Assembly (NCBI RefSeq): GCF_024256385.1 | Contig: NZ_JAMLFW010000002.1 | Span: 744,001-808,000, forward strand | DNA from: Anatilimnocola floriformis | GTDB lineage: Bacteria > Planctomycetota > Planctomycetia > Pirellulales > Pirellulaceae | Length of the DNA stretch: 64,000 nucleotides | Direction: 5' to 3' | In this document: in pieces, positions 1-64,000 of the stretch | How the letters are laid out: each line of letters begins with the position of its first letter | Numbering within the stretch: the first letter of the stretch is position 1 | Program-made: the position numbers and the translations under genes | Notes under the pieces: model-generated | Told to the model about the DNA's origin: nothing | Databases searched by the model: none | What the model saw: only the letters and a program-made list of their open reading frames with translations

Positions 1-1168
1 GGATCCGCGCAAACGGTGCGCCGCTCAAAATGTGATGGCCCAGCGTGCCATACGACTGATGGCCGACGAAGAGAATCGTGTTGGCTGGATTGCTGATGTT
101 TTGCCGGAGGTGATGCTTGATCCGGCCGGCGTTGCACATGCCGGCGCTTGCCATGATGACGCAGGGCTCGCGCACTTCGTTGATCTTTTTCGACTCTGCC
201 GTTGAGCGTACCATGGTGAGCCCGGGAAAACGGAGCGGCGGCTCGGGGCCGGTGATGAGGGCCCGCATCTCGTCGTCGTAGTACTCGCGGAACCGCTCGA
301 AGACGGCCGTCACATCGACGGCCATCGGGCTGTCCATGAAGACCTTGATGTTCGGAATGCGGTTCGCGCGGACGAGTCGCGCGAAGTGATACATCAGCTC
401 TTGAGCGCGCTCGAGAGCAAACGTGGGGATGATCACCTTGCCGCCGCGCCCGATCGTGGTGTTGATCACGTCGGCGAGTTGCGATTCAACATCGCCGGCA
501 TCCGGATGCAACCGATCGCCGTAGGTGGTTTCCATCACCAGGTAATCGGCTTGTACGAGGAGCGTGGGATCTTGAATGATCGGCTTGTTCCACTGGCCGA
601 TGTCGCCCGAGAAAACGAGCCGCTTCATCTGGCCGTTCTCGGTCACTTCGAGCGTAATCATCGCCGAGCCGAGAATGTGCCCCGCGTCGTGAAAGATCGC
701 GCGCACGTTGGGAAAGATCTGCTGCGGCTGGTTGTAATGCACCTCGCGAAACAACGGCACGCAGCGATCGACGTCTTCATCGACATACAACGGCTCCGGC
801 GCAAACCGGCCGCGTCGGTTTTCGCGGGCGTGCCGCTTCTTTTTGTAGTCGGCATCTTCGGTTTGAATTTTCGCCGCATCGCGGAGCATGATTTCGACGA
901 GTGCAGCCGTCGGACGCGTGCAGTGGATCGGCCCGGCAAAGCCCTCGCGCACAAAGCGCGGAATCAAACCGCTGTGATCGATGTGCACGTGCGTCAGCAA
1001 CATCGCATCGACCCGCTCGGCAGGAATCGGACACGGGTCCCAATTGCGATCTTGAAACTGCCGCTCCTGAAAGAGCCCGCAATCGATCAACAGCTCTCGC
1101 CCCTCGGTCTCCAGACAATAACGACTGCCCGTGACCTGGCGATTGGCTCCGAGGAAGTGGAGTTTCAT
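1..1168 (-). CDS. Metallo-beta-lactamase / beta-CASP RNA exonuclease-type protein (3' end outside window)
   Basis: The minus-strand frame is open from an ATG at 1168 to the left edge, so about 389 residues are visible and the C-terminus is missing. The zinc-binding signature HVHIDHSG sits at residues 60-67, followed by a GDIG and ETTYGDR region and then the beta-CASP part beginning IPTFALERAQELMYH. This order is that of the YSH1/CPSF-73-like MBL-fold proteins, which in bacteria act as RNA exonucleases or endonucleases in the cytoplasm. The start was chosen because the N-terminal MKLHFLGANRQVTGS is the usual first strand of the fold. The family call is firm; the RNA substrate is inferred from the family. 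It runs divergently from the small gene at 1287. Confidence 0.88.
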   Translation of the reverse strand, partial: MKLHFLGANRQVTGSRYCLETEGRELLIDCGLFQERQFQDRNWDPCPIPAERVDAMLLTHVHIDHSGLIPRFVREGFAGPIHCTRPTAALVEIMLRDAAKIQTEDADYKKKRHARENRRGRFAPEPLYVDEDVDRCVPLFREVHYNQPQQIFPNVRAIFHDAGHILGSAMITLEVTENGQMKRLVFSGDIGQWNKPIIQDPTLLVQADYLVMETTYGDRLHPDAGDVESQLADVINTTIGRGGKVIIPTFALERAQELMYHFARLVRANRIPNIKVFMDSPMAVDVTAVFERFREYYDDEMRALITGPEPPLRFPGLTMVRSTAESKKINEVREPCVIMASAGMCNAGRIKHHLRQNISNPANTILFVGHQSYGTLGHHILSGAPFARI

Positions 1169-1286
1169 TTGAATGCAGAAGGGAGAAGGCAGAATGCAGA
1201 AATGAAGAGGCAAATGGGATTAGAGGGTGCGGGTGGGGCGGCGTCTATTGGGTAAGATTGTTGTCACCCAACCACAAGGAGGCTCT

Positions 1287-1508
1287 ATGGGCTATTCAGC
1301 AAATGTGGAGATTCGACTCGAGGTCGAGGGCGTGATCCTCGACGTAGCGCAAGTAGGGCGAGATTCGCTGATCCTCCGCGAACCCTATGAATCTCCCATA
1401 ACTGCCGGCGCTCGCGTGGTCATCACGGTTGACGGTCGAGAACATATACATCCCATCTTTCTGCATCAAGGAATCAGCAAGGATTCGCGCGAAGTAAACT
1501 TCTGCTGA
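1287..1508 (+). CDS. Small hypothetical protein (73 aa)
   Basis: An ATG at 1287 is preceded by a very good ribosome binding site, AAGGAGG at 1276-1282, which supports a real gene and decides the start against the GTG or other starts further upstream. The product is a 73-residue mostly beta-type polypeptide with alternating hydrophobic residues (VEIRLEVEGVILDVAQVG), no signal peptide and no membrane segment. I do not recognise the family. It sits alone between the divergent MBL gene and the polysaccharide block. Confidence 0.65.
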   Translation: MGYSANVEIRLEVEGVILDVAQVGRDSLILREPYESPITAGARVVITVDGREHIHPIFLHQGISKDSREVNFC

Positions 1509-1642
1509 ACGCCGGTCCTTGAGCCCTTTTTCCTTGCGGCTTTCCGTTTGTAACGATCTTGCGGCTTCTCCGCCTCTCGGCGGATTGGCGGGAGGGATTA
1601 GACTGAAGGTTTAGTCCCAAGCTCCGTTCGCAGCGCCGCCGC

Positions 1643-2989
1643 ATGTCCACTGGCCCATCCATATCCGCCAAGCCCACACCGCTGGGGCAATTGTGGTGGC
1701 TCAACCCTTCGTGGGTGTTTGGGATGGGAACGGTCGGCACGTTCTTTCTCGCACTCATGCTGTCGAATAAGGCGTACGACCTTTACGAGTCGCCGAAGTA
1801 TTTGAAGTTTGAGCATGTCTGGATCCCGCTCACGGCCTGGCTGGCGCTGGAGATCGGCCGGCGGATCGGCAGCAGTTGGCAACGGGGACGCGGCGACACC
1901 GGTGAGGGGATCATCGAAGATGTGAACTGGTGGTTCTTTGCGACGTTCAGCTTGACGCTGGCGGCCTGTTCGCTGCTCGTGCTGAACGGCTTGCGGAATG
2001 GCTTGTCGCTGGGGGTGATCAAAGAGAACCTGCTTTCAGCACCTGAAGATGTGTCGAAGGAACTCGTCGGCGAAGTGGTGGTCTACATTCCCGGCGTGAC
2101 GACGGCCACGCAGTTCGGCATCATTTGCGTGCTGCTCGGACTGTGGCTCGATCACTATGGCCGAAAGTATGTGCGCAAATACATTGCCGTGATCGTCGGC
2201 TTGGCCGTCATGCGGGCACTACTATTTCATGAACGCTTGGCGCTGATCGAAGTCATGCTGCCGATGGGGCTGATGATTTTGCGATTTGCCTGGCTGTCGC
2301 GCCCGCTCAGTCCGAATATGAAACTATTGTTTCGCGTCGGCCCCGTCGTGGGGCTGATTTCGATGATGCTGTTCTTCGGCACGTTCGAATACTTCCGCAG
2401 TTGGAAGCATTATCGAAATCAGTTCGACTCAATCGCGGAGTTCACGGTCTGGCGGCTCGGCGGCTATTACAGCACGAGCGTGAACAACGGCGCACTCGGC
2501 TGGGAACGGCAGGGACAACGGCCGTTGCCGTTTGCGACTCTCAATGCCCTGTGGGAATTTCCGCTCGTTGAAAAATCGCCCTACTCGTACGAAGAGCTGA
2601 CTGGGCTCAACCCACCGAAGTCGCACGAGCTGATGCTGAAGCAGTATGGCAACTACGAATACAACAGCCTGGGTGGCCTGTTTGAACCACTGCGAGATTG
2701 GGGCGTGATCGGCTCGATTTTCTGGTGGGTCGGATTCGGCGCCGTGCTCGGCTGGGCTCATCGTGGTTACTTAGAAGGTTCGCTCATCGGCCTGCTGCTG
2801 TATCCGATTTGCTTCACGAGTTTGCTCGAGATGCCGCGGTTCATTTACTTGTCGCATCCCCGCGCGCTGGCCGCGCTGCTGGTCATCGTTTGGCTCGGTT
2901 GGCGGTTGCTGATGAAGGCCCGTCGCGAGCGCCGATTGGAACCGCAATTCTCAAATGTTCCGGCCACTTTCCCCGAAGCGCGAGGTTAA
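1643..2989 (+). CDS. Polytopic membrane protein, probable exopolysaccharide polymerase-type
   Basis: The 448-residue product has about ten hydrophobic segments spread over its length (for example residues 25-42, 95-115, 160-180, 190-205 and two near the C-terminus) with a large polar loop in the middle around residues 260-345 that contains many Tyr, Gly and Pro residues. The topology with one large external loop is that of O-antigen/exopolysaccharide polymerases (Wzy- or EpsG-like). The next two genes, two and 37 bases downstream, are glycosyltransferases, which fits a polysaccharide operon. The assignment rests on topology and context, not on a motif I can name; a generic hypothetical membrane protein remains possible. 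Confidence 0.6.
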   Translation: MSTGPSISAKPTPLGQLWWLNPSWVFGMGTVGTFFLALMLSNKAYDLYESPKYLKFEHVWIPLTAWLALEIGRRIGSSWQRGRGDTGEGIIEDVNWWFFATFSLTLAACSLLVLNGLRNGLSLGVIKENLLSAPEDVSKELVGEVVVYIPGVTTATQFGIICVLLGLWLDHYGRKYVRKYIAVIVGLAVMRALLFHERLALIEVMLPMGLMILRFAWLSRPLSPNMKLLFRVGPVVGLISMMLFFGTFEYFRSWKHYRNQFDSIAEFTVWRLGGYYSTSVNNGALGWERQGQRPLPFATLNALWEFPLVEKSPYSYEELTGLNPPKSHELMLKQYGNYEYNSLGGLFEPLRDWGVIGSIFWWVGFGAVLGWAHRGYLEGSLIGLLLYPICFTSLLEMPRFIYLSHPRALAALLVIVWLGWRLLMKARRERRLEPQFSNVPATFPEARG

Positions 2990-2991
2990 GC

Positions 2992-4005
2992 ATGTTGCCT
3001 TGCGTCAATGGCCGCTATCAGCTGCAACGAGTCACCGGCATTCAGCGTTACGCGCAGGAGATCGTCTCGCGCTGGGAACCCGTGCCGATCCTGAAACCAG
3101 CGAAAGGCGGCAAAGGTGCCGGCGGCCATTTGTGGGAACAACTCCGCCTGCCGATGCTGACGCGCGGGCCGCTGTTCTCGCCTAGCACGACCGGACCACT
3201 CGCTGTGCGACGACAAGTCGTGACAATTCACGATACCGCTTTCGTCGATCAGGCCGAGTGTTTTTCCAAGATGTTTGCGGCCTGGTATCAATGGCTCGTG
3301 CCGCGTCTGGCTCGCCGTGTGGAGCGGATCATCACTGTTTCGGAATTTTCGAAGCAGCGAATTATTGATGTCTGCCGCGTGCCGGAAGAGAAGGTCGAAG
3401 TCATCCTCAGCGGCGTCGGCCCGCAGTTTCAACCGCAATCGGCCGAGATGCTGCAACGAGCGCGCAAAGAATTGAAACTGCCAGAGCGCTATGTCCTCTG
3501 CGTTTGTTCGCTCGAACCGCGGAAGAACTTGCGTCGCTTACTCGAAGCCTGGAACAAGATGCCGGCGCGACCGGCCAATTTGCATTTGGTGCTCGCCGGC
3601 GCGAAAGGAAACGTCTTTCACGATCTGGAATTTGACGCCGCACCAGCCAACGTGCAGCTCGCCGGCTACGTCACCGATGACTTGCTGCCGGCGCTCTATG
3701 CCGGGGCGGAGTTCTTTGCTTTTCCGTCGCTATACGAGGGCTTCGGCCTGCCGGTGCTCGAAGCGATGGCGAGTGGCACGCCGGTGGTCTGCAGCAATAG
3801 CACGTCGTTGCCTGAAGTGGCCGGCGATGCTGCGGTGCTGGTCGATCCAATGCACATCGAAAGCATCGCAGCGGGACTGCAACAACTGGCCGATGACTCG
3901 ACGTTGCGGGCAAAGTTGCGCGAGCGGGGATTGGCTCGCGCCCAGAATTTTCGTTGGGAAACGGCAGCCAAGCAAACCTGGGATGTGCTGGCCGCTGTTA
4001 ATTGA
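2992..4005 (+). CDS. Glycosyltransferase, GT4-like (GT-B fold)
   Basis: The 337-residue product has the C-terminal Rossmann half typical of GT4 enzymes: the sugar-nucleotide site around residues 240-275 reads FPSLYEGFGLPVLEAMASG, with the paired glutamates that contact the donor. The N-terminal half contains GIQRYAQEI, which resembles the acceptor side of retaining transferases. It would add a sugar to a lipid-linked or growing polysaccharide at the inner face of the membrane. The ATG at 2992 lies two bases after the preceding stop; the same frame stays open upstream inside the previous gene, but translation there would be in a shadow frame, so the later start is used. Confidence 0.88.
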   Translation: MLPCVNGRYQLQRVTGIQRYAQEIVSRWEPVPILKPAKGGKGAGGHLWEQLRLPMLTRGPLFSPSTTGPLAVRRQVVTIHDTAFVDQAECFSKMFAAWYQWLVPRLARRVERIITVSEFSKQRIIDVCRVPEEKVEVILSGVGPQFQPQSAEMLQRARKELKLPERYVLCVCSLEPRKNLRRLLEAWNKMPARPANLHLVLAGAKGNVFHDLEFDAAPANVQLAGYVTDDLLPALYAGAEFFAFPSLYEGFGLPVLEAMASGTPVVCSNSTSLPEVAGDAAVLVDPMHIESIAAGLQQLADDSTLRAKLRERGLARAQNFRWETAAKQTWDVLAAVN

Positions 4006-4026
4006 GTTTGTTTGAATCGAAACCGT

Positions 4027-5196
4027 ATGACGACTATCGAACCACGCATCGCCCTCGTTCACGACTGGCTGGTCTCTCCAGGCGGCGCAGAAAAGGTGTT
4101 GCTGGAAATGCATCGCCTCTATCCCGAAGCGCCGATCTACACGGCGGCTTACACTCCCGAAAAATTTCCCGAGTTCGCCGACGCCGATGTGCGACCGAGC
4201 TGGCTCAACCGCATCGGCCTCGCCAAGACAAAGCATCAACTCTTTCCGCTCGCGCGGGCTTGGACCTTTCGGAGTTTGAACCTGTCGCAATACGACATCG
4301 TTCTCTCGTCGTGCAGTGCGGAATCGAAATACGTCCGCACCGGGCCTCGGACGATGCACATCTGCTATTGCCACACGCCGGTGCGCTACTACTGGAGCGA
4401 TTACGAGTGGTACAAAAACAATCCTCCGTTCGGCCGCCTCAATTGGCTAGTGAAAGGCTTGCTGCCGCTGATGATCGGTGGGCTGCGGAAGATTGACTAT
4501 CGCGGCGCGCAAGGCGTTGATCGCTTCGTTGCGAATTCAAATTACGTCGCTGCGCGGATCGAGAAGTATTACGACAAAGACTCGACAACCATTTATCCGC
4601 CGGTGAATGTCGAACAGTATCCGCTCTCGCGCGAGCGTGACGATTACTATCTGATCGTTGGCCGGCAAGTCGCTTACAAACGGCTCGACCTCGCGGTCGA
4701 TGCCTTCAACGAACTCGGTTTGCCACTCAAGGTTGCCGGCACGGGCGAAGAGATTGCCAAGCACCGCCCGCGGGCGAAATCGAATATCGAGTTTCTCGGT
4801 CGTGTGCCCGATGAAGCACTGCCACAACTCTACGGCCGTGCGAAGGCGTTTGTCTTTCCCGCCGAAGAAGACTTCGGCATCGTGCCGGTCGAAGCCATGG
4901 CCAACGGCACGCCGGTGATTGCCTTCGGTGTCGGCGGTGCTAAAGAGACCGTTGTCGAAGGTGAAACCGGCACGTTCTTTCAAGAACGAACCGGCGCGTC
5001 GCTGGCCGCTGCCGTGCGGAAGTTCAACACGATGACGTTCGATCCCGAAGTCATTCGCGCGCGGGCCGAACGCTTCAGCCAGGAAGTGTTTCACCGCGAG
5101 CTGGGCCGCTTTGTGAAAGAACAATGGGCCGAATTTCACGGCCTCGGCGGCGAGTCGAACGCCGGCGCGGTTTGCGTGGCAGCGCAGACTTCGTAG
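4027..5196 (+). CDS. Glycosyltransferase, GT4 family
   Basis: A 389-residue GT-B transferase. The N-terminal part has RIALVHDWLVSPGGAEKVL, the usual first beta-strand and glycine turn, and HICYCHTPVRYYW in the middle. The C-terminal donor-binding half reads FPAEEDFGIVPVEAMANGTPV with both conserved acidic residues. It is typical of the mannosyl/rhamnosyl-type transferases in exopolysaccharide clusters. An in-frame TTG at 4012 would add five residues; the ATG at 4027 is preferred. It is the third gene of the same-strand polysaccharide group, 21 bases after the previous gene. The specific sugar cannot be read from sequence. Confidence 0.9.
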   Translation: MTTIEPRIALVHDWLVSPGGAEKVLLEMHRLYPEAPIYTAAYTPEKFPEFADADVRPSWLNRIGLAKTKHQLFPLARAWTFRSLNLSQYDIVLSSCSAESKYVRTGPRTMHICYCHTPVRYYWSDYEWYKNNPPFGRLNWLVKGLLPLMIGGLRKIDYRGAQGVDRFVANSNYVAARIEKYYDKDSTTIYPPVNVEQYPLSRERDDYYLIVGRQVAYKRLDLAVDAFNELGLPLKVAGTGEEIAKHRPRAKSNIEFLGRVPDEALPQLYGRAKAFVFPAEEDFGIVPVEAMANGTPVIAFGVGGAKETVVEGETGTFFQERTGASLAAAVRKFNTMTFDPEVIRARAERFSQEVFHRELGRFVKEQWAEFHGLGGESNAGAVCVAAQTS

Positions 5197-5201
5197 GATG
5201 A

Positions 5202-5332
5202 AGTCGTCGATCGCTCCGCGATCGATGAATGGAGGCAACTGGCAGCACGCGCTACCGGTTCACCTCAACTCGTCACCGGCAACGAACTTCGTTTCTGCGT
5301 CGATTCATCGACCGCAGAGCGTTCGACGACTA
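5202..5332. repeat. Paired REP hairpins in inverted orientation (REPIN-like)
   Basis: The left copy at 5202-5229 reads AGTCGT, then the hairpin CGATCGC-TCC-GCGATCG, then ATGAA. The right copy at 5304-5332, read on the minus strand, has TAGTCGT, hairpin CGAACGC-TCT-GCGGTCG and ATGAA. The two are inverted and fill the space between the glycosyltransferase stop at 5196 and the next gene's ATG at 5333. An upstream ATG at 5198 is in frame with that next gene, but its extra 45 codons would be translated from the repeat, so it is not used as the start. Confidence 0.85.
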
Positions 5333-8179
5333 ATGATCTCCCTGCCCCTCAGCATTCGATATCGCGAACAGCCGCAGCACGCTGCCGTGGCGTGGCTCGT
5401 GCCGGGAGATGATCTTGGGCTCTGGATGGAAGAATGGCTGCGCTGGAACCTACCGCAGGCTGATTGGCGAATTGCGGTGCTGCCGGGGTGGGGCGCGCTG
5501 ACGATCTTGCCCGCAGGACAAAAGCCCGTCGTCGCCCCGCGGGCGATTCCCTTCGGCCGTGCCGGCTCGCGCTGGTATCTGCCGTTACATGCAGAGTTAT
5601 TGCCAGCGGCGACGAAGGAAGAACTCGAATCGCTATTGCCTAGCGATCTCGCGGCTGCGGTTTTTCATCCGGCACGCGGCCTACTGACGATCGAGCCCGG
5701 CGAGCTGCGCGGCATCGAACATTTGCTATTGCCGCCGATGTTTTCGGCGCAGGATTGGACCCGGGCGCAACCCGGCGAGGCACTCAACGATCGTCTGCTC
5801 AGCGTGCAGCCCAATTCGTTGCCGTCGCTCGCCGAAGTGCTGCAGCAGGGCCGCGACGACATCGGTTCGCAGGGAGACCAAATCAACGAACTGCCGCCGC
5901 GGCCGAATGAACCGGGCAACGGCTTGCTCGATCAAATGAAGCGGGGCATGTCGCAGGTGGGCCTTAGAGCCCTGGGCGGAATGGCCGGGATGATTGGTGC
6001 CGCGATGTCGTACTTGCCGGGACTCGGCAGCGGTGTTGCACCCGCTGGCGGTTCGCGCGGCAGTGCTGGATCTGGCGGCGGTGCGGCGGGGCCCGGTTGG
6101 CTCGATTCGCTCTCGAAGTGGGTGACCAAGCGTCTCGGCGCGATCTCGCAGCAACTCGAGGATCAGCGGAACAAAGAGATTCAACGGCTGATGCATTTGC
6201 TGCAGAACAATCCCGATGAAGGGCTGAAGTTTGCGATTCCCTTTAGCAGCAGCGAACATCGGGGCGTAGCACCACCGAGCGGCTCGCTTGGTTCGCGCGA
6301 AGTGAACTTCAATTTGAATCGCATCGGCGGTGGTGGGCCGGCCGATCATTGGAACTTGTCGCCGCAGTATCAACTGCAACTGGCCCAGCGATATCGCGAG
6401 CTCGCCAATCGCGAATTGCAACTCGGTCGACATCGGCGGGCTGCTTACATTTTCGCGGAACTGCTTGGCGATTTTCTCGCGGCAGCTTCGGCCCTTGCCG
6501 CCGGCGAGCATTGGCGCGAAGCGGCGGTGCTGTATCGCGATCGTTTGAATCAGCCAAAGAAAGCTGCGGAATGTCTCGAGCGCGGCGGTTTGTTGCACGA
6601 AGCCATTGCGCTGTACGAACCGCTGCGCGAGTTCGAAAAGATCGGCGATCTTTATCTGCGGTTGGAGCAAAAAGAAGAAGCGATCACGGCCTGGCGGCAA
6701 GCAGCGCAGGCAGCCGAGGGAAATCGCGAATACTTCAAAGCGGCACACTTGTTCGAAAACAAAATCGGCCTGCCGCAGGAAGCCGAACAGGTGTTGCAGC
6801 GGAGTTGGCACAGCGGCCATCAGCTGCGCGAGAGTCTCGAGAAACTGTTCGAATTGTATCTTCGTCAGCAATGGCACGACCGTGCGCACCAGCGGATTGC
6901 GCAGCTCCGAGATACGTACAGTATCGTTACGATCGGCGTCGTCAACTGCGAGGCCCTCGCGACCGTCGCCCGCAATTATCCCGATCAGCAAGTCGCCGAT
7001 TACGCCGCTGATACTGCGCGGCTCATCATCGGCACGCACTTGCCGCAAGCTGATAAGCCCGCGCGGACACGGTTGGTCACTTCCTTGCAACAGCTGGTCC
7101 CTGGCGATCAATTGCTGACGCACGATGGCCAGCGGTATTTGCGCGAGCGCGATGTCGCTCAGTCCGCCAAAGCACAGGCTCCGGCGAAAGCACAGCCGAA
7201 GAAAACTGATATCTCGCGCAAAGACCGCCCGGTCCGACTCGTTCGCGAGTTTCAGCAGGATAAGCAAATTGCCTGGGAGGCTGCTGCCGCCGCGGGAAGT
7301 TATTTCTGGGCCATTGGTAACGACAAGGGCGTGATTGTGATTGCGGCCGTCTGTTGGCAAGGCAGAGTGCAGCGCAAGTGGATCAACCCGCGAGGCGTGA
7401 TTGAAGCCGCTCACATCGCCGCCGATCCGCAGGGCCACGGGCCGCTGTTGATTGCGACCGGCTTTGGCCAGCAGGAAGCGTCGTTCGAAATGCACTCGCC
7501 GCAAGGCATCACGCAAGCAGTGCTGTTCGAAGGTGCGCAAGGAGCAGCGGATGCAACGCGCTTCACGCGCGTCAGCGTCTGTTATGCGCTCGGCCGGGCG
7601 TTCTTCATCGAGCGCGATGCAGCCACGGGTTATCTGGTGGCCAACGGGCGAATGATCGGCGCGAAGCAAACGCTCGGTGAGATCGTCACTACGTTCGACG
7701 TTTGCGAAGCCGATCCGGACAACGCGATTTTGCCTACGCACGGTAGGAACGATTTGCTGGCCATCGGTTATCAACAAGTGCTGCGACTGATTCGCGGCCC
7801 GGAAGAAATCGAAGAACTCGAGTTCAGCGGCCCGATCCGCCAGATCGCCGGTTCGGCCCCCTTCACACGCACGCGGCTGGCCGTCGTTACCGACAACGGC
7901 ACATTTGTCGTTTGGCTGCAGGGGCGCGAGGCCTCGGCCCCCATCGGCTGCGGCTACGATCTGCAGCAGCCCGTTGCCTGCTTCACACTCGGCGGCCATC
8001 TGGTCCTCGCTGGCGTCAATGGCGGCGAAGTTTACGAGACGTCGAATGTAGGTTTGAAGCTTTGCCACACGTTCGCCAATTTTGGTTTCGCGCCGATTGC
8101 CGTGCTGCCTACCGATGAACCGAATGAGTTTGCCGTGGTGGGGCCGAATGGAGCTGTTCGTATCTACGCGATTGGATAA
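5333..8179 (+). CDS. TPR and beta-propeller protein, bpX-like (MoxR-vWA-beta-propeller type)
   Basis: The 948-residue product has three visible parts. Residues 1-180 are a compact alpha/beta domain (start MISLPLSIRYREQP) that ends VFHPARGLLTIEPGELRG. A Gly/Ala-rich linker follows. Residues 340-600 are helical TPR-like units rich in Ala, Leu and Tyr (YRELANRELQLGRHRRAA and following). Residues 640-948 look like blades of a beta-propeller, with repeated Trp/Gly strands. This order resembles the bpX-type proteins of the MoxR-vWA-beta-propeller ternary systems, in which an AAA ATPase, a vWA protein and such scaffold proteins occur together. No MoxR or vWA gene is in this window, so the call is tentative. 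The stop codon abuts a REP at 8178. Confidence 0.5.
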   Translation: MISLPLSIRYREQPQHAAVAWLVPGDDLGLWMEEWLRWNLPQADWRIAVLPGWGALTILPAGQKPVVAPRAIPFGRAGSRWYLPLHAELLPAATKEELESLLPSDLAAAVFHPARGLLTIEPGELRGIEHLLLPPMFSAQDWTRAQPGEALNDRLLSVQPNSLPSLAEVLQQGRDDIGSQGDQINELPPRPNEPGNGLLDQMKRGMSQVGLRALGGMAGMIGAAMSYLPGLGSGVAPAGGSRGSAGSGGGAAGPGWLDSLSKWVTKRLGAISQQLEDQRNKEIQRLMHLLQNNPDEGLKFAIPFSSSEHRGVAPPSGSLGSREVNFNLNRIGGGGPADHWNLSPQYQLQLAQRYRELANRELQLGRHRRAAYIFAELLGDFLAAASALAAGEHWREAAVLYRDRLNQPKKAAECLERGGLLHEAIALYEPLREFEKIGDLYLRLEQKEEAITAWRQAAQAAEGNREYFKAAHLFENKIGLPQEAEQVLQRSWHSGHQLRESLEKLFELYLRQQWHDRAHQRIAQLRDTYSIVTIGVVNCEALATVARNYPDQQVADYAADTARLIIGTHLPQADKPARTRLVTSLQQLVPGDQLLTHDGQRYLRERDVAQSAKAQAPAKAQPKKTDISRKDRPVRLVREFQQDKQIAWEAAAAAGSYFWAIGNDKGVIVIAAVCWQGRVQRKWINPRGVIEAAHIAADPQGHGPLLIATGFGQQEASFEMHSPQGITQAVLFEGAQGAADATRFTRVSVCYALGRAFFIERDAATGYLVANGRMIGAKQTLGEIVTTFDVCEADPDNAILPTHGRNDLLAIGYQQVLRLIRGPEEIEELEFSGPIRQIAGSAPFTRTRLAVVTDNGTFVVWLQGREASAPIGCGYDLQQPVACFTLGGHLVLAGVNGGEVYETSNVGLKLCHTFANFGFAPIAVLPTDEPNEFAVVGPNGAVRIYAIG

Positions 8180-8213
8180 CAGTCGCCTTTCACTCCGTGA
8201 AAGGACGCGTCTT
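8178..8213 (+). repeat. REP hairpin, left copy flanking RAYT gene 1
   Basis: The head ACAGTCG is followed by the perfect 8-bp hairpin CCTTTCAC-TCC-GTGAAAGG and the tail ACGCGTCTT. It starts on the stop codon (TAA at 8177-8179) of the preceding gene. The 36 bases are an exact inverted match to 9035-9070. Confidence 0.95.
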
Positions 8214-8310
8214 CTGAAGGTGGAATTGCATCAGACTGCGGCCTATCAGCGTTCAAGTGTGAATCAGAGAAAACCTGGATTTGCGATGGCAGGTTCCGTA
8301 AGCTGCAGCG

Positions 8311-8327
8311 GGTGAAAGGCGACTGTA
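8311..8327 (-). repeat. Truncated REP (half hairpin)
   Basis: Read on the minus strand this is ACAGTCG followed by the left stem arm CCTTTCAC; the loop and right arm are missing. It lies about 20 bases before the transposase start, facing the copy at 8178, and forms with it a REPIN-like pair. Confidence 0.8.
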
Positions 8328-8347
8328 GAGCAACGGTGAGGTGCGGC

Positions 8348-8998
8348 ATGCTCGGCGAGTGCTTTGATCCAAAAGCGAATTTGGAGATCTACAAACATTG
8401 CCGGCCCCATTGGTCGCAGAGTGGTACTGTCGTGTTTCTCACGTTTCGGACGGAAGACTCGATTCCACAAGAGGTGATCATGCGTTGGGAGCGTGAGAAA
8501 CAAGCTTGGCTGCGAGCGCGCGGACATCAGCAAGGCAAACATTGGTCTGAGGTAATTGAGACTTTGCCCGACAATGACAGGAATGACTTCTATCGCGAGT
8601 TCCGACGCACGCGCGAAGACTTTCTTGACACCTGTCAAGGCGATTGCCTCCTCAAGCAACCTGCCATCACGAAGATCGTCAGCGATTGTTTGCTCCATTT
8701 CGATGGAGTTCACTACCGAATGGGTGATTTTGTGGTCATGCCCAATCACGTCCATCTCCTTGCCGTGTTCGCGACGGCAGAAGCAATGGCTGATCAGTGC
8801 GATTCCTGGCTGAAGTTTTCGGCCACCAAAATCAACCGGTTGCTGAGCCGGAAAGGCAAGCTTTGGCAACAAGAGCCCTTCGATCATCTGGTGCGAAGTC
8901 CCGAGCAGTATGAATACCTGCGGAAATACATTGCCGACAACCCGACGAAGGCCGGCTTGAAGCTTGGCGAATATTTCTACCGCCGTTGGAACGGTTGA
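8348..8998 (+). CDS. REP-associated tyrosine transposase (TnpA_REP / Y1 HUH family)
   Basis: A 216-residue protein of the Y1 transposase superfamily. The HUH metal site is visible as VVMPNHVHLL around residue 130, and the C-terminal helix EYLRKYIADNPTKAGL carries the candidate catalytic tyrosines. FDHLVRSPEQYEYLRKY is the signature of the REP-associated subgroup, which cuts and joins single-stranded REP DNA and is normally a single-copy chromosomal gene rather than part of an insertion sequence. The in-frame GTG at 8312 would translate the REP half-copy, so the ATG at 8348 is chosen. The gene is framed by matching REPs on both sides. Confidence 0.93.
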   Translation: MLGECFDPKANLEIYKHCRPHWSQSGTVVFLTFRTEDSIPQEVIMRWEREKQAWLRARGHQQGKHWSEVIETLPDNDRNDFYREFRRTREDFLDTCQGDCLLKQPAITKIVSDCLLHFDGVHYRMGDFVVMPNHVHLLAVFATAEAMADQCDSWLKFSATKINRLLSRKGKLWQQEPFDHLVRSPEQYEYLRKYIADNPTKAGLKLGEYFYRRWNG

Positions 8999-9034
8999 CT
9001 TGCCAAACAACCTTCCCACAGCTGTCACGGTCGA

Positions 9035-9070
9035 AAGACGCGTCCTTTCACGGAGTGAAAGGCGACTGTT
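9035..9070 (-). repeat. REP hairpin, right copy flanking RAYT gene 1
   Basis: Exact inverted copy of 8178-8213, with hairpin CCTTTCAC-TCC-GTGAAAGG on the minus strand. It lies 37 bases after the transposase stop. Confidence 0.95.
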
Positions 9071-9196
9071 GTGGCCGTCGCCGGGCCGTTTGCAACGGTT
9101 GTATTCTCCGCAGGGGTGGCTTCTTGCGTTGTCCGGTGCGCAATTACGTCCTATAATCGAACGTGGTTGCGTTGCGTCCGTGTTCAGGAGAGGTGC

Positions 9197-10915
9197 GTGG
9201 GCGACAGGCAGAAACTGCTGTTTGTAGCAGGCGAGGGAGATCAGCTCCCACCTTCTATCGCCTCGGCGTGTGATATCGTCGAGGTGCATAATCCACTTCG
9301 CGCCTTGGCCCGCGTCGGCCGCGAAGAGTTCGACGGCATTTACGTTGCCGCCAAGCACTTCACCGAAGCCCTCCGCCTCGGCCGGCTGCTCGAAAACGAC
9401 CGCATCCTCGAGGGAATGCCCGACGCGATGGCGCTCCTCGATAGCGAGTGCATCATTCTGTGGGCCAACGAACGGCTCCGTCACTGGGCCAACCGCGGCA
9501 ACATCGTCGGCGAGCATTTTTTCGCCGCTCTGGGAAATCCCGAGATCGTCGGCACCGAAGCTTCGCCGCTGCGGGCCGCTCTCCGGTCGAGTCACCCGGT
9601 CAGTTCGTTGCTGCGGACCGTCGACAACCGTTACTTCCACCTGCATGCATCGCCGATCGTCGATCCCGAAGAAAAAACCAAGAACCTGGTCGTCACCGTT
9701 CGCGATGTAACGATCGAAACGCAGCAACGGCACAAGCTGTCGGCCATTCAAGACGCCGGCCGCACGCTGGCCGATCTCAAGCCGGACGAAATCTTCGAGA
9801 TGTCGGTCGAAGAGCGGGTCGAGCTCCTCAAATCGAATATTCTCCACTGCATCAAGGACCTGCTGAAGTTCGACGTCGTCGAAATTCGCCTGGTCGATCA
9901 CAAGACGAAGCAACTCGTGCCACTGCTCGAAGTCGGCATGGACCCCGAAGCCGCTCAGCGCGAGCTCTTCGTCAGCAAAGAAAAGAACGGCGTGACCGGC
10001 TTCGTCGCCGCCACCGGCAAGAGCTATCTCTGCGAAGACACTGCCAACGATCCGCTCTACCTGCAGGGTGTGCAAGGAGCCAAGAGCTCCCTCACTGTAC
10101 CGCTGAAGATGCACAGCGTGGTCATCGGCACGTTTAACGTCGAGAGTCCGCAGCCGCGAGCTTTCACCGACAGCGACCTGCAGTTCCTCGAGATTTTCTG
10201 TCGCGACGTCGCCATGTCGCTGAACACGCTCGACCTGCTCGTCGCTCAGCGGGCCAACGCGGCTCAAGAGAGCGTCGAACAGATTCACCGTGAAGTAGCC
10301 CTCCCCATCGATGCGATTCTCAACGATGCCACGATGGTCGCTCAGCTCTACAAGGGCGCCGACGTCGCCTGCGGCGATCGGTTGAACGACATCGTCAATC
10401 GCGCTCGCGAAATCAAAGCCGTCATTCAGCAAGTCGGCCGCAAAATGGCCCCCGCCGAAGCGATTCCCGCCTCGGTCGTGCCGCAGGACGATCGGCCGAA
10501 ACTGCGTGGCCGTCGCGTACTGGTCGTCGATAGCGAACCCGCTGTTCGTACCAGCGCTCACTGCATGCTCGAAAAATATGGCTGCGTCGTCGAAACCGCC
10601 CAGCGCGGCGACGAAGCCGAATCGCTCTATCAGCACAGCCTGCGCGACTCGCGCTACGACGTGGTCCTCACGGGCATCAAGCTGCCCGACATGACCGGCT
10701 ACGAGCTGATGATGAAGCTCAAGACCATGATTTCCCCCGTGCCGCTCATTCTGATGAGCGAATTCGGTTGGGACGCCGGCCACACCCTCGTCAAAGCCCG
10801 CCAGGCCGGTCTGCACAGTCGCGGCTATCTCATCAAGCCGTTCATTCTCAAGCAACTGCTCGACACGGTCGAAACGATCATCGACTGGTCGAACGAACCG
10901 GGCACGCAGGCTTAG
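9197..10915 (+). CDS. PAS-GAF protein with a C-terminal degenerate receiver domain
   Basis: The GTG at 9197 follows AGGAGAGG at 9186-9193, a good ribosome binding site, giving 572 residues; the frame is open further upstream into the REP. Residues 75-180 are a PAS-like sensor (EGMPDAMALLDSECIILWANERL). Residues 210-345 are a GAF domain (EKNGVTGFVAATGKSYLCED). A helical stretch at 365-420 resembles a dimerisation helix but I see no kinase ATP domain. Residues 436-555 are a receiver fold (RRVLVVDSEPAVRT) whose phospho-acceptor aspartate position is Gly in DVVLTGIKLPDMTGY and whose second acidic-pocket residue is Ser; the Lys of YLIKPF is kept. It is therefore probably a pseudo-receiver used for protein contact, not classic phosphorelay. 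Confidence 0.85.
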   Translation: MGDRQKLLFVAGEGDQLPPSIASACDIVEVHNPLRALARVGREEFDGIYVAAKHFTEALRLGRLLENDRILEGMPDAMALLDSECIILWANERLRHWANRGNIVGEHFFAALGNPEIVGTEASPLRAALRSSHPVSSLLRTVDNRYFHLHASPIVDPEEKTKNLVVTVRDVTIETQQRHKLSAIQDAGRTLADLKPDEIFEMSVEERVELLKSNILHCIKDLLKFDVVEIRLVDHKTKQLVPLLEVGMDPEAAQRELFVSKEKNGVTGFVAATGKSYLCEDTANDPLYLQGVQGAKSSLTVPLKMHSVVIGTFNVESPQPRAFTDSDLQFLEIFCRDVAMSLNTLDLLVAQRANAAQESVEQIHREVALPIDAILNDATMVAQLYKGADVACGDRLNDIVNRAREIKAVIQQVGRKMAPAEAIPASVVPQDDRPKLRGRRVLVVDSEPAVRTSAHCMLEKYGCVVETAQRGDEAESLYQHSLRDSRYDVVLTGIKLPDMTGYELMMKLKTMISPVPLILMSEFGWDAGHTLVKARQAGLHSRGYLIKPFILKQLLDTVETIIDWSNEPGTQA

Positions 10916-10924
10916 CGCTATCCG

Positions 10925-12181
10925 ATGTTTCAGCAGCGCGTCACGGACCGAACACCGCGCGCCGTCGCTGAATCTTGGCAGCGAATCGAGCGTTGGCTGA
11001 AACAACACGCACCTGAAGTGCTCCCTAATCTTCGTCCCGGCGCAACGGCCGAGCAGATTGCCACCTTCGAGCGCGCGATGGACTTGACCTTGCCCGTCGT
11101 GGTGCGTGAATCCTGGCTGATCCACGATGGCCAAGACGAGTTTTCTTATCCCGGCGCGATTGTTGGCGAACCGTTGTCTTCGCTCTCGAAAATGCGGCAC
11201 ATCCTGAGCATCAATCGCGAGCTGGCGCGCGAGATCGAGCAGGGGGATGCAGCCTGCGAGTTCGCTTCGTACTGCAGTTCGCAGCCGCCCGATGCAATCC
11301 GTCAGCAGTCTTTCAACGCTGGTTGGCTCCCGCTCGGTGATTGGGATGGCAATAGCTACGGCATCGATTTCGATCCGGGGCCGAACGGGGTTGTGGGGCA
11401 GGTGATTAACTTCGGCCGCAACGAAGAAGCCAAGTATGTGCTCGCACTCAGTTGGGCGCACTTTCTGGAAGACGTCGCCGATGAGTTGGAGAGCGGCGTG
11501 CTCGTGATCGAGCGTGATGCCGGAGGAGACGTGGTTAGCTTCGGCCGGCCCGGCCATGACGACCAAGCGATGTTTCGTTTCTATCGTGAGTGGTCGCAAG
11601 CCAAGTTGCCTGCTTCCTTCCAGAATGTCGAACCGGTGATCAAGCTGCCTGCTTTCCCAGGAGAACTGATCACAGGTTTGCTCGCAGACGAAGCTCGACA
11701 ACTGGTCGCGGACTTTTTGCGCGAGATGCATGAGTGCGAGCAATTTTGGTTGGAAGTGCGACCGCTGGCTGAACTTGGGTATGCGAAGATTATCCAATCG
11801 CCGTCGGGCCATCAGATCGAGGGCCTGCCAACGGCCACCACTCGAGCTTCGATTCGAGAGTTGCAGTTGCAAAGACATCGCCAGGACGGCGTGAGCTCGT
11901 ATCAGCAAATCGTGAAGAAGTATGCCACGGACCGCCGGCGTGCAAAGGAGGACTGCTTTATCCAGCAAGTTCCTCCTTATTACAGCCCAGCGGAGAATCA
12001 GCTTGGCGATGTGCGTGAGTTGCATGGCATGCTCTATGTGTATGCTCAATCGAACTCGGGCGTGACGAAGCGTTTTCAGCTACTGAGTATCAACGGTTCG
12101 TGGAAAATCGACCTGCTGGAGAAATCGGCCGACCAGGTGCAGTTTGAAAAAGTCTCGCTCTACTTCGGGACCTACGCGTGA
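10925..12181 (+). CDS. SMI1/KNR4 (SUKH)-like protein with C-terminal extra domain
   Basis: A 418-residue cytoplasmic-type protein. Residues 15-190 follow the SUKH pattern: an N-terminal helix pair (RIERWLKQHAPEVL), the central SYPGAIVGEPLSSLSKM, and the diagnostic WLPLGDWDGNSYGIDFDPG strand pair. SUKH proteins are often immunity proteins against secreted polymorphic toxins or housekeeping binders. The remaining part ends in a small domain (LLSINGSWKIDLLE) that resembles the final strands of an NTF2-like fold, which is a guess. No toxin gene is adjacent, so an immunity role is not shown. It follows the PAS-GAF gene by nine bases on the same strand. Confidence 0.65.
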   Translation: MFQQRVTDRTPRAVAESWQRIERWLKQHAPEVLPNLRPGATAEQIATFERAMDLTLPVVVRESWLIHDGQDEFSYPGAIVGEPLSSLSKMRHILSINRELAREIEQGDAACEFASYCSSQPPDAIRQQSFNAGWLPLGDWDGNSYGIDFDPGPNGVVGQVINFGRNEEAKYVLALSWAHFLEDVADELESGVLVIERDAGGDVVSFGRPGHDDQAMFRFYREWSQAKLPASFQNVEPVIKLPAFPGELITGLLADEARQLVADFLREMHECEQFWLEVRPLAELGYAKIIQSPSGHQIEGLPTATTRASIRELQLQRHRQDGVSSYQQIVKKYATDRRRAKEDCFIQQVPPYYSPAENQLGDVRELHGMLYVYAQSNSGVTKRFQLLSINGSWKIDLLEKSADQVQFEKVSLYFGTYA

Positions 12182-12448
12182 CCAAACCTCGCCCCATCGT
12201 CGTCGATCACTCCGTGATCGATGGCTCGAGGTGAACGCGCAACATTCCCAGGAATGAGCTCCGCGAAATTCCGGCTTTGGCGCGCGATCGTGGAAGTGGA
12301 GTCGTATCGAGGAAGCGCAGTCGCGGAACAACACAACCGCCGACTCCCCTCGCCGAACTTGCTGGAATTTCGCTGACGCTTATTCCAGCGAGCCACTGCC
12401 TGCGACCGCCACCATCGAATACGGAGTATTCGACGACAATGAACACAA
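12182..12448. repeat. REP-rich spacer with two TCC-loop hairpins and one repeat shared with 14 kb
   Basis: No gene is supported here. A REP copy at 12198-12224 has head CGTCGT, hairpin CGATCAC-TCC-GTGATCG and tail ATGG. A minus-strand copy at 12411-12439 has hairpin CGAATAC-TCC-GTATTCG, again with tail ATGG. Between them 12352-12389 is a hairpin element (GCTGGAAT ... ATTCCAGC) repeated nearly unchanged at 14082-14119. Confidence 0.8.
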
Positions 12449-13483
12449 TCACGAGCCACGAGGCCGATTCGCCCAGCGGAATTCGCCGGTGCCGGGCGGT
12501 TCGTCGTCCGGTACATGCTGAACCGGCACGCAATAACCCCGAACCAGCGCGCTGACCGGGGCCGGTGGCCGCTGGCGACTCCCCTCTGCCGGCGGAGCTT
12601 TATATAACAGGTGATCTGTTTTTGTTTTCGATGTAACCGCTGGTTGCTGATTGTCTTGCGACGTTTTTCCTTCGTTCTTGCATAACACTTTATTGCACTC
12701 TGCGGAGGACCTCTTCAGCTTTGAGTCCTCGACGACTGTCGACTTCTGGTTCGAACTCTCCTCTTCCACCACAGCCGTCACGCACGCGAGCAGCGGCGCG
12801 TTCGTCGGCATCTCATCCGCCAGCGTCTCTTCCGCCACTGCCGCCACCGCCTTCACTTCGGCATTCCGTTTCTCGGCTTCTTGCTGCCACATGCCGGGCA
12901 CGCCTTCATCGCCGGGAGTGTCGAAGTCGCCGCTCATCACCTTGCGTTTCACGCCGCGGTAAAGCTCTTCGTCGACCATCTTCGGCGGCTCTGGCACGCG
13001 GCCTTTGCTCGACACATCGACGTTGCCGCGCAGATCAAAACCCTCAAACTGCACAATCTTGTCCGCGGCGAGCAGCCCAACCTTGAACAGCCGATCATCG
13101 CCGTCGCGCACCTCCACCGTCCGCTCCTCAACTTCCTCGCCCTTCACTTTTCGCACCTTCACTTTGTGCTTCGTCTGCTTCGACGACTGCCACGCGACCA
13201 CGGCTTGCTGATGCCAAAACGCGAGCCGATCGCGATGATCGCGTGCCGCCACCCGCAACTGCTCCTCGCGCGAAAACTGCTCCATGCCCGGCGGCGCGGG
13301 GAGCGCCCGCCACTTCCGCACCCGCCTGACGATCGCACTGACGCGCGGCTGCTTGATGCCATGCTCGGCCGCCACCGCCGACTGCAACCGCTGCTCGATG
13401 ACCACGGCTTGATAAATCTGCCGATCGCGCTGCGACACCCGCATCTCAATCGACCGCAACGGATTCTTCGACTTGGCAGGCAT
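12449..13483 (-). CDS. Hypothetical protein with N-terminal helix-turn-helix
   Basis: The ATG at 13483 has AGGAG eight bases upstream on the minus strand, giving 344 residues; a longer frame upstream (to 13561) would run through non-coding sequence. Residues 12-55 look like a DNA-binding helix-turn-helix (RDRQIYQAVVIEQRLQSAVA followed by AEHGIKQPRVSAIVRRVRKW). The middle part is charged and includes a KVKVRKVKGEEVEERTV stretch. The last 100 residues are low-complexity and rich in Ser, Glu, Lys and Pro, probably disordered. The gene lies between two REP-rich spacers. It may be a regulator or a terminase-small-subunit-like protein; I cannot choose. A short fragment with a similar stretch (GAT.ACCTGTTATATA) occurs at about 45.3 kb. 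Confidence 0.6.
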   Translation of the reverse strand: MPAKSKNPLRSIEMRVSQRDRQIYQAVVIEQRLQSAVAAEHGIKQPRVSAIVRRVRKWRALPAPPGMEQFSREEQLRVAARDHRDRLAFWHQQAVVAWQSSKQTKHKVKVRKVKGEEVEERTVEVRDGDDRLFKVGLLAADKIVQFEGFDLRGNVDVSSKGRVPEPPKMVDEELYRGVKRKVMSGDFDTPGDEGVPGMWQQEAEKRNAEVKAVAAVAEETLADEMPTNAPLLACVTAVVEEESSNQKSTVVEDSKLKRSSAECNKVLCKNEGKTSQDNQQPAVTSKTKTDHLLYKAPPAEGSRQRPPAPVSALVRGYCVPVQHVPDDEPPGTGEFRWANRPRGS

Positions 13484-14261
13484 GAGATGACTCCTGAAAA
13501 AAGGAAGTGAAAACGAAAGCCAACATGCAATCACACAACACCAAAACGCTGCACGCCACATCGCACGTGCGCAGCACGCTTCGCTCCCTCGCCCCGCCTC
13601 GGGGAGAGGGCCGGGGTGAGGGGTTAGCAGCGCTATCGACTTAATCTCAACAGTCCTATCAGCCGCCGGGCGCTAGCCCCCGGCTCTTACCTTCACTCGC
13701 AGAAGAAGCCGGGGGCTAGCGCCCGGCGGCTGATGGGACGACCTGAATTTTCGCGACACAGTGGACGGTTGTCAACTAAATAACTCAATAAATACGCCTC
13801 CATTGAGAACTAACTCACGATGTATCTCCTGAGAAACTTGGCAAAACTATCTGCCAAATAGAGACACGCTAAGCTTCCGGCCCCTCACCCCAACCCTCTC
13901 CCCGGAGTACCGAGGCGAGGGAGTGAGAAGAGCACTATGTAGTCGTTTTCTCCGAAAACGATGGGTTGAGGCCGACCTGAAGCGTGCCGAGGAACGAGCC
14001 CCGCGAAGTTCCGGATTTGGCGAGTGACGGTAACGCGGCGTTGCCTTTTGAAAGCGGACCACTTCGCCGCCACCCTAGCGCGCCGAACTTGCTGGAATAT
14101 CGCTAACGCTTATTCCAGCAGCAGTCGGCATTCGACCGCCACCACCGAATATGGAATATTCGGCGACATAACGGAGAATTCGACGACATAGTTGACGCTG
14201 ACTGTTGCCAGCGACGATGATTGGCTTTCCCGCCAAATCATTTCTCTCCTGAGGTGCCTCG
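13484..14261. repeat. 777-bp gene-free spacer packed with four kinds of palindromic repeat
   Basis: No coding region is supported. From left to right: a pyrimidine-rich repeat at 13585-13623 whose inverted partner is at 13881-13923 (CTCCCTCG ... GGTGAGGGG type); an inverted pair of AGCCGCCGGGCGCTAGCC elements at 13660-13688 and 13704-13738; a TCC-loop REP at 13940-13965 (TAGT, hairpin CGTTTTC-TCC-GAAAACG, ATGGG); the GCTGGAAT hairpin repeat at 14082-14119; a minus-strand REP at 14146-14162 (CGAATAT-TCC-ATATTCG) and a truncated one at 14170-14190. The stretch 13740-13880 between repeats is AT-richer. Confidence 0.8.
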
Positions 14262-14888
14262 ATGAAAATTGCTGCTGGTCTGTTTGCGTCTCTCCTGTTG
14301 ATGATCGTTGCGACTGCCGTTGCTGAAGACACCGCCAAGCCAGGCGCTTCGCTCAATGGCTTTCGGTTTGAATTCCCCTGCCGCGACCCGATGCCGGAAA
14401 ACCCGAAGGAAGGGGCCGATGGCGTGTCAGGGCTGGTGAAGGGTGATCCAAACACGACCGACAACTTCACGGTCGAGAAGGATTTCGGCGGCGAGAAGGG
14501 GAAGAAGTACGCGGTGACGCTGCGCTTCCGCGGCGTGGTCGAGCCGATGATGTATAAGAACGGCAAGCAGGTTGGCGACTACTTCTACATCGGCGGCGAG
14601 AAGAACAACGGCACGTACAACATCTATCAGATCAAGGTGTCGTCGCCCGAGTCGCACTACTTTCTCAATCGGCAAGATGCGGTAGGACACAAGATCTTCA
14701 CGATCGATTACACGCAAACGATCGAAATCGACGGCGGCGCGAAGATCACTTTGCACGGCGACGGCCAGAACGGCCGGATGATCACGAACTTCAAGAAGCT
14801 CGTCGTGCCGGATGTCGCCCCCGCGCCGAAACCGTACAACGGCCAGTTTATCCAGGTGGATGTGGTCGAAGTGAAAGAAGTGAAGTAG
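14262..14888 (+). CDS. Secreted hypothetical protein
   Basis: The 208-residue product starts with a clear Sec signal peptide (MKIAAGLFASLLLMIVATAVAE, cleavage likely after residue 21). The mature part has beta-strand character with DYFYIGGEKNNGTYNIYQI and a region IEIDGGAKITLHGDG, suggesting a beta-sandwich, possibly carbohydrate- or ligand-binding. The initiation site follows TCTCCTGAGG, a weak Shine-Dalgarno. I do not recognise a named family. It converges with the cytochrome gene on the other strand; their stops are only three bases apart. Confidence 0.75.
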   Translation: MKIAAGLFASLLLMIVATAVAEDTAKPGASLNGFRFEFPCRDPMPENPKEGADGVSGLVKGDPNTTDNFTVEKDFGGEKGKKYAVTLRFRGVVEPMMYKNGKQVGDYFYIGGEKNNGTYNIYQIKVSSPESHYFLNRQDAVGHKIFTIDYTQTIEIDGGAKITLHGDGQNGRMITNFKKLVVPDVAPAPKPYNGQFIQVDVVEVKEVK

Positions 14889-14891
14889 GTC

Positions 14892-17800
14892 TTACTTCAG
14901 CATCTGCAGATAGGCAATCAAATCGGCCAGCTGTTGCTTGCTCATCGTGCTCTCAAGGCCGGTGGGCATGATCGAGAGCGGACTCGGTTTCATCTCTTCG
15001 ACATTGCCGCGCACGATGCGGTGTTCATTCTGATCTGCCGTTCGCAAGATGACCGCGTCGGCAGTTTCGCGCGTGATTAAGCCCGTAAGGCTTCTGCCGT
15101 CGGTGAGAAGCAACGCTTGCGATTCAAAGCCGCGGGCCAGCGATGAGCTAGGGAAGATCACGGCTTCGAGCAGATCGCGTTGATTTCGCCGCTGACCGAT
15201 GGTGGATAAGTCGGGCCCGACACGGCCGCCCTCGTTGCCAACGCGATGACAGAGAAAGCAACCGGCGGCGCGATTGAAAAAGACTTGCTTGCCGGAGTTG
15301 GCATTGCCGGGCGGCAGTTCGCTGAGCAGAGTTTCGAGACGCGTGCGCTGGGCGCGGTTGGCCATTTCGAGTTGATCAAAGATGGGCTTTAGCGCCGCCT
15401 TCGTGCTCGGCGGATAGTGGGCCGCGAGCGCTTCGAGTTGCGGCAGCGCTATCGCCGCAGCGCCTGGCGCTGCGAGGAGCGCAGCGGCCGAAGGATTGCC
15501 GATCGCTTCGTTGCCGGGGCGTTCGAACGCGGCGAGCAGCGGGCCGATTTCAAGCGGTCCGGCCGTGGCGAGCGATTTAGTGAGCGTGATTTGCTGGTCT
15601 GAAGTCAGGTTCGCTGCCCCGAGCGAACGGGCCGCGAGAATCCGCAGGGCCGGGGCTCTATCGGCAGCGAGTTGCTTCTCCAGCCAGGCAAATTCAGCGG
15701 CTTCCAGCGAAGTGCCGGCGCTGATCGGCGCGACGGCGGCGAGGCGAACTTCGGCGGGTCGCTGTTCATCGTTTGCGATCGCTCGCAGCTCACTGAGGAA
15801 TGAACGCGACGTGGCTCCGGCTGCAGAGATGGCCGCGAGGAGCACTGAAGGCTCTTTATTTTCGAGACTTCGCAACATGGCCGAGCGTAGTTCCGCTGGA
15901 ACAGCTGTGAGGCGACTTTGCGCGATTGCTTCGAGTAGCAATCGCTGCACGGCTGACGGAGTCTTTTCATTCTGCAATTGCTCGGCGAGCAACTTCTGCA
16001 CGGCGGGCTGATTCGCAAACGAGACGAGCGCGCTACTGATGAGCGTTTGCTGCGCTTCATCGAGCTTCGGCTGCTTCAACAGTTTGCTGACGGATTCCAC
16101 CAGTTCTGCGGTCCAACCGGGATGACGGCTGAGCACGTCGAGCGCGGCAGCTTGCAAGGCCAGGTTACTTGTGGCGAGCAACGCAGCGACTTCTTCGCGC
16201 TTCAAGTCGCTCGACGGCATTTGATCGAGGGCGATGAGTCCAGCGCGCTGCACATCAGCGTTTTCCTGCTTGAGTGCCGTTCGCGTTTCTGTCGGATCAT
16301 CGATTTCGATCAGTGCGTAGATGAGCGCATGCTCCAGCGAACGATCGAAGGACGGACCATTGGTTCGTCCTACGGGCTGCAAAGCGGCGAGGATCTCTGG
16401 CACGGCCGCGGGTTCGCCGATTTTCCCAAGGGCAGTCGCAGCAGCGAGTCGCACTTCGGCAGGCTGATCAGTGGCGAGCAATGACGTTAGCGCATCCGTA
16501 GCAGCTGCGGATTGCAGGGAACCTAAACCAAACGCGGCTAACTGCCGAACTTGCTCGTCCTCATTTTCGAGTGCGGCGATGAGCGCAGAGGCCGCTTTCT
16601 CGCTGCCGATCTTGATCAGCGTTTCCGTCGCTTGCAGCCGGCGGGTTTGATTGTCGTCAGCCAGCGCAACGGTCAGGTAAGGCACGGCGGCGTCTTTGTT
16701 GCGAACGAGCTGCGCGACTGCTCGCGCTCGGACAGCGAAGCGAGGATCGGCGAGGAGTTTGATCAGTTCTTCCGCCGTTGCACGATCCCAGGCGATCTTC
16801 ATTCCCCACGGATCGGCGATTTTCTGCGCTGCCGTGCGGCGAACGCGATAAATCGCGCCGGGAACTTCCGGCTTGGCGATTTGCGACGTCGGACAGCCGC
16901 TGCGAAACCAGCCGCCGGTATCGATCACCAGCAAACTGCCGTCGGCGTCTTGCAGCACGTCGGTGGGATGAAAGTCGTTGCTGGTCGAGGTGACGAAGTC
17001 CTTCACCACCGCGCGAAACGTGCAACCCCGAAACCGCGACGTGGCCGAAGTCATGCACTGCATCGAGCAGTTCGCCAGTGCGGCGGAACTCGGTGAGCAC
17101 GGCGGGTTGATCGGCCCGCGGATAAACGCCACCGTGCAACCAATGAACCAGACAATCGCCGCGCTTCGGATAGAGAATGTTCACCGTACCGAGCATTTCG
17201 CCGGTGGCGGTGAAGTCGATCTCGGTCGGATTATCCATACCGCCGCCGCAGTGCGTTTGCACGTCACTGCCATCGGGGCGACAGGAAAAAATCCGCGCGG
17301 CCTTACCTTTGCTGACGATCGCGCCGGCGGCATCCGTGATCTCATGGCCATGCCGTCCCTCGCACCAATAGATGCGTCCCTCAGGACCGAGAAAGCAGCC
17401 ATGCACATCGGCGGCGTTGCCGGTGTAACCAAACTTGCTAACGATCTGCTCGCGAATATCGGCGACGTCGTCGCCGTTGGTATCGCGAAACCGCCAGATC
17501 GCTCCCGACGACGCAACATACAGCCAGCCATCGTGCCAGAGCGCTCCCTGCGGAAACGTGAGCTTGTCGGCAAAGACCGTTCGCTTGTCGAACACGCCAT
17601 CGGCATTCGTATCGGTCAACAACACGATGCTGTTCGGCAGTTCCTGTTCGAGTTCCTCACGCTTCAGATTGCGACCGGCATTTTCGGCCACGAACAATCG
17701 GCCTCGATCGTCGAAGCCGGCCATGATGGGATGCTCGACGAGAGGCGACTCGGCGGCGAGGGTGACTTCGAAACCATCGGGGACGGTGATGGCCTCTACG

Positions 17801-18060
17801 CGTGGATCGATGTTTACCTCTGTCAAAAGACCTGGGGACCATCTAGTTCTCGTCGCTTCTGCGTCGAGCTTTTCGACCAATTGCTGAACCTCCTCTTCCA
17901 GCCTCACCCGCCAGCCATACCAGGCGCTGAAAATCGCACAGGCCGTTATCAACAGCAAAAGTGATCTCAGACCAAATTGGATGCGCGCCCGCCGATAGTG
18001 GTCGGGCGGGGCCGGGATTGGCTGGTTCATCTTTGAACGCTCTGATTTCTCGGCGAACAT
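14892..18060 (-). pseudogene. PVC-type cytochrome c / HEAT-repeat dehydrogenase, frameshifted
   Basis: Two overlapping minus-strand frames make one protein. The upstream frame (18060 to about 17030) gives a membrane anchor FGLRSLLLLITACAIFSAW and the six-bladed propeller of the PVC dehydrogenase family (VPDGFEVTLAAESPLVEHP, WRFRDTNGDDVADI, CEGRHGHE). It runs up to DFGHVAVSGL. The downstream frame continues with FRAVVKDFVTSTSNDFHPTD, HEAT repeats over about 450 residues, and a terminal cytochrome c site CFLCH. The join near 17030 lacks roughly 25 residues seen in relatives of this fold, consistent with a deletion of 3n+2 bases. A 24-bp REP sits in frame in the HEAT region at 16350-16373. The start could also be the ATG at 18030. 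Whether the break is real or a sequence error is unknown. Confidence 0.75.
16350..16373 (-). repeat. REP palindrome inside a coding region
   Basis: Read on the minus strand: GTAGGACGAACCAATGGTCC GTCC. It is the same element as the inverted pair at 21321-21410, with one G.T wobble in the stem. It encodes VGRTNGPS in frame inside the HEAT domain, between QP and FDRSLEHALIYALIEI. Confidence 0.85.
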
Positions 18061-18294
18061 TTTCCAGCGACCGAACCGGAGTTCGGCCTTCTGCGTGCAG
18101 CCGGTTGAATTTTACAGATGCGATAAGCGTAGGCTTTTTCAGCGATTTTCGTCAATTCAATTCCGACAGCCGGCACGAACCGGCGCGACTGGCACGCTAG
18201 ATGCTTTTGCTCTGTTCGGCGAAGTAAATCACAAGATCGCAGAGCGGACAGGCTGTCTGCCGCGACAGTTCAGACACGATTAGGAGTTTCGATC

Positions 18295-18780
18295 ATGGCG
18301 ATGACCACTAACACTCTCTGTCAGAAGTCGATTGACTGGCTGCAGAGCTTGACGCAAATCAATATCGACAGTCGCGATGGCTTTAAGGAAGCCGCTGAAA
18401 ACCTCAAGGAAACTAACCCCACGCTGGCCAATCGCTTTCGCCAATGGGCGTCGAACCGCGATGGCCAAGCCAGCGAACTGCAAACCATGGTAGCCGCGAA
18501 CGCCGAAACGCCGACGAAGTCGGGCAGTGTGGCCGCGGCAGCCCACCGCACCTGGATGGACATTCGCTCGGCCCTCGGCGGCGGCGAACAAGCCATTCTG
18601 GATGAGTCGGAACGGGGCGAAGATCAGATCAAAGCGAAATACGAAGAAGCGTTGAAGGATTTGGGCGGGGCGGAGCCCTGCTGTGACACTCTCCGGCGGC
18701 ACCTCGCCGCAGTGCAGGTCTCTCACGACGAAGTGAAAGCCCTGCGGGATTCGCATCATCGGCCGGGCAAAGCACGTTAA
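18295..18780 (+). CDS. PA2169/DUF2383 family four-helix-bundle protein
   Basis: The 161-residue product matches the DUF2383 pattern well: an N-terminal helix with GFKEAAENL, then RFRQWASNRDGQASELQ, the SGSVAAAAHRTWMDIRSALGG loop, and the ILDESERGEDQIKAKYEEAL helix with acidic residues spaced as in ferritin-like bundles. The family is widespread, of unknown biochemical role, and often stress-induced. It has no signal peptide. It stands alone, 234 bases from the divergent cytochrome gene. Confidence 0.88.
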   Translation: MAMTTNTLCQKSIDWLQSLTQINIDSRDGFKEAAENLKETNPTLANRFRQWASNRDGQASELQTMVAANAETPTKSGSVAAAAHRTWMDIRSALGGGEQAILDESERGEDQIKAKYEEALKDLGGAEPCCDTLRRHLAAVQVSHDEVKALRDSHHRPGKAR

Positions 18781-18940
18781 TCGCGCTTCAACCCGCGCCG
18801 ACTAAATTTTGAAGTGATCAGGCGGCGGTCTTCTCGGTATGGCAGGTATCGGGGGGGCCGCTGTCCTGATTTCTTGACTTCGTTTTTCGCCGTCGCGTTT
18901 CGCTGCGGCAGTCGGGCCGCAGCGATGCAAGCCGCAGCGA

Positions 18941-19675
18941 TTAAAAGTATTCGGCTACGGTTGGCTTGATGATCAGTTCGGGAACGTGTGTCCGCGGCGG
19001 CAACAAGGCCAGCGCGACGACAACGGGGCCGAAGTCTTCAGGCAGTACCATCTTCGCCCGGCGCTCGGCAGAGACTGGGCTCGGCCGATGTTCGAGAATC
19101 GGCGTGTCGACCTCACCCGGATAGATCGTGGTGATGCGCACATTGTGTGGCGCGACTTCATTGGCCACGGCGGTGCAGAGACCAGCAACGGCAAATTTCG
19201 AAGCGTTGTAAGCAATGCCACCTAGCGGAGCCGAACGTTTGCCGCTGATCGAAGAGATGTTGATGATCAAGCCATCCTTGCGATCGATCATCGCTGGCAG
19301 CCCGGCGTGCAGGCAGTTGTAAACGCCGGTGGCGTTGATGTTCATCACATCGTCCCATTGATCAGGCGTCATCGCCGACATCGAACGGGTTTTGATATTC
19401 ACGCCGGCCGCATTGACCAGAATATCGATCTGGCCGAGCTGTTCCTTCGCCCACGCGAAGAGCTTGTTCACGCTCTCGCGATTGCCGACGTCGCAATCGT
19501 GCGCGAGCATCGCCGGCTGACCTTTCCACGAGGAGGCTGTTTCTTGCACGACATTCAACCGCCGGCCTGCAATGGCGACTTTAACGCCCTCTTCGGCGAA
19601 AGCTTTGGCGATGCCCCAACCGATGCCGGTGCCGCCGCCTGTGATGAGTGCTGTTTTGCCCGTGAGTCTTGCCAT
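18941..19675 (-). CDS. SDR family NAD(P)-dependent oxidoreductase
   Basis: A 244-residue short-chain dehydrogenase. The nucleotide-binding motif TGGGTGIGWGIA is at residues 11-22, NAAG at the usual place, and the catalytic set Ser (in IINISSISGKR), Tyr-x-x-x-Lys (YNASK) is complete. Full length for the classical SDR family. Substrate is unknown; the ending IKPTVAEYF is unremarkable. It is divergently transcribed from a second SDR, with 121 bases between the starts. Confidence 0.92.
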   Translation of the reverse strand: MARLTGKTALITGGGTGIGWGIAKAFAEEGVKVAIAGRRLNVVQETASSWKGQPAMLAHDCDVGNRESVNKLFAWAKEQLGQIDILVNAAGVNIKTRSMSAMTPDQWDDVMNINATGVYNCLHAGLPAMIDRKDGLIINISSISGKRSAPLGGIAYNASKFAVAGLCTAVANEVAPHNVRITTIYPGEVDTPILEHRPSPVSAERRAKMVLPEDFGPVVVALALLPPRTHVPELIIKPTVAEYF

Positions 19676-19796
19676 GAGATGCTCGTGATTTTGGATTTGC
19701 CTGGTAGGTAGATGGTCCGATATTTTAGGCGCAACCTCGCCCGTGCTAAAGTGGCTAGAATCAGCCGCAACCGAAGCTGCAACTTAAGAGAAGACC

Positions 19797-20549
19797 ATGC
19801 CTCAGAAAATCGCCATTGTCACGGGAGCTGGATCGGGAATCGGCCGCGCGGTTGCGCTCGCGCTGCTGCGCGGCGGCTATGCGGTCGGGCTCGCAGGGCG
19901 CCGCGAAGCGAATTTGCAAGAGACGGCAACGCTGGCCGGCGAGTTTCAGGCGAACGCGCTGCCGATCGCCACCGACGTGACCGATGAAGCCGCCGTGCGG
20001 AAACTGTTCGACCAGGTCGTGGCAAAGTTTGGCCGGCTCGATGTGCTCTTCAACAACGCTGGCCAAGGCGCGCCAGCGATTCCGCTCGATGAACTCCGCT
20101 TCGACAAATGGCAACAAGTGGTGAACGTCAATCTCACCGGCGTGTTTCTCTGCACGCGCGAAGCCTTCCGGGTGATGAAAGCCCAATCGCCGCGTGGCGG
20201 CAGGATCATCAACAACGGCTCGATCTCGGCGACCACGCCGCGGCCAAACTCAGCGCCCTACACCGCGACGAAGCATGCGATCAGCGGTTTGACGAAATCG
20301 TGCGCGCTCGACGGCAGGGCGTTCGACATTGCCGTGGGACAGATCGACATCGGCAACGCCGGCACCGATCTGACCGCCCGCATGGCGGGCGGCGTGCCGC
20401 AGGCGAATGGCACCGTTGCCGCGGAGCCAACCATGGATGTCAATCACGTCGGCCAAGCCGTGCTGAACATGGCCAACCTGCCGCTCGATGCCAACGTGCT
20501 GTTCATGACCATCATGGCAACCCAAATGCCGTTTGTCGGGCGCGGCTAG
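19797..20549 (+). CDS. SDR family oxidoreductase
   Basis: A 250-residue classical [15 protein letters not shown] at residues 10-21, NNAGQGAP, a serine in [12 protein letters not shown] and YTATK as the catalytic Tyr/Lys. The residues after the active site ([17 protein letters not shown]) are those of a typical cofactor-side loop. Substrate unknown. The TAG stop at 20547-20549 is the first three bases of a REP element. Confidence 0.92.
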
Positions 20550-20786
20550 TCGTCGATCGCTCCGCGATCGATGAATGGAAGCTAAACAACCACGGGCCGA
20601 GGAATGAGCGCCAGCGATATTCCGGCGCTTGGCGAACGAATGTGGAAACGGTTAACGCAGAACGTCGAGTGTTCGACAATCGCGCTGCGAAGAATACTCG
20701 CCGAAGTGTCGAAAGTCGCGGAGCTCTTTCGGCGGTCCGTGGTGGGTTCGAGTCCGTTCATCGACCGCGGAGCGGTCGACGACTAG
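20547..20786. repeat. Inverted pair of TCC-loop REP hairpins (REPIN-like)
   Basis: Left copy 20547-20575: TAGTCGT, hairpin CGATCGC-TCC-GCGATCG, ATGAA. Right copy 20757-20785 on the minus strand: TAGTCGT, hairpin CGACCGC-TCC-GCGGTCG, ATGAA. The two stems differ by a paired change that keeps the hairpin perfect. Each copy supplies the TAG stop codon of the gene next to it. Confidence 0.9.
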
Positions 20787-21271
20787 CGAGACCACACGCC
20801 CCATTGGCCGTGGTTCTCATCAACGGCGATTTCGATGAATGTCGGTTGCCAATTTAAACGTTGTTGAAGGCGCGCGAGGAACTGCTCGCCGATCCAGCGC
20901 GCGAGCAATTCCGCCGTCGTATTCGATACGGGCAGGATCACGCAATCGCCGAGCGGGAAAATCCAACGCCGGCCGTCGGGCGTGAAAGTAACGGTCACTT
21001 CCTTCGCATCGGCCACGACGCGAATGAGCGGATGGCTGTCGGGCAAAATCATCCGATGATCGAGCTGATCGGTGATCGCTCGTAACTCGTCGCGGGCGGC
21101 AATGAAATCGACGACGTAGCTGTTTTCATCGAGGGGCCCGCCGAGTTCCATGGCGACGCGATAGTTATGGCCGTGCAGTCGCTCGCAAATGTCGCCCGCA
21201 AATGTGATGAAGTGCGCCGCGGCGAAAACGTGATGCTCTTTATCAAGGCGGATGCGAAACGTTTCGCTCAT
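20783..21271 (-). CDS. 6-pyruvoyl-tetrahydropterin synthase / 6-carboxytetrahydropterin synthase family (QueD-like)
   Basis: A 162-residue protein with the zinc ligands and motifs of the family: an early HHVFAAAHF (first His), then CERLHGHNYRV with two more histidines, and VVDF followed by LDHRMIL. These enzymes convert dihydroneopterin triphosphate, feeding either biopterin or queuosine/7-deazapurine synthesis. The missing queuosine neighbours leave the exact product open. The start is the ATG at 21271; a longer frame (to 21334) would translate the REP at 21281-21315. The TAG stop (20783-20785) is part of a REP. Confidence 0.88.
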   Translation of the reverse strand: MSETFRIRLDKEHHVFAAAHFITFAGDICERLHGHNYRVAMELGGPLDENSYVVDFIAARDELRAITDQLDHRMILPDSHPLIRVVADAKEVTVTFTPDGRRWIFPLGDCVILPVSNTTAELLARWIGEQFLARLQQRLNWQPTFIEIAVDENHGQWGVWSR

Positions 21272-21280
21272 CGGTTTCTC

Positions 21281-21315
21281 ACAGTCGCCTTTCACTCCGT
21301 GAAAGGAAGCGTCTT
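21281..21315 (+). repeat. REP hairpin of the RAYT-1 type
   Basis: ACAGTCG, hairpin CCTTTCAC-TCC-GTGAAAGG, then AAGCGTCTT; one base different from the copies that flank the RAYT gene at 8.2-9.1 kb. Confidence 0.93.
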
Positions 21316-21320
21316 TTAAA

Positions 21321-21410
21321 GTAGGACGGACCATTGGTCCGCCTCAACAGCGGGTACCAAGCCAAACAGTTGCAGCTACAGTTCAGGAGCGGACCAATGG
21401 TCCGTCCTAC
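21321..21410. repeat. Inverted pair of GTAGGACGGACC REP elements
   Basis: The left copy is at 21321-21343 and its inverted partner at 21389-21410. Each has a GTAG head and the stem CGGACC/GGTCCG. The right copy contains the TAG stop of the CorA gene (21407-21409). Confidence 0.88.
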
Positions 21411-22561
21411 GAGTGGGCTTCACTTCGTTCTGCTAGCTTCTTCTGCAACTTCGGAAAAATCCAGCCCTGTCGATAGAAGTAAATCAGCATGCCGATGGCG
21501 AGCACCACCATCACGCCGAGGCAGATCACATAGCCGTAGCGATGATGCAGCTCGGGCATGTTCAGCGGCATCTCGCCCTCTTTGTAATCGAAGTTCATGC
21601 CGTAAATGCCGGCGATGAACGTGAGCGGGATAAACATGGTGCTGATGATCGTGAGCACGCGCATCGTCTCGTTGATGCGGTTGCTGAGGGCCGACATGTA
21701 AAGGTCGCGCAGGTCAGCCGTCAGTTCGCGATAGGTTTCGACCAGGTCGACAATCTGCACGATGTGATCGTAGCAATCGCGCAGATAAACGCGGGTGTCG
21801 TCCTGGATCAAGTCGGAGGCTTCTCGGGTGATGGTGGCCACCGCTTCACGCATCGGCCAGATGGCGCGACGCAGCATCAGCAGATCGGCCTTCACGGTGT
21901 GGAGCGAATCCATCAGCGACGTATCGGGCCGTTCCAGAACTTGATCCTCGAGCGTATCGAGCCGTTCGGAATAGATTTCGAGCACCGGGTAATAGGCATC
22001 GATCGCGGCATCGATCAGCGCGTAAGCCAGATAGTCAGGGCCGCGCGAGCAGATCTTGCCGGCCTGATCGCGGATTCGCTGGCGGACGCGATCGAACGAA
22101 TCGCCCGGAGGGCCGCCCTGAAACGTGAGGATGAAGTTCTTGCCGAGGAACAGATTCAGCTGTTCGGTGTGAGCCCGATCAGGGCAACTCGCCATCCGCA
22201 TGACGATAAACATCAAATCGCCGTAGTCGTCGATCTTGGCCCGTTGATGCTGACTAACGACGTCTTCGAGAGCGAGGCGATGGAGATTAAACATCTCGCC
22301 CAGCCGCTCGATGGTTTTTACATCGCCAAAGCCATCGATGTTGATCCAGGTGACTTCGTGCTTATAGAGCAGCGCCGGCAGATCGTTGACATCCGGCACG
22401 TCGGTCTCGGTCACTCCCGCGTTGCCATAGGCGATGACGTGAATCGTTGGCTTGGGTTGCGACGGATCGGGCGTGATCTGGCCGGGCGAACTGCCGGGCT
22501 TGGTCCGGTTTTTGACCTTCAGTTCAGGACGCTGGGGTTTGTGTTTGCGACGAAACTTCAC
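21407..22561 (-). CDS. corA: CorA-type magnesium/cobalt transporter
   Basis: A 384-residue protein with a long soluble N-terminal part (residues 1-320) and two C-terminal transmembrane helices. The diagnostic GMNF motif is present in FIAGIYGMNFDYKEGEMP at the end of the first helix, followed by HRYGYVICLGVMVVLAIGMLI as the second helix. CorA pentamers carry Mg2+ (or Co2+/Ni2+) across the inner membrane. Residues 1-40 are a basic extension (MKFRRKHKPQRPELK) that is longer than in short CorA forms. The stop codon lies in a REP. It is followed on the same strand by the pterin synthase homologue. Confidence 0.94.
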   Translation of the reverse strand: MKFRRKHKPQRPELKVKNRTKPGSSPGQITPDPSQPKPTIHVIAYGNAGVTETDVPDVNDLPALLYKHEVTWINIDGFGDVKTIERLGEMFNLHRLALEDVVSQHQRAKIDDYGDLMFIVMRMASCPDRAHTEQLNLFLGKNFILTFQGGPPGDSFDRVRQRIRDQAGKICSRGPDYLAYALIDAAIDAYYPVLEIYSERLDTLEDQVLERPDTSLMDSLHTVKADLLMLRRAIWPMREAVATITREASDLIQDDTRVYLRDCYDHIVQIVDLVETYRELTADLRDLYMSALSNRINETMRVLTIISTMFIPLTFIAGIYGMNFDYKEGEMPLNMPELHHRYGYVICLGVMVVLAIGMLIYFYRQGWIFPKLQKKLAERSEAHS

Positions 22562-22585
22562 ACGACAGTCCTGATATCAGCCAGC

Positions 22586-23950
22586 CTATGCCACGCGGCG
22601 GAGCTCGCGCGTGGCTTCGGGCGCGAGTCGTACTTCCAGCGGCCTCATCATATTCAGATGCACGTCGCGCTGGGGATAGGCTATCACGATTCCGGCCTCG
22701 TTGAATAGCTCGTCGATGCGGAAGCGGATGTCGCTTTCGACGCGCCCCTTCGAGGTCGATTGCAGGTGCAGCCAGAAGCTGACGCTGAAAATCAACGCGT
22801 CGTCGGCGAAGTCTTCGAACGAAACGCCCGGCGCGGGATCTTGCGCGATCGATTCATGTTCCGAGGCGGCTTGCTTCAGCAGGCGTTCGACCTCGCGGGT
22901 CGGCGAACCGTACGCCACACCCACTTTCACGCTCGTCGAGATCAAGTCGTCGCTGAGAGTCCAGTTCACCACCTGGCTCTCGAGGAACTTGCTGTTGGGG
23001 ACGATGACTTCCAAATTCGCGCCGGTGGCGATGCGTGTGCTGCGAGCGCCGATCTCGGTCACCTTACCGGTGCGGCCATCGATTTCGATGGTGTCGCCGA
23101 CGCGGATCGGCCGTTCGGCGATCAGGATCAGACCGCTAATGAAATTGTTGACGATGTTCTGGCTGCCGAAACCGACGCCGACCGCGAGAGCACCGCCGGC
23201 AAAGCTGAAGGCCGTGATCGGCACATTCAGGATGTTGAGTGTCAGCATGCCGAACGTGGCGAGCAGGACGTAGTAGCTGATCTTCTGCAGCGGCGCACTC
23301 GCCGTGGGCGAAAGACCGAGGCGCGACAGCAACCGCTTGCCGATCCAACGGCTGATCATGCCAGCCGCGATGTAACCAAAGCCCATCAGGAACAAACCGC
23401 CGACCAGCGTGCCAACCGTGACCAGCGCTTTGGTATCGGCGCCGCGGATGAGCACGAAGTTCCACACGGCAGCGACATGATTAAAGGCATCTTCCGCCTG
23501 GCCGAGGAATCGTTCGCGGATGACTTCCGTGCGCGTGTCCTCTTCGGGAGCGGGTGCAGTCATCGGTTGCTGTGGGCCGAATTGAGCGAGGACTTGCGGC
23601 GGCGCGTTGGGAGTCGGCGCCAAGCCTTGCGCCGTTTGCACGACCGTGCCGGGAAGGGCGGCTTGAATCGGCGCGACCGGGGCCGTCAGCGGCAATGGTT
23701 GCGGGGCAGCGGGCGACGCGGGTTGAGTCGCTTGCGGAAGGCCAGGCAACTGCAGTTGGACCTGCCGCACTTGGTCCCGTTCGCGCATCCGCTGAATCTC
23801 GGGACCTGGCGGGTAGTACGGCACCCCATCTTGGACGTTAACCGGCGGCGGGGTGAGATTTGGAACCTGAATCCCCACTTGTCCAAACGCGATCGCAGCC
23901 CCGCAGACCGTTGCTAACGCGATTGCCAGTAATGCTTTGCAAGTTTTCAT
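22586..23950 (-). CDS. MscS-type mechanosensitive ion channel
   Basis: The ATG at 23950 starts a signal peptide (MKTCKALLAIALATVCGAAIAF), giving 454 residues; an upstream in-frame ATG at 24022 would put a polar stretch before the signal and is not used. A Pro/Gln-rich periplasmic segment follows to about residue 145. The membrane part has three helices, and the pore-lining helix FSFAGGALAVGVGFGSQNIVNNF contains the GxxxxxxGxxxQ pattern of MscS. The beta domain (IEIDGRTGKVTEIGARSTRI) and C-terminal domain follow. It opens on membrane tension to release solutes on osmotic downshock. It lies 25 bases upstream of corA on the same strand. Confidence 0.93.
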   Translation of the reverse strand: MKTCKALLAIALATVCGAAIAFGQVGIQVPNLTPPPVNVQDGVPYYPPGPEIQRMRERDQVRQVQLQLPGLPQATQPASPAAPQPLPLTAPVAPIQAALPGTVVQTAQGLAPTPNAPPQVLAQFGPQQPMTAPAPEEDTRTEVIRERFLGQAEDAFNHVAAVWNFVLIRGADTKALVTVGTLVGGLFLMGFGYIAAGMISRWIGKRLLSRLGLSPTASAPLQKISYYVLLATFGMLTLNILNVPITAFSFAGGALAVGVGFGSQNIVNNFISGLILIAERPIRVGDTIEIDGRTGKVTEIGARSTRIATGANLEVIVPNSKFLESQVVNWTLSDDLISTSVKVGVAYGSPTREVERLLKQAASEHESIAQDPAPGVSFEDFADDALIFSVSFWLHLQSTSKGRVESDIRFRIDELFNEAGIVIAYPQRDVHLNMMRPLEVRLAPEATRELRRVA

Positions 23951-24270
23951 GAGCGTCCTGCTCCCAGCCCTTCCGGTGCGAAATGGAAAGGGTGAAATAG
24001 CGGAAACAGGCTGGCGGAGCAAGAGAACTCAGCGGCACCGCGACACAACTGACGCGGCCGAGGGGGTAAAGTCCACTTTTTCTATGAATTTTTGGAGGTT
24101 AGCGTTGAGATTCGTTAGCACGCATGTAAACTTAGCGAAACATCGCGTTTATCCTATTTAACATTTTTGCCCTATTTGGGGCGATTGTTCTGAACATTCC
24201 GCCTGCAATCAATCGTCCGCAGGCACCTGCCCTACCACACCACGAGTTTGCCTCCTTGAAGGGGATTGTC
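23951..24270. other. AT-richer intergenic region upstream of a large surface protein gene
   Basis: The 320 bases between the divergent MscS and surface-protein genes hold no supported gene. The part from 24060 to 24180 is much richer in A and T than its surroundings (for example TTTTTCTATGAATTTTTGG and TATTTAACATTTTTG), which is where a promoter for either gene would be expected. I do not see a clear -35/-10 pair. Confidence 0.5.
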
Positions 24271-27267
24271 ATGAAGAATTGGGTCTCTTCCCTGGTTTCC
24301 GGTCTGGCCGCTTCGAAGACGGGTCGCTCGCGACTTCGCCAGGCCGAACGGCTCGATGGCAATCGCCGCCGCGCGGTCCTGCGGTTGGAGTTCCTGGAAG
24401 ATCGGCGAAACCTCGCTGCGGGCGAAGCCTCGCTTGTCGGCAACAACCTGCTCGCCGAAGGGACCCCTGGCGACGATGTGATCATCATCAGCCCGGTGAA
24501 CGGCGGGATGTACCAGGCCCGGATTAACGACGAGGTCTTCGGCCCATTCGTCGTCCCCGGCAACATTCAAGTCGTGGCCGATGCCGGCAGCGACATCATT
24601 GTCATTACCAACTCGACTCTGCCGACCATTCTCGATGGCGGGGCCGACAACGACTTCATCTTCGGTAGCGCGGGCGACGACACGATCATCGGCGGACTCG
24701 GCAACGACATGATCAATGCCGGCGATGGGAACAACACCGTTTGGGGCGATCAGCAGAATCAGCAAGCGGCAGTGGCTGGCGGCAATGACATCATCAGCAC
24801 GCTCGGCGGCAACGACATTGTGTATGGCGGCGGCGGAAACGATCAACTCGCACTGGGCGCGGGCAACGACTACGCCTACGGCGGCGAAGGCGATGATTTG
24901 ATCGGCGCCGAATCCGGCAACGATCGGATCTACGGTGGCGGGGGGAACGACGTGATCTCGGGCGACGCCGGCGATGACTTGCTGGTGGGGAACGACGGCA
25001 ACGATCAACTGCAAGGCCGAACTGGCCGCGATGTGCTCATCGGCGGCAATGGCAACGACCGGATCAACGGTGACGAAGACAACGATCTGGTGATGGGCCG
25101 CGGCACGACGAACGAAGCGAGCACAACTGCCGGCGATGCCAACGATCTGGCTCTTTCCGCCGCGCTGAATACTTGGGTCACAACCACGCCGGCCGGATTG
25201 CTCACACCGGTGCTCGCAGCGACCGATGGCGGTGGCGACACCATCTCTGGCTACACCGGCTCTGATCGCTTCTACGCTGACCAACTCGATGCTCTGGGCG
25301 ACTTCAATCTGCCGAGCATGGGAGTCGACACGCTGGAAGTGTTTGCCGGCAGCGCTGCTTTGCCTGCCAACTCGCCAGTCGCACCTGGCACGGCTGCACT
25401 GGTGGCCAATGACCTCGTCATCCAAGGCACGAACGATGGCGATCGCATTATCGTCAATGCGATAGGAACTGCTTTCTTCAACATCACCCTCAACAACTCG
25501 GTGTTTGGACCATTCAATGTGCCGGGCATCATCATCATCAATGGTGGTGACGGTGACGACTTCATCGAAGTTCGCGATACCCTGCTCAGCGTCACGGTCA
25601 ATGGCGAAGCCGGCAACGACTACATCTCGACTAGCAGCGGCAACGACACGATCACGGGCGGCGCTGGCGACGATCAAATCAACGCTGGTCCGGGCAACAA
25701 CACCGTGTGGGGCGACAACTTCAACGAACAAGCACTGCCCGCAGGTGGCAACGACAAGATCAGCACGCTCGGCGGCAACGATGTCGTTTATGGCGGCGGC
25801 GGCAACGATGAGATCGCTCTCGGCGCTGGCAACGACTATGCCTTCGGCGGCGCTGGTAACGACCTCATCGCCGGCGAAGACGGCATCGATACGATCTACG
25901 GCGGCGATGGCAACGACGTGATTTCGGGCGACGCCGGCGCGGATCTGGTGGTCGGCAATGCCGGCAATGACATTCTCTACGGTCGCACCGGCCGCGATGT
26001 GGTCATCGGCAGCGGCGGCGCCGACATCATCGACGGCAGCGAAGACAACGATGTGGTGATCGGCCGCGGCTTGACCACCGACGTCAGCACGACGTTTGGC
26101 GATGCCAATGATTTGTCGAACTTCAATCTGCTGCAAGCCTGGGTCAACACGGGCACGCTCGGCTTGTTCCTGGGAGTGCTCGGCCCCGACGATGCCGCGG
26201 TTGACACGCTGTATGGCTTCACCGGCGACGACGACTTCTACGCCGATCTGTTTGATATTCGGCCCGACTTTGCCGGGAACTACATGGGGAACGACACGCT
26301 GGAAGTGTTTGCCGGTAGCGCTGCCTTGCCGCCGAACTCGGTGGTGCCGCCAGGCGCTGCGGCCCTCGTCGGCAACAACCTAGTCGTGCAAGGGACCATC
26401 AACGGCGACAACGTCGTGGTCGCGCCAGCCGGTCCGAACTCGCTCAAGGTCTCGATCAACGGTTTGTTCTTCGGCGGCTTTGTGATTCCTGCCGGCGGCA
26501 CGGTGATCATCAACGGCGATGCCGGCGATGACTCGCTGCAAATCGTCAACACCACGCAATCGGCCACCATCGACGGCGGCGCTGGTCAGGACTACATCTC
26601 GGGCAGCCTGGGCGACGACACGCTCATCGGCGGCACTGGAGCGGATCAGATCAACGGCTCGGGCGGTAACAACACGGTCTATGGCGACACCATCGCCGGA
26701 GAAACGGCCCTTGATGGCGACGACGTCCTCAGCACGCTCGGCGGCAACGACATTGTGTATGGCGGCGGAGGCAACGATCAGATTTCGCTCGGCGACGGCA
26801 ACGACTACGCCAATGGCGGATCGGGCAACGATGTGCTGCAAGGCAGCGATGGCAACGATCGCCTGTACGGCGGCACGGGGAACGACAATCTCTCCGGCGG
26901 CGATGGCGATGACTTGCTCGTCGGCAACGCCGGCAACGATCAACTCGTCGGCGGCAGTGGCCGTGATGTGCTGATCGGTGGCGCGGGTGCCGATACGCTC
27001 AGCGGCGGCAATGACGACGACGCCCTGATCGCTCGCGGCACCACCAACGAAGGAAGCTTAACGGCCAACGATGCCAACGACACCGCGCTGCAAGCCTTGG
27101 TTGCACAGTGGGTCGCCACGACGCCGGCTGGTCTGTTCTCGCCAGTCCTCCTCGCCAACGATGGCGTGAAGGACTTCCTGCTCGGTGGCAGTGGCGCTGA
27201 CGACTTCTACCGCGACGTCAACGACAGCGTGACTGACTTCCAAGCGAACATCGACCAGAATATCTAG
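24271..27267 (+). CDS. Calcium-binding RTX-type surface protein with three 322-residue modules
   Basis: The ATG at 24271 gives 998 residues; a TTG at 24256 is less likely. The N-terminus is the planctomycete export leader ending in LRLEFLEDRRNLAAG. The rest is three tandem modules that begin at 24433, 25399 and 26365, an exact 966-base period. Each module has an 80-residue beta part (LVGNNLLAEGTPGDDVI) followed by about ten GGxGxDxI-type nonapeptides such as GGGGNDQLALGAGNDYAYGG that coordinate Ca2+ in parallel beta-rolls, then a helical spacer with DANDL and FYAD. It is most likely exported and cell-surface attached; function beyond Ca2+ binding is unknown. No RTX-type secretion (type I) genes are next to it. 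Confidence 0.88.
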   Translation: MKNWVSSLVSGLAASKTGRSRLRQAERLDGNRRRAVLRLEFLEDRRNLAAGEASLVGNNLLAEGTPGDDVIIISPVNGGMYQARINDEVFGPFVVPGNIQVVADAGSDIIVITNSTLPTILDGGADNDFIFGSAGDDTIIGGLGNDMINAGDGNNTVWGDQQNQQAAVAGGNDIISTLGGNDIVYGGGGNDQLALGAGNDYAYGGEGDDLIGAESGNDRIYGGGGNDVISGDAGDDLLVGNDGNDQLQGRTGRDVLIGGNGNDRINGDEDNDLVMGRGTTNEASTTAGDANDLALSAALNTWVTTTPAGLLTPVLAATDGGGDTISGYTGSDRFYADQLDALGDFNLPSMGVDTLEVFAGSAALPANSPVAPGTAALVANDLVIQGTNDGDRIIVNAIGTAFFNITLNNSVFGPFNVPGIIIINGGDGDDFIEVRDTLLSVTVNGEAGNDYISTSSGNDTITGGAGDDQINAGPGNNTVWGDNFNEQALPAGGNDKISTLGGNDVVYGGGGNDEIALGAGNDYAFGGAGNDLIAGEDGIDTIYGGDGNDVISGDAGADLVVGNAGNDILYGRTGRDVVIGSGGADIIDGSEDNDVVIGRGLTTDVSTTFGDANDLSNFNLLQAWVNTGTLGLFLGVLGPDDAAVDTLYGFTGDDDFYADLFDIRPDFAGNYMGNDTLEVFAGSAALPPNSVVPPGAAALVGNNLVVQGTINGDNVVVAPAGPNSLKVSINGLFFGGFVIPAGGTVIINGDAGDDSLQIVNTTQSATIDGGAGQDYISGSLGDDTLIGGTGADQINGSGGNNTVYGDTIAGETALDGDDVLSTLGGNDIVYGGGGNDQISLGDGNDYANGGSGNDVLQGSDGNDRLYGGTGNDNLSGGDGDDLLVGNAGNDQLVGGSGRDVLIGGAGADTLSGGNDDDALIARGTTNEGSLTANDANDTALQALVAQWVATTPAGLFSPVLLANDGVKDFLLGGSGADDFYRDVNDSVTDFQANIDQNI

Positions 27268-27334
27268 TCGAGCGAGCGACGAGTGGCGCTGAGCCTTTTA
27301 GTGGCGCAGCGCCCAGCTGGAAAGCTGGTATGAA

Positions 27335-27409
27335 AAGTAGCTGAATTCGCCAGAATTCAGATGGCGACATCCAAGTAGCTGGTCTGAATTCTGGCGAATT
27401 CAGCTACTT
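27335..27409. repeat. Perfect 26-bp inverted pair of GTAGCTGAATTC elements
   Basis: AAGTAGCTGAATTCGCCAGA ATTCAG at 27335-27360 is exactly matched by its reverse complement at 27384-27409. Each half also folds on itself (CTGAATTC ... GAATTCAG) and has a GTAG head. It lies 68 bases after the surface-protein stop and may act as a transcription end. Confidence 0.9.
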
Positions 27410-27504
27410 AGCAACTCCCGCCTGAGCCCATCATTTTGCAGGATTAAGCCCGTCAACTATAATTACGGGTCTGTAATTAATGATCATGCTTTTGCGGGAT
27501 TTTT

Positions 27505-28488
27505 ATGCCTATCGAAGTGGCCTGTCGCTGTGGCCAGCGATTTCGTGCCGATGAACGCCACATTGGCCAGCAAGCCAAGTGCAGCGGCTGCGGCAACATT
27601 CTGACGATTCAAGCCGCACCCGCCGCATCGACGCCCCCAGCTGCTCCCGCCGCTAAGCCGCAGCAGATTGTCGTGGCCTGTCAGTGCGGCGCCCGCTTCG
27701 CCGCGCGGCCCGAGCTGGCCGGCAAGACGGTCGCTTGTCCGCAGTGCAAACAACCACTCACCATCGGCGCTGCAGGGCCGAAAACGCCGTCAGCCCAGCC
27801 GGCTCGCCCGCAACCTGCTCCGCAACCCGTCGCTCCCCAACCAGCGCCGCTCGGCGACTCGCTGTGGGATGATCTGCCTGCCGCCGGTGGTTCGCTAGGT
27901 CCCGCCGTTTCTTTACCACCAACGAATCCGCTCGGCGCCTCGGCCAGCCCGAGTTATAGCGGCGGTCGCCGTCACATCGGCATCGACCTGATGGCAGGCC
28001 GACCGATGAAAGAAGTCATCGCAGGAGTGATTCTTTCGATTCTCGCGCTGTTTGCGGGTATTGGTTTGTGGATCGCACTTTCCCAAGTCGATGCCGAGCG
28101 CGGCGATTCCAGCAAGTGGCCCAGCACAACAGGCACGATCAAATCGGCACAAGTTGTCGAAGATGGTTTGTACCGTGGCCGGCAAAAGTATCGCGCAAAG
28201 ATTGAATACACCTACGAGGTCAACGGCGTGCCGCACACGAGCGATCGTTTGCAACTGGGAAATTCGCCCACCGGCCGAAGCTTCACGGCCGATATGGCCG
28301 TCAGCAAATATGCCCCTGGTTCGACGCATCCCGTTTACTACAAGCCGACCGAACCAAGCATGGCCGTACTCGAGGCCGGTAAGGACTTCGGCTACTACAT
28401 CATTCCGTTGGCAGCCCTCGTGCTTGGACTGATCGGCGTGGTCGGTCTCGGCGTTACTGCTGCATCGCTGGTTTATCGGATGACTTAG
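27505..28488 (+). CDS. DUF3592 membrane protein with two N-terminal zinc ribbons
   Basis: The 327-residue product begins with two cysteine ribbons, CRCGQRFRADERHIGQQAKC SGCG and CQCGARFAARPELAGKTVACPQC, each with two CxC/CxxC pairs that would bind Zn2+. A Pro/Ala linker of about 80 residues follows. Two transmembrane helices (IAGVILSILALFAGIGLWIA and YYIIPLAALVLGLIGVVGLG) flank a DUF3592-like beta domain (TTGTIKSAQVVEDG ... AKIEYTYEVNG). The ribbon-plus-DUF3592 architecture is common in planctomycetes; its role is unknown. The ribbons would face the cytoplasm. Confidence 0.85.
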   Translation: MPIEVACRCGQRFRADERHIGQQAKCSGCGNILTIQAAPAASTPPAAPAAKPQQIVVACQCGARFAARPELAGKTVACPQCKQPLTIGAAGPKTPSAQPARPQPAPQPVAPQPAPLGDSLWDDLPAAGGSLGPAVSLPPTNPLGASASPSYSGGRRHIGIDLMAGRPMKEVIAGVILSILALFAGIGLWIALSQVDAERGDSSKWPSTTGTIKSAQVVEDGLYRGRQKYRAKIEYTYEVNGVPHTSDRLQLGNSPTGRSFTADMAVSKYAPGSTHPVYYKPTEPSMAVLEAGKDFGYYIIPLAALVLGLIGVVGLGVTAASLVYRMT

Positions 28489-28756
28489 CCTCAGGAATCG
28501 GCCCGGCAATCGAGTGGTGCGAAGCATCGGAATAAAAGCCGGCTTCGATCGAGTAATGCGGATCGCGCGATTCCCAGTAGCGGACGTGCGCGTCGAGCGT
28601 GAGTTCCGCGAGGATCCTCTCTTTCGCCAGCGGCAGCTTGAACACCACCGCATAGGGACAAGTGCTCCCGGCCGGCTCTTCGATGTGCGAGACCACATTC
28701 CCGCGGGCAATTTCCAGGTCGTAAATCGGCTGCAGATCGGCGCTCAGGGTCGTCAT
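28454..28756 (-). CDS. Small hypothetical protein (100 aa)
   Basis: The ATG at 28756 has AGGAG at the right distance on the minus strand (reading AGGAGAATGCGATG), which decides the start over the longer frame to 28837. The product has MTTLSADLQPIYDLEIARGN and HIEEPAGSTCPYAVVF, an alpha/beta soluble protein without signal or membrane segment. I recall similar proteins only as hypothetical. Its stop end overlaps the last 35 bases of the DUF3592 gene on the other strand. Confidence 0.7.
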   Translation of the reverse strand: MTTLSADLQPIYDLEIARGNVVSHIEEPAGSTCPYAVVFKLPLAKERILAELTLDAHVRYWESRDPHYSIEAGFYSDASHHSIAGPIPEAKSSDKPAMQQ

Positions 28757-28858
28757 CGCATTCTCCTCGGTCGATCTGAAACCAGGCTTTTGGCGTGCAG
28801 CTTGCATTGGAGGTTGGCATCCTCGCGAATGCTTCAACCTCTTTCCAGGAATTTGATC

Positions 28859-29047
28859 ATGACACGCAAATCACTGAATGCCAAACCTGCCACCAACGAC
28901 TCGCTGAAACGTGGCGCCCCGCCCAACGAGCAGGACGAAAAACGCCGCCTCGGCAACTTCTCCAGTGCCGGCGAGCATCCCCGCCAAGGTGGCCGCTCGA
29001 CGGGCATCGTGGGCCAGACCAAGCAGAAGAACAAGACCGATAAATAG
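28859..29047 (+). CDS. Small basic hypothetical protein (62 aa)
   Basis: The ATG at 28859 follows CAGGAATTTGATC, an acceptable binding site. The 62-residue product is rich in Lys, Arg, Asn and Gly (MTRKSLNAKPATNDSLKRG, ending GQTKQKNKTDK) and is probably disordered, possibly nucleic-acid-associated. No family recognised. It is transcribed away from the 100-residue gene on the other strand. Confidence 0.6.
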   Translation: MTRKSLNAKPATNDSLKRGAPPNEQDEKRRLGNFSSAGEHPRQGGRSTGIVGQTKQKNKTDK

Positions 29048-29173
29048 TGGGCGGAATATCTCGCGGCAGAAAAAATTCTGCCCGTTTGTCGAAAAATCGG
29101 CTCCGTCGTTCGTTTGTATTCATGAAGACACAAGTTTCCTGAATGCCAACGAACGACCTTGAGGAGCCGAGTC

Positions 29174-29383
29174 ATGCGTGCCAAATTTTCCCGCCAGATC
29201 TGGGCTTTCGACACCAACTACACCCGCGTCGAAGCCCTCGACCCCGCCGGCCAACCGCTGGGCTACGTCTACTTCGTGCCGCGCACGCATCGCCGCCATT
29301 CGGAGCCGCAAGCCTCCCTGTTCAGTTTCGTCGCCGCTTGCGTCGGCTTCGCTTGGCTCGGTGCGGCCCTGGGCAGTCGCTAA
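29174..29383 (+). CDS. Small hypothetical protein with one C-terminal hydrophobic segment (69 aa)
   Basis: A GAGGAGC ribosome binding site precedes the ATG at 29174. The product has a short basic/aromatic N-terminal half (MRAKFSRQIWAFDTNYTRVE) and a C-terminal membrane-like segment ASLFSFVAACVGFAWLGAAL. It could be a tail-anchored small membrane protein. Not recognised as a named family. Confidence 0.6.
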   Translation: MRAKFSRQIWAFDTNYTRVEALDPAGQPLGYVYFVPRTHRRHSEPQASLFSFVAACVGFAWLGAALGSR

Positions 29384-29531
29384 GAGAGTGAACTCGGGCG
29401 TGATCCGTACCGTAAAAAGATCGGCGTTGCGATTGCTAATCCAGCCTATGTTTATCCGGGATGGGTTGCCCTAATATTGCAGGAAATGCGTTTCGAAGTT
29501 CCGCAGAGAAACGATTCGATTGCCATTCACC

Positions 29532-29789
29532 ATGAAACGAGAGTCCCGCGGACCGCTGATCCTCGCCGTCGCGATGTTGTGTCTGCCGCCGTTGTATTTG
29601 GGAAGTTACTTCGCGCTGGTCGATCCTGCTCCCAGTGGCGAAACCGTTCGTTTTCTGCCGCCGCAAAACAATTACCGCTGCAATCAGAACGCGGCTCTAA
29701 TCTTTTGGCCGTTAGAACAAATTGATCGCAAGTTACGGCCTGATTACTGGTTTTGGGAAGAGAAGCTGTCAATCGATTTCGACGATTAA
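29532..29789 (+). CDS. Small membrane-anchored or secreted hypothetical protein (85 aa)
   Basis: The ATG at 29532 gives 85 residues beginning MKRESRGPLILAVAMLCLPP, a basic start followed by a hydrophobic stretch that is either a signal anchor or a signal peptide. The rest has an aromatic-rich segment (RPDYWFWEEK). It converges with the adenine deaminase gene, whose stop is five bases away. The short length makes it a weak call. Confidence 0.5.
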   Translation: MKRESRGPLILAVAMLCLPPLYLGSYFALVDPAPSGETVRFLPPQNNYRCNQNAALIFWPLEQIDRKLRPDYWFWEEKLSIDFDD

Positions 29790-29793
29790 CCTG

Positions 29794-31452
29794 CTACCGA
29801 ATAAACAACGACGTCATCTCGCCGCGCAAACAATCGAACAATCCGCGGTCGCTTAGCTTCAATTCAGGAATGACCAAGAGCGCCATGAATGACAGCGTCA
29901 TGAACGGAGCTCGCAGTGGCGAACCGAGTTCCTTGGCCCGGGCATCGAGATGCGAATAGGCCGCGGCGACTTGCTCGTAGGGTTCGGCCGACATTAGTCC
30001 CGCGACCGGCAGCGGCAAGATCTCGACGTTCGTTCCTTCCGCGACGGCCAGGCCGCCGCCGACCGCGATCAATTCATTGATCGCCGCGGCCAGCGAAACG
30101 TCATCCACGCCGACGGCAACCAGGTTGTGCGAATCGTGCGCGACCGACGAGGCAATCGCGCCGCGCTTCAGGCCGATCCCTTGAATGAAGGCAACGGCAG
30201 GTGGAGCGGCGGCATAGCGATTTACCACCACGATCTTCAGCAAGTCGCGCTCGGGATCGGCGACTGCGTAGCCGTGTTCGAGCTTCGGCTCGGCTTCCAA
30301 GTGGCGCGTGATCAATTCGCCATCGAGCGCGCCGATCACACGCAGGCGGTTCGATGTCGCTGCCACGCGAAAATCGTCAGGCCGCCGTGCGATCGGCAAA
30401 AAATGATTCACCGGCGCGGTCACCACGCTCGGCAGTTTCGTCTGGCCATGCTCTGCGACCAGCTTGCCATCGATCCAAGTTCGCAGCACGCGAAACTCGC
30501 TGAGATTATTCACCTCGATGAAATCGGCAGGCTCACCGACGCGCAGCAAACCCACCGGTAGGCGATAGTGCTCGACCGGCTGTACGCAAGCGGCGCGGAG
30601 CACGTTGAACAACTCATAGCCATCGGCAATCGCGCGACGAACGAGACGATTGATATGACCAGTGACGAAAATGTCCGGATGCAGATCGTCAGAGCAGAAC
30701 ATGCAACTCGCGCTGTGATGTCGCAGCAGCGGGGCAAGGGCTGCATAGTTGCGAGCCGCGGAGCCTTCGCGAATCAGAATCTTCACACCGTAGCCGATCT
30801 TTTCGGCGGCTTCTTCGTAGGAGACGCATTCGTGATCGGTTGTCACGCCGGCCGCAAAATAATCGCGACACGCTTCGCCGCGCAGCTGCGGCGCGTGCCC
30901 ATCGACTGGCTTGCCGCGTTTTTGCGCCGCGCGGATCTTCTCCAGCATGTCGGCATCGCCGCGGATGACGGCGGGAAAGTTCATCACTTCGGCGAGATAA
31001 CCGATCCGCGGATCATCGAGCAGCTGCGCCACTTCGGCAGCATTCAGCACCGCGCCCGCCGTTTCAAACGGAGTCGCCGGGACGCACGAAGGAGCGCCGA
31101 AACAGATCTTCAGCGACGTTTGGGCCGCGCTCGCGAGCATGAACTCAACACCGGCAATTCCCAGCACATTGGCAATTTCGTGCGGATCGGAAACCGTCGC
31201 CACCGTGCCATGCACGACCGCAGCTCGGCCAAACTCGCTGGGGATGAGGAGCGAACTTTCGACGTGAACGTGAGCATCGACGAAACCGGGGAGCAGGAAT
31301 GTCTCGCAGTTGCCGCCATCTTGAGAACTGGCTTCGCGAATGCTGGCGATGCGACCTCGTTCCACCGTCACTTCGGCGGGAAAAACCCGCCGGTGGTGAA
31401 TGTCGACCAGGTTCGCGGTGTATTTCTCGGCGGGCTTCGCGGGATCGCTCAT
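29794..31452 (-). CDS. ade: Adenine deaminase
   Basis: A 552-residue enzyme of the amidohydrolase superfamily. Residues 55-70 have the metal site DAHVHVESSLLIPSEF, with SDPHEIANVLG following, and the C-terminal part ends with KRGAIASSVAHDSHNLVAVG, typical of the Ade/AdeC type. It converts adenine to hypoxanthine plus ammonia, the entry reaction of the purine cluster downstream. Length and order match the family. It is divergent from the guanine-deaminase-like gene with 101 bases between them. Confidence 0.93.
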   Translation of the reverse strand: MSDPAKPAEKYTANLVDIHHRRVFPAEVTVERGRIASIREASSQDGGNCETFLLPGFVDAHVHVESSLLIPSEFGRAAVVHGTVATVSDPHEIANVLGIAGVEFMLASAAQTSLKICFGAPSCVPATPFETAGAVLNAAEVAQLLDDPRIGYLAEVMNFPAVIRGDADMLEKIRAAQKRGKPVDGHAPQLRGEACRDYFAAGVTTDHECVSYEEAAEKIGYGVKILIREGSAARNYAALAPLLRHHSASCMFCSDDLHPDIFVTGHINRLVRRAIADGYELFNVLRAACVQPVEHYRLPVGLLRVGEPADFIEVNNLSEFRVLRTWIDGKLVAEHGQTKLPSVVTAPVNHFLPIARRPDDFRVAATSNRLRVIGALDGELITRHLEAEPKLEHGYAVADPERDLLKIVVVNRYAAAPPAVAFIQGIGLKRGAIASSVAHDSHNLVAVGVDDVSLAAAINELIAVGGGLAVAEGTNVEILPLPVAGLMSAEPYEQVAAAYSHLDARAKELGSPLRAPFMTLSFMALLVIPELKLSDRGLFDCLRGEMTSLFIR

Positions 31453-31553
31453 AGAGAAGTTGCAATTGTTGCGAATGTCGGATGGAGCTAATAATAGGAC
31501 TGCAGGCGGAAAACACCAAACCCACTCGCGACCTGACGCCTGAAGTTCGTCTT

Positions 31554-32165
31554 ATGAATCCCGTCTCCGCCACCATCGAGCTCCCCCCCTGGCTGGCTGA
31601 AGTCGTCAGCAAGGCCGATTTTCACTCGGGGCAACTGGTTGGCGACAGCGATGCCGCCCGCATGCAGTGGGCCATCGATCTTTCGCGCCGCAACATCGCC
31701 GAAAAAACCGGCGGACCGTTTGCCGCGCTCATCGTCGAAGAATCGACTGGCGCGTGCGTTGCCGCTGGCGTCAACCTGGTGGTCACCTCGGGCACTTCGG
31801 TCGCGCATGCCGAAACAGTGGCCATTCTGCTGGCTCAGCGCGGCGTGGGAACCTTCGATCTCGCGGGCCGATCGCCGCGGCGTTACACGCTCTACGCCAC
31901 CGGCCAGCCGTGCATCATGTGCTTCGGCGTGATCTGGTGGAGCGGCATAACGAAACTCGTCTGCGGCGCCCGCGGCGAAGACGTCGAGAGCCTCACGAGT
32001 TTCCGTGAAGGCCCTCTTCCCGCCAATTGGCCTGCACTCCTCTCGCAGCGGCCTCATGTGCCGATCGAAATCATCCGCGACGTCGAACGCGCCGCGGCCT
32101 GCGAGGTGCTGAAGGCATACACGGCAGGGGGCCATCCGGTTTACAACCCGGGTTCAACGGCGTAG
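31554..32165 (+). CDS. Cytidine/deoxycytidylate deaminase-fold enzyme, probable guanine deaminase
   Basis: A 203-residue zinc deaminase: HAET (VAHAETVAIL) and the pair PCIMC (TGQPCIMCFG) give the His, Glu and two Cys of the family. The fold is shared by tRNA adenosine deaminase, guanine deaminase (GuaD) and cytosine deaminase. The position between adenine deaminase and xanthine dehydrogenase, inside a purine-breakdown set, makes guanine to xanthine the most likely reaction; this is inference from context. ATG at 31554 chosen over an earlier in-frame start. Confidence 0.78.
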   Translation: MNPVSATIELPPWLAEVVSKADFHSGQLVGDSDAARMQWAIDLSRRNIAEKTGGPFAALIVEESTGACVAAGVNLVVTSGTSVAHAETVAILLAQRGVGTFDLAGRSPRRYTLYATGQPCIMCFGVIWWSGITKLVCGARGEDVESLTSFREGPLPANWPALLSQRPHVPIEIIRDVERAAACEVLKAYTAGGHPVYNPGSTA

Positions 32166-32329
32166 CTGGATTCATTTTTTTCGGTGGATAGCATTGGTTG
32201 CGTCAGCAACCAATGTCGCGCCAGCGAAAAGAGGCATAGCGGTTGAGGTGACGCGCAATCCCCGGCGGAGATCGATACGCACCCCGCATGCGACGAAATT
32301 TTCAACGGGCGGCGGAATGCCTCTTGCCG

Positions 32330-34684
32330 CTACACGGACTCGATTGCTGAAGCAATCGAGCCTATCCCCATCGCTTTCGCCCGCGAGAACTGCCGCGACA
32401 ATTGCCGCAGGATTTCTTCACCGGTAGCCGGCACGCGCAGATCTTCCGACGGCACGGCTTGCGAGATGGCGTGTTTCACTGCGGTCCACACGCTGATGGC
32501 AAGCATCAGGGGTGGTTCGCCGACGGCTTTGCTGCGGGCGACGTTTTCGGTGTTGTCGTCGTTGTCAAAAAACTCGCAGTTGAGAATCGGCGGCAGGTCG
32601 GTGATGGCAGGAATTTTGTAGGTCGTGGGCGAATGCGAAAGGAGCGCGCCTTTGTCGTTGTAAATCAACGCCTCGGCAGTGACCCAGCCCATCCCTTGTA
32701 TGAAGCCGCCGATCACCTGGCCGCGGTCGATGGCAGGGTTGATCGATTGGCCGATGTCGATCAGCAGATCGACCCGCGGCACGCGTAGATCGCCGGTGAA
32801 GCGATCGATCTCGACCTCGGCGACGGCGGCGCCTTGCGTGTAATACAGAAACGGATTGCCGCGGCCCGTGTCGCGGTTGTAATCGACGCCGGGAGTCGCG
32901 TAAAAACCCCGCGCGCCAAGATCGATCCGGGCCAGACGGGCTTCGCGGCAAAGTTGGCCGAAGGGAATGCGCTGCTCTGGATTGCGGCGGTCGAAGACTT
33001 CGCCGTTTTCGAAATGAATGCACTCGGCAGACTCGCTTACGCCGAGATCCCACACCGCAAGTTTGGCCGCAGCAAATGGTGCGAGACGGTCTTTCAAAAT
33101 CTGACAAGCCCGCACCGCGGCGGTACCGTTCAGATCGGTCGAAGCCGAAGCGGCCGTCGGCGACGTGTTCGGGTTTTTCTCCGTCGACGTCGGCATGAGG
33201 AGGACGCGATCGAACGGCAGGCCGAATTCATCGGCGACGAGTTGTCGGATCTTCGTGTTCACTCCTTGGCCCATTTCGGTCGCGCCGGTCGAGACCTGAA
33301 TCGTGCCGTCGGTGTACAGATTGACGAGCGCATTTCCCTGGTTGAGAAATTTCGTCGTGAACGAAATGCCGAACTTCATCGGCGTGATGGCGATGCCGCG
33401 GAGTTTTAGTTTGTCCTTGCTGTTCGCTGTCTCGATCGCAGTCCGCCGCGCGTGATATTGCGAACTGGCGGCCAGCGTCGACATGATCTCCGGCAGATGG
33501 TTCTTCCGCACAATTTGGCCGTAAGGAGTAATATTCCTTTCATCCACGCCGTAAAGATTGCGCAGCTGCACTTGGTACGGATCAAGCTGCAAATCGCGAG
33601 CGATCTCGCTGATGATGTTCTCGATCGCGATCATTCCCTGCGGCCCACCGAAGCCGCGGAAGGCAGTATTCGACGGAATATTCGTGAAGCAAACCTGGCC
33701 GATCATTTCGACATGCGGCAGATAATACGAATTGTCGAAGTGAAGCAGCGAACGCTCGAGCACCGCGAGCGACAAGTCGGCAGAGCAACCGCCGTTGGAG
33801 AAAAACTTCACGGCGACGCCAGCGATGCGACCTTGCAGATCGAAGCCCGCTTGCCACTCGACGCGATAAGCATGCCGCTTGCCGGTCGAGCACATGTCGT
33901 CGTCTTTGCTGTAGACGATTCGCGCGGTGCGCCCCGTTTTGAATGCGACCAGCGCGACGAGCACGGCGGGAATGACGGCTTGCGTCTCTTTGCCGCCAAA
34001 GCCGCCGCCCATTCGTTTGCAAAGGCAGACGACCTGATGCTGCGACAAGCCAAGGGCATCGGCGACGACGTGCTGAACCTCGGTGGGGTTCTGCGTCGAG
34101 CTGTGAACGACCACCTGGCCTTGCTCGCCCGGATAAGCGATGGCGGCTTGCGACTCGAGATAAAACTGCTCCTGGCCGCCGATGTGAAACACGCCGCTGA
34201 GTTGCCGCGGCGCGTTTTTGATTTCGGCAGGTGCATCTCCCTTGATGATCTTTCGCCCCGGTCCAATGAATCGGCCGAGTTCCATCGAGCGCTCGATGCT
34301 CAGGATCGGCTCGATTGGTTCGATTTCAATCTTTACTTTTTCGCGCGCGACAGCCAAAGCCTGCAGCGATTCGGCTGCGATGGCGACCACCGGCTGACCG
34401 ACGTACAGCACTTCTCCTTCGGCGAGAAACGGTTCGTCGCGAAAGTGCGGGCCAAAGAAGTTTTCGCCCGGCATGTCGTGGGCGGTGTAGATCGCAACCA
34501 CGCCGGGAATTTTCAACGCTGCCGAAACATCAATCGACAGAACCTTGCCGCTGGCAAACTTGCTGCCGGCAAAGCCGACATGCAGCGCGTCGTGCGGCAG
34601 CGGCAAATCTTCGATGAATGGCGCACTGCCGGTGACATGGCCGACGGCAGAGTCGTGCGCGATCGATTGGCCCACAATGCTCAT
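32330..34684 (-). CDS. xdhB: Xanthine dehydrogenase, molybdopterin-binding subunit
   Basis: A 784-residue large subunit. The molybdopterin signatures are visible: RMGGGFGGKETQ, NTAFRGFGGPQGM, TGATEMGQGVNTK and the SPTAASASTDLNG segment, in the order expected for XdhB of the two-subunit enzymes. It oxidises hypoxanthine and xanthine to urate with the FAD/2Fe-2S subunit encoded just upstream. Its ATG overlaps the stop of that gene by four bases (ATGA), so the two are translationally coupled. It belongs to the purine cluster. Confidence 0.95.
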   Translation of the reverse strand: MSIVGQSIAHDSAVGHVTGSAPFIEDLPLPHDALHVGFAGSKFASGKVLSIDVSAALKIPGVVAIYTAHDMPGENFFGPHFRDEPFLAEGEVLYVGQPVVAIAAESLQALAVAREKVKIEIEPIEPILSIERSMELGRFIGPGRKIIKGDAPAEIKNAPRQLSGVFHIGGQEQFYLESQAAIAYPGEQGQVVVHSSTQNPTEVQHVVADALGLSQHQVVCLCKRMGGGFGGKETQAVIPAVLVALVAFKTGRTARIVYSKDDDMCSTGKRHAYRVEWQAGFDLQGRIAGVAVKFFSNGGCSADLSLAVLERSLLHFDNSYYLPHVEMIGQVCFTNIPSNTAFRGFGGPQGMIAIENIISEIARDLQLDPYQVQLRNLYGVDERNITPYGQIVRKNHLPEIMSTLAASSQYHARRTAIETANSKDKLKLRGIAITPMKFGISFTTKFLNQGNALVNLYTDGTIQVSTGATEMGQGVNTKIRQLVADEFGLPFDRVLLMPTSTEKNPNTSPTAASASTDLNGTAAVRACQILKDRLAPFAAAKLAVWDLGVSESAECIHFENGEVFDRRNPEQRIPFGQLCREARLARIDLGARGFYATPGVDYNRDTGRGNPFLYYTQGAAVAEVEIDRFTGDLRVPRVDLLIDIGQSINPAIDRGQVIGGFIQGMGWVTAEALIYNDKGALLSHSPTTYKIPAITDLPPILNCEFFDNDDNTENVARSKAVGEPPLMLAISVWTAVKHAISQAVPSEDLRVPATGEEILRQLSRQFSRAKAMGIGSIASAIESV

Positions 34685-36156
34685 GCCGCCACGCTCCGTC
34701 GCTCGTGGAAGAATTTCAAGAAGACATTCCGCACCAGCTGCCAGCGAAAATCGGCACTCCCGCGAACATCGCTGATCGGCGTCACTTCCTGCGCCGCTAG
34801 TTCACCGGCGGCTTGCATCGTGCTCTCGCTGAACGGTTTGTCTTTCAAAAAGGCTTCGGTCTGTTTGACTCTGATTACCGTCGGCCCAACCGCGCCGAGC
34901 GCGATGCGAGCTTCGACGATCGTTTCGTTTTCGATGGTGAGCAAGATCGCGGCGGTGAAGGTGGAGATATCGAGATCACGCCGCCGGGAGATTTTGTAGA
35001 GAGAGAGTTGTTGATTCGCAGCAGGCGGAAAAAATGTTAAACCGGTGAGAAGTTCAGCAGGTTGCAAGGCTGTTTTGCGGTAGCCCAAATAGAAGTCGTT
35101 GATGTTCACCACGCGGGATTTGCGTTCTGGTCCGACGATCAACAGCATGGCATCCATGACCATGAAGAACGGAATGGAATCAGCGATCGGCGAAGCATTA
35201 ACGAGGTTGCCGCCGATCGTACCGACATTGCGGATCTGCGGTGAGCCAAACACCGCAACGATTTCGCCAAGCTGGGAAGGGAATTCGGCTAGAAAATAGG
35301 GCGGTAATAATTCGCTCCAAGTTGCCGCAGCGCCGCAACAAATGGAGCCATCGAATTTGCCATCTTTGTAAACGATACCCACACCTTGCAAATTTCGAAT
35401 TCGATTGAGCGACACGAATTTCTCAGGGGCGATCATTCGCTTGTTGAGCTGCACCCCCACATCTGTGCCACCAGACACTACTTTAGCGGCCGGATTTGCG
35501 ACGAGATAACTTACGGCATCGTGCGTATCGATCGGTCCATATACTTCTCGCGAACCATCGCGAAGATGGAATGCGGTCCGGGCCAAGGGCTGAAACTCCT
35601 GGCACATTTCGAACTCAGGATACAAGGCCACAATTTTTTCCGGATTCGCCCCAGCTGCTTGCATCGCCGCCGCGAGAATCGACGAGTAACCGGTGCAGCG
35701 ACAAAGATTGCCCGTCAGGCCGCAGCGCCATTCTTCTTCGGTCGGCTGCGATTTGTTTTCCAGCAACCCCGTCATGGCGACGGCAAATCCGGGCGTGCAA
35801 TAGCCGCATTGCGAGCCATGCAGTTCGACCATCGAACTTTGCACAGGTGAAAGTTCATCGCCGCGTCGCAACCCTTCGACGGTAACGATGTGCGTGCCGT
35901 CGAGCTGGAACATCAGCTGAATGCACGAATCAACGACGTGATACTCAAGTCTGTCGTCATATGCACCTTCCGGCGTTCCCTCATAAAAGCGTCCCACCAG
36001 CACGCTGCACGAACCGCAATCCCCTTCGCTGCACACGATCTTCGTACCGGTCAGGCGGAGTCGCGTGCGGAGATACTCCGAGAGGGTGAGGAACGCATCG
36101 CTCCCCCTGACTTCATGGCGGCGGCCGTTGACATACAAAACGAGATGCTCACGCAT
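34681..36156 (-). CDS. xdhA: Xanthine dehydrogenase, 2Fe-2S and FAD-binding subunit
   Basis: A 491-residue subunit. The N-terminal plant-type ferredoxin has CSEGDCGSCSVLVG, and the second cluster domain has SQCGYCTPGFAVAM and GNLCRCTGYSSIL. The FAD domain from residue 200 has VSGGTDVGVQL and TIGGNLVNASPIADS. Together these are the full XdhA set. The ATG at 36156 is preferred; an in-frame upstream start at 36210 adds residues before the ferredoxin strand. Electrons pass from the molybdenum subunit through the clusters to FAD and NAD+. Confidence 0.95.
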   Translation of the reverse strand: MREHLVLYVNGRRHEVRGSDAFLTLSEYLRTRLRLTGTKIVCSEGDCGSCSVLVGRFYEGTPEGAYDDRLEYHVVDSCIQLMFQLDGTHIVTVEGLRRGDELSPVQSSMVELHGSQCGYCTPGFAVAMTGLLENKSQPTEEEWRCGLTGNLCRCTGYSSILAAAMQAAGANPEKIVALYPEFEMCQEFQPLARTAFHLRDGSREVYGPIDTHDAVSYLVANPAAKVVSGGTDVGVQLNKRMIAPEKFVSLNRIRNLQGVGIVYKDGKFDGSICCGAAATWSELLPPYFLAEFPSQLGEIVAVFGSPQIRNVGTIGGNLVNASPIADSIPFFMVMDAMLLIVGPERKSRVVNINDFYLGYRKTALQPAELLTGLTFFPPAANQQLSLYKISRRRDLDISTFTAAILLTIENETIVEARIALGAVGPTVIRVKQTEAFLKDKPFSESTMQAAGELAAQEVTPISDVRGSADFRWQLVRNVFLKFFHERRSVAA

Positions 36157-36240
36157 CGGGTACTCCCGACATGCACCAGGCCTCGCGAACGTCCCGCCCG
36201 AGACGTTCAACTCTTATTCGACGATTGATGATCTCTTCAC

Positions 36241-36246
36241 TATACT
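36241..36246 (+). promoter_or_regulatory. Possible -10 box (TATACT) for the allC-type gene
   Basis: TATACT is a good -10 hexamer ten bases before the GTG start at 36256, so the transcript would be almost leaderless. No convincing -35 is seen at the right distance; the call is speculative. Confidence 0.2.
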
Positions 36247-36255
36247 CGGACCATT

Positions 36256-37533
36256 GTGAATCACCCACCCCAAGACGACGTTCTCCTCGCGGAGCTGGCG
36301 CAGCGCACGCTCGATCGCTGCGAGGCCGCCGCGGCGTTTACCGAAGAGCCCGGCCGGATCACGCGGACGTTCTGCTCCTCCGCGATGGCCGATTTGCATG
36401 TGGCGCTGCGGGATTGGATGGAAGCGGCGGGCCTGACCTGCCGGGTCGATGCGGCGGGAAATCTCTTCGGCAGGCTGGAATCGCCGTTGCTAGATAATGC
36501 TCAGACGCTGCTGATTGGCTCGCATCTCGACAGCGTGCCGAATGCCGGTCGATATGACGGCGTGCTGGGTGTGATGCTCGGCCTGGCGCTCGTGGAAGCC
36601 GTGCAGCGCAGTGATTTGCGGTTGCCGTTTGCACTGGAGGTCGTCGGCTTTAGTGAGGAAGAAGGAGTCCGCTACGGCGTGCCGTTTATTGGTTCGCGGG
36701 CGCTCGTTGGGGACTGCGACGAAGCATTACTTCAACGTAAGGACGCAAATGGCGTTTCTGTGGCTGAAGCGCTGGGCCACTTTAGCTGCGATGCTGCGCA
36801 AATTCAGTCCTGCGAACTGCCGGCGAAAAAATACGTCGCCTATCTCGAGCCGCACATCGAACAAGGGCCTGTGCTGGAGAGTGAAGATCAGCCGCTGAGC
36901 ATCGTCACCGCGATCGCCGGCCAAACGCGGGCAGCCGTGCGGTTTGTCGGCGCGGCAGGCCATGCGGGAACGGTGCCGATGGAGTTAAGAAAGGACGCAC
37001 TCTGCGCCGCGGCCGAATGGATTATCGAAGTCGAGAAAGCGGCTCAGCAAACGCTCGGCCTGGTCGCCACGGTCGGCACGATTGAAGTTTCTCCCGGCGC
37101 GGGCAATGTCATCCCCGGCGAAGCTCGGCTTCGACTCGACATTCGCCACACCGACGACAAAATTCGCCAGGCCGCGGTCGAGCATCTCATTCGCCTTGGC
37201 AAAGATTTGCAGCAGACGAGAAATATCGAATTCCAATTCACAACCGCTCATGAACACTCTGCCGTGGCGATGGATGCTGCGATCACCACGATGCTGAAGC
37301 AAGGCATCGCGGCTGCCGGACATCGGACGATGGAACTGCCGAGCGGCGCGGGTCACGATGCCGCCGTGATGGCCCGCCGCTGGCCCTCGGCTATGCTATT
37401 TATTCGTTGCCGCGGCGGCGTGAGTCATCATCCGGATGAAGCGGTGACGCTCGCCGATGTTACCGCAGCCCTCACGGCGATATGGCATTTCGGACGACGG
37501 TTGAATTCTAAAATCCTGAGCGACTACTTCTAA
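36256..37533 (+). CDS. allC: Allantoate amidohydrolase (M20 family)
   Basis: A 425-residue M20 hydantoinase/carbamoylase-type zinc enzyme. Metal-binding stretches are GSHLDSVPNAGRYDGVLG near residue 90 and FSEEEGVRYGVPFIGS near 135, with HIEQGPVLE and GAGHDAAVMA further on. It breaks allantoate into ureidoglycine, ammonia and CO2. The start codon is GTG at 36256; there is no ATG until the motif core. A second M20 protein follows two genes later and is of the other ureide type, which supports giving this one the AllC role. It diverges from xdhA. Confidence 0.88.
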   Translation: MNHPPQDDVLLAELAQRTLDRCEAAAAFTEEPGRITRTFCSSAMADLHVALRDWMEAAGLTCRVDAAGNLFGRLESPLLDNAQTLLIGSHLDSVPNAGRYDGVLGVMLGLALVEAVQRSDLRLPFALEVVGFSEEEGVRYGVPFIGSRALVGDCDEALLQRKDANGVSVAEALGHFSCDAAQIQSCELPAKKYVAYLEPHIEQGPVLESEDQPLSIVTAIAGQTRAAVRFVGAAGHAGTVPMELRKDALCAAAEWIIEVEKAAQQTLGLVATVGTIEVSPGAGNVIPGEARLRLDIRHTDDKIRQAAVEHLIRLGKDLQQTRNIEFQFTTAHEHSAVAMDAAITTMLKQGIAAAGHRTMELPSGAGHDAAVMARRWPSAMLFIRCRGGVSHHPDEAVTLADVTAALTAIWHFGRRLNSKILSDYF

Positions 37534-37547
37534 TTTACGCGACCAGC

Positions 37548-38297
37548 ATGGACATCTTCGGCTCATCTCGTTCCCGCATTGCTCGCAACTACGCGCTCCT
37601 CACACCCGATACGCACGTGCCGTCGCCGCTGATCGGCTGGGAGAACGCGACGGCGTATTTTCACATCACGCCGGAGATGGGTGCGCGGTTTCAGCAATAC
37701 ACAGCCGTCCTCGCGCCGGGCGGCAAAGGGATCGAACCAAGCGCTGCGATCGAGCGGTTGTTTTTTGTGCAAGAAGGTAATCCGAGCGTTGAAGTCTCGG
37801 GCAAAACAACCTCGCTGAAGCCTGGCTCGTTTGCATTTCTGCCGGCAGGAACCGCGCACAAGATTTCCACCAAGGACGCAACCAAGCTCATCGTCTTCGA
37901 AAAGAAATACCTCCCGCTCGCCGGTGTGAATTCGCCGCCGGTCGTGATCGGTCACGAAGACGACATCGAAGCCAAGGCGTTTCTCGGCGATGAAGATGCG
38001 CGGCTGAAAACACTGCTGCCGATCGATCCCGCGTTCGACATGGCCGTCAATATTTTCACGTATCAGCCCGGCGCCACGCTGCCGTTTGTCGAGATTCATG
38101 TGATGGAGCACGGCCTGCAGATGATCCAGGGTTCGGGCGTGTATCGACTGGGCGATGATTACATGCCGGTGGCGGCCGGCGACATCATCTGGATGGCTTC
38201 GTATTGCCCGCAGTGGTTCGTGGCGATGGGGAAGCAGCCGGCGCGATACATTTATTACAAAGACATTCACCGCGATGGCTTGGAGTTGCGAGGATGA
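37548..38297 (+). CDS. allE: (S)-ureidoglycine aminohydrolase
   Basis: A 249-residue bicupin. Both cupin barrels are present: the first around YTAVLAPGGKGIEPS, the second at LPFVEIHVMEHGLQMIQGSG with the metal ligand set and YLGDDY-like region. The ending WFVAMGKQPARYIYYKD is typical of YlbA/UGlyAH. It converts ureidoglycine to ureidoglycolate and ammonia using Mn2+. It starts 14 bases after the AllC-type gene and its stop overlaps the next ATG by four bases, so these three are one operon. Confidence 0.93.
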   Translation: MDIFGSSRSRIARNYALLTPDTHVPSPLIGWENATAYFHITPEMGARFQQYTAVLAPGGKGIEPSAAIERLFFVQEGNPSVEVSGKTTSLKPGSFAFLPAGTAHKISTKDATKLIVFEKKYLPLAGVNSPPVVIGHEDDIEAKAFLGDEDARLKTLLPIDPAFDMAVNIFTYQPGATLPFVEIHVMEHGLQMIQGSGVYRLGDDYMPVAAGDIIWMASYCPQWFVAMGKQPARYIYYKDIHRDGLELRG

Positions 38298-39544
38298 GCG
38301 CCTTGTCGCTGTCAGTTTCCGCCGAGCGCGTCTGCCGCCAATTGGACGAGCTCGCTGCCTTTTCGGATGCTCCCGCACCGGCGGTGACGCGAGTTCTCTT
38401 CACACCGACGGACATGCAAGGTCGGGCGTTTATCAAACGCCTGATGGAAGATGCCGGCTTGTCCTTTCGCGTCGATGCGGCAGGAAATCTGTTCGGTCGC
38501 TGGATTGGCAGTGAACCAAACCAACCAGCCGTGGCCACGGGTTCGCACTGCGATGCAATTCCCCACAGCGGCCGCTACGACGGCACGGTGGGTGTGATCG
38601 GCGCGATCGAAGCGGTGGTGTCACTAAAAGCAGCCGGCTTTCAGCCGCGGCGGTCGATCGATGTGATCATGTTCAACGCCGAAGAGCCGACGCGCTATGG
38701 CATTGGTTGTCTTGGTAGTCGGATTATGAGTGGACGACTTTCTCCAGAAGCGGCGGGCGAATTGCGTGATCAAGACGGCGAGACGTTTGAAACGACGCGT
38801 AAGAGCTCAGGCTGTCTCGGTAAGCTTCCGAGTGTGCGAATTTCGCCGAGCAAGTACAGTGCGTTCGTCGAACTCCACATCGAACAAGGCCCGCTGCTCG
38901 AAAAGCAAAACCTGCCGATCGGAGTAGTGACTGCCGTCGCGGCCCCGGCAGCATTTCGAGTGACGTTCCACGGCGAGGGAGGCCATGCCGGAGCGGTGCT
39001 GATGCACGAACGCAAAGATGCACTGCTACCGGCCGCAGAATTGACGGTTGCCGTGGAGCGTGCAGCGATGGAACTCGGCGGGAAGGATACGGTCGCAACC
39101 GTCGGCATTCTCGACGTCCATCCGCATGCGATCAACAGCATTCCGAGCCGGGCCGAGATGACCGTCGATGTGCGCGATATTGATTTGCAACGGCGCGACC
39201 TGGTGCTGGAAGTGATCAAGCGATACGCCGCTGAAGTTGCCCAGAATCGCGGCATGAAGATGAATCTCGAAATGATCAACGCCGACCCACCGGCGAAGTG
39301 CGACGTGCAAGTCATCGCCGCCATCCAAGCGGCTGCCGAAGAAGCCAAGCTTCCCGCCCTACCGATGATTAGTCGGGCGTATCACGATTCGCTGTTCATG
39401 GCCCTCATCGCGCCGACGTCGATGATTTTTATTCCCTGTCGCGGCGGTGTGAGTCATCGGCCCGATGAATATGCTTCGCCCGCAGCGATTCGCGGCGGCG
39501 TTGAAGTGCTTGCCCGCACGCTGGCCCGTTTATCTCATTCGTAA
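38294..39544 (+). CDS. Ureidoglycolate amidohydrolase-type M20 enzyme
   Basis: A 416-residue M20 enzyme related to but distinct from the first. Its metal region reads GSHCDAIPHSGRYDGTVG and FNAEEPTRYGIGCLGS; the EEPTRYG(I)xCLGS form is that of plant and bacterial ureidoglycolate amidohydrolase (UAH), where AllC enzymes have EEEGVRY. It would release glyoxylate, two ammonia and CO2 from ureidoglycolate. The ATG overlaps the stop of the cupin gene. An N-carbamoyl amino acid hydrolase is the main alternative, but the location favours UAH. Confidence 0.85.
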   Translation: MSALSLSVSAERVCRQLDELAAFSDAPAPAVTRVLFTPTDMQGRAFIKRLMEDAGLSFRVDAAGNLFGRWIGSEPNQPAVATGSHCDAIPHSGRYDGTVGVIGAIEAVVSLKAAGFQPRRSIDVIMFNAEEPTRYGIGCLGSRIMSGRLSPEAAGELRDQDGETFETTRKSSGCLGKLPSVRISPSKYSAFVELHIEQGPLLEKQNLPIGVVTAVAAPAAFRVTFHGEGGHAGAVLMHERKDALLPAAELTVAVERAAMELGGKDTVATVGILDVHPHAINSIPSRAEMTVDVRDIDLQRRDLVLEVIKRYAAEVAQNRGMKMNLEMINADPPAKCDVQVIAAIQAAAEEAKLPALPMISRAYHDSLFMALIAPTSMIFIPCRGGVSHRPDEYASPAAIRGGVEVLARTLARLSHS

Positions 39545-39565
39545 GGCGCCTTTTGAGGATTTACC

Positions 39566-40417
39566 TTGGCCCATTTGCAAAGTCAGAGTTACGGCAAGAG
39601 TCGCGTTCGGCTGTCGCACATCGAGCGGAAAGCCGAGCGTCACGAGTTCCTGGAAGTGACCACCGCGATCTCGCTCGATGGCGATTTTGCCGCTGCGTTC
39701 ACGTCGGCAGATAATCATCTGATCGTCGCCACCGACACGATGAAGAACACGGTTTACCTGCTCGCGCACGAGCACGGCGTGCCGTCGATCGAAGCCTTCG
39801 GCTTGCGGCTGGCCCAGCATTTTCTCGATCAATATCCGCACGTCACGCAGGTCCGCGTCTCGCTCGAAGAGAAACCGTGGCAGCGCCTGGCCATCGCCGG
39901 CGAGCCGCATCCGCACAGCTTTGTCGCGACCAGCGAGCGTCACATCTGCGAAATCGCCGCGACCCGCACGGCAACGAAGATGACGTCGGGCATGACCGAC
40001 CTGCAAGTGCTGAAAACCACGGGCTCCGGCTTTGCGAATTTTCATCGCGACGAGTACACCTCGCTGCCGGAAACCAACGACCGCATCTTCGCCACAACGA
40101 TCGAAGCCAACTGGCCCTGCAGCAACCTGCCCGACGACTGGAGCACCGCGCGCCAAAACATTCGCGCAGCCATCTTAAAAATCTTCGCCGAGAACTTCAG
40201 CCCTTCGGTGCAAGCGACCCTCTTCGAAATGGCCGAAGCAGCTTTCGTCGCCTGCTCGCAGATCGACGAAATCACCATCACGATGCCGAACCAACATCAC
40301 ATTCCGTTCAACTTCACCCCGTTCGGTAAGACGAATGCGAACATCACGTTCATCCCCACCGATGAACCGCATGGCCTGATCAGCGGGACGGTGCGAAGGG
40401 GAGAGAAAAAGTGCTGA
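39566..40417 (+). CDS. pucL: Urate oxidase (uricase)
   Basis: A 283-residue cofactor-free uricase. The T-fold signatures are visible: YGKSRVRL at the N-terminus, ATDTMKNTVYLLA around residue 55 (the catalytic Thr and Lys region), a VLKTTGSGFANFHRDEYTSL stretch and the C-terminal IPFNFTPFGKTNAN. It turns urate into 5-hydroxyisourate. The start is a TTG at 39566; no ATG or GTG lies close enough to keep the N-terminal strand. The next gene overlaps its stop by seven bases. Confidence 0.95.
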   Translation: MAHLQSQSYGKSRVRLSHIERKAERHEFLEVTTAISLDGDFAAAFTSADNHLIVATDTMKNTVYLLAHEHGVPSIEAFGLRLAQHFLDQYPHVTQVRVSLEEKPWQRLAIAGEPHPHSFVATSERHICEIAATRTATKMTSGMTDLQVLKTTGSGFANFHRDEYTSLPETNDRIFATTIEANWPCSNLPDDWSTARQNIRAAILKIFAENFSPSVQATLFEMAEAAFVACSQIDEITITMPNQHHIPFNFTPFGKTNANITFIPTDEPHGLISGTVRRGEKKC

Positions 40418-41793
40418 GCGCGAGCTATTCGGATCCGAGCATGTTTTTTCTGCAAAGTCGTCGCGTCGTAACGCCAGAAGGAGTGCGCCCGGCGAAGATT
40501 CTTGTAAACGGCACCGTGATGCTGGTTGCCAACTACGGCGAAACTGTCAATTTCGGACGGCCAATGGAGATTGAAGTCCACGACCTCGGTGATCTCGTCA
40601 TTTCGCCCGGGGTAATTGACGCTCACGTCCACGTCAACGATCCGGGTAGCGACTGGGAAGGATTCGAATCGGCCACGCGGGCTGCTGCGGCCGGCGGTGT
40701 GACCACGCTCGTCGACATGCCGCTCAACAGTCTGCCGGTGACAACGACGATCGCTGCCTTGAAAGCTAAGCAAGAAGCATCGCGGCGCAAGTTGTGGGTC
40801 GATGTAGGGCTGTATGGCGGATTGGTGCAAGGCAATGCCGATCAAATGCAGGACTTGTGCGACGCCGGCGTGCTCGGTGTGAAATGCTTCTTGTGTCATT
40901 CGGGGCTCGATGAGTTTCCGAACGCGCTCGAAGCCGATCTGCGGCAAGCCATGCCGATTCTGGCGAAAGCCAGAATTCCCCTGCTCGTGCATGCGGAACT
41001 GTTAAGTTCGCCGGCGCCTGCCGTTGTTGATCCTCGCTCTTTCGCACAGTTCGTCGCATCGCGGCCTGAGAAGTGGGAATTGGATGCGATTCAGCTGATG
41101 CTTAATTTGTGCCGCGAAACGGGATGTCAGGTGCATATCGTGCATCTGGCCACCGGCGCCGCACTGCCGATGCTGGCCGCAGCGAAGCAGGAAGGCCTGC
41201 CGATCACGGTCGAGACTTGTCCGCATTATCTGTTCTTCGAAAACACGACTGTTGCCGATGGCGACACACGCTTCAAGTGCGCGCCGCCCATTCGCGCAGG
41301 TGCAGCCGCCCAGTTGTGGCAAGGTTTGCTCGATGGTGTGATCGATACGATCGGCTCCGATCATTCGCCGTGTCCGCCAGAGATGAAGCATCTCGATACC
41401 GGCGACTTCACGCAGGCGTGGGGTGGAATTGCTTCGTTACAATTGACATTGCCCGCGGTGTGGACGTTCATGAGACGTCATGGCTGCGAGGATCTGTCGC
41501 TGGTCACAAAATGGCTGACGACCGAACCAGCGAAACTTGTCGGCATCGAAGTTCGCAAGGGGCAAATCACCGCCGGTTTCGATGCCGACCTGATCGTCTG
41601 GGATCCAGACGCAAAGTGGAAGGTCGAAGCGAGCGAGTTGCTGCACCGCCAACCGATCACACCCTACGACGGCTGCGAAATGACGGGCAAAGTGGTGCGA
41701 ACCTACGTGCGCGGTCAGCAAGTGTTTCGTGATGGCCATCTGCTCAGGCAGCCATTCGCAAAGGTGCTCAAGCCGTGGTGGCAAGGACAGTAA
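40411..41793 (+). CDS. allB: Allantoinase
   Basis: A 460-residue cyclic amidohydrolase. Metal site DAHVHVNDPGSDWEGFES near residue 70, GVLGVKCFLCHSG at the carbamylated lysine region, HVEL-like HAELLSSP, TVETCPHYLFF, and GSDHSPCPPEMK at the end of the barrel. It opens allantoin to allantoate. The GTG at 40411 follows GGGGAG with good spacing and overlaps the uricase stop, so translation is coupled; an ATG at 40441 is the alternative. Confidence 0.95.
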   Translation: MLSASYSDPSMFFLQSRRVVTPEGVRPAKILVNGTVMLVANYGETVNFGRPMEIEVHDLGDLVISPGVIDAHVHVNDPGSDWEGFESATRAAAAGGVTTLVDMPLNSLPVTTTIAALKAKQEASRRKLWVDVGLYGGLVQGNADQMQDLCDAGVLGVKCFLCHSGLDEFPNALEADLRQAMPILAKARIPLLVHAELLSSPAPAVVDPRSFAQFVASRPEKWELDAIQLMLNLCRETGCQVHIVHLATGAALPMLAAAKQEGLPITVETCPHYLFFENTTVADGDTRFKCAPPIRAGAAAQLWQGLLDGVIDTIGSDHSPCPPEMKHLDTGDFTQAWGGIASLQLTLPAVWTFMRRHGCEDLSLVTKWLTTEPAKLVGIEVRKGQITAGFDADLIVWDPDAKWKVEASELLHRQPITPYDGCEMTGKVVRTYVRGQQVFRDGHLLRQPFAKVLKPWWQGQ

Positions 41794-41796
41794 GTG

Positions 41797-42297
41797 ATGA
41801 ATGTCGCCAGCACTCTCAATTCGCTCGACGCGGCCCCTGCCCGCGATGCTCTCCAAAAATGCTGCGCCGCGCCGCAGTGGGCTGAACAGATGCTCGCGCG
41901 CCGGCCATTCGCCACCGATGAAGAAGTAACTCACGCCGCAGTCGACATCTGGTGGTCGCTCAATCGCAACGAGTGGCTCGCCGCTTTCGCCGCGCATCCC
42001 AAGATCGGTGATCCGGCCAGCTTGCGGGCCAAGTATGCGAATACTTCGCACTGGGCCAGCAACGAACAAGCAGGCGTTGCTGCCGCGGCCGAACAAACGT
42101 TGCAGGAACTCGCCGATTACAATCAGCGGTACGAACAGCGGTTTGGCTACATCTTTATCGTGTGCGCCACCGGCAAGAGTGCAGCCGAGATGCTTGCGCT
42201 GCTCAAAGGACGCATCGACAACGATGCTGAATCGGAGATCAAAGTCGCCGCTGGCGAGCAACTGAAAATCACTTTGCTGCGGCTGCAAAAAGTGTAG
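41797..42297 (+). CDS. uraD: 2-oxo-4-hydroxy-4-carboxy-5-ureidoimidazoline (OHCU) decarboxylase
   Basis: A 166-residue helical protein with the OHCU decarboxylase signature: AAHPKIGDPASL, then the SNEQAG loop and YEQRFGYIFIVCATGKS. It decarboxylates OHCU to (S)-allantoin, the third step after urate oxidation. It follows allantoinase by three bases. The TAG stop is inside a REP at 42295. Confidence 0.94.
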   Translation: MNVASTLNSLDAAPARDALQKCCAAPQWAEQMLARRPFATDEEVTHAAVDIWWSLNRNEWLAAFAAHPKIGDPASLRAKYANTSHWASNEQAGVAAAAEQTLQELADYNQRYEQRFGYIFIVCATGKSAAEMLALLKGRIDNDAESEIKVAAGEQLKITLLRLQKV

Positions 42298-42345
42298 TCG
42301 TCACGCTCCGCGTGGCGCGCCCCACACGGAGCGTGAGAACTACAC
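42295..42345. repeat. Inverted pair of TCC-loop REP hairpins between uraD and uraH
   Basis: Left copy: TAGTCG, hairpin TCACGC-TCC-GCGTGG. Right copy on the minus strand: GTAGTTC, hairpin TCACGC-TCC-GTGTGG. The first supplies the uraD stop codon; the pair sits in the 59-base gap before uraH. Confidence 0.88.
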
Positions 42346-42356
42346 AGGAACCAATC

Positions 42357-42707
42357 ATGACCACCAAAAGCCCCATCACCACCCACATCCTCGACGTCGC
42401 CCGCGGCAAACCAGCCGTGGGAGTTGCCGTTCGTTTGGAAGGGCTCGAAACGTCGAATCAGTGGCGGTTGATCGGCGAGGGAACGACCAACGCCGATGGC
42501 CGCGTGACCGATCTCATGCAGCCAGGTTCGCTGCTGGCCGGGCAATATCGGCTGATCTTCGCCACGGCCGATTACTTTGCCGGCCAGCAGATTGCGGCCT
42601 TTTACCCGCAAGTAACGATCGAATTCAGCGTCGCGGCCCCCGCCGAGCACTACCACGTGCCGCTGCTCCTCAGCCCGTTTGGCTATTCGACGTATCGGGG
42701 CAGTTAG
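42357..42707 (+). CDS. uraH: 5-hydroxyisourate hydrolase (transthyretin-like)
   Basis: A 116-residue protein with the family marks THILDVARGKPA at the start and HYHVPLLLSPFGYSTYRGS at the C-terminus; the last four residues YRGS are the defining ending of HIU hydrolase as against transthyretin. It hydrolyses 5-hydroxyisourate to OHCU. The ATG at 42357 has AGGAA before it. A longer frame to 42312 would translate the REP. Confidence 0.95.
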   Translation: MTTKSPITTHILDVARGKPAVGVAVRLEGLETSNQWRLIGEGTTNADGRVTDLMQPGSLLAGQYRLIFATADYFAGQQIAAFYPQVTIEFSVAAPAEHYHVPLLLSPFGYSTYRGS

Positions 42708-42744
42708 TTGACGAAACCCTTGCTGCCCGTTAGCTTTAGGCAGG

Positions 42745-45087
42745 ATGAGAGAAGATTCGCACCACCGCCGTCCCGCCGACAAGCGTTCTGAGAAACCAAA
42801 CTCTGCCACGCAGGGAAATCGCGAGCGCGCAGACCGCGATCCAGGCCGGCCACGATCGGCTCGCCCCGACGCTCGCCGACCCGAGCCGCGGCCTCGTGAT
42901 GCGGCTCCTCCGCAGCCTGCGGAAAGGCCCAAATCGCAATCGCGGCCGCCTCGTTCTTACGTCGATTTTGGCGACGATGCCGATGACGACGATCTGCCGC
43001 CGGCCCTGCCGCCGCAGCAAAAGCCAGAGCGCGCTGGTGGTCCGCCGCGAACGAGCGCACCACGATCGGTCCGCAGCGATCGGCCAGCTCGAACCGAACC
43101 ACGAACCGAATCACGTCGCCCCGAGCCGCGTCCCGCACGCCAGCCGGAACCTCGCAGCGAGTCGCGAGCCGATGCTCGCCCCGAACCAAGAACTGCCGCG
43201 CCCCGCGCGGAACGAGTCGAGCGAAGCGACCGCAGCCAACGGCCCCAGCGCGAAGAGCGACCCAAGTCAGAACCACGCGCCGAACGTCCTCGCACCGACC
43301 GGCCTCGCAGTGATCGTCCGCGTGACGAACGTCCCCGCGAAGATCGTCCCCGCGAAGATCGTCCCCGCGAAGATCGGCCTCGTGAAGATCGGCCTCGTGA
43401 AGACAGGCCTCGTGAAGACAGGCCTCGTGAAGACAGGCCTCTTGAAGACAGGCCTCGCGACGAACGTCCCAAGTCGGAGGCGCCGCGCAGCGAGCGTCCT
43501 CGTACCGAACGACCAGAACGTGCCGAACGCTCGGAACGTCCCGAACGAAACGACAAGCCGCGGACTGAGCGGCCCGAACGTACAGAGCGTCCTCGCGCCG
43601 AGCGAACGGAACGCCCCGAACGAAATGACCGGCCTGAGCGCAGCGAACGTCCGGAGCGTGCTGAACGACCCGAACGGAGCGAGCGTCCCGACCGCGAATC
43701 GCCGCCGCCCCGTGATCGCGAGCGATCGGCCAAGCCGGCAGCTCCAAAAGCTCCTGCCACCACACAACGCACCGCCGGCCAAAAGCCTGCCGGCAAATCG
43801 ACCGAAAAGTTCGCCACGCCAGCCGCCAGCAGCGACGCGCCGTCGTTCGCCAGCCTCGGCCTGAGCAAGTCGATGCTCGCCTCGCTCACCGAAGCCGGCT
43901 ACGAATATCCCACGCAGATCCAAGCCGGCCTGATTCCGCTGGCCCTCGAGGGTGTCGACGTCGTCGGCCAGGCCCGCACCGGCACCGGCAAAACGGCATC
44001 GTTCGCGATTCCGATCATCGAGCAACTTTATCTCGGCCCTGACGCACAGCATCCGCAAGCGCTCGTCCTCGTTCCCACTCGCGAGCTCGCGGTGCAGGTT
44101 CGCGACGAGTTTGTGAAGCTCGCCTTCGGCCGGCCGATCAAGAGCGCTGCGGTCTACGGCGGCAAGCCGATCCGCTCGCAGATCGACAAGCTCCGCGAAG
44201 GTGTGCACGTCGTCGTCGGCACGCCCGGCCGCGTGCTCGATCACCTGGCCCGCGGCACCATCCAGATGGACGAGCTCGAGATCGTCGTCCTCGACGAAGC
44301 CGACCGCATGCTCGATATCGGCTTCCGGCCCGACATCGAAAAGATCCTCCGCCGTTGCCCCAAGGACCGGCAGACGTTGCTCCTCAGCGCCACCGTGCCG
44401 CCGCCGATCGCCAAGCTGGCCGAGCGGTACATGGTCGAGCCCGAAACGCTCAACTTCTCGCCCAAGGAACTCGCGGTCGAAACGATCGAGCAGTTCTATT
44501 ACACGGTCGACGGCAACCGCAAATTCGACCTGCTGCAACGGCTGCTTGAGCGCGAAAATCCGCGGCAAGCGATCGTGTTCTGCCGCACCAAGCGAGGCAC
44601 CGAAAAGATCTTCCAGCGGCTCAGCAAGAAGCTCTCAAACGTCGGCTGCATTCACGGCGACATGAATCAGAGCGCCCGCGACCGCGTGATGCGCGGCTTC
44701 CGCGATGCCTCGATCACCTACCTGATCGCCACCGACGTCGTCGGCCGCGGCATCGACGTCTCCGCCGTCTCGCACATCATCAACTTCGATATTCCCGCCT
44801 TCAGCGACGACTACGTCCACCGCGTCGGCCGCACCGGCCGCATGGGCCGCGAGGGCGTGGCTTACACGTTCGTCTGCCCCGATGAAGGCCCCGAGCTGAC
44901 GCGCATCGAACAGCGGATCAACATCCAGTTGAAGCGCGGCGAGATGGAAAACTTCGAAATGGTCAGCGGCCCCATGCCGCGCGGCGTCGGCCCCGACGGC
45001 GAAGAACTCGCCGAAGGCCCACCGCCACCACCGCCGCCCACCAGCCTGATGCGCCGCCCGCCGAAGCGCTATCGCCGCGGCGTCTAA
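42745..45087 (+). CDS. DEAD-box RNA helicase with a long Arg/Glu/Pro-rich N-terminal tail
   Basis: A 780-residue protein. Residues 1-360 are low-complexity, with about eight near-perfect five-residue RPRED units (43318-43470) and many RPER or RSERP variants, so this part is disordered and very basic/acidic. Residues 370-740 are the helicase core: YEYPTQIQAGLIPLAL (Q motif), ARTGTGKTASF (Walker A), VLDEADRMLDIGF (DEAD), SATVPPP (SAT), then RVGRTGRMGREG (motif VI). It would unwind RNA duplexes in ribosome assembly or mRNA decay. The helicase call is firm; a role for the tail in RNA binding or condensate formation is inference. Confidence 0.93.
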   Translation: MREDSHHRRPADKRSEKPNSATQGNRERADRDPGRPRSARPDARRPEPRPRDAAPPQPAERPKSQSRPPRSYVDFGDDADDDDLPPALPPQQKPERAGGPPRTSAPRSVRSDRPARTEPRTESRRPEPRPARQPEPRSESRADARPEPRTAAPRAERVERSDRSQRPQREERPKSEPRAERPRTDRPRSDRPRDERPREDRPREDRPREDRPREDRPREDRPREDRPREDRPLEDRPRDERPKSEAPRSERPRTERPERAERSERPERNDKPRTERPERTERPRAERTERPERNDRPERSERPERAERPERSERPDRESPPPRDRERSAKPAAPKAPATTQRTAGQKPAGKSTEKFATPAASSDAPSFASLGLSKSMLASLTEAGYEYPTQIQAGLIPLALEGVDVVGQARTGTGKTASFAIPIIEQLYLGPDAQHPQALVLVPTRELAVQVRDEFVKLAFGRPIKSAAVYGGKPIRSQIDKLREGVHVVVGTPGRVLDHLARGTIQMDELEIVVLDEADRMLDIGFRPDIEKILRRCPKDRQTLLLSATVPPPIAKLAERYMVEPETLNFSPKELAVETIEQFYYTVDGNRKFDLLQRLLERENPRQAIVFCRTKRGTEKIFQRLSKKLSNVGCIHGDMNQSARDRVMRGFRDASITYLIATDVVGRGIDVSAVSHIINFDIPAFSDDYVHRVGRTGRMGREGVAYTFVCPDEGPELTRIEQRINIQLKRGEMENFEMVSGPMPRGVGPDGEELAEGPPPPPPPTSLMRRPPKRYRRGV
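43318..43470 (+). repeat. 15-bp tandem repeat coding for RPRED units
   Basis: About eight units of a 15-bp sequence with CCTCGTGAAGATCGG-type core, alternating C and T at wobble sites, and one RPLED variant. Because the unit length is a multiple of three and lacks stops, all six frames stay open here, which produces several false long frames. Confidence 0.85.
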
Positions 45088-45837
45088 CCCGTCTTGATCG
45101 GGTGGTACGGGTCTACCCACCCGTGCTCGCTGGCCATTTTGGGAAGAGCTTAAACGGCCGATAGCGGTGGACCTCATGCCCTTCTGAGGTAAGCTCGCGC
45201 CGCAGCGCACGTCGAACTCAATTCGAGCTCTGGCTGACATTACCAAGCGAACGCGGGTGGCACCCCAGCCGCCCATTCCGACTCTTCGCTCCCGTAGCAA
45301 GTCTTCAGTCCGCGCGATGGAATATATAACAGGTTATCAAAATCCGCGCGACTCCGGCAACCTCTTACCAATCAACGCCTTACGGCAAAAACAGGTGGTT
45401 ATAACGGGTCAGCGGTATAACCTTTTTATAACCACCGCCGATTGTTCGCACCCGATTCGATCGCTGCCGCCCCCGACCGCCGTTCGCCACTCCGCGGTCA
45501 CTCTCCGCGCGCACCGGTAGCGCCGCGACTCCCGTCGATTTCAAAAACATCCACCTAAGTGCCAAAGATCACTCGCCAATTAAATGCGCAAATGATGACA
45601 ACTTAGGTCAAAGAAAAGAAGAATTTCCGAGTGGGTAGGTGGTTGGGTGGCACGGGTGTACCCACCCGTGTTCGCTGGCCATTGCGGCAAGAGCTTAAAC
45701 GGCCATAAGCGGTGGACCTCATGCCCTTCTGAGGTAAGCTCGTGCCGCAGCGCGCTTCGAAATCAAGTCGAACTCGCTGACATTGCCTGTCTCGGCCCTC
45801 TACGCACGCGAACATATATCGGCTGAAAGCCTAGTCG
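45088..45837. repeat. 750-bp gene-free stretch with two long REP blocks and an inverted repeat
   Basis: The first repeat block spans 45101-45265 and the second 45644-45787; they share GGGTGG.ACGGGTGTACCC ACCCGTG followed by TTAAACGGCC, GCGGTGGACCTCATGCCC and CTTCTGAGGTAAGCTCG. Between them 45394-45404 and 45426-45436 are a perfect 11-bp inverted repeat (GGTGGTTATAA / TTATAACCACC). A short stretch at 45320-45345 resembles the coding end of the HTH gene at 12.6 kb. No ORF here is credible. Confidence 0.8.
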
Positions 45838-46946
45838 TCATGGCCACTCATCGAGTTTGGTCTGCGACAGAACGTCAAGGAGTCCATCTGACGCGAATGA
45901 AATGTATCGCTGACTCTGCTTTCTGAATGAGTCTTGAAACATGCTCGATAATCTTCCTTCCCATTCCGAATGCTTCTGAATATCGCTAATTATAAGCTTT
46001 TCGAGGTCGGTGTTCTCGGCTAACCCTTCTGTCAACAACCGGAGCATGAACGCGTCCGTGGCGGGAAAGCTGTAACCTATGATCCACACTTGACGTGCAC
46101 GCGTCAGTGCACCAATGGCTGCTCTCCAGTTCTGTTGAATTACAGGAGCGCTAGAACTCTTTCCAAGCATTGGGGGGATGATTGCCGGTGTCGGATCGGA
46201 CCAATCTGCGTCGCCACCTCGCTGCTCTTTGCAAATATTCACCATCTCCGCGCGGGCAAATCCTAGCCCCGATAACTTCGAGTGCGGAATACGAGAGTCA
46301 ATTCCATTAAATGCCCCCCACTTCTTTTTTCCCTGAAACCAATTCACTGAACCATGTAGTTTGATGATGGGGATGACATTTTTATCGACATCTGGATAAA
46401 TATTTACTGGTTGTTTCAGCTCGCTCGTTAGCCGGTCCGTGAGCTTCTCAAATCCTGGATAGACAAAGCAACGCATTTCATTGACGAGTGATGCCTCGCA
46501 GACCAAGTCGTAGTTTGTCGTGATAATCGAGAGATTCAGTCCCGCGTTTTCCACCATCCGTGCAATGTTCGCCCAAGGTCGTGTACCGTTGAATGTCCGG
46601 TACATCTCCCAGATGCACCACGAAATATGCTTGCAAAGCTCGTCCGGACTCACGAGCCGTCTGCCGATAGGCATCAAATCGACGCCGGACAAACGCAATA
46701 AGTCAGCTTGCGTGTAGAGTTCTTCGATGTTCTCCCAGTTACGAATGAATGCCCAACTCGAATCCCTGCAGCGACGATAGAAATCGAACATCACCTCATA
46801 CGATTCTTGCATGTCCTTGTAGCTGTTACTTCGCTAGCTCGACGTGCACGCTTCATGAATTGGGTCATGACTGGCAAGCCGGATGGTGCTGACGCACCTG
46901 CGCCCAGAATGAACACGATCTGATCCGTGTACTCCATTTCCATCAT
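45838..46946 (-). pseudogene. SIR2-like domain protein, frameshifted
   Basis: The upstream frame (ATG about 46946) encodes IVFILGAGASAPSGLPVM, the GAGAS nucleotide motif of SIR2-fold proteins. After RASEV the frame ends. The rest continues one frame over from about 46830: IITTNYDLVCEAS (the TNYD motif), IPIIKLHGSVNW (LHG) and VWIIGYSFPATDAFM (the GYS motif). Together they give a 370-residue SIR2_2-type protein, a class found in anti-phage defence as NAD+-degrading enzymes. A single missing base near 46825 would explain the break. GC is lower than in neighbours. Whether it is a dead gene or a read error is open. Confidence 0.75.
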
Positions 46947-46994
46947 TCTCCAGTGCATGGTGAGTGTAGCCTTAGATGATATTGTATATTGCAC

Positions 46995-47311
46995 ACTAAG
47001 GCTGGCAAGTGTGCAGCCATGAATAAGTGGCTTGGTAACGGGAATGCAGTCGCCGCTATTCGCCAGCCATTTTCGGGTTAGGTGGAACAGTAATGCGCCG
47101 CCGACCTCAAACCCTTCTGAGGTAAGGTCACGCTGCGGCGTTCGGCGAAATTGAATTGAGGTCTGGCTGATGTTGCCAGGAGCCTTACCTCAGAAGATCG
47201 GGAGCGAACACGGGTGAGTACACCCGTGCCACCCAGCCACCTACCCATTCATTCAGCCATGCCAGAGAAAATGCTTGCAGCGATTGAGGGCGATTGGCAC
47301 AATCGCTGGGC
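46995..47311. repeat. REP block left of RAYT gene 2
   Basis: The 317 bases carry no gene. From 47047 to 47243 they hold a copy of the long REP block with CCTTCTGAGGTAAGGTC, then the CCTTACCTCAGAA arm and CACGGGTGAGTACACCCGTG C. The last 60 bases (47181-47243) are repeated in direct orientation after the transposase gene at 47945-48000. Confidence 0.85.
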
Positions 47312-47905
47312 ATGGGGAAGCAGAAGTATAAGACCATCAAGCATTTTCATCGGCCTGGTGATTTGCATGAGCTGACGTTCTCTTGTTACCGGCGCATCAC
47401 GCTGCTGACGAATGTCGTGATCTGCCAGGAGTTCGCGCGGGCCATTGATGCGGCTGGCGAGAAATGGCGCATGCCGCTCGTGGCGTTTGTATTTATGCCC
47501 GAGCACGCGCACCTGCTGGTCAGGCCGCTCGATGGCAAGCCTGAGATTGATGAATATCTGCGCGAGATCAAGCTGCCCGTTTCGGTGCTGCAGAAGGAAT
47601 TGCTCATCAAGCACAAGAGTCGTTTGCTGGATCGGCTGACCGTTCCTTCGGGCGTCGACAAAGGACTATTTCGCTTTTGGCAGGAAGGGCCGGGCTACGA
47701 TCGCAATTTACAAACCTGCCCAGCCGTGCGTTCGTCGCTGAACTATATCCACGATAATCCTTGCCGGCGCCGGTTGGTGCAGACCATCACCGATTGGCGG
47801 TGGTCCAGCGCGCGGTATTATGTCTCCGATGGCAAGGTGATCGACGCGCTGCTGCCGAAGATCACTCCGCTGCCCGCCGAGTTTTGGAACTCGGAGGGGT
47901 TTTGA
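47312..47905 (+). CDS. REP-associated tyrosine transposase (Y1 HUH family), second type
   Basis: A 197-residue protein. The HUH site is FMPEHAHLLVRP near residue 65, and the C-terminal helix RSSLNYIHDNPCRRRLV contains the candidate catalytic tyrosine. It ends with DWRWSSARYYVSDG, typical of Y1 transposases near REPs. It is only distantly similar to the one at 8.3 kb. The ATG at 47312 is preferred over a TTG at 47294. It would process hairpin single strands; mobility is unproven. Confidence 0.9.
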   Translation: MGKQKYKTIKHFHRPGDLHELTFSCYRRITLLTNVVICQEFARAIDAAGEKWRMPLVAFVFMPEHAHLLVRPLDGKPEIDEYLREIKLPVSVLQKELLIKHKSRLLDRLTVPSGVDKGLFRFWQEGPGYDRNLQTCPAVRSSLNYIHDNPCRRRLVQTITDWRWSSARYYVSDGKVIDALLPKITPLPAEFWNSEGF

Positions 47906-47938
47906 GTAGCGGTCGTAGCTGAGTTCACCTGGGTTAGC

Positions 47939-48000
47939 GTAGGGCCTTACCTCAGAACGTCTGGGAGGACACACGGGTGAGTACACCCGTGCCACCCCAA
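47939..48000. repeat. REP arm right of RAYT gene 2
   Basis: A direct copy of 47181-47243, with CCTTACCTCAGAA and the hairpin CACGGGTG-AGTA-CACCCGTG. It ends at the stop codon of the convergent DUF1552 gene. Confidence 0.9.
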
Positions 48001-48001
48001 G

Positions 48002-49324
48002 CTACACCAGTTCTGTGAACTCGCCGGCGTTGTCGGCGAATTTTTTTACCGGAATGTCGAGGCGGTGGAGCATCGTGACGAACAAGTCGCCGAGCGGTCG
48101 TTCTTCGGCTTGCTTGATGAAGCGGCCGTGCTTGATGCCCAGGTTCTTGCCGCCGGCGAGGATCAGCGGATAGTTGCGAGCGTTGTGCGTGGTGCTCGTG
48201 CCGCTGCCGTAGAGGACGAGCGTGTCGTCGAGAATTCGGCCGTCGCGATCACGGACGGCGGAGAGGCGGTTGACGAAGTAGGCAAACTGCTCGGCCAGGT
48301 AGCGGTCGTACTCGGCCCAATATTCGACAGGGCCGTGCGACACGCCGTGGTGGCCATCCTTTTTGCCGATGCCGAGGATCGACGGAAAGCGATCGCAAAT
48401 CCCCACGCCGTCTTCGGCGGCGATTTGATAGGTGGCCACGCGGGTCGTATCGGTCTCGAAGGCGAGCACGATCAGATCGAACATCGTGCGAATGAAATCG
48501 GTCGGCCCTTTGGGCGAGACGTCGAGGTTGATCTTCGTCTTGTCGACCTCGGGCATGGCTTTGTCGAGCCAATCTTCGGCGCGGACGAGGCGACTTTCGA
48601 CTTCGGAGAGTGATTGCAAAAACTCATCCAGCCGCTGCTGATCGGGCCGGCCGAGGCGATTGCGGAGCGAGCGGGCGTCGTCGAGCAGAAAATCGACGCG
48701 CCGCTTATCGCTGGCGAGCGCCTTGGCCCGGGCCGCGCGATCTTGATCGCTGGGACGTTCAAAGAGACGCTCGAAAATGCTCCGCGGCGAAGACTCGGCG
48801 GGAATCGCTCGGCCTTGGCCATCGAACGAAATGGTTGTGGTGCGGCTCTTTGGCCCCACGCCGCCATGACTCGAAAGGACGAGCGACGGCACGCGGGTTT
48901 GATTGCCATACTGCCGAGCGACGAGCTGATCGAGCGAGATCGAGTTATCGAGGTTCACGCGAATATCGGCGCCCGACAGCCAGACATCGGCGGTATTGTG
49001 GCCGACAAGTTGCCGGCTGGTCGGATGCGACAGGCCGCCGAAGATGGTCAGATCGGCGCGATGGGGTTCGAGCGGATCGAGCGACTTGGTGAACTTGTAG
49101 TCGGCGCCCGCTTCGTGTGGAAACCAATGCCAGTCTTGAAACGACGCGTGCTTCTTATCGGGCAGCCCCACGCCGTTGCCAAAGAACAGGCCGCAGAACC
49201 GCTTCGGCTGTGCAGCGGCCGCCGGCGCACCGTGCGACATCGCTTCGAGCCACGGCAGGGCCAGCGCCACACCCGCGCCGCGCAACAGCGTTCGCCGACT
49301 CAGTCGCCAGGATGGTTCTGCCAT
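48002..49324 (-). CDS. DUF1552 family exported protein
   Basis: A 440-residue protein with an N-terminal twin-arginine signal (LSRRTLLRGAGVALALPW) and the DUF1552 core: CGLFFGNGVGLPDKKH, IFGGLSHPTSRQLVGHNTAD and KDGHHGVSHGP. In planctomycetes these follow genes for multi-domain DUF1587/1592 cytochromes, as here, and the pair probably works in the periplasm; the function is not known. The coupling by 23 bases to the upstream gene supports co-transcription. Confidence 0.9.
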   Translation of the reverse strand: MAEPSWRLSRRTLLRGAGVALALPWLEAMSHGAPAAAAQPKRFCGLFFGNGVGLPDKKHASFQDWHWFPHEAGADYKFTKSLDPLEPHRADLTIFGGLSHPTSRQLVGHNTADVWLSGADIRVNLDNSISLDQLVARQYGNQTRVPSLVLSSHGGVGPKSRTTTISFDGQGRAIPAESSPRSIFERLFERPSDQDRAARAKALASDKRRVDFLLDDARSLRNRLGRPDQQRLDEFLQSLSEVESRLVRAEDWLDKAMPEVDKTKINLDVSPKGPTDFIRTMFDLIVLAFETDTTRVATYQIAAEDGVGICDRFPSILGIGKKDGHHGVSHGPVEYWAEYDRYLAEQFAYFVNRLSAVRDRDGRILDDTLVLYGSGTSTTHNARNYPLILAGGKNLGIKHGRFIKQAEERPLGDLFVTMLHRLDIPVKKFADNAGEFTELV

Positions 49325-49347
49325 GTTCGTTTCCTTTGTCTGCTACT

Positions 49348-51909
49348 CTACTTCGACTGAAAGGCAGCACTCGCCGTAATCAATTCCACCAACGTCGCCA
49401 AGCCATCGCCGCGGCTCTTCAGCGTGGGAGCCAAGCTATCGGCCGCTTCGAGATCGTCGAGTGTGAGCGACCTGCCCAGCGAATAAGCCAGCGTTTTTCG
49501 TAACAGCGCCTTCCGAAAATCATCTTGCCGGGTACGAAGCAACTCTTCTTTGAGCGCCTGTATGCCGTCGATCTTTACACCGCCGGGGAGTTCCGAAGCA
49601 GAGTCAAGCTCGTGACGCGTGCGCTGTTTGCGAAGCGTCGCGCCCACGCCATCGCGCTGCCAATTGCCGACGGCGTCGTACTCTTCAAAGGCGAGGCCCC
49701 AGGGATCGATCTTGCGATGGCAACCGGCACAGGCCATCGACTCGCGATGCAGGGCAATCGCTTGCGGGATGGTCAGGTCGCGGACCTTCGGATCGTTGCG
49801 ATTCAGTTCCGGCACGGTCGGTGGCGGTGGCGGAGGCGTTTCATCGAGCAGGTTCTTCAGCAGCCACATGCCGCGCTTGATCGGGTGGCCATCGCTGCCA
49901 TCAGAGGTGCCGGTGAGGATGCTCGCCTGAGTGAGCAGGCCGCCACGGTGATGGCCAGCCTCGAGTGACACGCGGCGGAACTGCGAGCCCGTGACGCCGG
50001 CGATGCCGTAGTGCGCGGCGAGCGTGTCGTTGACGCAGGCGAAGTCGGAATGAATCAGCTGCGCGATGTTGCCATCGGTGCGGAGCACCTCGCCGAAGAA
50101 GTGAAGCGTTTCGAGTCGCATCGCCGCGGCCAGCTCGTCGCTGAACGATGGATAGTGCTTCTTGTTCACCGTCACGCGCTGCAGCCGATCGAGCTCCAGC
50201 CATTGTTCGGTGAATTGCTCGATGAACTCCCACGCTCGCGGATCCTGAATCATCCGCCGCACTTCGGCTGCGAGGATTTTGGGCTCGTGCAATTGCGACT
50301 TCGCGGCGAGAGCGAGCAGCGCGTCGTCCGGCGTGCTGCTCCAGAGGAAATACGACAGCCGGGCCGCGAGTTCGTGATCGTCGAGTCGCTGCTGAGCACC
50401 GGCCGAGTTGTTGGCCGCGAGTCCGAGGAACTGCGGAGAGCTGAGAACCACGCCGAGCGTTTCGCGCAGGCTTTGTTCGAGCGAATCGGCTTGCGGCCGC
50501 GATGTACTCCAATATTTCAGCAGCCGATCGAGCTCGGCCGTCGTCAGCGGACGACGATAAGCTTTCGCGGCGAAACGCTCGATGACCTTGCGAGCGTAAT
50601 CAGCTTCTGCGACGTTCTCGTCGTTCGCAGGAACGATATTTGTGTGCGCCGCTGGCGGCCAGGTTTCGAGGAACGGCGTTTCGAGCTCGATCCATTCGAT
50701 CTTCATCCGCGGCGGATTGACTTCGCCTTTGATCACGCGGGCCGAGTTCCACGCCGAGAGAACGGCAGCGTTTTTATCCGCCGGCGGGCCGACGTTCGGC
50801 ACGGGCATCGTTTCCATGCGGACGCGGATTTCGTGCGTACGAAAATCGGTGTGATCGATCACGATCGGCTCGCCGATGGTTTTCAGTTCCACGGCGTGAT
50901 AGTTCGTGCAGCCGATGGCGACAGTGAGGAGCGGCAGTCGCGCTGGTGCTTCTTCTTTCTTTTCTTCTTCGCCCTCTTCGGTTTTCTTCTCCGGTTCCAC
51001 GCGGGCGACGCGGATGCGAATCATGGTCTCGCCGGTGCGAAAGGCCCGATGAAAGCCGAGCGAAAAACTGGACGGCGGCAAACGGATGGCGGCTTCGGAA
51101 TGGCGCTGCACGGCCGACGGAAGGAGCAGGCCGTCGAAGGCGCGGTCTTTGTCCTTGCCCTCGCGATTGGCCATCGTCCAAATACGGAAGGCTTTGTCTT
51201 TGCCTTCACGGCGGAAATATTCAAACGACTCGCCGGGCCGGTCATCGGGCCGCGGCAAGGCTTCGATCTGCAGGTCATTCGGATTGAAGCCGGTGATCGT
51301 GAAACGGTAGCGATGCACTTCCGGCGGCGGGCCGCTGACGATCGCTTCGGCGAGGGCTTCGTCGGCGATTTGCAAATAGGTTTCGTACTGCCGCGGCGAC
51401 ATTCGCAGCATCTCGCCATCGTTGCGAAAGCCTTCAGCCGAGCGGCCATCCTCGGGCAACTTGCTGGCGAACGGCAGCGGCAAGCCGAGGAGCTGTTGCA
51501 TGCTCAGCTCGTACTCGCGGCGGGTGAGGCGGCGGAAGTGAGCGGTCGAGTTATTGGCTCGCGCGGCGCGACGGCGTTCCTGCACCAGCCATTGCACGAG
51601 CAACTCGCGATCGTCGGCTGACATCGCCGGCTCGGACTCGGGCGGCATGTCGCCGAAGTTCAAACGGTCGAGCACCTCGCGCCAATGATCGCCATCCTTC
51701 CCTTTGATCAGGTCGGGATCGAGACGGTCGATCCGCAGATCGCCCTTGGGCTTGTCGCCGCCGTGGCAGCTGTAGCAATGCTTTTGCAGCAACGGCGTGA
51801 CACGGTCGAACTTCAGCAGTTCCCCCGCAACGGCTGAACAGCAGCCCAGCCAGCCGATGGCAATAGCCAAGCCGGTCGCGGTCAGCGAGTGGTGGGGAAC
51901 GATGCGCAT
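49348..51909 (-). CDS. DUF1592/DUF1588/DUF1585-type cytochrome (PSCyt1 family)
   Basis: An 853-residue exported protein. After a signal sequence (LAIAIGWLGCCSAVAG) come a heme site CYSCHGGDKP, a DUF1587-like region around RRLTRREYELSMQQLLGLP, then DUF1592/1588 segments including a second CxxCH, ACAGCHRKIDPWG near residue 720, and a DUF1585 C-terminus. A large inserted region around residues 200-410 is Glu/Lys-rich. The architecture is typical of planctomycete genomes; the reaction is unknown, though it is taken to be redox-type. It precedes the DUF1552 gene. Confidence 0.9.
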   Translation of the reverse strand: MRIVPHHSLTATGLAIAIGWLGCCSAVAGELLKFDRVTPLLQKHCYSCHGGDKPKGDLRIDRLDPDLIKGKDGDHWREVLDRLNFGDMPPESEPAMSADDRELLVQWLVQERRRAARANNSTAHFRRLTRREYELSMQQLLGLPLPFASKLPEDGRSAEGFRNDGEMLRMSPRQYETYLQIADEALAEAIVSGPPPEVHRYRFTITGFNPNDLQIEALPRPDDRPGESFEYFRREGKDKAFRIWTMANREGKDKDRAFDGLLLPSAVQRHSEAAIRLPPSSFSLGFHRAFRTGETMIRIRVARVEPEKKTEEGEEEKKEEAPARLPLLTVAIGCTNYHAVELKTIGEPIVIDHTDFRTHEIRVRMETMPVPNVGPPADKNAAVLSAWNSARVIKGEVNPPRMKIEWIELETPFLETWPPAAHTNIVPANDENVAEADYARKVIERFAAKAYRRPLTTAELDRLLKYWSTSRPQADSLEQSLRETLGVVLSSPQFLGLAANNSAGAQQRLDDHELAARLSYFLWSSTPDDALLALAAKSQLHEPKILAAEVRRMIQDPRAWEFIEQFTEQWLELDRLQRVTVNKKHYPSFSDELAAAMRLETLHFFGEVLRTDGNIAQLIHSDFACVNDTLAAHYGIAGVTGSQFRRVSLEAGHHRGGLLTQASILTGTSDGSDGHPIKRGMWLLKNLLDETPPPPPPTVPELNRNDPKVRDLTIPQAIALHRESMACAGCHRKIDPWGLAFEEYDAVGNWQRDGVGATLRKQRTRHELDSASELPGGVKIDGIQALKEELLRTRQDDFRKALLRKTLAYSLGRSLTLDDLEAADSLAPTLKSRGDGLATLVELITASAAFQSK

Positions 51910-52038
51910 GGCGGGAGAATCAGGCGGGCGGGGTTTGCGTCATCGCAGCGGAACTGCGATGCATTAACGCCCGTTGATTCTAAAGTGAACGGCCGCGGCA
52001 AGCAACTTGAAACCGCGGCCCCTCATTCTCAGCCCGCG

Positions 52039-55000
52039 CTAGTGGGCAGCGTGTTCGCCGCCATGTTCGTCGCCATGATGTTCACCGGCGAGGTGCTCTT
52101 TCGGATTTTCGAATCGCTCGCTCAGCGGCGAGTCGTGCTCATCCTTAATGAGCTTCTTGCCGTCCGAAATTTTAGCGAACAGGTAATACAAACCAGGAAT
52201 GACGAGCACGCCGATGAGTGTACCCATCAACATGCCACCCACCGCCGTCGTACCGATGGTGCGGTTGCCGATGGCGCCAGGGCCGGTGGCTCGCACGAGC
52301 GGAATCAGACCGGCGATGAACGCGAACGATGTCATCGCAATCGGGCGGAACCGGAGCTTGGCTCCTTCGATGCCCGCATCTCGCAGACTCAAACCTTCAT
52401 GGCGTCGTTGCACGGCGAACTCGATGATCAGAATCGCGTTCTTACCGAGCAGACCCACGAGCATGACGAGACCGATCTGGCAATACACATCGTTCGATAG
52501 ACCCATCCCCTTCAACATGAGGAACGAGCCGAACAAACCGACCGGCAGCGAAATGAGCACTGCCAGCGGCAGCAGGAAGCTTTCGTACTGGCCGACGAGC
52601 ACCAGGTACACGAAGAGCACCACGATGCCGAAGATGTAGATCGCCGTGTTACCCTTGTTGGCTTCGTCGTACGACAGACCTTGCCAACCAATGCCGAAGC
52701 CGTGCGGCAACGTGGCAGCGACTTCGTTGATGGCTTGAATGGATTGACCGCTGCTGTAGCCCGTGGCGGGAGCGCCCTGGATGATGGCGGTCGTGTACAG
52801 GTTGTAACGATTGATTTCGTTCATACCCTGCGACTTCTTGATCTTCATGAACGCCGAGTAGGGAACCATTTCTCCCTCGTCGTTCTTCACGAACATGTTC
52901 TGCAAGTCTTCGGGATAACGTCGTTGTGACGGCGTCGATTGCACGTACACCTTGTAGAACTGACCGAAGCGGACGAAGCCTTGCTCCCACGTGCTACCAA
53001 CGACGATCGAGAGATTGTCCATCGCATCGGCGATGGTCACGCCCTTCTGCATGGCGACGTCGTTGTCGATGACGATCTCGTACTGCGGATAGTTATTGGC
53101 ATAGAAGGTGAAAATACCCTTCAGTTCTTTGCGCGCTTCGAGCTGCTTCAAGAAGTCTTCGGTGACCTTGGAGAAAGCGTCGTAATCGCCGCTGTTCGTT
53201 TTATCGAGCAAGCAGAGCGAGAAACCACCGGCAGCACCGAAGCCCGGCACGGCTGGCGGTTCGAAAAACTCGAGCTTCACGTTCGAGATGTGCTGGCCCC
53301 GCTTTTCGAGCTCTTCGATGAGCTGCTTCGAGGTCCGTTTGCGCTCGGCCCAGGGCTTCAAGTTGATGAGGCATGTACCGGCGTTGGAACCGCGGCCTTC
53401 GGTCAGAATTTCGTAACCGGCGAGCGAAGTGACGGACGTGATCTCTTCGAACTCTTTGCAGATCTTCTGCAGTTCATGCGACTTGGAGTTGGTGTATTCG
53501 AGCGTCGAACCGGGAGGAGTTTGAATAATCCCGTAGATAACGCCCTGATCTTCGAGCGGAATGAAGCCCGAGGGGAGAACCTGGTTGACCACCAAGATGC
53601 CCCAGGCAAACACGCCGATGACGACCATCGTCAGCAAGCGGCGGGTGATGATCAAGCTCACGAGCATCACGAAGCCGTTGGTGACGACGTCGACGCCCCA
53701 GTTGAAGTAATGCAGGAAGATGCCGAGTGGACCGCGGACTTTCACTTCGCCGGGCTCGCTGCCCGAAAACATCGAGCGGAACGTGAGTGCGAAGAGGATG
53801 GCCATGATCAGGCCGATGACCTTTTCGGTCGAGTTCCACGCTTCGGGGTGACCATGATGCGTCAGCGGCAGCTGTTCGCCCACGACTTCGTGGATGAGTT
53901 CGACGTGCAAGCACTCGTAAACGAGATAGCCGCAGAGAATACCCAGGATCACCGCCAGCGCCGCTCGCGCCGCGTTGGCACCATTGCCAAACATCGACTT
54001 GATCATGCGGTTGAGCCACGCGACCAAACCCTTCTCCGAGGCATGCTTGGTGTGCGGCTTCAAGATCATCGCGCAGAGCACGGGGGTGAGCGTCAAAGCC
54101 ACCACACCCGAGAGCACGATCGACATGGCCATGGTGAGGGCGAACTGGCGATAGAACACACCCACCGCACCCGGCATGAAGCATACGGGAATGAACACCG
54201 CGGTCATCACGAGCGTGATGGCGATGATAGCGCCGCTGATTTCACTGACGACTTCTCTAGTCGCCGCGTATGGCGATAAATGTTTGGCGTGCATCTTCTC
54301 GTGCACGGCTTCGACCACCACGATGGCGTCGTCGACGACGACGCCGATGGCGAGCACGAGCGCGAAGAGCGTAATCAGGTTAATCGACATCCCGAATATG
54401 CTCATGAAGAAGAACGTTCCAATGAGCGAAACGGGAACCGCGAGCGTGGGAATGAGCGTACTGCGGAAGTCTCCCAGGAAGAGAAACACCACCAGCGACA
54501 CCAGGATGAACGCTTCGAACAGAGTGTGAAGCACCTTTTCGATCGAAGCATCGAGGAAGCTCGAGACGTCATAGCTGACGTCGTAGTACATATCGGGCGG
54601 GAACTCTTCCTTTTCGAAGACTTTCAGCTTGTTCTTGACCTGCTTGATCACGTCGGCCGCGTTCGAGCCGGGACTTTGCTTGAGCACGATCGACGCTGAC
54701 GGATAGCCGTCGAAGTCGGAATAGAGATCGTAGAACGAAGAACCGAGCGTGATCTTGGCGACATCGCGGAGGCGGAGGATTTCGCCCTTTTCGTTGGCCC
54801 GCAAGATGATGTTTTCGTACTGCTCGGGCTTGTTATAGCGCCCGATCCAGGTCAACACATATTCGATGGTTTGCGACGTAGTGCCCGTCGCTTGTCCCAA
54901 CCGGCCTGGCGAGCCGATGGTACTTTGCTTCTTGATCATCTCCATCACGTCGGCCGACGAGACGTTGTAAGCTCGCATCCGTTCCAGGTCGAGTTCCACG

Positions 55001-55557
55001 CGCATCGCGTAGGCCCGGTTACCGAGAATTTGCGCGCGACCCACACCGCGGGTACGTTGGATTTCAGGCAGCAGCTTGACCGAGACGTAGTTGTAGAGAA
55101 AGTTCTGATCGATCTTGGGATCTTTGCTGTAGACGTTCACATACATGAGCATCGACGGCATGTTTTGCATCACGATGATGCCTTCGCGATCGACGATCGG
55201 CGGCAGCTGATTTTTCACCGCTTGCAGACGATTGTTGACGTTCACGACCGCGATGTCGGGATCGGTTCCCGGCTCGAACGTGACCATGATCGTTGCTTCA
55301 CCGGCGCTGGTGGCAGCCGATGTCATGTAACGCATGTTGGGAACGCCGTTGATCGCACGTTCCAAAATCACCAGCGTCGAGTCGACGAGGATCTTCGCGC
55401 TCGCACCAGGGAACGAGAGCGACACCACCACGCTGGGAGGCGCGACGGAGGGAAACTGCGAAATCGGCAGCGACGTGATCGCAAGCCCACCCATGAACAG
55501 GATGAGCAACGAAATAACGATCGCTAGCGCAGGACGATGCAGAAATTTGGTGAACAC
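52039..55557 (-). CDS. RND efflux transporter permease (AcrB/HAE1 type)
   Basis: A 1172-residue inner-membrane pump. It has the N-terminal FLHRPALAIVISLLILFMGG helix, the SFPGASAKILVD porter region, the FALVLAIGVVVDDAIVVVE helix with its proton-relay aspartates, and the late GKNAILIIEFA segment. Length exceeds the usual 1040 by about 100 residues, mostly in a helical insertion between the two halves (residues 510-600, with LHVELIHEVVGEQL). The C-terminus is His-rich (EHHGDEHGGEHAAH). It pairs with the adaptor gene upstream, 16 bases away on the same strand. No TolC gene is present. Confidence 0.93.
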   Translation of the reverse strand: MFTKFLHRPALAIVISLLILFMGGLAITSLPISQFPSVAPPSVVVSLSFPGASAKILVDSTLVILERAINGVPNMRYMTSAATSAGEATIMVTFEPGTDPDIAVVNVNNRLQAVKNQLPPIVDREGIIVMQNMPSMLMYVNVYSKDPKIDQNFLYNYVSVKLLPEIQRTRGVGRAQILGNRAYAMRVELDLERMRAYNVSSADVMEMIKKQSTIGSPGRLGQATGTTSQTIEYVLTWIGRYNKPEQYENIILRANEKGEILRLRDVAKITLGSSFYDLYSDFDGYPSASIVLKQSPGSNAADVIKQVKNKLKVFEKEEFPPDMYYDVSYDVSSFLDASIEKVLHTLFEAFILVSLVVFLFLGDFRSTLIPTLAVPVSLIGTFFFMSIFGMSINLITLFALVLAIGVVVDDAIVVVEAVHEKMHAKHLSPYAATREVVSEISGAIIAITLVMTAVFIPVCFMPGAVGVFYRQFALTMAMSIVLSGVVALTLTPVLCAMILKPHTKHASEKGLVAWLNRMIKSMFGNGANAARAALAVILGILCGYLVYECLHVELIHEVVGEQLPLTHHGHPEAWNSTEKVIGLIMAILFALTFRSMFSGSEPGEVKVRGPLGIFLHYFNWGVDVVTNGFVMLVSLIITRRLLTMVVIGVFAWGILVVNQVLPSGFIPLEDQGVIYGIIQTPPGSTLEYTNSKSHELQKICKEFEEITSVTSLAGYEILTEGRGSNAGTCLINLKPWAERKRTSKQLIEELEKRGQHISNVKLEFFEPPAVPGFGAAGGFSLCLLDKTNSGDYDAFSKVTEDFLKQLEARKELKGIFTFYANNYPQYEIVIDNDVAMQKGVTIADAMDNLSIVVGSTWEQGFVRFGQFYKVYVQSTPSQRRYPEDLQNMFVKNDEGEMVPYSAFMKIKKSQGMNEINRYNLYTTAIIQGAPATGYSSGQSIQAINEVAATLPHGFGIGWQGLSYDEANKGNTAIYIFGIVVLFVYLVLVGQYESFLLPLAVLISLPVGLFGSFLMLKGMGLSNDVYCQIGLVMLVGLLGKNAILIIEFAVQRRHEGLSLRDAGIEGAKLRFRPIAMTSFAFIAGLIPLVRATGPGAIGNRTIGTTAVGGMLMGTLIGVLVIPGLYYLFAKISDGKKLIKDEHDSPLSERFENPKEHLAGEHHGDEHGGEHAAH

Positions 55558-55573
55558 GAATTAGACCTATAGA

Positions 55574-56740
55574 CTATTCGGCGGGGTATTTCATGTTGAC
55601 AAGCACTTCTTCAGGCTTGCGGAATTCGTATTCCGGAATCTTGTCGCCATCGCGGACCTGGCGGATTCCTTCGAGAATGATTTTCTCGCCTTCTTTCAGA
55701 CCATCTTTGATCACATAGATGTCGTCTTGTTCGGAGAGGATCGTGAGATCGCGCTGATGAACGACGTTTTTCTCATCGACCACGAAGGCATATTGCTTGG
55801 CGAGAATTTCGAAGGTGGCACGCTGCGGAATCACAATCGCGCCGCTCAGGTCGCGGTGAATCAAGATCGTGCCCGTTTGGCCGTTGCGAAGGAGGCTGTT
55901 GGGGTTCGGAAAGTCGGCCCGGAACGCGATGTTGCCGGTCGTATTGTTGAAGTCGGCTTCGATGGCGCCGATCTTGCCTTGCTGATCGAAGACATTGCCG
56001 TTGGCGAGCTTCAGTTCGATGCGCAGGTGCTGCGTGTTGCGAGCGTGATCGTTGGGATCGCCCGGGTTCGTTTTGTCGGCTTCGATTTCGGCTTTGTATT
56101 CGAGATAGCGGGCTTCGGGCACGTTGAAGTAAACCCACATCAGGCTGTTGTCGGAGAACGTGGTGAGCACGTCCCCCTCGGCAATGAGACTGCCCAACTG
56201 GTTGCGCTGACGATCGACAATGCCGTTGAAAGGAGCCTTGATGTCGAGGAAGGCGAGCTCGGCCCGGGCGAGCGCAACTTTGGCTTCGGCCTTGGCGAGT
56301 TCGGCCTTCTTTAGCGCCAATTCCTGCGGCGAGACGATGTTTTTATCGGACAAGGCCTTGGCGTTGTCGTATTCGATCTGCATCCGCTGCACTTCGGCGA
56401 TTTCCGAGGCGAGCTTGGCCTGGAAGAGGACCGGCTGAATTTTGAACATCAGCTCTCCCTTCTTCACCGCCTGGCCTTCTTTGACCCGGATGTCTTCGAG
56501 GTATCCACCCTCGATCGCTTTGACTTCGATGTGCTGACAAGAGTGGATCTGGCAGACATAGGCCTGCGTATTGACCACATTCTTTTTGAGCGCACTGGTG
56601 ACGAGAATCGTGTGGCCGTGATGTTCGCCACCCTCCTCGTGAGCGTGAGCCCCTTCATGCGAATCGGCGTGCGAACCGCAGCCAGATTGGGTGATGAAGA
56701 GCAGTGCGAGAACAACGGCGGCGATGGCTGAAGACTTCAT
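55574..56740 (-). CDS. RND efflux periplasmic adaptor subunit (membrane fusion protein)
   Basis: A 388-residue lipoprotein: the lipobox is in LLFITQSGCG with Cys at 20. A short His-rich segment follows (HADSHEGAHAHEEGGEHHGH). Then the usual order of lipoyl half (EGGYLEDIRVKEGQAVKKGE), a coiled hairpin with KAELAKAEAKVALARAELA, second lipoyl half (DIKAPFNGIVDRQRNQLGS) and beta-barrel. It links the pump to an outer-membrane channel. The ATG at 56740 is chosen; the frame is open to 56833. The His-rich stretches in both subunits suggest metal contact, which is inference. Confidence 0.92.
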   Translation of the reverse strand: MKSSAIAAVVLALLFITQSGCGSHADSHEGAHAHEEGGEHHGHTILVTSALKKNVVNTQAYVCQIHSCQHIEVKAIEGGYLEDIRVKEGQAVKKGELMFKIQPVLFQAKLASEIAEVQRMQIEYDNAKALSDKNIVSPQELALKKAELAKAEAKVALARAELAFLDIKAPFNGIVDRQRNQLGSLIAEGDVLTTFSDNSLMWVYFNVPEARYLEYKAEIEADKTNPGDPNDHARNTQHLRIELKLANGNVFDQQGKIGAIEADFNNTTGNIAFRADFPNPNSLLRNGQTGTILIHRDLSGAIVIPQRATFEILAKQYAFVVDEKNVVHQRDLTILSEQDDIYVIKDGLKEGEKIILEGIRQVRDGDKIPEYEFRKPEEVLVNMKYPAE

Positions 56741-57182
56741 GGGGGACGCACTAACTTCCGAATCGAAATTCTGGACGGAATGAGTTGGTATGCCGAAATG
56801 GGACGATCGTCGTTCCGCCTGCGTAAGTCTCAATTATTCTCAAACATTACGACGGGGGAATGCGAGTTTGCGTGTCCAACCGCTTTTTGAATGAATTGTA
56901 ACCACCGGGGCTGTGTGGAAGTTACTTAACCGCAAGGAACGCACGACGTGCCAAACTGCTACGACGGGGTGGCGGAGGCCGTGCGCTAGAGAGAGGGGAG
57001 GTAGCGCACGAACCTGGGCAGACCGCTCGATTCAGCGCCTGCCCCTGCATTTTACTAGATAATCGCCCGCGACTGCGATGGGAGTTTTGCGCAAAGCTCG
57101 TGACGCTGCGCGGTATCAGTCGAAGCGATTTGATCAGCCCGAAACATTTATCCTAGCGACTCCCCGCAATTACATCGGCACG
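56741..57182. other. Hairpin-rich intergenic region
   Basis: The 442 bases hold no supported gene. Two strong hairpins lie at 56980-57010 (CGTGCGCTA/TAGCGCACG, 9 bp, 13-base loop) and 57016-57044 (GGGCAG.CGCT/AGCG.CTGCCC). They lie upstream of the adaptor gene on its strand, so they could be a structured leader or terminator. Neither has a uridine tail. Confidence 0.45.
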
Positions 57183-58828
57183 TTACTTGCCCTGGTAGTT
57201 TGCGGGGTTGCCATCGACCATGTTGAAGTAGTAATCGATGTCATAAGTGAGTTTACGCTTACAAGCAGCCCGAAACTCCTTGGCCCGCTTGTCGACGCCA
57301 CGCTGTAAATAGAGGGCATACAGATCACGTGGCTCCGAAGAGCTGTAATAGTGCGGGCCGCGCTCGCCAGCCTTGGCGGGAAACTCCAAAGCGTCCAGGA
57401 TGGCGTCGAACTTCCCCAGCTTCAAATCTTCGGCAGGCCGTTGCTGCACATAGCGAAACAACAATTGCCAACTGTCGGCCCAGGGCATGAACCCGCCCCA
57501 CCAGCGATCCGGCTGGGGATTCTCGCGAATGACCCTGCATAGATCGTCGAGATATGGCTTGGTGTCGCCGTGGGCCAGGGCGTTGATGAACAGGCATTGA
57601 TATTCTGAATGCCTGCGATTGGCGAGGAGTGTTTTTTCGCTGTGTTCGAGCGAAAACGACAACAGGCTGAGTGCCGCCGCACAGGCAACCTCGGGATTCT
57701 TGTCGTTCACGAGGGTGCCAAGATCTGGCACCAAGTGCGTGAACTGACCAAAGCCGATGGCTTCGGCCGCCCCGCGCCGCGCGATGGGATCTCGATCGGT
57801 GGTCAGGCCCTTAATTAGGTTCGTGTTCGCTTTGTCAGGATAATCGGCCAGCAGAATCGCACCGACGCGGCGCAAACGGGCGTCGGAGTTGCGAGTCAAA
57901 CCTTCGGCAAATGGCAATAGCTCCTCAACCTGCGTGCGGCCGAGCGCCTGAGCAGCCCGCACGCGCAGTTCCGGCTCGGCGTCGCTGTTGACGAAGCGCG
58001 TCAGCTCTTTCCAATACAGCTTGCCGCCGAGATTCACATGCTCCTTGTCCCAAGTGCTGTAGCCCGGGATGTGCCCTTTGCCGACGGTGGCTAACCAGCC
58101 GGGCGAATAGTCGTTCGACATATATGGATTGTGCGAGCCGAGAACCTCGATCGCTTGACGAGCGATGGCAGGATCGGGGCCTTGGATCAATGGATCCGGA
58201 CTCTGGATCAACGTGATCACCTCGCCAAGGACGAGCTTCCGATCGATGTCTTGCATCTTGCGATAGTCGCCGCCGCTCAGGGCATCGAGATGGCTCAGTG
58301 CATAGGCGACATCTTGAGGGCGAGCGCTTTTGAGCAAACCACTGAGCTCTTGCCAGATGATCTCCTTCAGCGGCGTGCCGGCCCGGCTGTCGTTGTTGGC
58401 GGCGAGCAGCACGCCCTGGTCTTCCTGGTCGCGATGGTTCTTCCAGAGTTGCCGAAAGACGCCGGCTTTGTCGGTCTTTTTCGCGAACACCAAGTAGGTG
58501 CGACCCGGCGTGAACTGGTAATACTGCGGCTGATACATCCGCGCACCTTCCGCTTCGGCAGTGCTGAAGTGGCGAAAGGTTATTTCTTTAAGTCGCCAGC
58601 GCCGCGATAGACCTCGATCACCTTGAGCGTGGTCGCATGTGGTTGAAAACCGGGCGTTTTGTCGAACCACGCGTCCTCGATCGGTTTCGAGTCCACCACC
58701 TGCGCTTTACAGATGAGGTCCGACTCTTCGACGAGTTTGTCGAGCGGCAGCGCCGGCGCGACGGGATAAGCCATCGCCGTCGCGGTGACACAGAGGCTCG
58801 CCAGCAAAACAAATAGTCGCAGATGCAT
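57183..58828 (-). pseudogene. Secreted HEAT-repeat-like protein, one-base frameshift
   Basis: The ATG at 58828 begins a Sec signal (MHLRLFVLLASLCVTATAMA), then a beta domain LICKAQVVDSKPIED and VIEVYRGAGDLK. After GDLK the frame meets a stop (AAG AAA TAA). One frame over, the protein continues EITFRHFSTAEAEG, YQFTPGRTYLVFAKK and then about 350 residues of HEAT-like helices. An A-run (TTAAAG) at about 58590 shows that one missing A would restore the frame. A programmed -1 shift is the alternative. The family occurs in planctomycetes; the function is unknown. Confidence 0.7.
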
Positions 58829-58982
58829 CGGTCGGCTCCTGGGAACAATCCCTCAGGAGTATAGACGTTTGATCGTTAATTCTGTTTCGGGTTTGGGTGC
58901 TAGCACGATCCGCAAATCGATCGAAACGCTAAACTGAGTGATCGCGGGCGAATCGCAGAACGGCATCTACGAGGCGAGTGGC

Positions 58983-59258
58983 ATGGACGACGAAGTAAAG
59001 CGGATTGTCACGACGAGCTTCATGCTGGGCTTGCGCATTTCCCAAAGCATCAACAATCTGCCGCCCCCCGACCGAATCCGCTACACCGCCCTCATGGAAA
59101 CTCTGATCAGCGTGGCCGGCGGCGAAGAACTGACGCTCGAAACCGCCCCCGATCTGCAAGAAGCCAGCCCCGCCACGGCAGAGTCGAGCGCCATCCAGCG
59201 CGACTACGCGTTGTTTCAACAGCTAATTGCCAAAACGGTTCTCGATCGGCTGCGCTAG
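58983..59258 (+). CDS. Small hypothetical protein (91 aa)
   Basis: The ATG at 58983 gives MDDEVKRIVTTSFMLGLRISQSI, an amphipathic helix, then an acidic stretch and a final helix (FQQLIAKTVLDRL). A GTG at 58938 is possible, but neither has a strong ribosome binding site. Soluble, no motif. Not recognised. Confidence 0.5.
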   Translation: MDDEVKRIVTTSFMLGLRISQSINNLPPPDRIRYTALMETLISVAGGEELTLETAPDLQEASPATAESSAIQRDYALFQQLIAKTVLDRLR

Positions 59259-59479
59259 GCCGCCCCAAGTGGGGGCCGGACGATTGGACCAGTTTCTCGC
59301 TACAAACCGACTCTTCGCGACAACCTGAACTGCCGCAGCGGCCAGATCCCCATTTGCGGATTCACCCGGGTGTTTTCGGGTACCCCGGCTCGTTCGCAGA
59401 CATAGCATTCAAGTGCTTTAAGGAGAAGCCGGAAGCGACACTCGTCAGTTGTCGTGACAATAGTCCCTCGGTGGTTCCT

Positions 59480-61105
59480 ATGCGTTGTCGCGCAGATCTC
59501 GTCAGCCTGGCAGTGGTCACCGTTCTTCTGGTGGCTGCCGGTGTGTATGTAAGCGGCATTCCACGGATGCAGATGGAGCAAGGCCGCTGGGTGGCACACA
59601 CTCACGAAGTGCTGCATCAACTGGAGATTTTGTCGAGCCAACTGGCGCAAGCGCGCGTTCATCAGAACGCCCAGCTCCCTCCGAACCCCGGCACCGTGCA
59701 GGAAGAACAGGCGCGGATCGCCCAAGAGCTGCGGCAAACAATCGCAGAGCTGGCCGATCTGACGGCCGACAATTCTGCGCAACAAGAGCGCATCAAGCCG
59801 CTCTGGCAAGCCATCTCCACACGCCTGGTGAGTGCCGAAACCGACAGCGCGGCGAACTATCTGGAGATTGCCGACCGCATCAGCGAAATGAGTTCCGAAG
59901 AGGAGCAGTTGCTGAAGGCCCGCGAAGTGAAATGGCAACAAGCCGTGCGGGCCGCGCAATATCAGTTTCTGGTCACCATCGGTGTTGTCTACCTGCTGGC
60001 GCTGTATGCCTTCCGCTTGTCGCGCAGCGAAGCGAATGTGCGTGAGCAACTGTTGACGTTCGAGCGCGAGAAGGCGCAGACTCAGCGGAACCTGGCCGAG
60101 CGCATGGCGAAAATCGCCCAAGTGCAGCAGGACATTATCTACGAGCGCCTCAACTATCAGGGGGCGATGGAAGTGATCACACGTCGCGCGCAAGACATCA
60201 CTCAAGCCGACGGCGTGGTCGTCGAAATGCAAGAAGGAAAAGAACTGGTCTACCAGGCCGCCAGCGGCACGATGGAACCCTTCATCGGCTTTCGCATGCA
60301 GACCGAAGGAAGCCTGGCCGGCCTCTGCATCGCGTCTCGCCATATGATTCGCTGCGACGACACAGAAGCCGACGCGCGTGTCGACAAGCACGCCTGCCGC
60401 AAAGTCGGCGTGCGGTCGATGATCGTCGTGCCGCTGCAGCACCTGGGCGAGATCGTCGGCGTGCTTAAAGTTGCCTCGTCGCGCGTGAACGCGTTCACCG
60501 CGGATGACGAGCACACACTGCAATTCATGGCCGGCGTGTTATCGGCGACGCTGCGCGACGCGACGCTTTCGGAGGAGTTGAAAACCCGCGCCTCCACCGA
60601 TGCGATGACGGGACTGAACAACCATCGGCACTTTCAAGAATTCCTGGCCAAGGAATTCGGCCGGGCGCATCGCTACGACAATCAGCTCTCACTCATTCTG
60701 GGCGATGTCGATCATTTCAAAAAATACAATGACACGTTCGGTCATCAGGCCGGCGATGAAGTCTTGGCGCAGGTAGGCGCCATCTTGAAAAAGCACGGCA
60801 GAGCCTCCGACTGCGTGGCCCGCTACGGTGGCGAAGAATTTGCCCTGATCCTCACCCAAACATCGCTCGCCGGGGCGGAGGTTGTCGCCAACCGAATTTG
60901 CGAAGCCATGCGGGCTGCCGAATGGCCTCACGGCGCCGTCACGATGAGCCTCGGCGTCAGCTGCTTGGAGAATGGCTATGCAGCGCCGCCCGAGCTCATC
61001 GCCCAAGCTGACAAAGCCCTTTATCAATCGAAGGCCGCCGGCCGCGACCGAGTAACGATCGTCACGGCAGATCTCAGCGCGGGCTATCTCGCGCAATCAC
61101 GCTAG
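59480..61105 (+). CDS. Diguanylate cyclase with CHASE3-like sensor and GAF domain
   Basis: A 541-residue protein. Transmembrane helices near residues 5-27 and 155-175 flank a helical periplasmic CHASE3-like domain. A coiled segment, then a GAF domain (residues 205-370; EGSLAGLCIASRHMIRCDD) and a GGDEF domain (375-541) with RYGGEEFALIL as the active site. The inhibitory RxxD (RASD) is five residues before GGEEF, so product feedback by c-di-GMP is likely. It makes c-di-GMP from GTP. The ATG at 59480 is used because it starts at the membrane anchor; the frame is open further upstream. Confidence 0.92.
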   Translation: MRCRADLVSLAVVTVLLVAAGVYVSGIPRMQMEQGRWVAHTHEVLHQLEILSSQLAQARVHQNAQLPPNPGTVQEEQARIAQELRQTIAELADLTADNSAQQERIKPLWQAISTRLVSAETDSAANYLEIADRISEMSSEEEQLLKAREVKWQQAVRAAQYQFLVTIGVVYLLALYAFRLSRSEANVREQLLTFEREKAQTQRNLAERMAKIAQVQQDIIYERLNYQGAMEVITRRAQDITQADGVVVEMQEGKELVYQAASGTMEPFIGFRMQTEGSLAGLCIASRHMIRCDDTEADARVDKHACRKVGVRSMIVVPLQHLGEIVGVLKVASSRVNAFTADDEHTLQFMAGVLSATLRDATLSEELKTRASTDAMTGLNNHRHFQEFLAKEFGRAHRYDNQLSLILGDVDHFKKYNDTFGHQAGDEVLAQVGAILKKHGRASDCVARYGGEEFALILTQTSLAGAEVVANRICEAMRAAEWPHGAVTMSLGVSCLENGYAAPPELIAQADKALYQSKAAGRDRVTIVTADLSAGYLAQSR

Positions 61106-61297
61106 CTGCATAGACACGGCTGCGTCGTCACGAAAAAAAGCCACAACTCTTGACAGCCAGCTACAACGCGAACGCGATCGGAAGAGCAAGAAGGCAAGGA
61201 CGCTTAACCGCGAAGACGACCGCTTGAATCCTTGTCACGCTGGCCCAATAAACTGACTGTCAGAACGAAGTGAAGAGGTGAGAGCGAGGGTTAGAAG

Positions 61298-61513
61298 ATG
61301 TGGCAAAAACAACCAGGCCAGAACCGTTATCGGTACGTGACCGACGGCCGCACGATCGCCGAGGTTCAAGAGGATGGCCACCTGTGGCACTGGCGTCGTT
61401 TTACGACGATCAATCAGGATGGAGTTCCCGGCGCCAGCGGATCGGAGCAAAGTCGTGCGATGGCCCAGCGGGAAGCCTTGCGAGGATTGAGCCGGCAGTT
61501 TGGAGCCGGTTGA
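61298..61513 (+). CDS. Small hypothetical protein (71 aa)
   Basis: ATG at 61298, product MWQKQPGQNRYRYVTDGRTI onward, rich in aromatic and Arg residues, with WHWRRFTTINQDG near the middle. No signal and no recognised family. It sits just before a recombinase remnant. Confidence 0.5.
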   Translation: MWQKQPGQNRYRYVTDGRTIAEVQEDGHLWHWRRFTTINQDGVPGASGSEQSRAMAQREALRGLSRQFGAG

Positions 61514-61542
61514 TCAACTTCCCTCGCACGCGAATGCATTAA

Positions 61543-62025
61543 TCGAGTGACATCGAATGGTACCGGGACTACGAAACCGGCAAGACGTTAGCTCGACCGG
61601 AATTTGAGCGGCTGCAGAAGGATATCTTCAGCGGCAAGGTGAAGACAATTGTTGGCTGGAAGCTTGATCGCCTCTCGCGCCGGTTGCGTGATGGGGTGAA
61701 TCTCTTGGCCGACTGGTGCGAGCGAGGTCTGAAGATCGTTGTCATCACCCAGCAAATCGAGCTGAACGGCCCGGTGGGACGCATGATTGCCGCAGTTATG
61801 CTCGGTTTGGCGGAAATCGAATTGGAGTTTCGCCGCGAGCGACAAGCCGCAGGCATCGAGGTTGCAAAGAAGAAGGGCGCGTTCAAGGGCCGCCAGAAGG
61901 GAACAACGAAAGGCAAGCTGGAGCGAGCGAAAGAGATGCTGGCGAAGGACTGGAAGCCAGCGGAGATTGCCCAGGCACTTGGTGTGTCGAGAAGAACGGT
62001 GTTCCGATACGTCAGTTGCGGCTGA
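61543..62025 (+). pseudogene. Serine recombinase remnant (resolvase C-terminal part)
   Basis: The frame is open only from 61543, after a TAA at 61540. It starts inside the catalytic domain (WYRDYETGKTLARPEF) and keeps WKLDRLSRRLRDGV, the helix E region and the C-terminal helix-turn-helix PAEIAQALGVSRRTVFRYV. The N-terminal strand with the active serine is missing and no start codon is convincing. It is a decayed site-specific recombinase. Confidence 0.78.
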
Positions 62026-62316
62026 TTAGAGAGCCTAGCGCCACTGTACTATGAAAAATGAATCAATCTACGCGCCGAAGAAGTCAATTCGAGGGCAATG
62101 ACCGACTCAGTAAAGATCCGTGCTCGCGTAGAGTCGGCCTGGCAGAATTTTTACCAGACCTCCCCGGGCGCTAAAAATCCCGGAATCATCTATTCCCGCT
62201 GTTGCGCCCGACCAACATTCCACCACGTTGATTGAAATGGCAAGACTTCGGCAAACTAATCAACCCAGCGCTGGTTTTAGAGGTCTCAAACGACTCGCGC
62301 CGTATTAATGTGCGAA
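62026..62316. other. Intergenic region, nothing recognised
   Basis: No ORF, repeat or RNA is supported in these 291 bases between the recombinase remnant and the convergent small membrane protein gene. Confidence 0.4.
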
Positions 62317-62718
62317 CTACGGCAAGTGCAGTTCCTTCTTGCCGGTGATCTGATCAACTTCGTGGGTCAGCCGAACAGCCTCACGTGCTCGCTGCTCATC
62401 CTCAAATTTTTGCACCTTCGTGTACCAGAAGTACCCGCCGATGCCTGCGATTAACAGCCCTGCGAACGTGAATACTGCACACGAGTTCATAGCGAAGTAA
62501 GCATTTCTCGACTCCGTCGCGAGATGTTTTTCCCAGAACTCTTTCTCCAATCCTTGCTGCTGCTGCGCACGCAGTAGATTTCCAACATTCTCACGAAGCG
62601 ATCGATTGAAATAGGCGGAATTGCTCCAGATGCCTATCGCGCTGGCCACGGCCAGCAATGTGCCGCATGTGGTAATCCACTGGTAGAGATGTCCGTTGGG
62701 AAGGTTGGGCAACATCAC
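62317..62718 (-). CDS. Small membrane protein (133 aa)
   Basis: Two membrane helices (LYQWITTCGTLLAVASAIGIW and CAVFTFAGLLIAGIGGYFWY) flank a charged helix with RAQQQQGLEKEFWEKH. No family recognised. The composition is less GC-rich than the rest of the window. Confidence 0.6.
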   Translation of the reverse strand: MMLPNLPNGHLYQWITTCGTLLAVASAIGIWSNSAYFNRSLRENVGNLLRAQQQQGLEKEFWEKHLATESRNAYFAMNSCAVFTFAGLLIAGIGGYFWYTKVQKFEDEQRAREAVRLTHEVDQITGKKELHLP

Positions 62719-63095
62719 GAGCCTCCATTGCTGCGAAAGTAAAATCTTTAGAAACGATTAATCGACGAGCGGCATGACGCGTCCCGAAAGGTGATGAGAG
62801 CAGGCACATGCTAGCGGCGATAAGTTCATGCGGTCTTAACACATCCGTCTCTTTAATAATAGCAAACGAACCATATAATATATTTCGATTCCGCAATTCA
62901 TTTATTTGACAAGGTATGGCGTCATATAAGAAACCCAACCGGAGGATTATCGAGACTCCCAGCCGGTTTGGACGCCGGTGCTCCTACCACAGAAGGCGAC
63001 TTAGGAACGAGCTGCCTTCACTCAGTGGCCTCACTTGAAGCCCACTGCGAATAAACCCCGCCTCATTTTTCTCTTGATTGCAGATGGGTTGAACC
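62719..63095. other. AT-rich intergenic region upstream of the last gene
   Basis: 377 bases with no supported gene. The portion 62820-62930 is AT-rich (for example TTTAATAATAGCAAACGAAC, CATATAATATATTTCG), a likely site for promoters of the divergent flanking genes. Confidence 0.45.
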
Positions 63096-64000
63096 ATGTT
63101 AAATCGCCGAAGTTGCATTGCGCGCACACGTCGCCTGTTCCTCGAGTCTCTGGAGACTCGACTTCCTTTGGCAACATTAAGCGACTCAGGTGGACCGACA
63201 CTATTGATGACGCTGAGTGCAAACGAAGGGCTGACCTTATCGTCCGCAGGGGGCAACTATTCATTTATCAGCAATCAGACATTTGTGAATGGCGGAGTCA
63301 GTCAAGTCGCAGACTTTTCGGCGTTCTCGAGTTCGACCCTGAGTCTGAACGATCTAGCCCAGTATTCAGCGATCAATATTTTCGACGCCGATGCTAACGC
63401 CTCAGTGACATTCGCTAATAGCGGATCGAACAGCTTTGCAAGTGGCATCGCGGTCGTTCTCGATCATCCTGCAGCCGGCTCGATTGTATTCGAGGGCACG
63501 ACCGCTCTTTCAGGATCGAACTATCTGAGTGTTTCTACGAGCAGGAATATCGAAGTTCATAGCGGCGCTAGCGTAAGCACATTCGACGGAAGCTTATCAC
63601 TTCTCGCAAATCAGCAACTTACCCCGACTGCTGGTTCGTTCGTCGGCGTCCAAATCTCAAATTCTCAAGTCAAAAGCACGGGTGTCGGAAGCGTAACCGT
63701 TAAGGGGCGAGGTGGCACAAGCAGTGCGAATCTCAATCATGGCGTGTTTCTAGAATCGAGCGGATCTCTGATCACATCGCAAGGCGGTGCGATCGCAGTG
63801 GATGGGGCCGGGGGAGGAAACGGGACCAGCGTTTCAAACCATGGAGTTTTTGTCGAAGGAACGATTTTCAATGCGAGCGCTAGCGGGACGGTGACTGTCC
63901 GAGGTATCGGTGGGAACACAACTGGATCCGACAGCGATAGCAACATTGGAGTTTTTGTTCCGCGCGCCGACGCTCGCATTTCGTCGAATGGCGGAGCCGT
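63096..64000 (+). CDS. Large exported surface protein, partial (right end outside window)
   Basis: An ATG at 63096 opens a frame that has no stop before the right edge, so only the first 301 residues are visible. The leader is RRLFLESLETRLPLA, the planctomycete export signature shared with the RTX protein. The rest is Ser/Thr/Gly/Asn-rich beta-strand repeats with NHGVFLESSGSLITSQGGA and NHGVFVEGTIF, each spaced about 45 residues, as in parallel beta-helix or filamentous-haemagglutinin-like proteins. No Ca2+ nonapeptides so far. The final size and function are not visible. Confidence 0.82.
   Translation, partial: MLNRRSCIARTRRLFLESLETRLPLATLSDSGGPTLLMTLSANEGLTLSSAGGNYSFISNQTFVNGGVSQVADFSAFSSSTLSLNDLAQYSAINIFDADANASVTFANSGSNSFASGIAVVLDHPAAGSIVFEGTTALSGSNYLSVSTSRNIEVHSGASVSTFDGSLSLLANQQLTPTAGSFVGVQISNSQVKSTGVGSVTVKGRGGTSSANLNHGVFLESSGSLITSQGGAIAVDGAGGGNGTSVSNHGVFVEGTIFNASASGTVTVRGIGGNTTGSDSDSNIGVFVPRADARISSNGGA

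Follow-up and report, generated by a model that had tools for sequence, protein, structure and literature searches.

TCC-triloop REP hairpins with unrelated stems and an associated RAYT gene in the planctomycete Anatilimnocola floriformis

Introduction

REPs accompanied by a REP-associated tyrosine transposase (RAYT) are a known kind of element, and reading of the hairpin loop has already been seen in vitro for two other RAYTs (available text of PMC8266576). The GTAG-tagged REP superfamily occurs in Planctomycetes, including R. baltica, and the tag variants GYAG, GYRG, GTRG and GTMG have already been published (Di Nocera 2013, available text of PMC3733652). As far as that text describes them, these REPs resemble the elements studied here in their end tag, 6-13 bp stem, loop of 2-3 nt in many families, head-to-head dimers and complementary stem changes. 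However, families are defined there by stem plus loop, whereas here the single loop TCC is combined with many unrelated stems, and one RAYT subclade has GTCG as its tag.

With the RAYTs of S. maltophilia (Sm) and Marinomonas (Mb), loop bases and tag mattered in vitro, stem swaps were largely tolerated and a mid-stem mismatch hurt cleavage (Corneloup 2021, PMC8266576, in the text available). These Group 3 REPtrons share with our elements short perfect palindromes (in Sm, 8 bp with a 3-nt loop), and in Mb the tag helps to choose the cleavage site. They differ in having the loops GCT and TTTA and the tag GTAG, in contrast to TCC with GTCG, GTAG or GTGG here, where the system is known from sequence alone; moreover, some copies here retain stem mismatches, which were harmful in that work. 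The Stenotrophomonas REP classes, in the parts available of Nunvar 2010 (PMC2817692) and 2013 (PMC3686654), also have 8 or 9 paired bases abutting the tag, inverted REPs flanking the RAYT and complementary changes, but with a GT(A/G)G tag and other loops. Unlike the short triloop hairpins described here, the REPs of E. coli are long and bulged, and SELEX did not select their loop (available text of PMC8266576).

Results and Discussion

Hairpins of the window

The window, i.e., the whole 64-kb stretch of A. floriformis DNA analysed, contains all 13 hairpins listed in an earlier sequence-only reading (Table 1). Ten of the 13 positions were recovered by a strict scan, and those at 5304, 42295 and 42321 by direct reading; the last two, with G.T pairs, are the halves of one close dimer. 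The copies share a design in which a tag (GTCG or GTAG) is followed by a stem of about 8 bp with a TCC triloop, and mostly form tag-out pairs. As that reading had noted, the loop is TCC in all copies but one (12/13) and the closing pair is nearly always C-G (also 12/13, the exception being T-A at 14146). It had also treated the copies as one REP family, but they sort into four groups unlike in stem, tail and partner: A and B/B' with 4 copies each, C with 3 and E with 2. We conclude that the window hairpins are very probably REP elements, mostly arranged as head-to-head pairs of the REPIN/BIME type. An assignment to the CGTC-tagged REPs, which besides their tag have a loop of 4-5 nt and AT at stem pairs one and two, was rejected on the basis of the triloop and of families C, D and F, which lack CGTC at the foot.

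Table 1. REP hairpins and genes located in the window
Feature	Position	Strand	Remarks
Family A REP, GTCG TCGATCGC TCC GCGATCGA	5203..5225	+	Left half of tag-out dimer
Family A REP, loop TCT, one A.G mismatch	5308..5330	-	Right half of dimer with 5203..5225; direct reading
Family C REP, GTCG CCTTTCAC TCC GTGAAAGG	8182..8204	+	Left of RAYT
RAYT gene, 216 aa from Met	8348..8998	+	
Family C REP, same sequence as 8182..8204	9044..9066	-	Right of RAYT, inverted
Family B REP, GTCG TCGATCAC TCC GTGATCGA	12199..12221	+	Left half of heterodimer
Family B REP, GTCG TCGAATAC TCC GTATTCGA	12415..12437	-	Right half of heterodimer
Cargo-like gene, 344 aa, KorA-like HTH near N terminus (below Pfam cut-off)	12452..13483	-	Between two REP dimers
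Family B REP, GTAG tag: GTAG TCGTTTTC TCC GAAAACGA	13939..13961	+	
Family B' REP, GTCG CCGAATAT TCC ATATTCGG	14145..14167	-	
Family A REP	20549..20571	+	Left half of dimer
Family A REP, GTCG TCGACCGC TCC GCGGTCGA	20761..20783	-	Right half of dimer
Family C REP	21284..21306	+	Strict scan; no partner found nearby
Family E REP, GTAG t CGTCACGC TCC GCGTGGCG, one T.G pair	42294..42317	+	Left half of close dimer; direct reading
Family E REP, GTAG tt CTCACGC TCC GTGTGGG, two G.T pairs	42321..42343	-	Right half of close dimer; direct reading

The RAYT gene

The copies first listed at 8178 and 9035 are the inverted family C pair flanking the RAYT gene at 8348-8998, and the RAYT genes of relatives are flanked likewise; no such gene was found next to the copies of family A or B. 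The predicted protein has the HuH motif NHVH, Tyr194 and the tag-binding set WQ....DH..R, and H134, H136 and Y194 are invariant in 16 aligned relatives. E. coli TnpAREP (4er8) was its best PDB match both by profile (profile of 16 relatives, E 6.7e-6) and by fold (AlphaFold model with pLDDT 82, E 2e-4), with a modest global fit of the fold (TM 0.40/0.50, rmsd 10.1). Tyr115 of TnpAREP aligns with Tyr194, and its W94, Q95, H101 and R104 are the same residues in the window RAYT (numbers counted from the alignment; roles as given in the available text of PMC6006769), but its E100 is replaced by Asp. Two traits listed for Group 3 (subclass 2.5) TnpAREPs in the available parts of PMC6006769 and PMC8266576, short perfect REPs and E100 to D, are found here; D at this site also marks subclass 2.7. 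The only NCBIfam match at E<=0.01 was NF047646 (E 1.4e-13; 50.9 bits, under the curated cut-off of 80); PF01797 gave an E value of 0.012 (16.1 against a cut-off of 23) and, used alone, missed both RAYTs of the window. We read the window RAYT as a divergent member, the sequence cut-offs of these two libraries not being a defining trait of the enzyme. The genome has 10 RAYT-like loci, four of which (L163, L167, L169 and L170) carry TCC hairpins, the loops at the other six being ATT, CAT/CAC, CCTA, TTCA (twice) and TACT.

Abundance and pairing in the genome

The REPs are dispersed in many copies through the genome. The sequence-only reading had proposed enrichment over randomised sequence and a genome search with a covariance model as tests. 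A 1.2 Mb part of the contig contains 113 perfect stems of >=8 bp around a triloop, 44 of them with TCC/GGA as the loop; three order-2 Markov simulations gave 2, 0 and 1. The covariance model (R1, built on 20 hairpins, of which this genome supplied 8) gave at least 120 matches at E<=0.01 and at least 136 at E<=10, both lower bounds because scoring covered 150 of the 3042 candidates. The pattern GTCGTCG-N5-TCC-N5-CGA matched 79 times, as against once for the reversed control, and some of these hairpins form tandem arrays. In 60 genomes, this pattern mostly hit chance sites, with real hairpins only in two (G000 and G030) among the matches listed. A 248-bp family B element had no match in plasmids. 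In a genus mate (G001), the matching blocks end short of the elements.

The proposal that the two stem arms change together was borne out in 20 hairpins chosen for diversity, in which pairing was 98.1% and 77 cells had changed on both sides, versus 21.7 after shuffling. It does not extend to every copy: in 18 of the 79 pattern matches one mid-stem position, always the same, is mismatched (9 A.G, 1 A.A and 8 T.C), so pairing is not always restored. With both published enzymes, a mid-stem mismatch impaired cleavage (available text of PMC8266576), and the persistence of such mismatches here counts against the enzyme-reading idea.

The cargo-like gene of the window has 5 copies in the genome (93-100% identity), and a 1.75 kb block is present in three copies, each starting 0-3 bases before a tag. 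These blocks, together with the tandem arrays, favour mobility, and they bear on whether families A, B and E could instead be host signals (transcription ends, RNA-stability elements or nucleoid sites) that share the loop by chance. The absence of an adjoining RAYT from A and B would suit such an origin, as would the position of four window copies (5203, 12199, 20549 and 42294) at, or up to about 20 bases past, the end of an ORF in a mechanical ORF list. However, the 3' flanks listed (reading TGAATGGA, TGGGTTGAGG, ACGCGTCTT and the like) have no T run, and intrinsic terminators were rejected as sole cause; no Rfam family reached threshold in the window; and A and B resemble the RAYT-linked families in tag, spacing, loop and tag-out pairing. 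We regard host signals as an unlikely explanation.

Loop constancy and stem turnover across RAYT loci

A loop-blind scan of 97 related RAYT loci, including 8 of the window's own genome, called a repeated tagged hairpin at 80 (17 without a called family), and at 0/97 in a control with one order-2 Markov shuffle per locus; the scan filter fixed G, T and the last G, imposing three of the four head bases. The 97 do not include L161 and L165, which phmmer did not match to the query, or L171, which duplicates the locus L170; the tree additionally leaves out L162, L235 and L244. The loop was exactly TCC at 58 of the called loci and contained TCC at 67, and the 58 TCC loci had 45 different 7-bp stems. 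On the RAYT tree (67 loci), the three loop bases changed 5, 4 and 5 times, versus 11, 18, 12, 16, 19, 18, 23 and 30 times for the stem pairs from the loop outward. All four Watson-Crick types occurred at each of stem pairs 1-7, and pair 8 was often unpaired (Watson-Crick in 42/67).

A RAYT clade of 71 rows (SH-aLRT 95, quick tree) had 61 called loci, with the loop TCC at 53, TCCT at 5 and another at 3; with the tag filter off, at least one TCC hairpin was present in 7 of its 10 uncalled rows and none in the other 3 (L193, L201 and L240). TCC was also found outside this clade, at L163, L242, L243, L259 and in one hairpin of an uncalled sister-clade locus (L239), and the loop is therefore not an exclusive mark of the clade. 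A second, named set comprised 76 loci after removal of 4 that share sequence with the first; no family was called at 31 of them, and TCC lay within the loop at 31 of the 45 called loci, including 12/13 in Planctomycetota and 17/28 in Verrucomicrobiota/Kiritimatiellae. Loops outside Planctomycetota were looser (TTCT, TTC, TCT, ATCC). Covariance-model matches at E<=0.01 were obtained in 19/20 genomes with such a RAYT, picked from those whose loci had already been read (8 supplied a model row), versus 4/20 genomes without one, with one match each.

A constant loop could also be kept for its stability, C-TCC-G making an unusually stable DNA hairpin that no enzyme reads. C-GGA-G, the complement of C-TCC-G, is a GNA-type triloop, and the closing pair is C-G in 48/67 RAYT-linked hairpins with a 3-nt loop. 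However, the closing pair is another one in the remaining 19/67, several of which are TCC; the same 1.2 Mb has 44 GGA/TCC loops but 3 GCA, with GAA, GTA and their complements absent among the 20 loops listed; and other loops accompany other RAYTs of this genome and of a sister clade. Stability was rejected as the sole cause, and we consider it an improbable account of the loop. It is less probable still that the hairpins are ends of DDE-transposase miniature elements with the palindrome inside terminal repeats, also rejected as sole cause, since the inverted pairs, 80-240 bp apart, resemble MITEs but many family B dimers have different stems at their two ends, inspection by eye of the flanks of four window pairs gave no consistent target duplication and the gene between the hairpins at 8.2-9.1 kb encodes an HuH/Y1 enzyme.

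Probable recognition of loop and tag

With the hairpin tip constant in related bacteria and the stem free to change, it is probably the tip, together with a short adjacent tag, that the enzyme reads. We consider it likely that the REPs are spread by RAYT single-strand transposases reading the TCC loop and the tag rather than the stem sequence. The sequence-only reading had suggested a RAYT that reads head and loop, not stem, which predicts a RAYT beside the hairpins and relatives elsewhere with the same loop and head on a different stem. The RAYT lying between two of its listed copies and the many stems of the TCC loci support this suggestion; the retained mismatches and the lack of a RAYT beside A and B limit it, as does variation in the head (GTCG, GTAG and GTGG among the RAYT loci; also GTAT, GTAA, GTAC and GTTG at loci missed by the filter), which makes the loop the more constant part. 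The RAYT would bind the hairpin formed by one strand and check two features 8-9 bp apart, the TCC loop and a four-base tag (GTCG or GTAG), the tag presumably serving as a guide to the cleavage site. The stem would go unread and drift while staying largely paired, and families A and B may have spread in trans. Such reading would explain the presence of several REP families with unrelated stems in one genome.

Literature searches and the available text of the papers cited here gave no report of a loop constant throughout a RAYT clade or of a uniform GTCG tag in a RAYT subclade; nor did searches return any report of an association between Arg19 of the RAYT and GTCG, or any paper connecting REP-associated tyrosine transposases with Rhodopirellula or with a triloop, and the papers listed for RAYTs with GTCG looked unrelated from their titles. 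Natural evolution across dozens of related enzymes points the same way as in vitro selection on two RAYTs, which suggested reading of loop and tag rather than stem (available text of PMC8266576).

GTCG is the uniform tag of one RAYT subclade, and Arg at residue 19 goes with GTCG and Leu19 with GTAG; a sign test of residue 19 against tag on independent pairs was not significant, there being too few pairs. We tentatively suggest, as a possibility we find rather doubtful, that a planctomycete-centred RAYT clade needs nothing but loop and tag to identify its REPs and that tag and protein have been re-tuned together, the change of residue 19 from Leu to Arg with GTAG to GTCG and a conserved A three bases upstream representing a re-programmed guide and cleavage site. 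Since stems would not be read, one such RAYT could carry many REP families in trans, including dimers that would have moved a whole KorA-like gene. Matched natural pairs (GTCG/Arg19 versus GTAG/Leu19; TCC versus other loops) make the RAYT recognition code and guide-directed cleavage directly testable. Among 110 TCC hairpins gathered from the genome with the tag GT[ACG]G required, and partly by means of the GTCG pattern, 100 carried GTCG and 10 GTAG.

REP hairpins of the source genome

All 13 hairpins listed in the window by the sequence-only reading exist, ten being recovered by a strict scan and three by direct reading. They do not form the single family proposed there: stem, 3' tail and partner split them into families A, B/B', C and E. 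Families D and F, outside the window, have an identical plan. Many copies are arranged as tag-out pairs about 80–240 bp apart, and such pairs also occur in tandem arrays, in which adjacent pairs are joined by CGAC-ATT-GTCG or CGAC-AAT-GTCG.

REP families and associated features (C1 and C2, contigs of the source genome; unprefixed positions refer to the window, C2:744001-808000)
Feature	Position	Tag, stem and loop	Tail or remark
Family A		GTCG TCGAYCGC TCC	TGAAYGGA
Family B		GTCG or GTAG; TCGTTTTC / TCGATCAC / TCGAATAC, then TCC	TGGTGGCGG
Family B'		GTCG CCGAATAT TCC	TGGTGGCGG, shared with B
Family C		GTCG CCTTTCRC TCC	ACGCGTCTT
Family E		GTAG, CGTCACGC TCC	
Family D	outside window	GTAG GCGAGTCAC TCC	
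Family F	outside window	GTCG ACTTTCGC TCC	
Tandem arrays	C2:251101-251605; C1:1767331-1768072		REP pairs
Window RAYT	8348-8998		216 aa
Second RAYT-like gene	47294-47905 (+)	GTGG CACGGGTG TACT CACCCGTG	flanking hairpins at ~47232 and ~47995
KorA-like gene	12452-13483 (-)		344 aa
Further copies of this gene	C1:160; C1:176270; C1:716945; C2:1353165		five in total, 93-100% identity
45-bp repeat	~13880-13925		different kind
Further REP family	C2, stretches from 138600, 607200 among others	GTAG CWGAATTC GCCA GAATTCWG	
RAYT locus L246	G289:C131:55584-58732	GTGACGCG TCC CGCGTCAC	~25 copies

The enrichment predicted for TCC loops was borne out: TCC/GGA accounted for 44 of the 113 perfect triloop hairpins with stems of at least 8 bp in 1.2 Mb of contig, versus 2, 0 and 1 in three simulated sequences (order-2 Markov). 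The A/B pattern GTCGTCG-N5-TCC-N5-CGA had 79 matches in the genome (8.93 Mb, 17 contigs) and its reversed control had one. A covariance model of 20 hairpins (R1), eight rows of which are stems from the source genome itself, matched there at least 120 times at E≤0.01 (150 of 3042 candidates scored). The suggestion that both arms change together holds for diverse hairpins (77 two-sided cells versus 21.7 after shuffling, in 20 hairpins hand-picked for diversity), but 18 of the 79 pattern matches keep one mid-stem mismatch at a constant position (9 A.G, 1 A.A and 8 T.C), suggesting that spread tolerates a mismatch or that these lineages are decaying. Detection selects for pairing and so partly fixes the percentage of paired positions, but it leaves the spread of pair types free.

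The TAG stops of the ORFs at 19797-20549 and 41794-42297, if these are real genes, seemingly derive from the tag regions at 20547-20549 and 42295-42297.

RAYT genes of the source genome

A search with NF047646 identified 10 RAYT-like loci, two of them in the window. The window RAYT sits between the mutually inverted REP copies at 8178 and 9035, the classical RAYT arrangement. Despite scoring below the curated family cut-offs, it carries a HuH motif along with the catalytic Tyr and the residue set WQ, D, H, R. Its profile matches E. coli TnpAREP (4er8; E 6.7e-6), which is also the best PDB match of its AlphaFold model (pLDDT 82; E 2e-4, TM 0.40/0.50, rmsd 10.1). The most similar RAYTs in named records are from planctomycetes, such as Roseiconus and Aporhodopirellula.

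TCC hairpins were found at four of the ten loci (L163, L169, L170 and, with a one-base irregularity, L167); the other six have the loops TTCA (L161, and L162 with foot GCGG), CCTA (L164), TACT (L165), ATT (L166) and CAT/CAC (L168). No RAYT was found beside family A or B in the source genome, and we infer that these families are spread in trans by enzymes resembling L169/L170.

Loop constancy across related RAYT loci

The window RAYT had a match in 101 of 296 genomes of the order, and loci L172–L260 plus eight loci of the source genome made up a first set of 97. The scan was blind to loop sequence (length 2–4, hairpin repeated in the locus). Its tag filter required about two or more copies with GT[ACG]G and so fixed three of the four tag bases. 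A hairpin family was called in 80 loci, versus none of the 97 after one order-2 Markov shuffle per locus. In a less stringent control, such a family was called in 14 of 182 stretches of the source genome, half of them with TCC, which is expected because this genome is REP-rich. The loops were TCC (58), TCCT (5), TTCC (2), CTCC (2) and others (13), and the tags GTAG (47), GTCG (26) and GTGG (7). There were 45 different 7-bp stems among the 58 TCC loci and 64 among all 80. The proposal that loop and head are read and the stem is not is therefore supported for loop and stem, but the tag is less constant than the loop: with the tag filter dropped, loci it had excluded still show TCC, with tags including GTAT, GTAA, GTAC and GTTG.

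From a second set of 80 loci in named genomes, four sharing sequence with the first were put aside. A family was called in 45 of the remaining 76, with 38 stems, 23 loops exactly TCC and 31 containing TCC: 12 of 13 in Planctomycetota, 17 of 28 in Verrucomicrobiota and Kiritimatiellae, and 2 of 4 in others (phyla per record title). Looser loops (TTCT, TTC, TCT, ATCC) occur farther from the query; the TCC rule is thus strict near it and looser farther out.

At E≤0.01, R1 matched 19 of 20 genomes having such a RAYT (1 to 136 matches each; the exception was G145) and 4 of 20 without one, with a single match each. These counts include REP copies adjoining the RAYT; the RAYT genomes were chosen from those whose loci had already been read, eight of them supplied R1 rows, and the window's taxonomic family made up 13 of the 20, versus all 20 genomes without the RAYT.

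In a quick tree of 94 RAYTs, a 71-row clade (SH-aLRT 95) had TCC in 53 of 61 called loci and TCCT in five, the rest being GCC, TCT and TTT, one each. Of its 14-row sister clade, 12 were called, none exactly TCC and four TTCC or CTCC; among the uncalled rows, L239 bears a TCC hairpin and a TCCT hairpin. A further four rows, which belong to neither clade, are TCC. Across 67 loci, the tree gives 5, 4 and 5 changes for the loop bases, against 11 (closing pair) to 30 (outermost pair, often unpaired) for the stem pairs, and each of pairs 1–7 shows all four Watson-Crick types. Unpaired bases that serve no function would be expected to change no more slowly than paired ones; the slow loop therefore speaks for selection acting on the loop.

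At RAYT residue 180 (window numbering), 98% of the 53 TCC-loop rows have His, whereas all 13 of the sister-clade rows compared, which mostly go with other loops, have Arg. It is a candidate recognition site, the contrast spanning two clades only.

Previously described features are REPs, RAYTs, tag-out dimers, stems of 8–9 bp adjoining the tag and complementary changes within the stem (PMC3733652, PMC2817692, PMC3686654); the first of these papers also mentions GTMG tags. In vitro experiments showed that two RAYTs of group 3 read loop and tag and largely tolerate other stems (PMC8266576). Searches of literature text returned no account of one loop retained across an entire RAYT clade, nor of a uniform GTCG tag.

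The GTCG tag

GTCG characterizes a 23-row clade (support 97; 20 GTCG, one GTGG, two uncalled) and appears separately in a 3-row clade (support 99) and three scattered rows. An A at position -3 precedes GTCG in a mean of 0.88 of copies (24 loci), versus 0.51 for GTAG (30 loci) and 0.49 for GTGG (6 loci); the GTCG–GTAG difference was reached in 6 of 20000 permutations, relatedness being ignored. A 1.75 kb block with three copies in the source genome starts 0–3 bases ahead of the tag; together with the ATT/AAT between array tags, this suggests that the moved unit may begin with this A. According to Corneloup 2021 (PMC8266576), the tag of the Marinomonas (Mb) RAYT guides the cut, at CT via A3 and G4 and at CA via T2 and G4, and GTGG gives a cut at CC. 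GTCG, which retains T2 and G4, fits a cleavage site having A, though just 37% of copies have a C before the A at -3.

Arg occupies RAYT residue 19 in 23 of 26 GTCG rows, one of seven GTGG rows and none of 46 GTAG rows; it was gained twice on the tree, too few times for significance. With the tag filter dropped, the uncalled Arg19 row L186 has one GTCG-TCC hairpin and L201 none. In the second set, six Arg19 RAYTs are accompanied by a called hairpin, and its tag is GTCG in every case; one of these six shares sequence with the first set. Leu occurs in one GTCG row, whose tags are mixed, and the motif was not located in five rows.

Other repeats and a cargo-like gene

Close to its N terminus, the product of the KorA-like gene has a KorA-like HTH (PF16509 below its cut-off, E 3.7e-5). 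Four of the five copies of the gene lie between TCC REPs; the fifth, located at a contig end, has them on one side. No TCC REPs lie within 1.5 kb of six more distant paralogues. REP dimers may have moved this gene.

The 45-bp repeat has more than 30 matches in a genus mate (G001). GCCA, the loop of the further REP family, is the commonest tetraloop at stems of at least 8 bp (22 of 86). The L246 hairpins carry no GTNG tag, their foot being GGAT, GGAG or GGAC.
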